A stretch of 37,066 bases of DNA from NCBI GenBank assembly GCA_016288755.1, contig JAEELE010000069.1, forward strand, positions 1-37,066, in the 5' to 3' direction. A model generated the notes under the pieces. The model saw only the letters and a program-made list of their open reading frames with translations, was not told the DNA's origin and ran no database searches. The stretch is from Oscillospiraceae bacterium (GTDB lineage Bacteria > Bacillota > Clostridia > Oscillospirales > Ruminococcaceae). Made by a program: the position numbers and the translations under genes. Position 1 is the first letter of the stretch, and the number at the start of each line of letters is the position of its first letter. Of the stretch, positions 1 through 37,066 are shown in pieces.

Positions 1-2
1 AG

Positions 3-269
3 GGCGTCACGAGCGAGAATGTGCGCATCCTGCAGCAGTATCTGAGCTATATCGCACGCTTTGACCCGGCGGTGCAGGCAGTCTCGGACACCGGCTATTT
101 CGGACCGCTGACAAGGCAGTCGGTGCAGGGCTTCCAGCGGGAATACGGTCTGCCCGTGAACGGTCAGGTCGGTCCCGTGACATGGGACGCGGTCGCAGGG
201 GTCTATTCCGAGCTCCGCTGCGGTGCCGGCAAGCGCCCCTATCAGTCGCCCGGCTACACGATAAGATGA
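3..269 (+). CDS. Peptidoglycan-binding repeat protein, C-terminal part (5' end outside window)
   Basis: The reading frame is open from the window edge (codons from base 3 read GVTSENVRILQQYL) to a TGA at 267-269, so this is the tail of a longer gene. The GTG at 21 is unlikely to be the start because the repeat consensus (G-x-x-x-x-NVR-x-LQ-x-YL) already begins before it. The visible part is one PG_binding_1-type repeat ending in YGLPVNGQVGPVTWDAV, then a short tail (GYTIR). Such repeats bind cell-wall peptidoglycan and in clostridia often occur several per protein, including spore-wall proteins. The next gene carries paralogous repeats. The stop codon overlaps the first unit of a 7-bp repeat array. 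The full domain content cannot be judged from here. Confidence 0.8.
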   Translation, partial: GVTSENVRILQQYLSYIARFDPAVQAVSDTGYFGPLTRQSVQGFQREYGLPVNGQVGPVTWDAVAGVYSELRCGAGKRPYQSPGYTIR

Positions 270-412
270 GAAGTGAGAAATGAGAAATTAGAAATTAGAA
301 ATGCGCTCGAAGCCCTACAGGTAGGAGGTAGGAGGGAGCAGGTAGGAGGTGTTGTGCTGCCGTTATTCCCGCCGCTAAAAACAGAGTGACGGAACAACTT
401 CTCACTCCTCAT
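268..412. repeat. Heptad-repeat intergenic element, copy 1 (complete)
   Basis: In-phase 7-bp units GAGAAGT, GAGAAAT, GAGAAAT, TAGAAAT, TAGAAAT occupy 268-302. Units GTAGGAG, GTAGGAG, GGAGCAG, GTAGGAG follow at 321-348. The core GTGACGGAACAAC is at 386-398, followed by pyrimidine units TTCTCAC and TCCTCAT at 399-412. The first unit shares bases with the TGA stop of the upstream gene. The purine-left, core, pyrimidine-right order is shared with the other complete copies in this window. Confidence 0.85.
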
Positions 413-436
413 TACAACCCGCAATGGAGGTAATGT

Positions 437-949
437 ATGCTTTATACAGACAGTCAGCGCGCCGATCACATTGAAGAGATACTGGGGTATCTGTATCAGA
501 TCGCACTGAAGGACAGCCGCATCCCGATCGTGCTGCCGGGACGGGAATTCACCGACGAAGCAGGGCTGGCGGTGCGCGCCTTCCAGCAGGCATACGGTCT
601 GCCCGTGACCGGCGAGATCGACACCGATACATGGGACGCGATCGTCAGCGCCTATCACACACTGACCGACCCGCAGCTCCCGCTGGTGCTGTTTCCGGCG
701 CCGGGCTTTCTGCTCATGTCCGGCGATACCGGCGAGCTGGTGCATCTGACGCAGGTGCTGCTGAATCTGGCGGGGCGGCGGTTTGCAAATCTGCCGCAGA
801 TACCGGTCACCGGCAGCTATGATGAAGACACAGAGCAGGCAGTGCGCCGATTGCAGAGCATTTCGGGTCTGCCGCAGACAGGCAGGCTCGACCGCGACAC
901 ATGGAACCGTCTCGCCGCTCTGCTCAATCAGCTCACGCTCAGCGTTTAG
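437..949 (+). CDS. Small protein with two peptidoglycan-binding repeats
   Basis: A 170-residue protein with an ATG at 437 behind GGAGG with good spacing. It consists almost wholly of two PG_binding_1-like repeats, at roughly residues 10-74 (ending YGLPVTGEIDTDTWDAI) and 98-163 (ending SGLPQTGRLDRDTWNRL). No signal peptide, transmembrane segment or catalytic domain is visible, so it probably binds peptidoglycan without cutting it, or acts with a partner. The first repeat closely resembles that of the preceding gene, suggesting duplication of a repeat cassette. Proximity to ytvI, ylbJ, yqfC and yqfD suggests a spore-related role, which is inference. Its TAG stop lies inside the first unit of the next heptad array. 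Confidence 0.8.
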   Translation: MLYTDSQRADHIEEILGYLYQIALKDSRIPIVLPGREFTDEAGLAVRAFQQAYGLPVTGEIDTDTWDAIVSAYHTLTDPQLPLVLFPAPGFLLMSGDTGELVHLTQVLLNLAGRRFANLPQIPVTGSYDEDTEQAVRRLQSISGLPQTGRLDRDTWNRLAALLNQLTLSV

Positions 950-1079
950 AGGTTAGAGGTGAGAGGGAAGAGGTTAGAAGCGGAAGTTAGAAGCGAAACT
1001 TGGATGACGGAACAACGCCTCACTCCTCACTTCTAACTTGACCTCCGACCTCCTCCCCCCTCCCTCCTCATTTTTCATT
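946..1079. repeat. Heptad-repeat intergenic element, copy 2 (complete)
   Basis: Units TTAGAGG, TTAGAGG, TGAGAGG, GAAGAGG, TTAGAAG run from 946 to 980. After a 6-bp unit another TTAGAAG lies at 987-993. The core GATGACGGAACAAC is at 1003-1016. Pyrimidine units GCCTCAC, TCCTCAC, TTCTAAC, TTGACCT, CCGACCT, CCTCCCC, CCTCCCT, CCTCATT, TTTCATT then continue in phase to 1079. The first unit contains the TAG stop of the upstream gene. Left and right halves are imperfect reverse complements, so the transcript could fold into a long hairpin. Confidence 0.87.
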
Positions 1080-1100
1080 CCCCCGAAGGGTGGTGTAACA

Positions 1101-2207
1101 TTGCGCCGCACGATTCTGCACGACCGGCTGTTCCGGGTCACTGTGACCGCGGGGGGCGTGCTGCTGCTGCTGGCATTTGTCATTCTGCGCTATGAGGGCT
1201 TCTTCGCGATGCTCTCGCGGGTGCTGACCGCCTGCCGCCCGCTGCTGCTGGGAATCCTCTTTGCAGCAGTGCTCGACCCCGCCTATGAGCGCCTGCGCGG
1301 CGATCTGTCGCGCTTTCAGCTGCGTCACGGGCACGACCCGGAGGCAAAGTGGATCCGTGTCACGGCGGTCATCGGCGCGATTCTGCCGCCGCTGCTCGTG
1401 ACCGCGAGTGTGGTCTGTGTGCTGATCCCGCAGCTGCGCAATTCGGTCGAGCTGCTCTCCGGGAATTTCGACCGCTACAGCGGCGATCTGCTGCGAGCCG
1501 TGCAGAAATATCTGCCGACCGACCGCCTTGCCGATCTGCTGCGCGCGGTGCAGGAGCGGCTCCCCGCACTGCTGAAAAAGACCTATGACTATACCGCGGA
1601 GCTGCTGCACTGGCTGCTCGATATCGGCATCGGGGCTGTCTTCTCGCTCTATCTGCTCGCGGACAAGACCCGTCTGCGGGCGCAGCTTGCCTCGCTCTGC
1701 GGGCTCACCATGTCTCCGCAGACCATCCGGCGCTGGGCGAGGCGCGCCCGGCTCACCTGCGATACCTTTGCGCAGTTTCTCTCCTCGCAGCTCCGCGAAT
1801 CGCTGATTCTCGGGCTGCTGTGCTGGGCGGGCATGGTGCTGCTGCGCTTTCCGTATCCGGTGCTGATCTCGGTGCTCGTCGGCATCACGAACATCGTGCC
1901 CTATCTGGGTCCGCTGATCGGCACGGTGCCGGGCGCACTGCTGCTGCTGTTTGTCAAGCCCCCGGCGGTGCCGTGGTTTTTGCTCTATATCATCGTTCTG
2001 CAGCAGGTCGAGAGCAATTTCATCTACCCGCGCGTGGTCGGGCATTCGATCGGGCTGCCGCCTGCATGGGTGCTCGGCGCGATCGTGATCTGCGGCGGAC
2101 TGTTCGGCGGCATCGGGCTGCTGCTCGGCGTGCCGCTCGCCGCGGTCTGCTACGCCGTGCTCTTTCCCGACGATTCCGGCGATGACGCGGAAAAACCGCA
2201 GGGCTGA
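1101..2207 (+). CDS. AI-2E/YtvI-family integral membrane permease
   Basis: A 368-residue multi-spanning membrane protein of the AI-2E transporter (UPF0118, PerM/YtvI) family. TTG at 1101 is chosen because an AAGGGTGGTG Shine-Dalgarno lies just upstream; a longer frame from 1038 would run through the heptad repeat. A hydrophobic N-terminal pair is followed by a hydrophilic central stretch and then several C-terminal helices holding the family signature GITNIVPYLGPLIG. B. subtilis YtvI is a sporulation-associated member, and ylbJ, yqfC and yqfD follow, so the sporulation branch is likely. AI-2 export itself is not shown by the sequence. The coding region ends 37 bp before the chosen ylbJ start, probably in one operon. 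Confidence 0.85.
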   Translation: MRRTILHDRLFRVTVTAGGVLLLLAFVILRYEGFFAMLSRVLTACRPLLLGILFAAVLDPAYERLRGDLSRFQLRHGHDPEAKWIRVTAVIGAILPPLLVTASVVCVLIPQLRNSVELLSGNFDRYSGDLLRAVQKYLPTDRLADLLRAVQERLPALLKKTYDYTAELLHWLLDIGIGAVFSLYLLADKTRLRAQLASLCGLTMSPQTIRRWARRARLTCDTFAQFLSSQLRESLILGLLCWAGMVLLRFPYPVLISVLVGITNIVPYLGPLIGTVPGALLLLFVKPPAVPWFLLYIIVLQQVESNFIYPRVVGHSIGLPPAWVLGAIVICGGLFGGIGLLLGVPLAAVCYAVLFPDDSGDDAEKPQG

Positions 2208-2244
2208 CCTTCTGATTCTGAATACACCGCCCCGAGGTGATCTC

Positions 2245-3354
2245 ATGCGAAACCGTCTGCCGCAGGCGCTCGCGGCGATCGCGCTGCTCCTGCTGCTCCT
2301 TCTCACGGCACACCGCGCCGACGCAGCGGCAGCGGTCATTTCCGACCGGCTGCGGCTCTGCGCGGAAACGCTGATTCCGTCGCTCTTCGGCTGCACGCTT
2401 CTCGCCGACCTGCTGCGCGAGAGCGGCGCGGGACAGTGGCTCGGCGGACGGCTCGGGCTGCTCCGACGGGCACTGCGGCTCTCCTCCGCGCTGACCGGCA
2501 TTTTTCTGGTCAGTCAGCTCGCGGGATATCCCGTCGGGGCGATGCTGCTGCGGCAGGAATGCGAACGCGGCAGGCTCTCCGAATCCGACGCCGCTGTCTT
2601 CTCGTGTGCGGCATTCGGCGGCGGACCCGCGTTTCTCGTCGGGCTGTGCGGCGTGCAGCTTTTCGGGAGCGCTGCGGCAGGCTGGCTGCTGTGGGGCGCC
2701 TGCTTTGCCGCAAACTGTGCCGCCGCCCGGCTGCTCTCGCCGCGCAGTGTCCCGTTACATCCGCCTGCGCCCGTGCACTTCACCGTGACCATGATCCCGC
2801 AGGCAGTCTCCGGCACGGTCGCAGGAATGCTGCAAATATGCGGAACAGTCGTGCTCTTCGGGCTTGCCGCGTGGCTCTGCGAGCTGCTCGGCATTGCGGC
2901 GATTCTCGTGAAAATCGGCGCACTTGCGGGCATTTCCGCACAGACCGTCCGGGCGGCAGCCGCAGCCGTGCTCGACGTGACCCGGCTGACCGAGCTTCTG
3001 CACTGCGGCATCCGGTTTCAGGTGCTGCTCCCGCTGACGGCGGCGATGCTGTCCTTCGGCGGACTCTGCGTGCAGATGCAGTGTCTCGCACTCGGGGTGC
3101 GCGGGATGCGTCCGCTGCGGCTGCTGTGCACAAGGCTGCTGACCGCGCTGCTCGCGGCACTGCTGACCGCGCTCGCCGTGCCCCTTCTGCCGCTGCCCGA
3201 AGCCGCTCCGGCGATGGCACAGGGCGCAGAAATTTCGCAGACCGGCTCTCTGCTCCCGGGCATCCTGATTCTGCTGACGGGCTTCCCGGTCGCGCTGTAT
3301 CTGCGGGATGACACGCGGGAAGAAAGCCGCATGATCCGCCGGCGCAGCGCATAG
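2245..3354 (+). CDS. ylbJ: Sporulation integral membrane protein YlbJ-like
   Basis: A 369-residue, very hydrophobic protein starting at ATG 2245 behind GAGGTGAT; an in-frame upstream extension overlaps the previous gene and lacks a ribosome site. The pattern LIPSLFGCTLLADLL, then GYPVGAMLLRQECERG, then FGGGPAFLVGLCGVQLFGS matches YlbJ, a nucleoside-recognition (Gate-domain) membrane protein needed at a late stage of spore formation in Bacillus. Leu- and Ala-rich helices fill most of the rest and the tail is short and basic. It is followed after 24 bp by yqfC, supporting a spore role. Many annotations would say only nucleoside recognition domain protein; the transported or sensed ligand is unknown. 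Confidence 0.82.
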   Translation: MRNRLPQALAAIALLLLLLLTAHRADAAAAVISDRLRLCAETLIPSLFGCTLLADLLRESGAGQWLGGRLGLLRRALRLSSALTGIFLVSQLAGYPVGAMLLRQECERGRLSESDAAVFSCAAFGGGPAFLVGLCGVQLFGSAAAGWLLWGACFAANCAAARLLSPRSVPLHPPAPVHFTVTMIPQAVSGTVAGMLQICGTVVLFGLAAWLCELLGIAAILVKIGALAGISAQTVRAAAAAVLDVTRLTELLHCGIRFQVLLPLTAAMLSFGGLCVQMQCLALGVRGMRPLRLLCTRLLTALLAALLTALAVPLLPLPEAAPAMAQGAEISQTGSLLPGILILLTGFPVALYLRDDTREESRMIRRRSA

Positions 3355-3378
3355 ACTGGAACTACGGAGGGATGCAGA

Positions 3379-3606
3379 ATGAATCTGCCGTTTTCTGATG
3401 ACCGCATCGAGCTCTGCGGCAATACCGACGTCTTCTTCGACCGCTGCAGGCGGCTCCTTGAGTGCAGCGACATGCTCGTGCAGCTCGAGATCCGCGGGCA
3501 CAGTGTCGCGGTGTGGGGCAGGGGGCTCACCGCCTCCGACTACGCAGACGGCCGACTGCATGTGCAGGGTCAGATCGCTGCCGTCGAATTTGACGGCGGA
3601 CTGTGA
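3379..3606 (+). CDS. yqfC: Sporulation protein YqfC
   Basis: A 75-residue protein starting at ATG 3379 behind GGAGGG. It has the compact YqfC/YabP-type layout: an acidic-aromatic start, LVQLEIRGHSVAVWG in the middle, and a C-terminal GRLHVQGQIAAVEF. YqfC proteins are short, of unknown biochemical activity, expressed in the mother cell, and almost always encoded directly before yqfD, as here with a 10-bp gap. The pair points to the forespore-engulfment stage of sporulation. Size and context make this call strong although the sequence is short. Confidence 0.9.
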   Translation: MNLPFSDDRIELCGNTDVFFDRCRRLLECSDMLVQLEIRGHSVAVWGRGLTASDYADGRLHVQGQIAAVEFDGGL

Positions 3607-3616
3607 GGTGCCCGTT

Positions 3617-4774
3617 ATGCGCGCTGAGATCAGCTTTTCCGCCGAAGGCACGGCGCTCACCGCCTTCCGCGATGCGCTCCGGCAGGCAAATGTCCGCTGC
3701 CGGCATCAGGTCGTGAAAAACGGGGTCTTCTATGCCGCCGTGCCGCCGCAGCAGTTCTGCACGGTCCGCGCACTGGCTGAGCGGCACGGCATCGCGCTGA
3801 CCGTGCTGAAAAAACGCGGTCTGCGCTTTCATCTGCTGCCCTACCGGAAACGCTTCGGCATTCTGCCCGGGCTCCTGCTCGGCGCACTGCTGCTCTATTG
3901 GAGCAGCGCCTATGTCCGCAGCATCGAAATATACGGCAATGAGACCGTCTCGGACGCGGAGGTGCTCACGGCGCTGGAATCGCTCGGGATTTCCCGCGGC
4001 ACACCGATCCGCGAGATCGCCTTTACCGCATCGGAGCGCAGAATGCGTCTTGCGATCGGCGAGATCGACTGGATCGCGATGCGGCATGTCGGCGGGCGGC
4101 TGATCGTCGAAATGACCGAAAACCGCGCTGCCCCGGAGATGTACGACGACCATGTGCCGACCAATGTCACCGCGGCATACGACGCGCAGATCACGTCGGT
4201 CAGCGTGCTGGGCGGGCAGGCGGTCTGCAAACGCGGCGACGTCGTCCGGAAAGGCGACCTGCTGATCTCCGGGGCGGTCACCGACAGCCGCGGCACGCAG
4301 CGCTTTTATCACGGCGACGGCATTGTCACGGGCGTCTATCAGGCGGATTTTGAACAGGAGCAGCCCTTTGTCACGGAGCTTGCAGTCTCCGGCGAAGCGA
4401 AGACCGCGCAGCTGCTCGAGGTCTTCGGCAGACGCTTTTCGCTCTCCCCGGGCTTTTCGCCGCCCGCAGGCGATTTTGTATACACCGAGGAGTCCCACCC
4501 GCTGACGCTGCTGGGGCATACACTCCCCTTCACGCGCATCGCCTGTCAGTATACACAGAGACAGACCGCGCTCACGGTCTGGTCGGAGGAGGAGGCGGTC
4601 GGTCTGCTGCGGGAATCCGCCGCACGCTGGGAGCAGAATTTCCATTCCGGCGACCGGATTCTGGCGCGTTCAGAGTCAATTTCGCGCTCGGATTTGGGCA
4701 TATCGCTGAAATTCCACTATGTTTTTGAGGGGGTTATCGGGAAAACAAGTGAAATTTTTGTGAAATTATCCTAA
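3617..4774 (+). CDS. yqfD: Sporulation protein YqfD
   Basis: A 385-residue membrane protein starting at ATG 3617, 10 bp after yqfC, with GAGGTG upstream. Residues 1-78 are a soluble N-terminal domain, followed by one transmembrane helix at about 80-97 (GILPGLLLGALLLYW). A large extracytoplasmic domain begins with RSIEIYGNETVSDAEVLTAL, a POTRA/FtsQ-like start. Length and layout match YqfD, a stage IV sporulation protein of the mother-cell membrane. The gene ends 29 bp before a separate promoter for phoH, so the spore block and the phoH block are different transcription units. Confidence 0.9.
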   Translation: MRAEISFSAEGTALTAFRDALRQANVRCRHQVVKNGVFYAAVPPQQFCTVRALAERHGIALTVLKKRGLRFHLLPYRKRFGILPGLLLGALLLYWSSAYVRSIEIYGNETVSDAEVLTALESLGISRGTPIREIAFTASERRMRLAIGEIDWIAMRHVGGRLIVEMTENRAAPEMYDDHVPTNVTAAYDAQITSVSVLGGQAVCKRGDVVRKGDLLISGAVTDSRGTQRFYHGDGIVTGVYQADFEQEQPFVTELAVSGEAKTAQLLEVFGRRFSLSPGFSPPAGDFVYTEESHPLTLLGHTLPFTRIACQYTQRQTALTVWSEEEAVGLLRESAARWEQNFHSGDRILARSESISRSDLGISLKFHYVFEGVIGKTSEIFVKLS

Positions 4775-4799
4775 AACTATTCCATTTTGCTTTCCGATG

Positions 4800-4808
4800 T
4801 GGTATAAT
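4800..4808 (+). promoter_or_regulatory. Extended -10 promoter for the phoH operon, with structured leader
   Basis: TGGTATAAT at 4800-4808 is an extended -10 (TGn plus perfect TATAAT). The -35 region around 4780-4785 is poor, as expected for an extended -10 site. The leader to the phoH ATG is about 90 nt and contains an imperfect stem, GAGAGGTGCG (4823-4832) with CGCATGTCTC (4839-4848), around a 6-nt loop. Confidence 0.7.
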
Positions 4809-4906
4809 GGATATAGAATTCTGAGAGGTGCGTCTTCCCGCATGTCTCAAATCTGACAGATGCGGCTCATATCGGAATACAAAACTGTTTTAGGAGTAAC
4901 CCCAGC

Positions 4907-5917
4907 ATGGCAGAACGTCTTTGGAACCCCGCCGATCCCGACCTCATCCCGGTCGTTTTCGGCAGCTATGACTCAAACCTCAATCTGATCCAGAAGCGCT
5001 TTCATGTCGTGATCATCAACCGCGGCACGGCTGTGCGGATCACCGGTGCGGAGACGGATATCGACCGCGCGTCGCAGGCACTGGAACTGCTGATGCAGAA
5101 TGCCCGCCGCGGCGACGCGCTCTCAGAGCAGACCGTGCGCTATGTCGTCTCGATGGTCGCGGATGACGCGGCAGAGGAGATCCGCACGCTCTCGGCAGAT
5201 GCCGTCAGCCTCACCGTGACCGGCAAGCCGATCCGCCCGCGCACCGTCGGGCAGAAGCACTACCTCGACGCGATCGCCTCCAACACGATCGTGCTCGGCA
5301 TCGGTCCGGCGGGCACCGGCAAGACCTACCTCGCCGTCGCGATGGCAGTGCGCGCGCTCAGGAGCCACGACATCGACCGCATCATCCTGACAAGACCGGC
5401 GGTCGAGGCGGGCGAAAAGCTCGGCTTCCTCCCCGGCGACCTGCAGGACAAGGTCGACCCCTATCTGCGCCCGCTCTACGACGCGCTCTTTGAGATGCTC
5501 GGCTCGGAGGCGGTCGAGCGCGACCTCGAAAAGAACATCATCGAGATCGCCCCGCTCGCCTACATGCGCGGACGCACGCTCGACCGTGCGTTCATCATCC
5601 TCGACGAAGCGCAGAACACCACCTCCGAGCAGATCAAGATGTTCCTCACGCGCCTCGGAGAGGGCAGCAAAATGGTCATCACCGGCGACATCACGCAGAT
5701 CGACCTGCCGAACCCCGAGCGCTCGGGTCTGATCGAGGCAATGAAGGTCCTCAAGTCCGTCGACGATATCGTGATCCATCAGTTTTCGGAGAAGGATGTC
5801 GTGCGCCACAGGCTGGTGCAGGACATCATCACCGCATACGCAAGCTATGAGCAGAAGCATCTGCAATCTCACGAAAGGAAAAAGAATCGAAATGGCGAAG
5901 TTAAAGGTTTACATTAA
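4907..5917 (+). CDS. phoH: PhoH family ATPase/RNA-binding protein
   Basis: A 336-residue protein from ATG 4907 with TTTTAGGAG upstream. The N-terminal part (about 1-75) is the KH-like region found in PhoH/YbeZ proteins. The ATPase domain has a Walker A GPAGTGKT at 133-140 and a Walker B AFIILDEAQN near 228-237, followed by TSEQIKMFLTRLGEGSKMVI. PhoH-like proteins are cytoplasmic P-loop ATPases tied to RNA metabolism and work with YbeY, whose gene overlaps this one by 26 bp. The exact substrate is not established. It heads a run through ybeY, era, yqzL, recO and mutS2. Confidence 0.95.
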   Translation: MAERLWNPADPDLIPVVFGSYDSNLNLIQKRFHVVIINRGTAVRITGAETDIDRASQALELLMQNARRGDALSEQTVRYVVSMVADDAAEEIRTLSADAVSLTVTGKPIRPRTVGQKHYLDAIASNTIVLGIGPAGTGKTYLAVAMAVRALRSHDIDRIILTRPAVEAGEKLGFLPGDLQDKVDPYLRPLYDALFEMLGSEAVERDLEKNIIEIAPLAYMRGRTLDRAFIILDEAQNTTSEQIKMFLTRLGEGSKMVITGDITQIDLPNPERSGLIEAMKVLKSVDDIVIHQFSEKDVVRHRLVQDIITAYASYEQKHLQSHERKKNRNGEVKGLH

Positions 5918-6398
5918 GGACAGTCAGCATGAGGTGAAGATCCCGGTGGGCATCCGCCTGCTGATCCGCCGCTGCTGCCAGGCAGTGCTCACGACGGAGA
6001 ACTTCGGGCACGACACCGAGGTCAGCGTCTCCTTTGTCAACAATGAGGAGATCCGCAAGCTGAACAAGCAGTACCGCAACAAGGACGCGGAAACGGACGT
6101 GCTCTCCTTCCCGCTCTGCGAGGGCGACCATCTCGAGATCAACACCGACACGGGCTTTGTGCTCCTCGGTGATATTGTCATCTCAATGGAAATGGCGGTC
6201 AAGCAGGCGAAGATGTACGGGCATGTGCTCGAGCGCGAGGTCGCGTTCCTCACCGTGCACTCGATGCTCCATCTGCTGGGCTATGACCACGAGACCTCCT
6301 CGCTGGAGCAGCTGAAAATGCGCGAGAAGGAGGAGGCTGTGCTCGACAAGCTCGGCTTCTCCCGCGATATCAGCTTCATCACGCCCGACCAGCAGTAA
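5892..6398 (+). CDS. ybeY: Endoribonuclease YbeY (rRNA maturation factor)
   Basis: A 168-residue protein whose ATG at 5892 lies inside the end of phoH, with GAAAGGAAA ahead of it; a longer frame has no suitable ribosome site. The zinc motif HSMLHLLGYDH at residues 123-133 supplies three His (123, 127, 133), the defining YbeY site. The upstream NKQYRNKDAETDVLSFP is also characteristic. YbeY is a metal-dependent RNase involved in 16S rRNA 3'-end maturation and 70S quality control. The overlap with phoH and the 3-bp gap to era suggest translational coupling in a ribosome-assembly operon. Confidence 0.96.
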   Translation: MAKLKVYIKDSQHEVKIPVGIRLLIRRCCQAVLTTENFGHDTEVSVSFVNNEEIRKLNKQYRNKDAETDVLSFPLCEGDHLEINTDTGFVLLGDIVISMEMAVKQAKMYGHVLEREVAFLTVHSMLHLLGYDHETSSLEQLKMREKEEAVLDKLGFSRDISFITPDQQ

Positions 6399-6401
6399 GC
6401 C

Positions 6402-7304
6402 ATGCAGACGGATACGAAAATACTGTTCGCGGCGATCGCAGGACACACGAATGCCGGCAAATCCTCACTGCTCAACACGCTGATCGGCGAGCGCATCGCG
6501 TCGGTGAGCCCCAAGCCCCAGACCACGCGCACGCGCATCACCGGCATCCGCATCATCGGTCAGACGCAGCTTGTGTTTACCGATACGCCCGGTCTGCACA
6601 AATCGCGCACCAAGCTCGGCGACCGGATGCTCGAGGCGGCGAAGGAGGCAGTCTCCGATATCGACTGCGTGATCTTCATGCAGGACTGCACAAAGCCGTG
6701 GGGCGAGCAGGAGGCGGCGATGCTCGACAGCCTTGCAAAGCAGGGCACTGCCCTCATCATCGTGTTCAATAAGATCGACCTGCTCAAAGAGAAAACCGCG
6801 CTTGCCCCGATGCTCGTCGAGGCGGATGAACGCTGGCACCCGAAGGCGATCGTGCCGATGAGCGTGACAAAGGACGAGGGCATGTCCGACCTCACCGAGG
6901 AGCTGCTGGCGCTTGCCGTGCCCGGTCCGCACTATTTTCCTGAGGACATGCTGACCGATCAGCCCGAGCGCGTGCTTGCGGCAGAAATGGTCCGTGAGCA
7001 GCTGCTCTGGCTGCTCGACGACGAGGTGCCGCACGGCATTGCGGTCGTCACGGAGCAGTTCCGCGAGCGCGAGGACAAGGACATTCTCGACATTTCCGTC
7101 ACGATCTTCTGCGAGCGTGAATCGCACAAGCGCATCATCATCGGCAAGCACGGCGACATGATCAAGAAGGCTTCGACGAACGCGCGAAAGCGTCTCGAGG
7201 ATTTCTTCCGCATCAAGGTCAATTTGCAGACTTGGGTGAAGGTCAAGGAAAACTGGCGCAATTCCGACGCGATGCTCCGCAATTTCGGTCTCGAGGAGAC
7301 TTGA
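6402..7304 (+). CDS. era: GTPase Era
   Basis: A 300-residue GTPase from ATG 6402, three bases after ybeY. G1 is GHTNAGKS (residues 14-21), where most Era proteins have GRPNVGKS, so the P-loop surroundings are unusual but the GxxxxGKS frame is intact. G3 is DTPGLHK (from residue 61) and G4 is NKID (123-126). The C-terminal KH domain has IIIGKHGDMIKK and ends LQTWVKVKENWRN. Era binds the 3' end of 16S rRNA and acts in 30S assembly, fitting the neighbouring ybeY. The last bases, including the TGA, form one copy of a TTGA target duplication flanking a MITE-like element. Confidence 0.96.
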   Translation: MQTDTKILFAAIAGHTNAGKSSLLNTLIGERIASVSPKPQTTRTRITGIRIIGQTQLVFTDTPGLHKSRTKLGDRMLEAAKEAVSDIDCVIFMQDCTKPWGEQEAAMLDSLAKQGTALIIVFNKIDLLKEKTALAPMLVEADERWHPKAIVPMSVTKDEGMSDLTEELLALAVPGPHYFPEDMLTDQPERVLAAEMVREQLLWLLDDEVPHGIAVVTEQFREREDKDILDISVTIFCERESHKRIIIGKHGDMIKKASTNARKRLEDFFRIKVNLQTWVKVKENWRNSDAMLRNFGLEET

Positions 7305-7476
7305 GGAACCACTGATTAAATCCCGCCTGACGGCTTGGCACGCAATCTGCTTGCATATTTTCCGTCATCTTGCACGAAAACTCCTTGCTGGGCGCCAGCC
7401 CAGCGGCGTCGTTTTCATACAATCTGACGAAAAATCTGACTGCGCATCTTGCGCACCAGATTTAATCAGTGTTTCC
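7305..7476. mobile_element. MITE-like element inserted at the era stop codon
   Basis: The left end GGAACCACTGATTAAATC (7305-7322) and right end GATTTAATCAGTGTTTCC (7459-7476) are inverted repeats matching at 17 of 18 positions. The 172-bp element is flanked by TTGA direct repeats (7301-7304 and 7477-7480), the expected target duplication; the left one contains the era TGA. No open frame of useful length lies inside. An internal perfect hairpin, GCTGGGC (7387-7393) with GCCCAGC (7398-7404), sits near the centre. It is non-autonomous; the transposase family that would move it cannot be named from this window. Confidence 0.82.
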
Positions 7477-7575
7477 TTGACAGAGGGACACCGCACTTTG
7501 GAATACCATTTACAGAGATTTTCCATGTAAAACGGGCACGCCTTCGCACACCCTAATTGCAGAGGGAGTGATGGT

Positions 7576-7680
7576 ATGGAGGATACTGCCCGCGCAGCGT
7601 GGGAGACCTTCTGCAAAAGCGGCAAGATCGCGGACTATTTACAGTACCGCGCCGCGCTGCATGATCATGATAAATCATAG
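7576..7680 (+). CDS. yqzL: YqzL-like small protein
   Basis: A 34-residue protein, MEDTARAAWETFCKSGKI and onward, from ATG 7576 with GGGAG seven bases upstream, ending at TAG 7678-7680. The core pattern of aromatic residue, F, SG-x-I, then YL matches the YqzL family (W-x-x-F-x-x-TG-x-I-x-x-YL), very short Firmicutes proteins encoded between era and recO, exactly as here. Function is unknown. The MITE-like element separates it from era, so it may rely on read-through or on a promoter in 7477-7560 that I do not see clearly. The assignment rests on position, length and this short pattern. Confidence 0.78.
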   Translation: MEDTARAAWETFCKSGKIADYLQYRAALHDHDKS

Positions 7681-7694
7681 AAAGGCGGTGCGCG

Positions 7695-8465
7695 ATGCAG
7701 CATGTGACCGTCAAGGGGCTGGTGCTCCGCGAGACCGTGTTCGGCGAGGCGGACAAGCTCATCGACCTGCTGACCGAATCGGGCATCCGCACGGTCGGCG
7801 TGCGCTCTGCGCGCAAGCCCGGGAGCAAATATGCTGCCGTGACACAGGCGTTCTCCTACGGGGAATTCTGTCTGCGGCAGACCGGCGAGCGGTTCTGGCT
7901 CGACAGCGCCGTCTCGGTCCATCTGTTCTTCGGGGTGCGGCAGCGGCTCGATGCCCTCGCACTTGCCGCCTATTTTTCCGAGCTGATTCGCAAAACTGCC
8001 ACAGATCAGCCACAGCCGCAGCTTCTGCGGCTGTTCCTCTACTGCCTGCAAAGGCTCGAGCAGGACGACCGCCCATTGGAACAGATCAAGGGCACCTTCG
8101 AGCTGCGGCTCATGACCGAGCTCGGCATGATGCCGAATCTGGTCTGCTGCGCAAGCTGTATGCAGTATCAGCCGCGCGGACCGATCATGCGCGTCGCGAA
8201 GGCAGATTTTCTCTGCGCCGACTGCGCCGACCCCGAGGAGATCACGCCCGATGAAATACCCGTCACGCAGAGCACGCTGCAGGCGCTGCGGCACGTCGTT
8301 TTTTCCGATATAGACCGCATTTTCGGGTTCCGCCTGAAAGGCACGAGCCTCAGACTTTTTGCGGCATACTGCGAAAGATATACGCTCTACCGGCTCGGCA
8401 CGGGCTTCCGCACACTGAAATTCTATCACGACCTCAACCAACCGCAGGATACAGAACATGGATAA
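7695..8465 (+). CDS. recO: DNA repair protein RecO
   Basis: A 256-residue protein from ATG 7695, just after yqzL, with AAAGGCGG upstream. It has the RecO layout: an N-terminal OB-fold (VKGLVLRETVFGEADKLIDL), a helical middle, and a zinc site with CCASC at 151-155 and CADC at 174-177. RecO loads RecA on SSB-coated single-stranded DNA together with RecR in recombinational repair. Its stop overlaps the mutS2 start in ATGGATAA (8-bp overlap), indicating coupled translation of two repair proteins. Confidence 0.94.
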   Translation: MQHVTVKGLVLRETVFGEADKLIDLLTESGIRTVGVRSARKPGSKYAAVTQAFSYGEFCLRQTGERFWLDSAVSVHLFFGVRQRLDALALAAYFSELIRKTATDQPQPQLLRLFLYCLQRLEQDDRPLEQIKGTFELRLMTELGMMPNLVCCASCMQYQPRGPIMRVAKADFLCADCADPEEITPDEIPVTQSTLQALRHVVFSDIDRIFGFRLKGTSLRLFAAYCERYTLYRLGTGFRTLKFYHDLNQPQDTEHG

Positions 8466-10842
8466 ACTCGCAAACGATTACATCACACTCGAGCTGCACA
8501 AGGTGCTCGAGATGCTCGCCAATGAGGCGGCAAACGAAAAAACAAAGGAAATGGCGCGCGCACTCATCCCCGAAACGGATGCAGCGCGCGTGCAGCATGC
8601 CCTGCAGCAGACCGAGGACGCCTTTCAGCTCTCGGTGCGCTTCGGGTCGCCCGGCTTTGACAGCTTTCACGACGTCTGCGCTTCGGTGCAGCGGGCACAG
8701 TCGGGCGCACGCATCTCGCTGAAGGAGCTGCTCGAGATCGCGCGGCTGCTGCGGCAGATCTCCTCCCTCGCAGACTGGTATGCCCACTGCGACAATGTCA
8801 CCACCACGCTCTCCGACCTCTTTCTGCGGCTCCAGCCCGACCCCTATCTCGCAGACCTGCTGGAGCGCTCGATCGAGACCGAGGAGCGCCTTTCCGATGC
8901 GGCAAGCCCGGCGCTCGGGCAGCTCCGCAGAAAGATCGCGCAGGCAGGACAGCGCCTGCGGGAGCGTCTGGAGAAAATGATCAAGTCCGCTTCAATGCAG
9001 ACCTATCTGCAGGAGGCGATCGTCACCATCCGCGACGGGCGCTATGTCATCCCGGTCAAGGCGGAATACCGCGGCGAGGTCGCAGGTCTCATTCACGATA
9101 CCTCCGCGACCGGTCAGACCTATTTCATCGAGCCGATGGCGATTGTCGAGGCGAACAACGACATCCGCCTGCTCGAATCGCAGGAGCAGGAGGAGGTCGA
9201 GCGCATCATTGAGATGCTCTCGAACGAATGCGGACAGCACGCCCCGGCACTGCTGCAGGGCTATGAGATCGCCGCAGAGCTCAACCTCTATTTTGCAAAG
9301 GCATCGCTCGGCGCAATGCAGAAGGGCGTCATCCCCGAGATCAACGACGCCGGCGAGATTCTGCTCAAAAAGGCGCGGCATCCGCTGCTCGACCCCAAGA
9401 CCGTCGTGCCGATCACGCTGTCGCTCGGCGGCGATTACCGCGCCCTCATCATCACCGGACCGAATACCGGCGGCAAGACCGTCGCGCTGAAAACGGTCGG
9501 GCTGCTGACCGCAATGGCGATGTGCGGGCTGATGATTCCCGCGGCAGACGGCAGCAAAATTTCGGTGTTTGACCGCGTGCTTGTCGATATCGGCGACCGG
9601 CAGAGCATCGAATACAATCTCTCGACATTCAGCGCACACACCTTGCAGGATATCGAAATTCTGCAAAAAGCCGACGACCGCAGCCTTGTGCTCATGGACG
9701 AGCTTGGCTCGGGCACCGACCCGGTCGAGGGTGCGGCGCTTGCGGTCGCGATCATCGAGCGGCTCAAGGCGCAGGGCGCAATTCTCATGGTGACGACGCA
9801 CTATCAGGAGCTCAAGCGCTATGCGGTCGAGGCACAGGACGTCGAAAACGCTTCGTGCGAATTCGACCTCGAAACGCTCAAGCCCACCTACCGGCTGATT
9901 ATCGGGTCGCCCGGCAAATCGAATGCGTTCGCGATTTCCGCGTCGCTCGGCATGCCCGATGATGTGATCGCGCAGGCAAAATCGCTCGTCAGCACGGAAA
10001 ACCAGCGCTTTGATACGGCAGTCGCCGAGCTCGAGCGCGCCAGAGCCGAGCTCGACCGCCAGAATGCAGAGCTCGAGCAGCTGCGCAGAGCAGCCGCCGA
10101 GCATGAGCGCGTCCTGCGCGAGCAGGCAGAGCATGCGACCTCCGTGCGCGAGGAAGCAATCCGGCAGGTGCGCGAGCAGGCAAGGCGCATCATCGAGCAG
10201 GCGGCGGCGGAATCCGGCGCACTGATCGAGGAGCTGCGCGAGCTGAAAAAAGAAAAGGACCGCGCCGATTTCGCCGAGAAGATCGCGGCAGCGCGCACGA
10301 AATCGCGGCAGACCGTCGACCGGCTCTACGCTGAGACCGACATGGCGGACGAGGGCGAGAATTACCGCCTGCCGCGTGCACTGGTCATCGGCGACACGGT
10401 GCGCCTTGTGCAGACAAACCAGATCGGCACGGTGGTCGCAGCGCCCGACGGCAAGACCGTCAGCGTGGCGGTCGGCGCGATGAAAATGCGCGTGCCGGTC
10501 ACGGCGGTGCGGCTCGAGGAGAAAAAGCCCGACCAAAAGCCCAAGCAGACGCATACGATCGTCAAGCGCAGCAAGGAGAGCAGCAGCGGCGGGCGGCGTC
10601 CCGGCACGGAGCTCGACCTGCGCGGCTGTACCGTCGACGAGGGCATTTCACTGATCGAGCAGTTTCTGTCGTCGTCGATGCTCTCAGGCTTTGAGACCGT
10701 GACGCTGATTCACGGCAAGGGCACCGGCGCGCTGCGCAAGGGCGTCCACGACTACCTCAAGCGCAACAAGCATGTCAAATCCTTCCGCCTCGGCGTCTAC
10801 GGCGAGGGCGAGGACGGCGTGACCATCGTCACGCTGAAATAA
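8458..10842 (+). CDS. mutS2: Endonuclease/ATPase MutS2 (ribosome rescue and recombination control)
   Basis: A 794-residue protein, the usual MutS2 length. The N-terminal MutS core and clamp region is followed by an ATPase with Walker A GPNTGGKT at 334-341 and Walker B LMDELGSGTDPVEGAAL around 412. A long charged coiled coil rich in Glu, Arg and Ala spans roughly 510-630. A C-terminal Smr domain begins near 715 (TELDLRG) with the HGKGTG motif at 752. MutS2 lacks the mismatch-recognition domain of MutS; it is linked to suppression of recombination and, in Bacillus, to splitting collided ribosomes, which suits the neighbours era and ybeY. The stop is followed almost at once by a heptad array. 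Confidence 0.96.
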   Translation: MDKLANDYITLELHKVLEMLANEAANEKTKEMARALIPETDAARVQHALQQTEDAFQLSVRFGSPGFDSFHDVCASVQRAQSGARISLKELLEIARLLRQISSLADWYAHCDNVTTTLSDLFLRLQPDPYLADLLERSIETEERLSDAASPALGQLRRKIAQAGQRLRERLEKMIKSASMQTYLQEAIVTIRDGRYVIPVKAEYRGEVAGLIHDTSATGQTYFIEPMAIVEANNDIRLLESQEQEEVERIIEMLSNECGQHAPALLQGYEIAAELNLYFAKASLGAMQKGVIPEINDAGEILLKKARHPLLDPKTVVPITLSLGGDYRALIITGPNTGGKTVALKTVGLLTAMAMCGLMIPAADGSKISVFDRVLVDIGDRQSIEYNLSTFSAHTLQDIEILQKADDRSLVLMDELGSGTDPVEGAALAVAIIERLKAQGAILMVTTHYQELKRYAVEAQDVENASCEFDLETLKPTYRLIIGSPGKSNAFAISASLGMPDDVIAQAKSLVSTENQRFDTAVAELERARAELDRQNAELEQLRRAAAEHERVLREQAEHATSVREEAIRQVREQARRIIEQAAAESGALIEELRELKKEKDRADFAEKIAAARTKSRQTVDRLYAETDMADEGENYRLPRALVIGDTVRLVQTNQIGTVVAAPDGKTVSVAVGAMKMRVPVTAVRLEEKKPDQKPKQTHTIVKRSKESSSGGRRPGTELDLRGCTVDEGISLIEQFLSSSMLSGFETVTLIHGKGTGALRKGVHDYLKRNKHVKSFRLGVYGEGEDGVTIVTLK

Positions 10843-10850
10843 CGGAGCAG

Positions 10851-10948
10851 CTCTTGCCTCTTGCTTCCGGCTTCTTGCCTCTGGCTTCCGGCTTCTTGCC
10901 TCTGGCTTCCGGCTTCTTGCCTCTCATTTCTAACTTCTAACCTCTAAA
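10851..10948. repeat. Heptad-repeat array, pyrimidine half only (14 units in phase)
   Basis: Exactly 14 in-phase 7-bp units: CTCTTGC twice, then a 21-bp pattern of TTCCGGC, TTCTTGC, CTCTGGC repeated twice, then TTCCGGC, TTCTTGC, CTCTCAT, TTCTAAC, TTCTAAC, CTCTAAA. The array fills nearly the whole gap between mutS2 and the CPBP gene and runs into the AAAAGGAG Shine-Dalgarno of the latter. No core sequence or purine half is present. Confidence 0.92.
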
Positions 10949-10961
10949 AGGAGTGAACACC

Positions 10962-12089
10962 ATGCCGCAGCCCGACCCGACCGACCTGATTCCGGCGGAC
11001 CCTGCGCATCCCTTTGCGAACCCCACCGAGGAACCGGACTATTCCCCGGATTACCGCGCGATCGTGCCCGAGCTCGGGATGCAGGGCAGCCGTCTGCCGC
11101 TGCTGCCGACCCTCGCCGAAAAAACCAGCATCCGGCGCTATGTCAGCCTGACCTGCCTCGTGCTGCTGTTCGCATTTCTCATTGCCGCGAGCATCTCGAC
11201 CGCACTGACGCTCGGCATCCGCGCGGCGCTCCAGCAGATCGACGGCAGGGCAGTCGGCGAGCTGCCGCGCAACTACGCGCACATTGTTTCGCAGTATCTG
11301 GAGGACAGCTCGCTTTCCATCGGCATCACGCTGCTCTCGTTCTTCATCGCGAATCTGATCGCATTCCGCACCGGCTGTGCGCTCACGCACATGAAAACGA
11401 AGGATTTCTTCCGCACGCATGGGGTCAGTCTCCCTCGGATGCTGCTCTATATGCTCACAGCACTGCAGATCCAGGTCGTCACGGGCTATATCGCCCAGTG
11501 GGTGACCGCCTTTCTCAATAAAGCCGGCTATTCCGTCTATGCGGCAGAGATCACGCTGCAAAAGGGCAATCTCACGCAGCTTGCCCTGACAGCGCTCTAT
11601 ACCGTTGTTGCGGCGCCGATCACCGAAGAGCTTCTGATGCGCGGCGTCACGCAGAAGAACCTCAGCCGCGTCAGTCAGCGGTTCGGCATTCTGATGACGG
11701 CGTTCCTGTTCGCGGTCATGCACGAGAATCTGCAGCAGTTTCTGTTCACATTCCCGCTCGGCATCCTGCTGGGCTACATCACCGTGCGGCACAATTCGGT
11801 CCTGCCCGCGATCGTTGTGCACATGACGGTCAATCTCGCCAATATGCTCATGCTCTGCGGCGAGACCTATCTCCCCGCGGCAACGGTGAACACCGTCGAA
11901 ATGATCTATACGCTCGGCGTGCTCGGGCTCGGGTCGGCATGTGCGGTCTATCTCTTCGCAACGCAGCGTCTGCCCGACCAGACACCGTATCAGAGCATCC
12001 GTTCGCTGCGTGTGGCGGCGACCTCACCCGTGCTCTGGCTGCTGATCGCCGCGCATATCGGCATGGCGCTGTTCAATGTCATGCTCTGA
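10962..12089 (+). CDS. CPBP family intramembrane metalloprotease
   Basis: A 375-residue membrane protein. ATG 10962 sits eight bases after GGAG; an in-frame GTG at 10953 overlaps that site and is less likely. Residues 1-60 are a Pro-rich cytoplasmic tail, followed by about seven or eight hydrophobic segments. All CPBP (CAAX protease/Abi) motifs are present: EELLMR with E222, E223 and R227; F250-AVM-H254; and H287 in IVVHMTVNL. Members are membrane-embedded metal-dependent endopeptidases, in bacteria often linked to bacteriocin immunity or processing. No bacteriocin gene is adjacent, so the substrate is unknown. A related but degenerate copy lies at 23140-24246. Confidence 0.88.
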   Translation: MPQPDPTDLIPADPAHPFANPTEEPDYSPDYRAIVPELGMQGSRLPLLPTLAEKTSIRRYVSLTCLVLLFAFLIAASISTALTLGIRAALQQIDGRAVGELPRNYAHIVSQYLEDSSLSIGITLLSFFIANLIAFRTGCALTHMKTKDFFRTHGVSLPRMLLYMLTALQIQVVTGYIAQWVTAFLNKAGYSVYAAEITLQKGNLTQLALTALYTVVAAPITEELLMRGVTQKNLSRVSQRFGILMTAFLFAVMHENLQQFLFTFPLGILLGYITVRHNSVLPAIVVHMTVNLANMLMLCGETYLPAATVNTVEMIYTLGVLGLGSACAVYLFATQRLPDQTPYQSIRSLRVAATSPVLWLLIAAHIGMALFNVML

Positions 12090-12102
12090 CGGAGGTGTGC
12101 TT

Positions 12103-12840
12103 ATGCGAAAAATCAGCTTTTCCGTGATCATTCCCGCGCACAATGAGGAAGCCTATCTCGGCAAATGCCTGCGGGCGGTGCATGCTGCGGCAGCATCGGT
12201 GCTCCCGCTGAAAACCGAGGTCATCGTGGTCGCGAACCGCTGCACCGACCAAACGGCTGCCGTCGCGGAGGCAATGGGCGCGAGGGTCGTGCACAATGAC
12301 GAAAAATGCATCGCGGCGGTCCGCAATGCGGGCGTGCGGGCATCCTCAGGCAAAATCATTGTCACCTGCGACGCCGACAGCTGCATGACCGCCGACACGC
12401 TCAAAGAGGTGCGGCAGCTGCTGAAAAGCGGCAGATACATCGGCGGCGGCGCGAAAACAGTCTTTGACCGCATGTCGCTCGGGATTCTCTGCTCGACGCT
12501 CTATGTCGCCGCACACATCGTGCCCTACTGGATTAGAAGCCGCGCACTGCTGACCGGCGGCATGTTTTGGTGTTACCGCAGCGATTTTGACGCGGTCGGC
12601 GGCTTTGACGAGAGCTGCGTCAGCCTCGAGGACCTCGATTTTGCGGCGCGCCTCAAGGCGCTCGGCGACACGCGCGGGCTGAAATACGGCATTCTGCGGC
12701 ATGCCTATGCGGTGACCTCTGCGCGGAAATTCGACCGCTTCGGCGACTGGTATCTCATTCGAGACCGGGCGCTGACCAGACAGCTCTTTACCGGCAAAAA
12801 CCGCGAAGCTGCGGACAAATTTTATTATGATGTGCGCTGA
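12103..12840 (+). CDS. Family 2 glycosyltransferase
   Basis: A 245-residue GT-A fold enzyme from ATG 12103 behind GGAGGTG. The N-terminus SVIIPAHNEEAYL is the GT2 nucleotide-sugar start. The metal-binding DxD-like motif is DAD at 90-92. The acceptor-side ED motif is in SLEDLDFAARL (E176, D177), preceded by GGFDE. One hydrophobic stretch in the middle (GILCSTLYVAAHIVPYWI) may touch the membrane. The donor and acceptor are not deducible. It follows the CPBP gene by 13 bp and precedes nadE, probably in one transcript. Confidence 0.87.
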   Translation: MRKISFSVIIPAHNEEAYLGKCLRAVHAAAASVLPLKTEVIVVANRCTDQTAAVAEAMGARVVHNDEKCIAAVRNAGVRASSGKIIVTCDADSCMTADTLKEVRQLLKSGRYIGGGAKTVFDRMSLGILCSTLYVAAHIVPYWIRSRALLTGGMFWCYRSDFDAVGGFDESCVSLEDLDFAARLKALGDTRGLKYGILRHAYAVTSARKFDRFGDWYLIRDRALTRQLFTGKNREAADKFYYDVR

Positions 12841-12863
12841 AGCGCGCACGAAAGGATGGTATT

Positions 12864-13613
12864 ATGTATCAGTTTGACGTGGAACAAGTGATCGAGGACT
12901 GCTGCCGCTGGATCCAGGACTGGTTTGCAGAGAACGGCGACGGCTGCCCGGCGGTGCTGGGCATCTCGGGCGGCAAGGACAGCTCCGTCTGTGCGGCGCT
13001 GCTGGTGCGGGCACTGGGCGTGCACCGGGTCATCGGCGTGCTGATGCCGCGCGGCGAGCAGAAGGACATTGCCGATTCGCAGCTGCTCTGCAAACACCTC
13101 GGCATTCTCAATGTGACCGTGAACATCGGCGAGGCGACGGACGCGCTCGAGCGCGCAGTCGGCGCCGCAACACCGCTGTCCGTACAGGCAACGACCAATC
13201 TCCCGCCGCGCATCCGCATGGCGACGGTCTATGCGGTGTCGCAGAGCGTCGGCGGCAGAGTGGCGAACACCTGCAATCTCTCCGAGGACTGGGTCGGCTA
13301 TTCGACGCGCTGGGGCGACAGCGTCGGCGATTTCTCCCCGCTGAGCCAGCTGACCTGCACCGAGGTCAGAGCGATCGGGCGGGCGCTGGGGCTCCCTAAG
13401 CAGCTCATCGACAAAGCCCCCTCCGACGGGCTCTGCGGCAAGACGGATGAGGACAATCTCGGCTTCACCTATGCGGAGCTGGATGCGTATATCCGCGAGG
13501 GCATCGAGCCCTCCGAGGAGGTCAAGGCAAAGATCGACCGCAAGCATAAGCAGAATCTCTTCAAGCTGAAAATGATGCCGTCGTTCCCGTATGGCGCTTC
13601 GCTAATAGAATAA
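12864..13613 (+). CDS. nadE: NAD(+) synthetase, ammonia-dependent type
   Basis: A 249-residue protein from ATG 12864 with GAAAGGATGG upstream. The P-loop pyrophosphatase motif SGGKDS is at 35-40. The remaining sequence fits NadE: STRWGDSVGDFSPLSQLTCTE binds deamido-NAD, and KAPSDGLCGKTDED is near the ATP site. It lacks the N-terminal nitrilase domain of glutamine-dependent forms, so ammonia is the likely direct nitrogen source. It makes NAD from deamido-NAD in the cytoplasm. A convergent hairpin region separates it from cdd. Confidence 0.93.
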   Translation: MYQFDVEQVIEDCCRWIQDWFAENGDGCPAVLGISGGKDSSVCAALLVRALGVHRVIGVLMPRGEQKDIADSQLLCKHLGILNVTVNIGEATDALERAVGAATPLSVQATTNLPPRIRMATVYAVSQSVGGRVANTCNLSEDWVGYSTRWGDSVGDFSPLSQLTCTEVRAIGRALGLPKQLIDKAPSDGLCGKTDEDNLGFTYAELDAYIREGIEPSEEVKAKIDRKHKQNLFKLKMMPSFPYGASLIE

Positions 13614-13648
13614 AGAAGAAAGGACAGCGAATCAATAATCATAGCGGT

Positions 13649-13663
13649 GTCGGCTTCGCCGAC
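13649..13663. terminator. Hairpin after nadE
   Basis: GTCGGC, loop TTC, GCCGAC form a perfect 6-bp stem. The sequence after it (GGATAAAAAACG) has no T run on the plus strand, so this is at best a weak intrinsic terminator for nadE. Confidence 0.45.
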
Positions 13664-13664
13664 G

Positions 13665-13699
13665 GATAAAAAACGCCCGGCTCCATTGCGGAAGCCGGG
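13665..13699 (-). terminator. Intrinsic terminator of cdd
   Basis: Read on the minus strand, a CCCGGCT/AGCCGGG stem (13693-13699 with 13676-13682) is followed by CGTTTTTTATC, a six-T run. This is a convincing rho-independent terminator just past the cdd stop. Confidence 0.8.
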
Positions 13700-13713
13700 T
13701 GCTCTGTCTGATA

Positions 13714-14271
13714 TCAAAGTGTGAATGCATAGGGCAGCATCGAGCGCAGCGGATAAATGCCGTCCGCGAGAATGACCGGGAAATCGGGACCGCCGAACTC
13801 GGCGAGCACCTGCCGGCACATGCCGCACGGATAACACGGAACGGATGCGGGCTCCCCGCAGACCGCGATCGCGGTGAATTCCCGCTCGCCTGCGGTGATC
13901 GCCGCACTGACCGCCGAGCGCTCAGCACAGCAGCCGTTGGGATAGGACGCATTTTCGACGTTCACGCCGAGATACACCTTGCCCGACGCCGTCAGCAGCG
14001 CTGCCCCGACATGAAAGCCCGAATACTTCGCATAGGCGTTTCCGCGAATCTCCTGCGCGAGCGCGAGCAGCGCAGACGCGCCCTCGTCCAGCGGCAGGGG
14101 CTTGTCCGGCTCCTGCGCAGAGGGCAGCTGCACGGTGCGGAAGGTGTGCCCGAACTGCCGCACGCCCGGTGAGGCGCGGAGCAGCTCTGCACCGTCGTCA
14201 AATTCCTCGCCCTCCGGCGGATAGTGCAGCGGGTCAAAAAACCGTTTCATGGAGTCGATGAGCTTTGCCAT
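13714..14271 (-). CDS. cdd: Cytidine deaminase with N-terminal extension
   Basis: Residues about 75-185 form a standard homotetrameric-type cytidine deaminase: NVENASYPNGCCAER (zinc ligand C115 and catalytic E117) and PCYPCGMCRQ (C149 and C152). It converts cytidine and deoxycytidine to uridine forms in pyrimidine salvage. The first 70 or so residues (MAKLIDSMKRFFDPLHYPPE and onward) are extra compared with ordinary enzymes of about 130 residues and match no domain I recognise. ATG 14271 is chosen over further upstream starts because AAAGGAG lies 11 bases before it, a somewhat long spacing. It ends at a strong terminator. Confidence 0.88.
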   Translation of the reverse strand: MAKLIDSMKRFFDPLHYPPEGEEFDDGAELLRASPGVRQFGHTFRTVQLPSAQEPDKPLPLDEGASALLALAQEIRGNAYAKYSGFHVGAALLTASGKVYLGVNVENASYPNGCCAERSAVSAAITAGEREFTAIAVCGEPASVPCYPCGMCRQVLAEFGGPDFPVILADGIYPLRSMLPYAFTL

Positions 14272-14343
14272 CCGGGTCACGGCTCCTTTCTGCATGCCAA
14301 AAATCAACAGGCAAATTTGTGTATTTTGTCATACGCAAAATGC

Positions 14344-14373
14344 TTGCGTTTCCGACGTTTTGCATGGTATAAT
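14344..14373 (+). promoter_or_regulatory. Sigma-A-like promoter pointing antisense into ackA
   Basis: TTGCGT (14344-14349), an 18-bp gap, then TGG and TATAAT (14368-14373). It faces the 3' end of ackA, whose stop codon is at 14391-14393, and no plus-strand gene follows for 1.4 kb. If active it would make ackA antisense RNA. Confidence 0.45.
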
Positions 14374-14390
14374 AGAAGGTGGGAATCCGA

Positions 14391-15593
14391 TTATTTTTCG
14401 GAGATCAGCGCCAGCGTGTCGCGTGCGATCAGCAGCTCCTCGTTGGTCGGGACGATCCAGACCTCGGTCTTGGCGCCCGGCTTGGAAATCTTCATCAGCT
14501 TGCCTCTGGTGCTGCGGTTGAGCTCCTCGTCGATCTCGATGCCGAAGAACTCCATGTTCTTGCAGACGCGCTCGCGGACCTCCCACGAATTCTCGCCGAT
14601 GCCGCCGGTGAAGAGCACTGCATCGACACCGTTCATCGCAGCGGTGTAGGCGCCGATGAACTTCTGGATCTGGTAGGCGAGCATCTCGGAGGCGAGGATC
14701 GCGCGCTTGTTGCCCTCTGCGGCAGCTGCGGTGATCTCACGGTTGTCCGACGAAATGCCGGAGATGCCGAGGAAGCCAGACTTCTTGTTCATGTACTGGC
14801 TCATCTCGTCCGGGGTGAAGCCGTGCTTGTCCGCGACGAAGGTGACTGCCGACGGGTCGACCGCGCCGGTGCGCGTGCCCATCAGGATGCCGTCGAGCGG
14901 GGTGAAGCCCATCGAGGTGTCCATGCACTTGCCGCCCTGCACTGCGGTGATCGAGGAGCCGTTGCCGAGGTGGCACGAGACGATCTTCAGGTCCTTGATG
15001 TCTCTGCCCATCGCCTCTGCGAGCGCCGCGGAGACAAAGCGGTGCGAGGTGCCGTGGAAGCCGTACTTGCGGACGTGGAGCTTCTCATAGTCCTCATAGG
15101 GCAGACCGAACATGTATGCCTTCGGCGGCATGGTCTGGTGGAATGCGGTGTCGAACACAACGACCTGCGGGGTGGTTGCCGGAATGACGGCGGTGCAGGC
15201 GCGCAGTGCGAGCGCATGTGCGTGATTGTGCACGGGCGCCAGCTCTCTGAGCTCGTCGATCTTGTCGATGACCTCGGGGGTGACCATGCAGGGACGGTCA
15301 AAGACCTCTGCGCCCTGAACGATGCGGTGACCGACCGCGGAGATCTCGTCCATCGACCTGATGACAGCCGCGTCACCGGTGGTCAGCACCTCGACCAGCT
15401 TCTCAAATGCCTCGGTGTGGGTCGGGAAATCGCAGTCCGCGTCGACCGTTCTGCCGTCAGCAGTCTTGTGCGAGACATGCCCGTCGATGCCGATGCGGTC
15501 GCAGTTGCCCTTTGCGAGCACGCTCTCGTCCTCCATGTTGATGAGCTGATACTTCAGCGAGGAGCTGCCGGCGTTCACAACCAGAATTAACAT
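14391..15593 (-). CDS. ackA: Acetate kinase
   Basis: A 400-residue protein starting MLILVVNAGSSSLKYQL, the signature N-terminus of acetate kinases. ATG 15593 is chosen because AAAGGAAG lies seven bases upstream; an in-frame GTG 18 bases earlier would start ahead of that site. Further family landmarks are GHRIVQGAEVF, HLGNGSSITAV and GFTPLDGILMGTRTGAVDPS, with FTGGIGENS near the end. It interconverts acetyl phosphate plus ADP with acetate plus ATP, the ATP-yielding step of fermentation. No pta lies beside it. tmcAL, whose product activates acetate, lies divergently 0.8 kb away. Confidence 0.97.
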   Translation of the reverse strand: MLILVVNAGSSSLKYQLINMEDESVLAKGNCDRIGIDGHVSHKTADGRTVDADCDFPTHTEAFEKLVEVLTTGDAAVIRSMDEISAVGHRIVQGAEVFDRPCMVTPEVIDKIDELRELAPVHNHAHALALRACTAVIPATTPQVVVFDTAFHQTMPPKAYMFGLPYEDYEKLHVRKYGFHGTSHRFVSAALAEAMGRDIKDLKIVSCHLGNGSSITAVQGGKCMDTSMGFTPLDGILMGTRTGAVDPSAVTFVADKHGFTPDEMSQYMNKKSGFLGISGISSDNREITAAAAEGNKRAILASEMLAYQIQKFIGAYTAAMNGVDAVLFTGGIGENSWEVRERVCKNMEFFGIEIDEELNRSTRGKLMKISKPGAKTEVWIVPTNEELLIARDTLALISEK

Positions 15594-15654
15594 AACAAAT
15601 CTTCCTTTCACATATAACTTTCAAGATTCGGGAAAACCGATATCCACAACCATT

Positions 15655-15683
15655 ATTATACACGAAATCCCCGCAAGATGCAA
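15655..15683 (-). promoter_or_regulatory. ackA promoter
   Basis: On the minus strand TTGCAT (15683-15678), a 17-bp gap, then a perfect TATAAT (15660-15655), about 60 bases before the ackA ATG. Confidence 0.75.
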
Positions 15684-15789
15684 GGGGGCTGCACAAAAAA
15701 TCGGCAGGACACAATGAGAAATTCGACCCCGCTTTGTACGATTCTTTGGATGTTTTTCCGGCAAATTCGCAAAAAAGAGGTGATTCTCC

Positions 15790-16344
15790 GTGCGTGAGCT
15801 GACAGACGACCCGATCTGCCGCATCCTCGAGGAACAGTATCCGGACATGCTGCTCGACTATGTGCTGCTCTCCGACGACGGCGCGCCCGCGGGAAGGGAC
15901 GGGCATAAAGCAGCCGTCCTTGAAGCGCTCAAAGTGCTCGATACGCGCGAGCGCGTCGGCAACCTGCTCAGACACCCGCCGATCACCGCGGAACCGGAGA
16001 AAATGCGCTGCGTCGCCGAATCGCCGGAGGCGCTGTTCACCTGCGTGCGTGCCGGACGCGCCGGCGGAGAATTCCGCATCAGCCCGCCGCCGTGGGACAT
16101 GACCTACTGGGAGGCATTTGCCTTCCAGCCCTATCCGCACGGCTACGGACGGAAGGAGTTTGAAAAGCTCAATGCGGTGCTCTTTCCGGAAGCCTCCCGC
16201 AGCGCACTTGAAATCTATCGCTGGTCGGGCGATTTCACAAACTATTTCGATCAGGGCAATGAATGGTGGGGCACGATGCTCCTGAGCGTGCATGACCCGG
16301 TGCTCTGCCGCTATGTGATCATCGGCGCATCTCTGACAGATTGA
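15790..16344 (+). CDS. Hypothetical protein (184 residues)
   Basis: A soluble, acidic protein with Trp- and Tyr-rich patches (PPPWDMTYWEAFAFQPYPHG, YRWSGDFTNYFDQGNEWWG). It starts at GTG 15790 with GAGGTGAT seven bases upstream. No signal peptide or transmembrane helix is visible and I do not recognise the family. It is divergent from ackA and ends 28 bp before tmcAL, which has its own strong AAGGAGG site. The codon use resembles its neighbours, supporting a real gene. Confidence 0.7.
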   Translation: MRELTDDPICRILEEQYPDMLLDYVLLSDDGAPAGRDGHKAAVLEALKVLDTRERVGNLLRHPPITAEPEKMRCVAESPEALFTCVRAGRAGGEFRISPPPWDMTYWEAFAFQPYPHGYGRKEFEKLNAVLFPEASRSALEIYRWSGDFTNYFDQGNEWWGTMLLSVHDPVLCRYVIIGASLTD

Positions 16345-16372
16345 GTATTCTTGGCAGAAGGAGGCAATTCAA

Positions 16373-17563
16373 ATGAAGATCAGCGGCATTATCTGCGAAT
16401 ACAATCCCTTTCACAACGGTCACCTCTATCACATCGAGCAGACCCGGAAGCACGGCGCGACGCATATTGTCGCGGTCATGAGCGGCAACTTCGTGCAGCG
16501 CGGCGACGTCGCGGTCATCAACAAATTCGAACGCGCCCGCACTGCCGTCCGCTGCGGCGCCGACCTCGTGATCGAGCTGCCCGTCGCCTACTGTCTGAGC
16601 GCCGCGGAGGTCTATGCCAAGGGCGCGATGTATATTCTCAAGGGGCTCGGCTGTGTCGATGAGCTCTCCTTTGGCAGCGAGTGCGGCGATCTGCAGCTGC
16701 TGACCGAAGCAGTCCGCGCGACCTATGCCTGCGCGAAGATGCCCGAGCTCGAGGAGCTGATGAAGCGCGGCAGTTCCTATCCCAAGGCGCTGCAGATCCT
16801 GATCCGCCAGAATTACGGCGACGAGCTCGGCGCGCTGTTCAGCTATCCGAACAATGTCCTCGCGATCGAATATCTCAAGGCGATGATCGCGCTGAAGCTG
16901 AAGATCGAGCCGTTCACGGTCAAGCGCAGTGCCGCGCACGACAGCCGCATGCCCGAGGGCAATGTCGCAAGTGCCTCGCTGATCCGGCAGCTGATGGAGA
17001 ACGAGAACGACGATTTTGACGATCTCGTGCCGGAGGATTCCTCTGCCGCGCTGAGCGCCTGTGCCGCAACGGGTATGACCGCGCGCTTTGAGAATCTCGA
17101 GCGCATTCTGCTCTACAAGCTGCGCACCGCGACCGCCGAGGAGCTGAGCGAGCTGCCGGAGGTCGGGCAGGGGCTGGAGAACAAGATCCTCTCCGCCCGC
17201 AACGAGACCTCGCTGGAATCCATGCTGCTCGCGATGAAGTCCAAGCGCTACCCGATGGCACGCCTCAGACGCATTCTGCTCGACCTGCTCATCGGCATCA
17301 AGCCCTCCGACACGGACGCGCCCCCGCCCTACGGCAGGATCCTCGCCCTGAGCGAGCGCGGCAGGGATATCCTCACCGCGGCAAAGCATGCCGGCACGAC
17401 GCTCCCCTATGCGACCTCGCTGGCAAAGCTCGCCGAGCTCGGCGGCGCCTGCCAGAGCTGCGCGGAGCTCGAGGCGCGCGCGACCGCAGTCTACGGTCTG
17501 GCACAGCGCTCCATCAGCCCCGCCGACGCCGACTATAAGGCGATGATCGGAATGGCGAAGTGA
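16373..17563 (+). CDS. tmcAL: tRNA(Met) cytidine acetate ligase TmcAL
   Basis: A 396-residue protein starting MKISGIICEYNPFHNGH. The nucleotidyltransferase motif HNGH is at residues 14-17. The following SGNFVQRGDVAVINKFERA and the AADLVIELP-like stretch (here GADLVIELPVAYCLSAAE) are characteristic of the YlbM/TmcAL family. TmcAL uses acetate and ATP to make N4-acetylcytidine at the wobble base of elongator tRNA-Met in Firmicutes. Location near ackA fits an acetate theme and resembles the ylbM-pta-ack neighbourhood of related bacteria. Length is normal and no damage is seen. Its TGA stop overlaps a degenerate heptad array. Confidence 0.95.
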   Translation: MKISGIICEYNPFHNGHLYHIEQTRKHGATHIVAVMSGNFVQRGDVAVINKFERARTAVRCGADLVIELPVAYCLSAAEVYAKGAMYILKGLGCVDELSFGSECGDLQLLTEAVRATYACAKMPELEELMKRGSSYPKALQILIRQNYGDELGALFSYPNNVLAIEYLKAMIALKLKIEPFTVKRSAAHDSRMPEGNVASASLIRQLMENENDDFDDLVPEDSSAALSACAATGMTARFENLERILLYKLRTATAEELSELPEVGQGLENKILSARNETSLESMLLAMKSKRYPMARLRRILLDLLIGIKPSDTDAPPPYGRILALSERGRDILTAAKHAGTTLPYATSLAKLAELGGACQSCAELEARATAVYGLAQRSISPADADYKAMIGMAK

Positions 17564-17611
17564 GGACGGGGAGAGCAGGGGCGGAACAACTCCTGACTGT
17601 TCATTCCGCAT
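17561..17611. repeat. Heptad-repeat element, degenerate copy
   Basis: Units TGAGGAC, GGGGAGA, GCAGGGG run from 17561, with the tmcAL TGA as the first three bases. The core GGCGGAACAAC lies at 17580-17590, then TCCTGAC, TGTTCAT, TCCGCAT. The order matches complete copies but the units have drifted. Confidence 0.6.
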
Positions 17612-17645
17612 TCTACGCACAACAGCACTCTGAAAGGAAATCACC

Positions 17646-18161
17646 ATGAACATCACCCTCTGCCGCCCGGAGCCCGGGCACAAGGTGCAGGCGCTTGCCT
17701 TCCGGCAGGAATTCTTCGACCGCGGCGAAGCGACAATCAACGGCAGCGAGCTGCTCGATCATACCGACTGCTACGAGGACTGGCTGCGCGCCGTGACTGC
17801 CAACGCATCGCCCGAAACGGTCAGCCCCGACTGGGTCGTGACGGACACCTTCTTCGCACTCGATGAAGCGGGCTGCATCGTCGGGATCATTGATCTGCGG
17901 CACACGCTCAATGCCTTCCTCGCCGATTTCGGCAACAGCGGCTACAGCGTCCGCCCGAGTGCGCGCCGCAGGGGCTTTGCGACCGAAATGCTGCGTCAGC
18001 TCCTGCAGATCGCGCGCGATGCCGGCATGGAGGCCCTGCAGCTCTCGGTCGAGCGCGACAATCTGCCCTCCGTCAGAACGATCACGAAAAACGGCGGCAC
18101 CTATCTGCGCAGCTTCGAGTTTGAGGGCAAGCCCGCGGATGTCTACATCATCCGGCTGTGA
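17646..18161 (+). CDS. GNAT family N-acetyltransferase
   Basis: A 171-residue protein from ATG 17646 behind AAAGGAAA. The acetyl-CoA-binding motif A is YSVRPSARRRGFATEMLRQLL, with the R-R-x-G-F-A loop that holds the pyrophosphate. The following LQLSVERDNLPSVRTITKNGG is the usual motif B region. It resembles the small predicted acetyltransferases of COG3981. The substrate is unknown. It stands alone between a degenerate heptad element and a pyrimidine heptad array. Confidence 0.88.
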   Translation: MNITLCRPEPGHKVQALAFRQEFFDRGEATINGSELLDHTDCYEDWLRAVTANASPETVSPDWVVTDTFFALDEAGCIVGIIDLRHTLNAFLADFGNSGYSVRPSARRRGFATEMLRQLLQIARDAGMEALQLSVERDNLPSVRTITKNGGTYLRSFEFEGKPADVYIIRL

Positions 18162-18187
18162 GCTCCGGCGGAAAAGGACGGGCCCAT

Positions 18188-18222
18188 TTCTAATTTCTAA
18201 TTTCTAATTTCTAATTGCTCAT
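18188..18222. repeat. Heptad-repeat array, pyrimidine half only
   Basis: Four identical TTCTAAT units (18188-18215) followed by TGCTCAT. The array ends about 20 bases before the TTG start of the solute-binding protein gene and may have displaced its Shine-Dalgarno, which is weak. Confidence 0.85.
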
Positions 18223-18243
18223 TTACTGATTGGACGTGAAACA

Positions 18244-19890
18244 TTGAAACAACGCTTTATCCGTTTGCTGCTCTGTGCGCTGACCGTCTGCCCGCTGCTC
18301 TGCGGCTGCGGCGGCGATACGCCGAAATCCGGCGCGGGGCACAGCTTCTCCTATACGCTCGTCGGCAACCCCGACACCCTCGACCCGCAGCTCGCTGTCA
18401 GCAGCTCCGCGAAGACGGTTCTCGCGAATCTCTTTGAGGGGCTGTTTGCGCTTGACGCCGACGGCACCGTCAGAAACGGCGTCGTGAAGGACTACACCGT
18501 CTCCGGGGACGGGCTGCACTATGTCTTTGATCTGCGCACCGATTCCTATTGGTATCAGGCAACCGACTCTGCGGGCGATTTCGGCAAGGACGCTGCAAAG
18601 GCTGTCACCGCCGCCGACTTTGAATTTGCGTTTCAGCGGCTCTTTGACCCGCTCTATGAATCGCCCTACCGCGAGCAGTTCCGGTGCATCGAGCACGCCG
18701 AGGAGATTCTCGCGGGCAAGGAGGACCCCTCGATGATCGGCGTCTATGCGCGCCGCAGCGACCGGCTCGAGATCGTGCTCGACACGCCCGCCGCCGATCT
18801 GCCGATGCTCCTTGCGGAGACCGCCGCGCTCCCCTGCAATGCCGACTATTTCGAGCGCACGCGCGGGCGGTACGGGCTCGACGAAGCCTCGATCATCGGG
18901 AACGGCAGCTTTTCGGTGCAGCGCTGGCTCTATGACCCCTACGGCAAATACAATGTCATTCAGATGGTGCGCAATCCGCTGAATCACGAGGTCAGCAAGA
19001 TCTACCCGACCGATCTGCAGTTTTTCATCGAGCAGTCGCAGGCGGACGCGGAGCGCATTTTCACTGCCGGAACCGCCGACTGCCTTGTCACGACGCAGAC
19101 GACCATTCTCAACGACAGCACGATGCAGACGCAGGGCGCCTTCAGCCTGACGCTCGGGCTTGCCGCAAATCCCGATTCGGATTACGGCAGAACGCCCTAT
19201 CTGCTCAGAGCGCTGGCAGGTTCGCTCGATTACGCGGCGGTGCAGTCCGCATGCGGTCCCGATCTGCAGGCGGGCTCGGGGATATTGCCCCCGGCGGCGC
19301 GGCTCTCAAACAAGAGCATCCGCGAGCTGATTTCCGACGCGGTGTACCGCAATTATAACATGACCGCGGCAAAGGCTGCCTATGCAGAGGCGCTCTCGGC
19401 GCTCTCGGTGCAGGAGCCCGAGGAGGGCACGGTGCTCGTTCCCGCCGGTCTGATGGATTATGCGGCACTGCTGCGCGTGACGGCGCAGTGGGAATCGGCG
19501 CTCGGGCTGCACATGCGCGTCGACGAGGTGCCGCAGAGTGAATATGAGCAGCGGCTGAGGTCGGGCAGCTACACGCTGGCGCTCGTCGCCGTGACCGGTG
19601 AGGACAGCAGCCCGGCATCGCTGCTGTCAGGCTTTGCACAGACGCCGGGCATCCACTGCGGGGCGGCAGAGCAGGTCCGCACGCTGCTGCAGGAGGCATC
19701 GGCGGCGGCGGGCATGAATGAGCAGGTCGCCTGTCTGCGGAAGGCGGAGGAGGCAATTCTCGCAGATGCGTGCTTTTTGCCGCTTTTCTACAAGCAGCGG
19801 GCACTGGTCTGCAAGCCGGGCGTCGCGGATGTGCGCTGCAATCTCTTCACGGGGACGGTGCAGTTCTCCGAGGCAAAATATTTTGATTGA
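18244..19890 (+). CDS. Peptide-type ABC transporter solute-binding lipoprotein
   Basis: A 548-residue secreted lipoprotein. Residues 1-22 form a signal peptide with a lipobox-like LCGC, so C22 would carry the lipid. The mature part begins with the family-5 (OppA/DppA) signature FSYTLVGNPDTLDPQLA, then NLFEGLFALDADG, typical of oligopeptide or dipeptide receptors. TTG 18244 is the only reasonable start and its ribosome site is poor (GGA only). No permease or ATPase genes lie beside it, so it is an orphan receptor that must use a transporter encoded elsewhere, or act as a sensor. Ligand unknown. Confidence 0.87.
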   Translation: MKQRFIRLLLCALTVCPLLCGCGGDTPKSGAGHSFSYTLVGNPDTLDPQLAVSSSAKTVLANLFEGLFALDADGTVRNGVVKDYTVSGDGLHYVFDLRTDSYWYQATDSAGDFGKDAAKAVTAADFEFAFQRLFDPLYESPYREQFRCIEHAEEILAGKEDPSMIGVYARRSDRLEIVLDTPAADLPMLLAETAALPCNADYFERTRGRYGLDEASIIGNGSFSVQRWLYDPYGKYNVIQMVRNPLNHEVSKIYPTDLQFFIEQSQADAERIFTAGTADCLVTTQTTILNDSTMQTQGAFSLTLGLAANPDSDYGRTPYLLRALAGSLDYAAVQSACGPDLQAGSGILPPAARLSNKSIRELISDAVYRNYNMTAAKAAYAEALSALSVQEPEEGTVLVPAGLMDYAALLRVTAQWESALGLHMRVDEVPQSEYEQRLRSGSYTLALVAVTGEDSSPASLLSGFAQTPGIHCGAAEQVRTLLQEASAAAGMNEQVACLRKAEEAILADACFLPLFYKQRALVCKPGVADVRCNLFTGTVQFSEAKYFD

Positions 19891-19903
19891 CGAGGAACGG
19901 AAT

Positions 19904-20686
19904 ATGCGAGCAGTTACATGGAATGTCAACGGGCTGAGAGCCTGCGAGAAGAAGGGCTTTGCGGAATTCTTCGCAGAGATCGGCGCGGATATCTTCTGCA
20001 TTCAGGAGACGAAAATGCAGGAGGATCAGCTCTCCGCGCTGAAATGGGCACTGCCGGAGGGCTATCACGCCTACTGGAACAGTGCGGAGAAAAAGGGCTA
20101 TTCGGGCACGGCGGTCTTTGTGCGGGAGGAGCCGATCGCGGTCACGCGCGAGATGGAGACCGGCGGCGTCGCTGACGAGGGGCGCGTGCTGACGCTGGAA
20201 TACCCGGGGTTCTATCTGGTCAACGCCTATGTGCCGAATGTGCGGCGCGACCTGTGCCGCATCCCGCTGCGGATGGAGTGGGAGGACGCGCTGCGGGCGC
20301 ATCTGCTGCAGCTGGACGCGAAAAAGCCCGTGCTCTACTGCGGCGACCTGAACGTCGCGCACCAGCCGATCGACCTGAAAAACGCAAAAGCCAACGAGGG
20401 CAACGCGGGCTATACCGCTGAGGAGCGCGGCAAAATGACCGAGCTGCTCGCCGCGGGCTTTGCCGACGCGTTCCGCGAGAAATACCCCGACCGCACCGAC
20501 GCCTATACATGGTGGTCGTACATGGGGCGCGCCCGCGAGAAGAATGTCGGCTGGCGCATCGACTACTGGATCGTGTCGCGGCGGCTGACGCAGCAGGTCG
20601 AGGATGTGATCATTCACCCGGAGGTCATGGGCAGCGATCACTGCCCGGTGGAGATACTGATCAGAAATCAGAGTTTAGATAATTAG
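19904..20686 (+). CDS. Exodeoxyribonuclease III
   Basis: A 260-residue protein starting at ATG 19904 with GAGGAACGGA upstream. Family motifs in order are AVTWNVNGLRA, FCIQETKMQ (metal-binding Glu), LYCGDLNVAH, GWRIDYWIVS and a final GSDHCPVE with the catalytic Asp-His pair. It belongs to the ExoA/XthA apurinic endonuclease and 3'-5' exonuclease family in base-excision repair. The start lies 13 bp after the lipoprotein gene. The TAG stop at 20684-20686 is part of the first unit of a complete heptad element. Confidence 0.95.
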   Translation: MRAVTWNVNGLRACEKKGFAEFFAEIGADIFCIQETKMQEDQLSALKWALPEGYHAYWNSAEKKGYSGTAVFVREEPIAVTREMETGGVADEGRVLTLEYPGFYLVNAYVPNVRRDLCRIPLRMEWEDALRAHLLQLDAKKPVLYCGDLNVAHQPIDLKNAKANEGNAGYTAEERGKMTELLAAGFADAFREKYPDRTDAYTWWSYMGRAREKNVGWRIDYWIVSRRLTQQVEDVIIHPEVMGSDHCPVEILIRNQSLDN

Positions 20687-20769
20687 AAGTTAGAAATGAG
20701 GAGTGAGGAGTGAGGAGTTGTTCCGTCACCAAACCTCTAACTCCTCACTTCTCACTGCTCACGCCGAAC
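20683..20769. repeat. Heptad-repeat intergenic element, complete, core inverted
   Basis: TTAGAAG, TTAGAAA, then three TGAGGAG units (20683-20717), then GTTGTTCCGTCAC (20717-20729), the reverse complement of the core seen in copies 1 and 2. CTCTAAC, TCCTCAC, TTCTCAC, TGCTCAC, GCCGAAC follow to 20769. The exonuclease stop codon lies inside the first unit. Confidence 0.88.
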
Positions 20770-20817
20770 TTGACTTCCTGCCTCAAAACTGATTGATTGC
20801 AGGTTTCCCGACAGAAA

Positions 20818-20843
20818 GAGCACCCCTCCGCAGAGGGGTGCTC
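20818..20843. terminator. Perfect hairpin between exonuclease III and the Thr-rich gene
   Basis: GAGCACCCCTC, loop CGCA, GAGGGGTGCTC give an 11-bp perfect stem. On the minus strand it is followed by TTTCTG, a weak T run. It is probably the terminator for the minus-strand gene that ends at 20861, perhaps working in both directions. Confidence 0.7.
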
Positions 20844-20860
20844 CATTTGTTCGTGGGATT

Positions 20861-21994
20861 TCAGAAGGTGACGCTGACGAACGGCTCGTCCGCGATGACG
20901 CGGATCGTGACCGTATCATAGCTCCATGCGGACAGCGCCGCATTGTAGCTGAACGTGACCGTGCCCGCATTGTACTGCGTCTGGTTGGCATTGCCGCTTG
21001 TGCAGCCGACATGCGTGATATTCGGCGCATACTGAATGAAGAATCTCAGCTTCGTCGTGTCGGTGTGCTTGATGCCGCTGTTGTTGTAGATAATGACCGA
21101 CAGCGTCTGCGAATACTGGTCGGTGCCGTAGCGCTCGCACTTGCCCAGCTTCACATTCTTCACAACGAGCTCGGGCTGCGACGGCGCAGTCGTCGTCGTG
21201 GTCGTGGTCGTCGTGGTTTTGGTCGTCGTTGTCGTGATCTTTGTGGTCGTTCTGGTCGTCGCGGACGTGGTTCTGGTCGTGGTTCTGGTCGTCGTGGACG
21301 TGGTCTTGGTTGTGGTTCTGGTGGTCGAAGTCGTCGTCCTTGTCGTCGGGGTCGTGGTTCTGGTCGTCGTCGACGCGGTCGTTCCGGCGGTCGTCGTGCG
21401 CGAGGTGCCTGCCGACGAGGTCGTCTGGAGAGTCGGTGCACTGGTGCTCGACGGCGAGACATACCCTGCCGAATCCACGCCGGTGGAAGCGGAGCGTTCT
21501 GTCTCGGTCGTGCGGCTCGCGGTCGTCACGGAATCAGACGGCAGCGTGCCTGCGGAGGTCTCCGCCTTCTTTGAGCTGTCGGGGCGCTCAGGGCTTGTTG
21601 TGACCGCCGATGTGCGCTCTGACTCCTCCTGCTCCTGCGGCGTGGTTTCCGCCGGATCATCCGGCTCTGCCTGCGTGTCTGCGGCGGACTGCTGCGAAGG
21701 CTCAGAATCCACGGTCTGCGTCACGGAGCTCTCCTCCGGCAGCCGCAGCTCGGGACCGCGGTTCAGAAAGCGAACGCCGGCAAACAGTGCGATGCCGCAG
21801 ACCAGCACGAGCGCCGCCGCGACGGTCAGCGGCGTTCTGTTACGACCGATCCATGCCGACAACCCGACCGAGCGCCTCCTGTGCCTGTGCCGGTGTCCGA
21901 GCGCCTTGCGCTGGTCACGCATAAAGACCTCGGTCGCGCGGTCAAGATGATCGATATCGGAAAAATCCTTTTTGGTTTTCGGTTCACGGCTCAT
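20861..21994 (-). CDS. Membrane-anchored protein with long Thr-rich linker and C-terminal beta-type domain
   Basis: A 377-residue protein. ATG 21994 is preferred over a GTG three codons earlier because GGGGTG lies six bases before it. Residues 1-54 are cytoplasmic and basic (GHRHRHRRR), and 55-75 form one transmembrane helix, giving an N-in anchor. Residues 80-195 are Ser-, Thr-, Glu- and Pro-rich. Residues 195-272 are almost pure Thr with regular Arg or Lys (TTRTTT-like repeats), a stiff linker of the kind seen in ruminococcal surface and cellulosomal proteins. The last 104 residues alternate in a beta-sheet-like way (LSVIIYNNSG, TKLRFFIQYAPN) and match no family I recognise. No catalytic motif is evident. 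Confidence 0.8.
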   Translation of the reverse strand: MSREPKTKKDFSDIDHLDRATEVFMRDQRKALGHRHRHRRRSVGLSAWIGRNRTPLTVAAALVLVCGIALFAGVRFLNRGPELRLPEESSVTQTVDSEPSQQSAADTQAEPDDPAETTPQEQEESERTSAVTTSPERPDSSKKAETSAGTLPSDSVTTASRTTETERSASTGVDSAGYVSPSSTSAPTLQTTSSAGTSRTTTAGTTASTTTRTTTPTTRTTTSTTRTTTKTTSTTTRTTTRTTSATTRTTTKITTTTTKTTTTTTTTTTAPSQPELVVKNVKLGKCERYGTDQYSQTLSVIIYNNSGIKHTDTTKLRFFIQYAPNITHVGCTSGNANQTQYNAGTVTFSYNAALSAWSYDTVTIRVIADEPFVSVTF

Positions 21995-22056
21995 GCTGCT
22001 CACCCCGTTTCCTGCTTGTGATGCAAGCGGGCATACTGCCTGCTTTCCTGTATATC

Positions 22057-22085
22057 ATTATACCACGGCATAGCCATTTTGTCAA
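22057..22085 (-). promoter_or_regulatory. Consensus sigma-A promoter for the Thr-rich protein gene
   Basis: On the minus strand TTGACA (22085-22080), a 17-bp gap ending TGG, then TATAAT (22062-22057), about 65 bases before the ATG. Both hexamers are perfect consensus, so strong expression is expected. Confidence 0.85.
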
Positions 22086-22170
22086 CAAGCAGCGAACAAG
22101 CATGAAAAAAATTTGTAGACATTCACAAAAACGGGCTGCCATTTTTGTGCACTCAGCGAAACAGACACAG

Positions 22171-22608
22171 TCAGATGCAGTATTGATCGGCGCCGGAGTC
22201 GCCCATGCGGTCGATAATATCCTGCAGCGTGATGCTGTCGAGGTAGTCGGTGACGGCGCGGTAGAGCCCCTCCCAGATGAAGAGCGTCGCGCAGGTTCCG
22301 GCGCGCGGGCAGTCGTTCTCATCGTATTCGAGGCAGGCGACGGGCGCGAGGCTGCCCTCTGTGGCACGCAGCACGGCACCGACGGTGCATTCTTCGGGAG
22401 AGACGGCGAGCATATAGCCGCCGCGGTTGCCGCGGTTGGTGCGGAGAACGCCGCTTTTGTTGAGCATCGGCACGATCTGCTCGAGGTATTTTTTGGAGAT
22501 ATCCTGCCGGTCGGAGATCTCCTTGAGCGCGATATAGCCGTCCTCGCGGTGCTGTGCCAGATCGACGAGCATCCGAAGGGCATAGCGTCCCTTGGTTGAG
22601 ATTTTCAT
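22171..22608 (-). CDS. Rrf2/IscR-type transcriptional regulator
   Basis: A 145-residue protein from ATG 22608 with GAAAGGAG eight bases upstream. The N-terminal winged helix is typical (MKISTKGRYALRMLVDLA; EISDRQDISKKYLEQI; the RGNRGGY wing). Three cysteines, C92, C100 and C106, stand where IscR-type regulators bind a 2Fe-2S cluster, so iron-sulfur or redox sensing is likely. No iscS or iscU gene is adjacent, so its targets lie elsewhere. It probably represses itself, because a palindrome fills its promoter spacer. The downstream Thr-rich gene has its own promoter. Confidence 0.9.
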   Translation of the reverse strand: MKISTKGRYALRMLVDLAQHREDGYIALKEISDRQDISKKYLEQIVPMLNKSGVLRTNRGNRGGYMLAVSPEECTVGAVLRATEGSLAPVACLEYDENDCPRAGTCATLFIWEGLYRAVTDYLDSITLQDIIDRMGDSGADQYCI

Positions 22609-22642
22609 AATGATGACTCCTTTCCGAAGGTCGTTCATTTTT

Positions 22643-22671
22643 ATTATACCATAGGTTTACTATGATTTCAA
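22643..22671 (-). promoter_or_regulatory. Promoter and likely operator of the Rrf2 gene
   Basis: On the minus strand TTGAAA (22671-22666), a 17-bp gap, TATAAT (22648-22643). The spacer holds a perfect inverted repeat, CATAG, 5 bases, CTATG (22650-22664). A regulator bound there would block polymerase. Confidence 0.75.
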
Positions 22672-22693
22672 GTGCAAAAACCCAAAAAGGAAA

Positions 22694-22854
22694 CGGAAAA
22701 CGGAAAATGAGAAATGAGAAATGAGAAGTGAGAAATGGCGCGGGGGACGCTGAGGTAGGAGGGAGGAGGTAGGAGGGAGGAGGGAGGAGGGAGGAGGGAG
22801 GAGGGAGGAGGTCGAGTTAGAAGTGAGGAGTGAGGAGTGAGGAGTTGTTCCGTC
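22694..22854. repeat. Heptad-repeat intergenic element, long purine half plus core
   Basis: Units CGGAAAA twice, TGAGAAA twice, TGAGAAG, TGAGAAA (22694-22735). Then GTAGGAG, GGAGGAG, GTAGGAG and five GGAGGAG (22755-22810). Then TTAGAAG and three TGAGGAG (22817-22844), followed by GTTGTTCCGTC (22844-22854), the inverted core. No pyrimidine half follows. The G-rich run could form unusual DNA (triplex or quadruplex). Confidence 0.88.
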
Positions 22855-22956
22855 GCTGCGATGTCTGCTGCTGATTGCGAAAAACATTGGGAGTATCGAC
22901 CCATAAGAAGGCGCGCCAGCGCCGTGTGTTACGCAAATTGGGAGAAGATGCAAAAC

Positions 22957-23030
22957 GGCTCGCGGAGCCAAAATGCCAGCGCGGGCTCCGCGCCCCGCGG
23001 GGGCTCCCCGCCCAGCCCGGGCTCCGGGCT
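22957..23030. repeat. Cluster of four perfect short hairpins
   Basis: GGCTC-GCG-GAGCC (22957-22969), GCGCGG-GCT-CCGCGC (22979-22993), GCGGGG-GCT-CCCCGC (22997-23011) and AGCCCGG-GCT-CCGGGCT (23014-23030). The last three share a GCT loop and the centre GGGCTCC, so they look like diverged tandem copies. The stretch 22855-23139 otherwise holds no gene that I can support; the downstream CPBP-like gene has a possible TATACT -10 at 23107-23112 but no clear -35. Confidence 0.8.
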
Positions 23031-23139
23031 GTTCATGATTTGTTCATGCAAAGTTTACAGGATGCGGTACAAAAAGAAGCGCAGTTTCCGTTAAAATGAA
23101 TATAACTATACTCAATATGTTATGAGGGGAGGTGTCGGC

Positions 23140-24246
23140 ATGCGGGAACAGACTGTGGACGCCGTCGAGGATTTTGTCTACGACACGCAGAATGCGTCCT
23201 ATAACCGCGCATACAAAAGCTGGCGAAGACACGCGCCGACATCCTTCATGTACCGCTATCACGCCCACGTCAACGAGGTCAAATACACCGAGGGACGCCC
23301 GGCTGAGCGCGACGACGCCGAATCGGTCGAGCGCCGCGCCCTGATGCGCTGCTCGGAGCTGATCGGGTTCGGGCTGCTGATCTTTCTGTGCACCGAGCTC
23401 TTCGGCAGCACCCTGCTGATCTGGCTCTTCCGGCTCCTCGGCGTCGATATCCGGCTGGACTTCCTCACGCTCTCGATGCAGGGCAGTCAGTGGCCGATCA
23501 CAGCCGTGCGGGCGCTGCGAATGCTCGTCAAATTCGGACTGCCTGCGATCATTCTCATCCGGGTGCTCCGGCTGCCCGCAAAGGTCTGCGTGCCGCTCTG
23601 CTTCGGCGGGCTCCCCGAGACGGCACTGGCTGCGGGGCTCGGGATGCTCTGCACCGCGGTCTATACCGTCGCCGACAATTCAGGCGCCGTCGAGCTCTCC
23701 CAACAGATTTTTGAATACAAGGATTCCGCAGCCGTCATCGTATATGCACTGTTTGACGTCTTCATCGCCTCGGCACTGGCAGAGCTGCTGCTCCGCGGCG
23801 CGATCCTGCAGGCGATGCGGCAGTTCGGCGATGTGTACGCCGTCCTGCTCACGGCGGCCATCGGATTTCTGCTGCCGAATCCCTTCACCGGGCGCGTTTC
23901 CGAGCTGCTGATCGGTCTGGGCAGCGGCTACCTGATGCTCAAGGGCGGCTCACTCGTCAAGTGCATCATCCTGCGCACGGTGTATTCGACCCTCGTCTAT
24001 GCGCGGCTCGTCACGGTCTATGCGACCAACAGCATGCCGCTCTGGAGCTTTGTGCTGCTGCTGCTCTCGGTCGGTGCCATCGCACTGAGCTATTACGTCA
24101 TCAGCCGCAGGACACAGCTCCCGCTGCGCAACCGCAGAAGCCGGATGCCCTGGCTCCGCAAGCTCGCCGCCTTCTCCGAGACCGTGACCACACTGCCGTG
24201 GACGGCTGCGTCCGCGCTCGTCGCAGTGATCCAGATTTTCTTCTAG
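23140..24246 (+). CDS. CPBP-like membrane protein lacking catalytic residues
   Basis: A 368-residue membrane protein. ATG 23140 is chosen because GGGGAGGTG lies just before it. The first 68 residues are polar and cytoplasmic, followed by roughly eight hydrophobic segments. The C-terminal half follows the CPBP protease at 10962-12089 (LLLRGAILQAM, LLTAAIGFLLPN, LLIGLGSGYLML), but the first catalytic Glu is Ala (A214-E215-LLL-R219), the F-x-x-x-H histidine is replaced in FLLPNP (243-248), and the last His is R279. It therefore looks like a pseudo-protease that keeps the fold. It ends nine bases before tadA and is probably co-transcribed with it. The family call rests on these weak motif matches. 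Confidence 0.68.
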   Translation: MREQTVDAVEDFVYDTQNASYNRAYKSWRRHAPTSFMYRYHAHVNEVKYTEGRPAERDDAESVERRALMRCSELIGFGLLIFLCTELFGSTLLIWLFRLLGVDIRLDFLTLSMQGSQWPITAVRALRMLVKFGLPAIILIRVLRLPAKVCVPLCFGGLPETALAAGLGMLCTAVYTVADNSGAVELSQQIFEYKDSAAVIVYALFDVFIASALAELLLRGAILQAMRQFGDVYAVLLTAAIGFLLPNPFTGRVSELLIGLGSGYLMLKGGSLVKCIILRTVYSTLVYARLVTVYATNSMPLWSFVLLLLSVGAIALSYYVISRRTQLPLRNRRSRMPWLRKLAAFSETVTTLPWTAASALVAVIQIFF

Positions 24247-24255
24247 GGGGCTGCC

Positions 24256-24711
24256 ATGGAACGAAGCGATCACGACTATATGGAGCTGGCGCTGGCGCTG
24301 GCGCGAGAGGCTGCCGCTGCGGGCGAGATTCCGGTCGGCGCTCTGGTGGTCGACCGCGAGACCGGCGAGATCCTCGGCACCGGGCGCAACCGCCGCGAGC
24401 AGGACGGCTCCCCGACCGCACACGCCGAGATCCTCGCGATCGAGGAGACTGCGAAGCGGCGCCGCTCCTGGCGGCTCTCGGGCTGCACGCTCTATGTCAC
24501 GCTCGAGCCCTGCCCGATGTGTGCGGGCGCGATCATCAATGCGCGTGTCGACAGACTGGTCTTCGGCGCATATGATGAAAAGGCAGGATCGGTGTGCTCG
24601 GTGCAGGAGATGTTCGCCCTCCCCTACAATCACCGCCCGCGCGTGACCGCCGGTCTGCTGGAGGACCCCTGCGCGGCGCTGCTGTCTGATTTTTTCCGGA
24701 AGCTCCGGTAA
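24256..24711 (+). CDS. tadA: tRNA-specific adenosine deaminase
   Basis: A 151-residue protein from ATG 24256. It has the deaminase zinc motif HAE at 56-58 and PCPMC at 85-89 followed by AGAIINARVDRLVFGA. The signature TLEPCPMCAGAI is typical of TadA, which deaminates adenosine 34 of tRNA-Arg to inosine. The N-terminus (YMELALALAREAAAAGEIPVGA) and length fit. Its start is only nine bases past the preceding membrane-protein gene. Confidence 0.94.
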   Translation: MERSDHDYMELALALAREAAAAGEIPVGALVVDRETGEILGTGRNRREQDGSPTAHAEILAIEETAKRRRSWRLSGCTLYVTLEPCPMCAGAIINARVDRLVFGAYDEKAGSVCSVQEMFALPYNHRPRVTAGLLEDPCAALLSDFFRKLR

Positions 24712-24821
24712 TTTTTAGGATAATATTTTTTCCTGCAGCTTGTTTTTTGTTCAAAATATCCAGACGCGCTGTGCAGAAATCTGTCCGTCATGGAAAATCA
24801 TCTCAAAATTTCTCTGTCCGC

Positions 24822-24850
24822 TTGCAATTCAGAACAGTTTGTGGTATAAT
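24822..24850 (+). promoter_or_regulatory. Promoter for the epimerase-like gene
   Basis: TTGCAA (24822-24827), a 17-bp gap ending in TGG, then TATAAT (24845-24850), about 89 bases before the ATG. The gap 24712-24821 before it is AT-rich and holds no gene I can see. Confidence 0.8.
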
Positions 24851-24938
24851 AAAAAATGATTAAATGGAGTTCCAGTTCATGCCGCCTGCTCCGGCAAGCA
24901 GCATGTATTCCCATGGACGGAAAGGACTGTGAGAGCGA

Positions 24939-25886
24939 ATGGCAACCATTCTTGTAACCGGCGGATGCGGTCTGATCGGCACGAGCGTCGTCTCCGGACT
25001 GCTGAAAAAGGGCAACACCGTCGTCGCTGCCGACCGGCAGGACAGTGATCACAATGCCGGTAAGGAGAATTATTTCTTTCGCGAGGCTGCCCCGAATGAA
25101 CAGGGCAAATACGGCGATATTTTTGACGAATTTGCGTTCGACTATGTCGTGCACCTCGCCTGCACCGCTGACAATGATCTCGGTCCGCAGTTCGGCAAGG
25201 AACAGATGGAGCTCAGTGCGCAGTGCGACAAGTTCATCTATAAATTTGCGATCGGCAAGAATATCCAGAAGTTCATCCTTGTCAGCACGACGCAGGTCTA
25301 TAAAACACCCGACAGCCGCGAGCCCGTCCGCGAGGATGACGCGACCAAGCCCGCCTCGAATTACGGCAAGATGAAGCTCGAATCGGAAAAGGCTTTCGCG
25401 CAGGATGCACGCGGCACCAAGACCATGATCTGCTGCGTCATGCGCATCCCGATGGTCTATACCTATAACTTCACCGACAATCTGCTCTCCCGCATCACCG
25501 ACCCGAAGGATAAGACGCTCTTTGTCTACCGCACGGGTGAATACGGCTTCCACCTCTGCTGCGTGCACAATATCTCCGACTTCATCATCGGCTTTCTGCG
25601 GCAGGCGGAGGGCATGAACTATACCGGTGTCTACAATGTCGCCGACAACGGTCTGATCATGGCATCGGAGATCATCACGTTCATGCGCGAGCATCACCGC
25701 CTCGGCGTGGTGCTGCAGCGCTCGGCGATCGGCGCGACGCTCAAGGCGAAGCTGTTCGGCGACCCGGAGGAGAAGACCGAGTACCGCTATCTCAACATGA
25801 CCAACCTCGACAAGAACTTCATGTTCGATACGACGAAGGCATCGCGCATCTGCCCCTTCCGGTGGACGCTGCAAAACACAAAATAA
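24939..25886 (+). CDS. NAD-dependent epimerase/dehydratase family protein
   Basis: A 315-residue short-chain dehydrogenase of the extended type. The NAD-binding motif GGCGLIG is at 8-14. The catalytic pair is Y142 and K146 (YGKMK), preceded by the STTQVY stretch at 116-121 that supplies the Ser/Thr. Such enzymes change the C4 configuration of, or dehydrate, nucleotide sugars. Which sugar is not clear, but the downstream ROK protein and NagA-kinase fusion suggest N-acetylhexosamine metabolism. It has its own promoter and terminator, so it is transcribed separately from those genes. The start is ATG 24939, with only a weak upstream GAGAG. Confidence 0.87.
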   Translation: MATILVTGGCGLIGTSVVSGLLKKGNTVVAADRQDSDHNAGKENYFFREAAPNEQGKYGDIFDEFAFDYVVHLACTADNDLGPQFGKEQMELSAQCDKFIYKFAIGKNIQKFILVSTTQVYKTPDSREPVREDDATKPASNYGKMKLESEKAFAQDARGTKTMICCVMRIPMVYTYNFTDNLLSRITDPKDKTLFVYRTGEYGFHLCCVHNISDFIIGFLRQAEGMNYTGVYNVADNGLIMASEIITFMREHHRLGVVLQRSAIGATLKAKLFGDPEEKTEYRYLNMTNLDKNFMFDTTKASRICPFRWTLQNTK

Positions 25887-25910
25887 TTGTATCTGCTTGA
25901 AAATGCAAAC

Positions 25911-25943
25911 GACGGCACCAACCCTGCCGCCGTCTGCTTTTTA
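25911..25943 (+). terminator. Intrinsic terminator of the epimerase-like gene
   Basis: GACGGC (25911-25916) pairs with GCCGTC (25929-25934) around a 12-base loop, followed by TGCTTTTTA with five T. Confidence 0.7.
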
Positions 25944-26009
25944 TAGTAAATTCCGTTTCGGAAATGTGTTCCCGGTGATAAACCGGAGTTTGCAAATACA
26001 CCGTGGGTA

Positions 26010-26170
26010 TTGTGGTGGCGCTGCCCCCACACCCCTGCCGAGGGGATACTATCCCCTCGGGCTCCCCGCTGCAAGTTTCCTTTGCCCCCGAACGGGGGCA
26101 AAGGAAACTTGAAATGGGATTCCAAAGGGGCAGTGCCCCTTTGGCGGGAGTCTGAGGGCGGAGCCCTCAG
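26010..26170. repeat. Structured intergenic block of five consecutive hairpins
   Basis: In order: an imperfect stem at 26010-26030 (TGTGGTGG with CCCCCACA); CCGAGGGGATA-C-TATCCCCTCGG (26038-26060, perfect 11 bp); an 18-bp perfect stem, 26072-26089 with 26094-26111, loop GAAC, with arms running CAAGTTTCC into TTTGCCCCC; CCAAAGGGGCA-G-TGCCCCTTTGG (26122-26144, perfect 11 bp); CTGAGGGC-GGA-GCCCTCAG (26152-26170, perfect 8 bp). There is no T run after any of them. No coding frame fits. It lies between the epimerase terminator and the ROK gene, and I see no clear ROK promoter in 26170-26268. Confidence 0.85.
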
Positions 26171-26268
26171 GATGTCCTCATGATGCGCCTGCAAATACTG
26201 ATTTGCTGCAGGAACACAATTCTGAAAAGGGACTGTATCAAAATCAACTATGGAAAGGAACATCTGCC

Positions 26269-27609
26269 ATGATTTATCCGAAGCTCGACCGTGACTTTGT
26301 CCCTGCGGTGTATTTCAACCGCGACTTTCTCAAAACCGCGAGCCGTCCGTTCTCCGTCGCCGTGGAGCGCGAGGACGGGCTGGTCTACCGCCGCGACACC
26401 AAGCTCGGCGACGACTACGCACAGAACTGCCGCTATGCGGAGCGCCTGATCAAGACGATGCTCTGGTGTGCAGGCGGCTGGAAGGTCATGATCGCGGGCG
26501 ACGAGGCGGTCTTCAGCTACATCCGCGACGCCTACACAAAGACTGGTCTGCGCGCCTTCGACGTCGATTTCTGGAGCACGACCTATGAGCGCGGCTTCGA
26601 GGTCGAGCAGCGCGATTTTGCGGATATGCCGCAGACCACCGTGCGCCCGCTCGCCATCGGCAGAAACCTTGACGGCTGCAGAGTCGGCTTTGACGCGGGC
26701 GGCAGCGACATGAAGGTCGCCGCGGTCGTCAACGGCGAGACCGTCTGGGCAGAGGAGATCGTCTGGCTCCCGAAGCTCGCCGAGGATATCTCCTATCACC
26801 ACGAGCACATCAAGGCGGCAATCCTCAAGGCAGCAGAGCACATGCCCTCGTTTGACGCAGTCGGCGTCTCGACGGCGGGCGTGCTGGTCGCGAACCGCGC
26901 AATGGTCTCGCATCTGTTCCTCAAGGTCCCGAAGGATACGCAGGGCGACGCCTGCAAGAACGTCTATGTCGACGTGCTCGAGGAGCTCGGCGTTCCCTAT
27001 GCTGTTGCCAACGACGGCGACGTTGCGGCACTGGCGGCTTCGATGGCAATGAATGTCAACGGCGTGCTCGGCATCGCAATGGGCACCTCCGAAGCGGGCG
27101 GCTACATCGACCAGCAGGGGCATGTCACCGGCTGGCACAATGAGCTCGCGTTCGTGCCGGTCGACTACAACCCCGACGCACCGGTCGACGAGTGGTCGGG
27201 CGACTACGGCTGCGGCGTCAAGTATTTCTCGCAGGATGCGGTCATCCGCCTTGCACCGAAGGCGGGCATCGTGCTCGATGAGAGCCTGACACTCGCCGAA
27301 AAGCTCAAGGCGGTGCAGAAGGTGCTCGAAGAGGGGCACGAGGGCGCGAAGGATATCTTCCGCACGATCGGCACCTATTTCGGCTATGCGATCGCGAATT
27401 ATGCGGATTTCTACGACATCTCCTATCTCCAGATCAGCGGGCGCGTGACCTCGGGTCTCGGCGGCGATCTGATCATCGAGGAGGCAAAGCGCGTGCTCGC
27501 AGAGGAGTTCCCGGAGCTCGCAAAGAAGATCGAGTTCATTCTCCCCGACGAAATGGACAGAAGAGTCGGACAGGCGGTCGCGGCGGCATCGCTGCCGGCG
27601 ATCGGATAA
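26269..27609 (+). CDS. ROK family protein (probable sugar kinase) with extra N-terminal domain
   Basis: A 446-residue protein. ATG 26269 has AAAGGAA eight bases upstream. The ROK/ASKHA core begins at about residue 138: GFDAGGSDMKVAAVV is the phosphate-1 loop, usually D-x-GGT, and ANDGDVAAL at 248-256 supplies the catalytic Asp region (N249-D250). GTSEAGGYI is the phosphate-2 region. The usual ROK zinc motif C-x-C-G-x-x-G-C-x-E is not intact (only GDYGCG at 311-316). Residues 1-130 precede the core and match nothing I know. With NagA downstream, N-acetylglucosamine or a related hexosamine is a plausible substrate, but this is inference. The stop abuts the next ATG (1-bp gap). Confidence 0.75.
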   Translation: MIYPKLDRDFVPAVYFNRDFLKTASRPFSVAVEREDGLVYRRDTKLGDDYAQNCRYAERLIKTMLWCAGGWKVMIAGDEAVFSYIRDAYTKTGLRAFDVDFWSTTYERGFEVEQRDFADMPQTTVRPLAIGRNLDGCRVGFDAGGSDMKVAAVVNGETVWAEEIVWLPKLAEDISYHHEHIKAAILKAAEHMPSFDAVGVSTAGVLVANRAMVSHLFLKVPKDTQGDACKNVYVDVLEELGVPYAVANDGDVAALAASMAMNVNGVLGIAMGTSEAGGYIDQQGHVTGWHNELAFVPVDYNPDAPVDEWSGDYGCGVKYFSQDAVIRLAPKAGIVLDESLTLAEKLKAVQKVLEEGHEGAKDIFRTIGTYFGYAIANYADFYDISYLQISGRVTSGLGGDLIIEEAKRVLAEEFPELAKKIEFILPDEMDRRVGQAVAAASLPAIG

Positions 27610-27610
27610 C

Positions 27611-28042
27611 ATGGAGAAAAAACAGCGCCGCATTCACGGGGGCATTGCCGCAGCTGCACTGCTGATCGCGTGTGCGGCTGCGTTCGGCATCATCTGGGGG
27701 CAAAAGGGGCACATCTCCGGTGCTGTGCGCACGATCGGGAAGTCCGAACGCTTCCCGGAGGCAGAGCTCGAAAGCGCGGCTGATGCCATGTATGAGTACT
27801 TCGAGCAGAACCTCAAGGGCTGCACGCTGCTGTCGGTCACCTATGACGAGGAGCGCTCCGAGGCGGAGAAACGCGGCTCACGAAGCGCCGATACTGTGGT
27901 GCTGTTTTCCGATTTCTACGCGCCGCATTTCTTCGGCTCCGAGAAGACCTCAAACATCGGCGGCAGGCAGCACGACTTCAAATGGATCCTGCGCAAAAAC
28001 GTCAGCGGCAGCTGGGAGGTCATCACTTACGGCTACGGCTGA
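27611..28042 (+). CDS. Small secreted or membrane-anchored protein, possibly DUF4829-like
   Basis: A 143-residue protein from ATG 27611, one base after the ROK stop, so translation is probably coupled. Residues 10-28 (GGIAAAALLIACAAAFGII) form a signal anchor after a basic start. The outer part has SERFPEAELESAADAMYEYF, GCTLLSVTYDEERSE, VVLFSDFYAPHF and a closing WKILR-like/WEVI pattern (FKWILRKN, SWEVITYGYG). I recall the same order in small clostridial proteins sometimes labelled DUF4829, but the match is from memory. Function is unknown. Its place inside a sugar operon is unexplained. Confidence 0.65.
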   Translation: MEKKQRRIHGGIAAAALLIACAAAFGIIWGQKGHISGAVRTIGKSERFPEAELESAADAMYEYFEQNLKGCTLLSVTYDEERSEAEKRGSRSADTVVLFSDFYAPHFFGSEKTSNIGGRQHDFKWILRKNVSGSWEVITYGYG

Positions 28043-28077
28043 TCCTCACAGATTCCGTTCCGCGGCAGAAACGAAAA

Positions 28078-28118
28078 GTGACGGAACCGTTTCTCATTTT
28101 CCACTTCTCATTTCTGAC
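28078..28118. repeat. Heptad-repeat element, core plus pyrimidine half
   Basis: Core GTGACGGAACC (28078-28088), then TTCTCAT, TTTCCAC, TTCTCAT, TTCTGAC in phase (28091-28118). No purine half precedes it. It lies between the small anchored protein and the NagA fusion. Confidence 0.72.
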
Positions 28119-28156
28119 TTTTTTCTGAAACAGAAGCTACAGAAAGGACATTCGCT

Positions 28157-30337
28157 ATGATTCTGAAAAACCTGCTCTTTGAGGGCAAGCTGACCGATAT
28201 CACGGTCGAAAACGGCACGATCACCGCGATCGAGCCCGCATCGGGCACCGGCGAGGGCACGGACTGCTCCGGGCTGACCGTCATTCCGGGTCTGGTCGAC
28301 ATGCACACGCACGGCTGCGTCGGCTATGACACGATGGACGCGCACTTCGAGGAGATGAGCGTCTTCCTCGCAAAGAACGGCACGACCTCGTGGCTGCCGA
28401 CCACCATGACGATGGACTACGACTCGATCCTGCGCGTCACGCAGGCGACCAGAAAGGTTTCCGGCGCACAGATCCTCGGCTTCCACATGGAGGGACCGTA
28501 CATCAACGAGAAGCGCAAGGGCGCGCAGAACGGCAAATTCATCAAGAATCCCGACCTCGCCGAGTTCCGGACGCTCGACGGCATGAAGGTCGTCACGATC
28601 GCGCCGGAGCTCGAGGGAAGCCTCGAATTCATCCGGGAATGCGGCGCGCTGGTCTGCATCGGGCACACCGACGCGGACTACGACACCTGCATCGGGGCGA
28701 TCGAGGCGGGCGCAAACTGTCTGACCCACACCTTCAACGCGATGCCGGGCATCCACCACCGCAACCCCGGTCCGATCGGCGCGGCGGTGAAGAAGAATAT
28801 CTATGTGCAGGCGATCACCGACGGGCTGCATCTGCATCCGGCGATCGTGCTGATGCTCTATAAGACCTTCGGTCCGGAGCGCATGGTCATCATCAGCGAC
28901 GCAATGCGCGCGACGGGCTTGGGCGACGGCATCTACGAATTCGGCGGACAGGATATCGAGGTCAAGGACGGCGTGGCGCGCACGATGGACGGCGCGATCG
29001 CGGGCTCAACCTCGACGCTCTGGCGCTGCGTCAAGCAGGCAACTGCCTTCGGCGTGCCGTTTGAGGATGCCGTGCGCATGGCGACCAGAACCCCTGCCGA
29101 CATGATCGGCGAGCCGAAGAAGGGCAGGATCGAGGTCGGTGCGGACGCCGATCTGCTGCTGCTCGACGGCGACCTCGAGCTCAGCCGCGTGATGATCGCG
29201 GGCAGATTCATCGAGAATTACGCGCCGCAGCATGAGGCATATCTCGCGGAGAAGGCGCATATCGAGCAGATCGCGTCGCTCTTCCGCGCGCCGGGCAGAT
29301 TCATCGGCAGCGAAACGCTCAGTCAGGGCAATATCAACGCGACCTACCGTGTCGATTTCCGGCAGGACGACAGCTCGGTGAAGTCGTTCATTCTCCAGCG
29401 CGTCAACACCTATGTGTTCCCGCACCCGGTCGAGATCATGGAGAACATCCGGCGCGTGACGGCGCATATCCGCGGCAAGGTCTCCGGCAAGCCGGTGCTG
29501 CACTTCTATGAGACCGCATCCGGCGAGAATTACTACATCGAAAACGAGGGCGCCTTCTGGCGCATGGAGGACTGCATCAACGGCGTCTGCTATGATGCGG
29601 TCGATTCGCTCGATACCCTGCGCAATGCCGGTGCGGCATTCGGCGACTTCCAGAATCAGCTCGCCGATTTCCCCGCAGATACGCTCTTTCCGACGATTCC
29701 CGATTTCCACAACACCGCCAAGCGCCTCGAGACCTTCTTCGCGGCGGTCGGGGAGGACAAGTGCGGACGTGCCGCATCGGTCGGCGATGAGATCGCGTTC
29801 ATCCGCGAGCAGCGCGCGCTGGCGTCACAGCTCAGCGAGATGCAGGAGAAGGGCGAGGTGCCGCTCCGTGTGACGCACAACGACACCAAGACCAACAATG
29901 TCATTATGGACCGTGCGACCGGTGCGCCGCTGACGGTCATCGACCTCGACACCGTGATGCCGGGGCTTGCGATGCACGATTTCGGCGATGCGGTGCGCTT
30001 TGCGGCGAATACCGCAGCCGAGGACGAGCCCGACACCGCAAAGGTCTCGCTCGATCTGGAGAAGTTCCGCGCATTTGCGGAGGGCTTCATCGGCAGCACG
30101 GCAGGTGCGCTGACAGAGCAGGAGATCGGCACGATGGCACTGGGCGCGATCACGATCACGATCGAGCTTGCGGTGCGTTTCCTGACCGATTATCTGATGG
30201 GCGACCCGTATTTCAAGATCAACTATCCGGAGCACAATCTGGTGCGTGCGCGCTGCCAGATCGCGCTGGCAAAGGATATGCTGGCAAAGCGCAGCAGCAT
30301 GGAGCAGATCATCGCAGAGATCGCAGCAAATCACTGA
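28157..30337 (+). CDS. Fusion: N-acetylglucosamine-6-phosphate deacetylase plus NahK-like kinase
   Basis: A 726-residue fusion from ATG 28157 with AGAAAGGA upstream. Residues 1 to about 355 are a NagA-type amidohydrolase: H50-T-H52 in DMHTHG, E112 in HMEGPYINEKRKGAQN, H170 in IGHTDAD, H191 in THTFNAMP and catalytic D248 in ISDAMRATG. It would convert GlcNAc-6-phosphate to GlcN-6-phosphate and acetate. Residues about 365-726 are an APH-fold kinase close to NahK: the nucleotide-loop stretch GNINATYRVDF near 391, FILQRVNTYVFPHP, the catalytic HNDTKTNN at 574-581 and IDLDTVMPG at 595-603 with metal-binding D596/D598. NahK phosphorylates GlcNAc or GalNAc at C1. Both parts keep their active-site residues and no frameshift is seen at the junction. 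It follows the ROK and small-protein genes. Confidence 0.88.
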   Translation: MILKNLLFEGKLTDITVENGTITAIEPASGTGEGTDCSGLTVIPGLVDMHTHGCVGYDTMDAHFEEMSVFLAKNGTTSWLPTTMTMDYDSILRVTQATRKVSGAQILGFHMEGPYINEKRKGAQNGKFIKNPDLAEFRTLDGMKVVTIAPELEGSLEFIRECGALVCIGHTDADYDTCIGAIEAGANCLTHTFNAMPGIHHRNPGPIGAAVKKNIYVQAITDGLHLHPAIVLMLYKTFGPERMVIISDAMRATGLGDGIYEFGGQDIEVKDGVARTMDGAIAGSTSTLWRCVKQATAFGVPFEDAVRMATRTPADMIGEPKKGRIEVGADADLLLLDGDLELSRVMIAGRFIENYAPQHEAYLAEKAHIEQIASLFRAPGRFIGSETLSQGNINATYRVDFRQDDSSVKSFILQRVNTYVFPHPVEIMENIRRVTAHIRGKVSGKPVLHFYETASGENYYIENEGAFWRMEDCINGVCYDAVDSLDTLRNAGAAFGDFQNQLADFPADTLFPTIPDFHNTAKRLETFFAAVGEDKCGRAASVGDEIAFIREQRALASQLSEMQEKGEVPLRVTHNDTKTNNVIMDRATGAPLTVIDLDTVMPGLAMHDFGDAVRFAANTAAEDEPDTAKVSLDLEKFRAFAEGFIGSTAGALTEQEIGTMALGAITITIELAVRFLTDYLMGDPYFKINYPEHNLVRARCQIALAKDMLAKRSSMEQIIAEIAANH

Positions 30338-30344
30338 ATCATCG

Positions 30345-30372
30345 CCCCCGCAGACATCCCGTCTCGCGGGGG
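30345..30372 (+). terminator. Hairpin after the NagA-kinase fusion
   Basis: CCCCCGC (30345-30351) pairs with GCGGGGG (30366-30372), a 7-bp GC stem eight bases after the stop. There is no T run, so termination efficiency is uncertain. Confidence 0.5.
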
Positions 30373-30390
30373 CTGATGCTGGAGGGGTAA

Positions 30391-30667
30391 TGAGAAGGGA
30401 GAAATGAGGAGGCAGAAGGTAGGAGGTAGGAGGGCGGAGGGAGGAAGGAAAAGAATATAGAATAGTGAATAATGGCGGAATCGCATGTTTGCGAGCAAAC
30501 TGCGCAGTTTTGCGTTGCAAAACGTGCGCTTCGCGATGATTTTGAATGGGCTTCGCCCAAGCCCCGTTTGCGCCCGTCATTTCAGCGGCTGATCTCGGAT
30601 AACGGAACAACTCCTCACTGCTCACTCCTAATTGCAGCGCCCTCATTTCTCACTTCTCCCTTCTCAT
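30391..30667. repeat. Heptad-repeat intergenic element, complete, with inserted hairpins
   Basis: Purine units TGAGAAG, GGAGAAA, TGAGGAG, GCAGAAG, GTAGGAG, GTAGGAG, GGCGGAG, GGAGGAA, GGAAAAG (30391-30453), decaying into AATATAG. The core ATAACGGAACAAC ends at 30611. Units TCCTCAC, TGCTCAC, TCCTAAT, TGCAGCG, CCCTCAT, TTCTCAC, TTCTCCC, TTCTCAT follow to 30667 and run straight into a TTGACA -35 box. About 145 bp with several hairpins separates the halves. Confidence 0.87.
30487..30559. repeat. Hairpin cluster inside the heptad element
   Basis: GTTTGC-GA-GCAAAC (30487-30500), the palindrome AAACTGCGCAGTTT (30497-30510), GTTTTGC-GTT-GCAAAAC (30507-30523) and TGGGC-TTC-GCCCA (30547-30559). Neighbouring stems share arms, so alternative folds compete. 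No gene is present. Confidence 0.72.
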
Positions 30668-30697
30668 TTGACATTCCTTGCGTGAATGTGCTATAAT
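30668..30697 (+). promoter_or_regulatory. Sigma-A promoter for the unknown-tsaE-tsaB operon
   Basis: TTGACA (30668-30673), an 18-bp gap, TATAAT (30692-30697), 25 bases before the ATG at 30723. The -35 box directly abuts the last heptad unit. Confidence 0.85.
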
Positions 30698-30722
30698 AGG
30701 GTTGACGAAGGGGGGCGGCAGA

Positions 30723-31439
30723 ATGCTGACAGCAGAAACGGTTCGCAGCGATCTGATGGATCGGCTGCTGCATGCGGACGGCGGTGCACTGCACTACGCC
30801 GTATCGCTGGGGCGCAGCGAAAGCTATGAACGGCTCGGCAGTGCCGGCTGGGAGCAGGCAGGCAGCAGCGTCCCGCCCGAGATCACTGCGGGCGCTGCAT
30901 GCTTCCGCGCGCTTGCAAAGCAATATCCCGCACTGACCGTCACCTATCCGAGCCGCGTCATCTCGACCGTCGTGCGGAAGGACGGCATGGCGCGCATCCG
31001 TCTGCGGCAGAATTTCGCCGAGGTCTCCGTGCCGGAGGACTTCTCCCGGGTGCACGGCGGCGAAGCCTTCTGCAGCTTTCTGCGCGAAAACTGGTCTGAA
31101 CAGTGTGCCGAGCTGACCGCACTGCTCGCAAAGCGTCTGCGGCGCCACGAGCTGCGTACACAGCGGCTGTTCGGCGCGGCGCACATGGAGCGCGTCAGCT
31201 TCACGCTCGACTGCGAATATGCGCAGAGCGATATCTGGAATATCGGGCTCGAGCGCTGCGGGCTTTATCCGCTGCAGTGGGAAAATGAGGTATTCGGCAT
31301 GGCAAGGCTGCTGCGCGACGATCTGACGGCGGCACTGCGAACAGACTGCGGCGACGGTCTTTGCATCCGCATCGCGCGCGAGGAGAACGCCTGCCGCCTG
31401 ACGCTGGAATACGGAACACAGGACGGAACACTATGCTGA
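30723..31439 (+). CDS. Hypothetical protein preceding tsaE
   Basis: A 238-residue soluble protein from ATG 30723, with AAGGGGGG seven bases upstream. It is rich in Arg, Glu and Leu, without signal peptide or transmembrane helix. Recognisable stretches include YAVSLGRSESYERLGSAG, TYPSRVISTVVRKDGMARI and ERVSFTLDCEYAQSDIWNIG, but they match no family I know. Its stop overlaps the tsaE start by seven bases (ATGCTGA), so expression is coupled to t6A synthesis genes. Codon use resembles its neighbours. Confidence 0.72.
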   Translation: MLTAETVRSDLMDRLLHADGGALHYAVSLGRSESYERLGSAGWEQAGSSVPPEITAGAACFRALAKQYPALTVTYPSRVISTVVRKDGMARIRLRQNFAEVSVPEDFSRVHGGEAFCSFLRENWSEQCAELTALLAKRLRRHELRTQRLFGAAHMERVSFTLDCEYAQSDIWNIGLERCGLYPLQWENEVFGMARLLRDDLTAALRTDCGDGLCIRIAREENACRLTLEYGTQDGTLC

Positions 31440-31888
31440 AAACAGTCACACATTCGCCGGAGGAAACACACGCCTTCGCCAGAGACATCGGTGCGCGGGT
31501 GCGCCCGGGCACATGCATCGCCTTCTTCGGGGGGCTCGGTGCGGGCAAAACCGCCTTCACGCGCGGGCTTGCCGAGGGGCTCGGTCTGCCCGATCTGGTC
31601 AGCTCGCCGACCTTCGCGCTGGTCAATGAATATGTCGTGCCGGGCTGCGTACCGGTCTACCATTTCGACATGTACCGCGTCGATTCGCCCGATGCGCTCG
31701 AGACGACCGGCTTCTGGGATTATCCCGCGGAGGATGCGGTCTTTGTGATCGAGTGGGCGGAGAATATTCCCGAAGCACTCGCGGAGATCGGGGTCCCGGT
31801 CATCCGCATCACGATCGGGGGCAGCGGTGACGCACCCCGTACTATTATAATTGAAGGAGAGGATTCCCTTGCTGATTCTTGCGGCTGA
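31433..31888 (+). CDS. tsaE: tRNA t6A synthesis ATPase TsaE
   Basis: A 151-residue protein. ATG 31433 overlaps the upstream stop; a longer frame lacks support. The Walker A motif GGLGAGKT is at 33-40, followed by TRGLAEGLGL and then SSPTFALVNEY, all TsaE hallmarks. A later VIEWAENIPE replaces the usual IEWPE. TsaE is the small ATPase that drives the TsaB-TsaD complex attaching threonylcarbamoyl to A37 of ANN-reading tRNAs. tsaB follows with a 20-bp overlap; tsaD is not in the window. Confidence 0.94.
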   Translation: MLKTVTHSPEETHAFARDIGARVRPGTCIAFFGGLGAGKTAFTRGLAEGLGLPDLVSSPTFALVNEYVVPGCVPVYHFDMYRVDSPDALETTGFWDYPAEDAVFVIEWAENIPEALAEIGVPVIRITIGGSGDAPRTIIIEGEDSLADSCG

Positions 31889-32525
31889 TACCTCCGGCAA
31901 GACCTGCTCCTGCGCGGTCGCCGATGCCGTGCGCGGGCTGCTGCTGGGCTGTCACACGGTCTATACCGCGCGTGCACACTCACAGATTCTGATGCCGATG
32001 GCAAAGCAGCTGCTCGCCGAAACCGGTCACACGGTGCAGGAGGTCGGGCTGTTTGCCTGCGCCGACGGTCCGGGGTCGTATACCGGGCTGCGCATCGGGG
32101 TCGCGGCGATGCAGGCGCTTGCCTTTGCCGGAGACCGCAAATGTGCGGGCATCTCGACGCTCGAGGGGCTCGCGTGGAATCTGTCAGCGTTTCGCGGCGT
32201 GATCTGCGCGGCGCTGGCGGCACGGCAAAATCTCTGCTACTGCGCGTTTTTTGAGAGCGACGGGCAGCAGATCACCCGCCTGACCGATGATGCAGTGCGC
32301 CCGGCAGAGGAAATCGCGGCGCAGGCGGCACAGTACGGTGAAGGGGTCATGCTCTGCGGCGACGGTGCCTCACTGGTGGAGCCGCTCTGTGAAAGGGCGG
32401 TCACCGCGCCGATGCACCTGATGCACCAGTCGGCGGCGGGCATTGCACTCGCTGCCATGCACAGCACGCCGGTCCCGCCGGAACAGCTGGCAGTGCGGTA
32501 TTTGCAGGCAGTGAAAATCGGATAA
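31869..32525 (+). CDS. tsaB: tRNA t6A synthesis protein TsaB
   Basis: A 218-residue protein. TTG 31869 gives the expected N-terminus (M)LILAADTSGKTCS and sits nine bases after AAGGAG; starting earlier would add residues outside the family pattern. ADGPGSYTGLRIGVAAMQAL is the TsaB signature, homologous to the ASKHA fold of TsaD but without the catalytic metal site. It is the scaffold that pairs with TsaD. It overlaps tsaE by 20 bases. The usual third partner, rimI, does not follow. Confidence 0.93.
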   Translation: MLILAADTSGKTCSCAVADAVRGLLLGCHTVYTARAHSQILMPMAKQLLAETGHTVQEVGLFACADGPGSYTGLRIGVAAMQALAFAGDRKCAGISTLEGLAWNLSAFRGVICAALAARQNLCYCAFFESDGQQITRLTDDAVRPAEEIAAQAAQYGEGVMLCGDGASLVEPLCERAVTAPMHLMHQSAAGIALAAMHSTPVPPEQLAVRYLQAVKIG

Positions 32526-32576
32526 CGCAGCCCGGTGACGGATGCTGCGGAAAACCGGAAATACGGAGGAAACCGC

Positions 32577-33113
32577 ATGAAAAAAAGGGTCATTATTCTT
32601 TGGGCTGCTGCGATCGTCTTCTTCGGGCTGGTGCTCTGGGTGCTGCAATCGCCCTACGGGTATCTGTTTGCGGCACTGCACAAAACGTCGGCGTTCTGGA
32701 TTCCGATCTGGCTGCTGATTGCCTGCGGCTGCGCGGCAGCAGCGCTGTTCATCCGCCGGAAAATGTGCCGTGACGCGGGCAAAAAGGGCATCGTGCCGAC
32801 GGTGTTCGGCGTGATCTGCATCGTGCTGGCGGTCGCCGAGGGCTATGTTGTCATGCAGCAGACCTCGTTAAAGCCCGAATACAGCACGCTGCGCCTTGCC
32901 GCGGAAAGCCCGGACGGGCAGCACAGCGTCTGGCGGGTGAAACACTCGGATATCTTCGGCAATACCTGCTACAATTACTATCAGCAGGTCGGCACGTTCC
33001 GCTGGGCTTATGCCTTCGATGACGACCGCGAGGAGCTCCCGCAGATCACATGGGGCGAGACCGGTCTGACCGTCGGGGCAAAAACCGTCGAATACCGCAA
33101 AAAGGGATACTGA
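32577..33113 (+). CDS. Hypothetical small membrane protein
   Basis: A 178-residue protein from ATG 32577 behind GGAGG. Three hydrophobic helices lie near residues 5-22 (VIILWAAAIVFFGLVLWV), 39-56 and 78-97 (TVFGVICIVLAVAEGYVV). A C-terminal soluble part of about 80 residues has SPDGQHSVWRVKHSDIFGN and a Trp/Tyr-rich end. I do not recognise the family. It closes the tsaE-tsaB run. Confidence 0.75.
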   Translation: MKKRVIILWAAAIVFFGLVLWVLQSPYGYLFAALHKTSAFWIPIWLLIACGCAAAALFIRRKMCRDAGKKGIVPTVFGVICIVLAVAEGYVVMQQTSLKPEYSTLRLAAESPDGQHSVWRVKHSDIFGNTCYNYYQQVGTFRWAYAFDDDREELPQITWGETGLTVGAKTVEYRKKGY

Positions 33114-33133
33114 GCAGCGCGGAATGAACGGCT

Positions 33134-33161
33134 GAGGGCGGCGTCCCTCCGGCGCAGCGCC
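33134..33161. repeat. Small hairpins before the rpsL promoter
   Basis: GAGGG-CGGCGT-CCCTC (33134-33149) and GGCGC-A-GCGCC (33151-33161). The preceding CTGAGGGCGG also begins the last hairpin of the 26010-26170 block, so this may be a decayed relative or a terminator. Confidence 0.45.
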
Positions 33162-33252
33162 CGCGGGAACTGCCCCCCCATTGCTGTTTTGCCGGAAACT
33201 GCCGCGAAAATGCACGCGGAAATTGTAGAATGCGGAGAAATTTCGGCAGGGC

Positions 33253-33281
33253 TTGACATTGCACGGAAAATTGTGTATAAT
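33253..33281 (+). promoter_or_regulatory. Strong sigma-A promoter for rpsL-rpsG-fusA
   Basis: TTGACA (33253-33258), 17-bp gap, TATAAT (33276-33281): perfect consensus in both hexamers and spacing, about 62 bases before the rpsL ATG. Confidence 0.92.
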
Positions 33282-33343
33282 GGTAGATGCGCGTAGTCTC
33301 ACTGTGCGCATCTATTTTTATTTTTCAAAGAAGGAGGAATAAC

Positions 33344-33766
33344 ATGCCAACCTTTAATCAGCTTGTTCGCAAGGGGAGAAAGACTCTGGCGGAGAAATCG
33401 ACCGCTCCGGCTCTTCAGAAGGGCTACAACGCACAGAAGAAGTCCCAGATCGACCTGAGCTCGCCCCAGAAGCGCGGCGTCTGCACCGCAGTCAAGACCG
33501 CTACCCCGAAGAAGCCGAACTCCGCAATGCGTAAGATCGCCAGAGTGCGCCTGACCAACGGCTATGAGGTCACCGCGTATATCCCGGGCATCGGACACAA
33601 TCTGCAGGAGCACAGCGTCGTGCTGATCCGCGGCGGCAGAGTCAAGGACCTGCCTGGTGTGCGTTACCACATCATTCGCGGCACACTCGATGCACAGGGC
33701 GTGAACGGCCGTCTCCAGGCTCGTTCCAAGTACGGCGCAAAGCGTCCGAAGGCAGGCAAGAAGTAA
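33344..33766 (+). CDS. rpsL: 30S ribosomal protein S12
   Basis: A 140-residue S12 starting [15 protein letters not shown] at ATG 33344 behind AAGGAGGA. The decoding-site loops are intact: [11 protein letters not shown] and [12 protein letters not shown], both with the wild-type lysines associated with streptomycin sensitivity. It is first in the str operon here and has its own consensus promoter; rpoB and rpoC are not upstream within the window. Confidence 0.98.
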
Positions 33767-33780
33767 TTCTTGACCCGCAC

Positions 33781-33911
33781 AAACCAAATGGGTTTATAAC
33801 CCCACAAGGCTCTCTTGTGGATGAGATAGATAGCATTTCCGTTTTCCGATGGGATGAGCGGGCTGTCTCTTTTCTGCAACGGCGCCTACACTGACTGCTC
33901 CGCGGAGCAGT
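33781..33911. promoter_or_regulatory. Structured rpsL-rpsG spacer
   Basis: Three stems in the 191-bp gap: AAACC-AAATG-GGTTT (33781-33795), CCACAAG-GCTCT-CTTGTGG (33802-33820) and the 18-bp palindrome ACTGCTCCGCGGAGCAGT (33894-33911). In E. coli S7 controls its own operon through this intercistronic region. Whether these stems do the same here is unknown; the middle one could instead be an attenuator, though without a T run. Confidence 0.5.
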
Positions 33912-33957
33912 GAGCGAGTACCTGTGAATTCATCAAATATGAAGGAGGGAAGCGAGT

Positions 33958-34428
33958 ATGCCAAGAAGAGGCAATATCGCAAAGCGTGACGTTCTGGCGG
34001 ATCCGCTCTACGGCTCCAAGCTCGTCACACGTCTCATCAACAACATCATGCTCGACGGCAAGAAGGGTGTTGCACAGAAGATTGTGTACGAAGCCTTCGA
34101 GATCGTCAAGGCAAAGACCGACCGTGATCCGCTCGAGGTCTTTGAGCAGGCGATGGAGAACATCATGCCGCAGCTCGAGGTCAAGGCACGCCGCATGGGC
34201 GGTGCGACCTACCAGGTCCCGATGGAGGTCAGACCCGATCGCCGTCAGACGCTGGGTCTGCGCTGGATTACCAAGTATGCAAGACTGCGCTCTGAGAAGA
34301 CCATGAAGGAGCGTCTGGCAGGCGAGATCGTGGACGCGATCAACGGCACCGGCGGCTCTGTCAAGAAGCGCGAGGATACGCACAAGATGGCGGAGGCAAA
34401 CAAGGCGTTTGCACACTTCCGCTATTGA
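33958..34428 (+). CDS. rpsG: 30S ribosomal protein S7
   Basis: A 156-residue S7, usual length, from ATG 33958 behind AAGGAGGG. It starts [16 protein letters not shown] and has [18 protein letters not shown] and [19 protein letters not shown], all strongly conserved. It binds 16S rRNA and nucleates assembly of the 30S head. It lies between rpsL and fusA as usual. Confidence 0.98.
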
Positions 34429-34502
34429 TCCCTATGGCTTTGCCGCTGTCAATGCGGCGTGAAGCTGCTTTGGGATGAAACGTTTTAGGAGGAGAACCAA
34501 GA

Positions 34503-36596
34503 ATGCCTAGAGATTGTAGTCTCGAACAAACCAGAAACATCGGCATTATGGCTCACATCGACGCAGGTAAGACAACGACGACCGAGCGTATTCTGTTCTA
34601 TACCGGTATCAACCACAAGATCGGCGATACCCACGACGGTACCGCTACGATGGACTGGATGGCACAGGAGCAGGAGCGTGGTATCACCATCACCTCCGCT
34701 GCTACGACTGCCTACTGGAAGCAGCACAGAATCAACATCATCGACACGCCCGGTCACGTCGATTTTACCGTTGAGGTCGAGCGCTCCCTGCGCGTGCTGG
34801 ACGGCTCCGTGACCGTTTTCTGCGCAAAGGGCGGTGTCGAGCCGCAGTCCGAGACTGTCTGGCGTCAGGCGGACAAGTACAAGGTCCCGCGCATGGCGTA
34901 TGTCAACAAAATGGACATCATGGGCGCGGATTTCTACCGCGTTGTCGAAATGATGAAGGACCGTCTCAAGTGTAATGCAGTTCCGATCCAGCTCCCGATC
35001 GGCTCTGAGAGCGATTTCAAGGGTCTGATCGATCTGCTTGAGATGAAGGCATATATCTATGCCGAGGACGATCCGCTCGGTCAGCACATCAATGTAACCG
35101 AGATCCCTGCCGATATGCAGGAGCAGGCTGAGACCTACCGCACCGAAATGATCGAGCACATCGTTGAGACCGACGATGACCTCATGGAGAAGTACCTCGA
35201 GGGCGAGGAGCTGACCATCGAGGAGCTCAAGAAAGGCATCCGCAAGGGCACCATCGCGAACACCATCGTTCCGGTCGTCTGCGGTACCTCTTACAAGAAC
35301 AAGGGCGTGCAGAAGCTGCTCGACGCCATCGTCGACTACATGCCGTCGCCGCTCGATGTTCCGGCGATCACCGGTGTCAACCCCAAGACCGATGAGGAGG
35401 AGGAGCGTCCCTCCGACGACAAGGCGCCGTTTGCCGCGCTCGCATTCAAGATCGCGACCGACCCGTTCGTCGGCAAGCTCTGCTTCTTCCGCGTCTATTC
35501 CGGCAAGATCGAAAAGGGCACCAGCGTGCTCAATTCCTGCAAGAAGCAGAATGAGCGCATGGGCAGAATCCTGCAGATGCACTCCAACCACAGAAAGGAT
35601 ATCGAGGAGGTCTACGCCGGCGATATCGCTGCCGTGATCGGTGTCAAGTGCACCACCACGGGCGACACGCTCTGCGACGAGAACCACCCGATCATCCTCG
35701 AGTCGATGGAATTCCCGGACCCGGTCATTAACCTCGCGATCGAGCCCAAGACCAAGGCAGGTCAGGAGAAAATGGGCATCGCCCTCTCCAAGCTCGCCGA
35801 GGAGGACCCGACCTTCCGCACATGGACCGATAACGAGACCGGTCAGACCATCATCGCCGGCATGGGCGAGCTGCACCTCGAGATCATCGTCGACCGACTC
35901 CTCCGTGAGTTCAAGGTCGAGGCGAATGTCGGTGCACCGCAGGTTTCCTACAAGGAGACCATCCGCAAGACCGTGCAGGAGGATTACAAGCACAAGAAGC
36001 AGACGGGCGGTACCGGTCAGTACGGTCACGTCAAGATCACCGTTGAGCCCAACGAGCCCGGCAAGGGCTATGAGTTCATCAACAACATCGTCGGCGGCGC
36101 TGTCCCGAAGGAGTATATCCCCGCTGTCGATGCAGGTATCCGCTCTGCAATGCAGGCAGGCGTTGTCGCAGGCTATCAGGTTGTCGACGTGAAGGTCACG
36201 CTGTATGACGGCTCCTATCACGAGGTCGACTCCTCTGAAATGGCATTCAAGATCGCCGGTTCGATGGCGTTCAAGAATGCGATGCGCAAGGCAGACCCGG
36301 TGCTGCTGGAGCCGCTCATGAAGGTCTCGGTCTTCGTGCCCGAGCAGTATATGGGCGATGTCTTCGGTGACCTCAACGGCAGACGCGGTCAGATCCAGGG
36401 TCAGGAGATCCACAACGGCGTCGCACAGATCGACGCACTCGTCCCGCTGTCCAACATGTTCGGCTACGCGAGCGACCTGCGCTCCCGTTCCCAGGGCAGA
36501 GGCAACTACACGATGGAGCCGCACAGCTTCGCCGAGGTGCCGAAGTCCATTGCCGACAAGATCAAGTCCGACCGCGGACACGGCGACGACGAGTAA
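34503..36596 (+). CDS. fusA: Elongation factor G
   Basis: A 697-residue EF-G from ATG 34503 with TTAGGAGGAG upstream. The G domain has AHIDAGKT near residue 17, the switch region [20 protein letters not shown] and NKMD. Domain IV shows [15 protein letters not shown] and domain [17 protein letters not shown]. It catalyses GTP-driven ribosomal translocation. Length and motifs are those of canonical EF-G rather than a tetracycline-resistance paralogue. The end is followed by an 11-bp hairpin, and tuf has a separate promoter. Confidence 0.98.
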
Positions 36597-36615
36597 TTTT
36601 CCGCCATTTCACGCG

Positions 36616-36647
36616 CTGCTTTCCGGTGTTTGCCTGCCGGAAAGCAG
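36616..36647 (+). terminator. Hairpin after fusA
   Basis: CTGCTTTCCGG (36616-36626) and CCGGAAAGCAG (36637-36647) form a perfect 11-bp stem with a 10-base loop. The first T run comes about 20 bases later, just ahead of an AT-rich palindrome near 36670-36692. It may reduce read-through into tuf. Confidence 0.6.
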
Positions 36648-36696
36648 TCTGCGGGAAAAATTGTAACCCTTTTTTGAAGTTTTTTTCAAAAAAGAC

Positions 36697-36725
36697 TTGC
36701 TTTTTTCCTGCAAATCTGGTAAAAT
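36697..36725 (+). promoter_or_regulatory. tuf promoter
   Basis: TTGCTT (36697-36702), 17-bp gap ending TGG, TAAAAT (36720-36725), an extended -10. It would give tuf expression independent of fusA. Confidence 0.72.
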
Positions 36726-36809
36726 AGGGGTTACAAGGTCTTTGTCGTATCCTGATAATGACCGCGTGTCCTATTCTACCCATACTTTTATTATTAGGAG
36801 GAGATTCCA

Positions 36810-37066
36810 ATGGCAAAAGAAAAGTTCGAGCGCACCAAACCCCATGTCAACATTGGTACCATCGGCCACGTTGACCACGGCAAGACCACGCTGACCGCTG
36901 CCATCACCAAGACGCTGGCTATGAAGGGTCAGGCAAAGTTCGAGGCCTACGACATGATCGATAAGGCTCCGGAGGAGCGCGAGCGCGGTATCACCATCAA
37001 CACCGCACACGTTGAGTATGAGACCGACAAGCGTCACTATGCTCACGTCGACTGCCCCGGTCACGC
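36810..37066 (+). CDS. tuf: Elongation factor Tu, N-terminal part (3' end outside window)
   Basis: The first 85 codons of EF-Tu from ATG 36810 behind [27 protein letters not shown], the P-loop GHVDHGKT at 19-26, the effector-loop stretch [14 protein letters not shown], and the start of DCPGH at the window edge. The gene is cut by the window, not broken. It delivers aminoacyl-tRNA to the ribosome. Confidence 0.98.

Follow-up and report, generated by a model that had tools for sequence, protein, structure and literature searches.

Heptanucleotide repeats of cyanobacteria go by the name STRR. REP/BIME elements with RAYT are short intergenic hairpins with a conserved flank and inverted pairing, and heptad arms are not known to be part of REPs. 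MITEs are short, non-coding and interspersed, with inverted ends and with filled and unfilled sites.

Heptameric repeats are over-represented in many bacteria, with GGGGA(C/T)T in Nostoc, according to the available part of one source (PMC4692102). The accessible text of a second describes direct repeats of TAACTGA, found in 15 cyanobacteria and 5 Bacteroidetes as well as in Beggiatoaceae; close strains differ there by 7-nt indels, and some relatives have shorter gaps free of repeats (PMC4679880). In Geobacter metallireducens, the 'class 3' sites are 16 sequences of five tandem MTYCTGA heptads, drawn as strand-switching pairs, which the authors interpret as potential IHF/HU sites, as far as the available portion of that work tells (PMC2700814).

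The window, which is the whole stretch of 37,066 nucleotides analysed here, is contig C92 of a 3.47-Mb draft genome that is 94.7% complete. A sequence-only reading had listed nine intergenic sites in it, with variable units at a strict 7-bp period, a shared core and a constant polarity. Our sample combined the window with 400 kb of the rest of the genome, 437 kb in all with a GC content of 59%, in which a crude codon-usage finder written for the analysis called 361 genes and which holds 232 intergenic regions of at least 30 bp. With a threshold of at least 15 matches out of 21, repetition at lag 7 was found in 50 of the 232 intergenic regions, in 3 of the 361 genes and in none of the 232 shuffled copies (one dinucleotide shuffle per region). 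Lags 14 and 21 were positive in 38 and 25 regions, and all remaining lags from 3 to 22 in at most 7, which bears out the claim of a family with one period. The 68 intergenic runs counted in the 400 kb outside the window scale to about 590 genome-wide, with run limits blurred by up to one unit and two runs in one region counting double. The periodic elements are thus genuine and genome-wide: enrichment elsewhere and its absence from shuffles were the points on which the reading had staked itself, and its observation is confirmed, while its interpretation is partly supported. It was also right that the elements avoid coding sequence, since 2 of 82 lag-7 runs lie mainly inside genes; the arms nonetheless often touch or overlap a stop codon.

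The features of the window are collected in Table 1. Of the nine listed sites, seven are periodic enough to pass the lag-7 threshold; the two that fall short are 17561-17611, where there is little periodicity, and 28078-28118. The layout of purine units, core and pyrimidine units described for complete copies is not seen at 10851-10948 and 18188-18222, which are pyrimidine arrays without a core; several arrays are one-armed and coreless. The array at 10850-10950 fills the gap between a MutS2-like and an Rce1-like gene. Rfam gave no match in the window at gathering score, and all 16 matches in L083 and L085 were sub-gathering.

Table 1. Heptad arms, cores and interior modules located in the window
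Feature	Position	Strand	Basis
Outer heptad arm, GAGAAAT/TTAGAAA units, overlapping the upstream gene's stop (267-269)	261-308	purine on +	lag-7 run, junction read
Second heptad arm, GGTAGGA units	315-352	purine on +	lag-7 run
Core TGACGGAACAAC, then short pyrimidine arm to 412	387-398	+	core search
Heptad arm enclosing a gene's TAG stop (947-949)	935-980	purine on +	lag-7 run, junction read
Core TGACGGAACAAC	1005-1016	+	core search
Pyrimidine arm: NCTMACT block, TTGA joint, NCTNCCT block	1017-1080		lag-7 run (1012-1080)
Coreless pyrimidine-only array: a 21-bp unit made up of three heptads, followed by TCTAACT units	10850-10950		lag-7 run
Degenerate copy: core variant GCGGAACAAC at 17581-17590, weak arms	17561-17611	+	sub-threshold at lag 7
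Pyrimidine-only array, TCTAATT units; no core	18179-18227		lag-7 run
Heptad arm of compact foldback copy	20680-20724	purine on +	lag-7 run
Core TGACGGAACAAC	20717-20728	-	core search
Pyrimidine arm, complementary to much of 20680-20724	20729-20769		lag-7 run, fold z
Outer heptad arm, GAGAAAT units	22677-22741	purine on +	lag-7 run
Inner heptad arms: GAGGGAG block, then AGTGAGG block	22748-22851	purine on +	lag-7 run
Core CGACGGAACAAC	22844-22855	-	core search
Interior multicopy module M2, also in congeners; approximate limits	22856-23013		sequence matches
Variant core GTGACGGAACCGTT and short pyrimidine arm	28078-28118	+	sub-threshold at lag 7
Heptad arms: GAGAAAT, then GGAGGTA units	30391-30452	purine on +	lag-7 run
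Interior module M1, limits approximate: AATAATGGCGG followed by short hairpins	30455-30599		like sequence elsewhere
Core variant TAACGGAACAAC (30600-30611), with pyrimidine arms that run up to a TTGACA-like -35	30600-30676	+	lag-7 run

The core TGACGGAACAAC, with at most one mismatch, is found in 168 copies in the whole genome, against 20 for the reversed pattern under the same tolerance. As had been claimed, it occurs in both orientations (80 forward and 88 reverse, the control giving 10 and 10), and does so on many contigs. With the first heptads attached, 156 copies stand against 0 in the control. The core is joined directly to heptads that read T-CCTCACT-CCTCACT-NCTCACT-NCTMAYT and fade with distance (51 distinct contexts); the variant GTGACGGAACCGTT is also found elsewhere in the genome. 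The shared core is common to many copies. It does not define the family, because the combination of core and heptads is nearly private to this species, whereas 9 of 29 congeners have heptad arrays, which often stand behind an end formed by a hairpin and ACC and lacking this core.

The heptad consensus, taken from 247 units in 57 arrays, is NCTMAYT. The units had been described as variable, which is true of positions 1, 4 and 6; they are not freely so, as positions 2, 3, 5 and 7 are nearly fixed. At position 4, C occurs 187 times, A 58 times, G twice and T never. By eye, an NCTNCCT block often comes next, after TTGA or TCGA, with a block of TCTCATT units outermost beyond it, and mirror-image purine arms lie on the other side of the element.

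Constant purine-to-pyrimidine polarity holds as well: in all nine pairs of successive arrays with opposite orientation, the purine array comes first (p 0.004), and 6 of 15 consecutive pairs have equal orientation. As for inverted terminal repeats, a MITE trait, the arms of 20683-20769 are complementary, many copies are single-armed and arm length varies. The interiors of 56 core copies comprise 14 with M1 (2 of them also with M2), 9 with M2 alone, 7 with M3 and 26 that fit none of the three patterns, so that no single full-length unit is demonstrated. Module copies within the genome are mostly 80-84% alike, with 22753-23013 of the window as query, and congeners match too.

A second kind of end was studied at sites chosen by ACCNNMAYT and one heptad only, where a hairpin had to be perfect, with a stem of at least 5 and a loop of 3-5. 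It touches ACC at 8 of 10 sites in this genome and 16 of 19 in congeners; these 24 of 29 sites have the hairpin with a conserved adjoining short motif that is typical of REP/RAYT. In other families of the order, 1 of 8 sites has such a hairpin. All 37 ACC sites together give 25 hairpins, against 19 in 3700 shuffles, and these have 15 distinct 5' stem sequences: the stem sequence differs and the pairing is kept, which makes this a covarying end. A fixed 6-3-6 stem before ACC is complete at 12 of the 37 sites.

The hairpin criteria were loosened stepwise, from stems of at least 7 bp to 5 bp and lastly to any stem of at least 5 touching ACC. Stems of at least 7 bp within 14 nt of an array were found at 0/59 arrays in this genome (G000), 0/4 in G001, 0/4 in G002, 2/7 in G012, 1/9 in G007, 6/10 in G179 and 1/4 in G096. 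Stems of 5 bp lie beside 4/5 arrays in G001, 4/6 in G002, 6/7 in G012, 2/11 in G007, 2/4 in G028, 7/11 in G179 and 2/4 in G096, and beside 1/1 each in G023, G202, G139 and G108 and 0/1 in G213; random positions give 5-14% across genomes. Beside the arrays of this genome they are no commoner (6/59) than at random positions (9%), and a core is present in 38 of the 59 arrays, so that the core end dominates here. In G179, from another family of the order, the hairpins beside 6 of 10 arrays reach 11 bp, and by eye several lie between inverted arms. Y1_Tnp was not found in this genome (94.7% complete) and was found in 3 of 30 genomes of the genus; a RAYT-driven REP was rejected on the former result.

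With regard to genes, the arrays take a post-stop position. A gene 3' end on the outer side of an arm lies within 3 bp or overlaps it in 16 of 43 cases (24 of 43 within 30 bp), against 1 of 36 for 5' ends within 3 bp (6 of 36 within 30 bp); the difference between 16/43 and 1/36 has a p of 0.0002. On the inner side, 3' ends come within 3 bp in 1 of 45 cases. The typical joint of stop and arm reads [TGA]AATGAGAAATGAG. Regions with a gene 3' end contain arrays in 36 of 197 cases and divergent regions in 2 of 22, a difference that is not significant. Among stop codons no more than 12 bp from an array, TAG is over-represented (5/20 vs 17/326, p 0.005), an excess that says only that some genes now end within an array; the Exo_endo_phos gene has its TAG stop (20684-20686) inside the arm at 20680-20724. 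By eye, several promoter-like sequences start directly after a pyrimidine arm. In the outer 35 nt, all three frames are closed on the purine strand of 36 of 80 arms, on the other strand of 5 of 80 and in 13% of base shuffles. Permutation of the heptad columns alone closes 38%, and position 4 is T, which would make a TAA, in 0 of 247 units; selection for stops is therefore not demonstrated, and all-frame stops were rejected as the reason for a period of seven.

The synteny and empty-site check proposed by the sequence-only reading covered five junctions, one of them by half, and 10 congeners at most about 83% identical over the gene tested (Exo_endo_phos). Two junctions, tsaD and recA, allowed a comparison and showed presence or absence of the element between species, with insertion and loss not distinguishable. 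Between tsaD and a methyltransferase gene, this genome has 261 bp including the element, where the same projected points enclose a gap of 20-29 bp in G002, G003, G008, G009, G028 and G029; by eye, stop and start overlap as ATGA in three of these six. A different repeat occupies the same place in G021 and G025 (290 and 302 bp), G010 has an extra gene and the flanks are not adjacent in G004. At recA, the element begins directly behind a stop codon that G028 shares; the stretch behind it measures 89 bp in G028 and 121 bp in G002, and G004 and G025 carry a gene-sized insert. At comEC-holA, the right flank alone was recovered in the three loci tried. At the right-hand joint of the element, congeners are too diverged between genes to place a target-site duplication. 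For the Exo_endo_phos gene, congeners reach 83% identity at best, and in 16 of the 27 congener loci, those readable in sense, no heptad array was seen by eye behind it. Another repeat stands there in at least L097 and L099.

Across genomes, the core with heptads was found in one copy each in 2 of 60 others, both of them congeners (2/29). Three heptads in a row occur 463 times in this genome against 7 in the control; nine of 29 congeners are positive (118, 87, 51, 25, 18, 8, 4, 2 and 1, control at most 1), as are 11 of the 196 genomes searched from the rest of the order. Among the latter, G096 has 59, G179 28, G126 10 and G108 7 (control 2), and the remaining seven have at most 5; the smallest of these counts mean little, since genomes free of matches show up to 3 control matches. 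Lag-7 runs are rarer in the congener stretches than here, with 7 against 6 at lag 6 in G001 and 1 against 6 in G028. The ACCNNMAYT end with two heptads was found in no other genome among 398 of the phylum, few of which belong to the order. Seven exact matches to the core pattern were found among genome contigs. Six of them are probably chance, as inspection by eye shows no heptads around them; the remaining one is genuine and has the same core-heptad end. It lies in a MAG titled Ruminococcus sp. (L063), so that the present genome would be Ruminococcus-like. Searches of phages, plasmids and viral contigs gave no match.

Taken together, these results make it somewhat probable, in our judgement, that we are dealing with MITE-like elements with inverted heptad arms, which are short and non-coding, lie interspersed in intergenic DNA and form a family specific to this lineage. 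A full copy would consist of an interior, either a hairpin module or another spacer, between inverted arms of 7-bp units. Read along either strand, the left arm is rich in purines and the right arm in pyrimidines, which allows a single strand to fold back on itself. In this species, pyrimidine heptads mainly follow the core GTGACGGAACAAC; the second kind of end, in which these heptads follow hairpin-ACCNNMAYT, is found in congeners and makes up a minority of ends here. Copies may have spread by insertion through a putative trans-acting enzyme, and arm length would shift through gain and loss of units. Gene 3' ends may be favoured because an insert there does no harm, or because they are targeted.

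Among the alternatives, growth of simple heptanucleotide satellites (STRR/SSR) by replication slippage in neutral DNA would account for the strict period and the intergenic location. It could also draw on three Nostoc/Calothrix genomes, where TMAYT at 7-bp steps is abundant (1428, 951 and 815 against 291, 157 and 18 in the control), on the 7-nt indels between close Cyanothece strains described in the available part of PMC4679880, and on the polymerase-slippage idea for heptamers cited in the accessible text of PMC4692102. Slippage, however, predicts no shared core, no fixed joint of core and heptads, no inverted purine-pyrimidine pairing and no hairpin ends, and unit number is unchanged in the one near-identical pair, in which the first element of the window overlaps a copy on contig C8 (97.7% over 603 bp). 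Tandem 7-bp units in intergenic DNA do recall heptanucleotide repeats. The arrays are not the plain, direct, single-unit ones by which we read that class, as their units are degenerate at positions 1, 4 and 6, opposite arms run purine then pyrimidine and a core or hairpin marks many inner ends. We consider slippage an unlikely explanation.

The elements could instead be functional foldback hairpins at 3' ends, which would end or protect transcripts without Rho and would have been spread or kept for that role; from the sequence features at hand, we doubt this. Their place behind stop codons would suit such a role, as would the fold z of 20683-20769 (-6.1 on the + strand, -5.1 on the - strand) and 946-1079 (-3.0), and the scarcity of Rho_RNA_bind, which was found in none of 30 genomes of the genus and, across the order, in 3 of 197. 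Sites like intrinsic terminators follow 1 of 25 array-abutted 3' ends and 29 of 164 others, a difference that is not significant (p 0.14) and is also expected if the arrays lie inside operons. Moreover, the fold z of 267-412 is just -1.65, and orthologous 3' ends in congeners manage without heptad arrays.

It is distinctly improbable, in our estimate, that a new class of mobile element is at work, one that would insert at gene 3' junctions and in which degenerate 7-nt tracts, pyrimidine at both 3' ends, would form the ends beside a hairpin-ACC recognition end. A dedicated enzyme with a 7-nt specificity of its own would add or maintain these tracts, and a single mechanism, not chance slippage, would lie behind the recurrence of TMAYT heptads in Nostoc, Beggiatoa and these Firmicutes. 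Bidirectional Rho-dependent terminators, in which the purine arm closes all frames and the C-rich arm is a rut site, would fit the polarity, the C-rich, G-poor pyrimidine arms and the closed frames of the purine strand, but they were dropped as scarcely credible, because Rho_RNA_bind was found in none of 30 genomes of the genus (the control was positive in 9 of 14 known genomes) and permuted heptad columns already close so many frames.

Heptanucleotide repeats are known from distant bacteria without an agreed origin or role. The definite anatomy of the elements favoured here (arm, core or hairpin-ACC end, opposite arm), their post-stop position and the species-level differences within one genus allow direct tests of how they arose and of what they do to gene 3' ends, in an order where a search of 197 genomes found Rho in just 3.

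The sequence-only reading had called the architecture unlike any class it could name. This was too strong, since heptad arrays are on record in cyanobacteria, Beggiatoaceae and Bacteroidetes, and inverted in Geobacter metallireducens, already in the available parts of PMC4679880 and PMC2700814. Like the cyanobacterial heptanucleotide repeats, the elements have 7-bp units, are intergenic and occur at many loci; the accessible text describes the former as tandem arrays (PMC4692102), whereas here inverted arms surround a core or hairpin module and units are degenerate at fixed positions. They share with the TAACTGA repeats an intergenic location and a patchy occurrence in distant lineages, and the register GATAACT fits NNTMAYT; in Maribeggiatoa, by contrast, the repeats stand mostly just upstream of start codons and have one unit, with no core or hairpin described in the part of the source available (PMC4679880). 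The class 3 sites of Geobacter metallireducens are close in unit (YCTGAMT against NCTMAYT), in their inverted-pair layout and in being multicopy, and differ in comprising 16 sequences only, without a core or hairpin end in the portion accessible (PMC2700814).

The literature covered, which largely leaves aside subscription papers and was in part available as excerpts, yielded no account of heptads in Ruminococcus-like bacteria, nor of an element that pairs them in this way. With REP/BIME, the elements have in common short hairpins, a conserved flank (here GGT/ACC) and inverted pairing; they differ from REP/RAYT in that Y1_Tnp was not found in this genome and that heptad arms are not known from REPs. 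As in MITEs, they are short, non-coding and interspersed, in part with inverted ends, and have filled and unfilled sites, whereas their ends are variable 7-bp arrays in place of fixed terminal repeats, with no target duplication or parent transposon known. Heptad repeats as such are already known elsewhere; the paired architecture is a new form of them.

Between the inverted heptad arms of the probably MITE-like intergenic elements lie interior modules, of which M2 is multicopy and also found in congeners. It starts with CCCGGAGCCCGGGC, carries TGCACGGCGCT within it and has a structured-looking sequence, for which an Rfam search returned no match reaching the gathering score. The intergenic stretches of locus L083 that bear another module, M3, are adjoined by core-heptad ends.

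Repeats and modules in the window and in extracted loci (L-numbers)
Feature	Position	Size	Setting
Module M2	window 22856-23013; L083 from 7549; L085 from about 3568	~150 bp	
Stretches with long inverted repeats (module M3)	L083 373-1253 and 9164-10042	~880 bp each	intergenic
Tandem units, GTGAAAGCAGCCG..	L068 1468-2450	~140 bp per unit	intergenic
GTC/GTG-rich low-complexity stretch	window 21189-21372		within reverse-strand gene 20861-21994

Elsewhere in the source genome, contig C96 holds three exact cores (8682, 8774 and 8866), and their even spacing suggests a tandemly triplicated unit of 92 bp. Across the order, Rho_RNA_bind was found in only 3 of 197 genomes, all from one genus.

The tandem units of L068, which occupy much of a 983-bp intergenic region, are unrelated to the heptads. 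In congeners (L097, L099, L232 and L238), a long palindromic repeat, GTATC.. GGGACA..TGTCCC, lies immediately 3' of stop codons without heptads and differs from the heptad elements.
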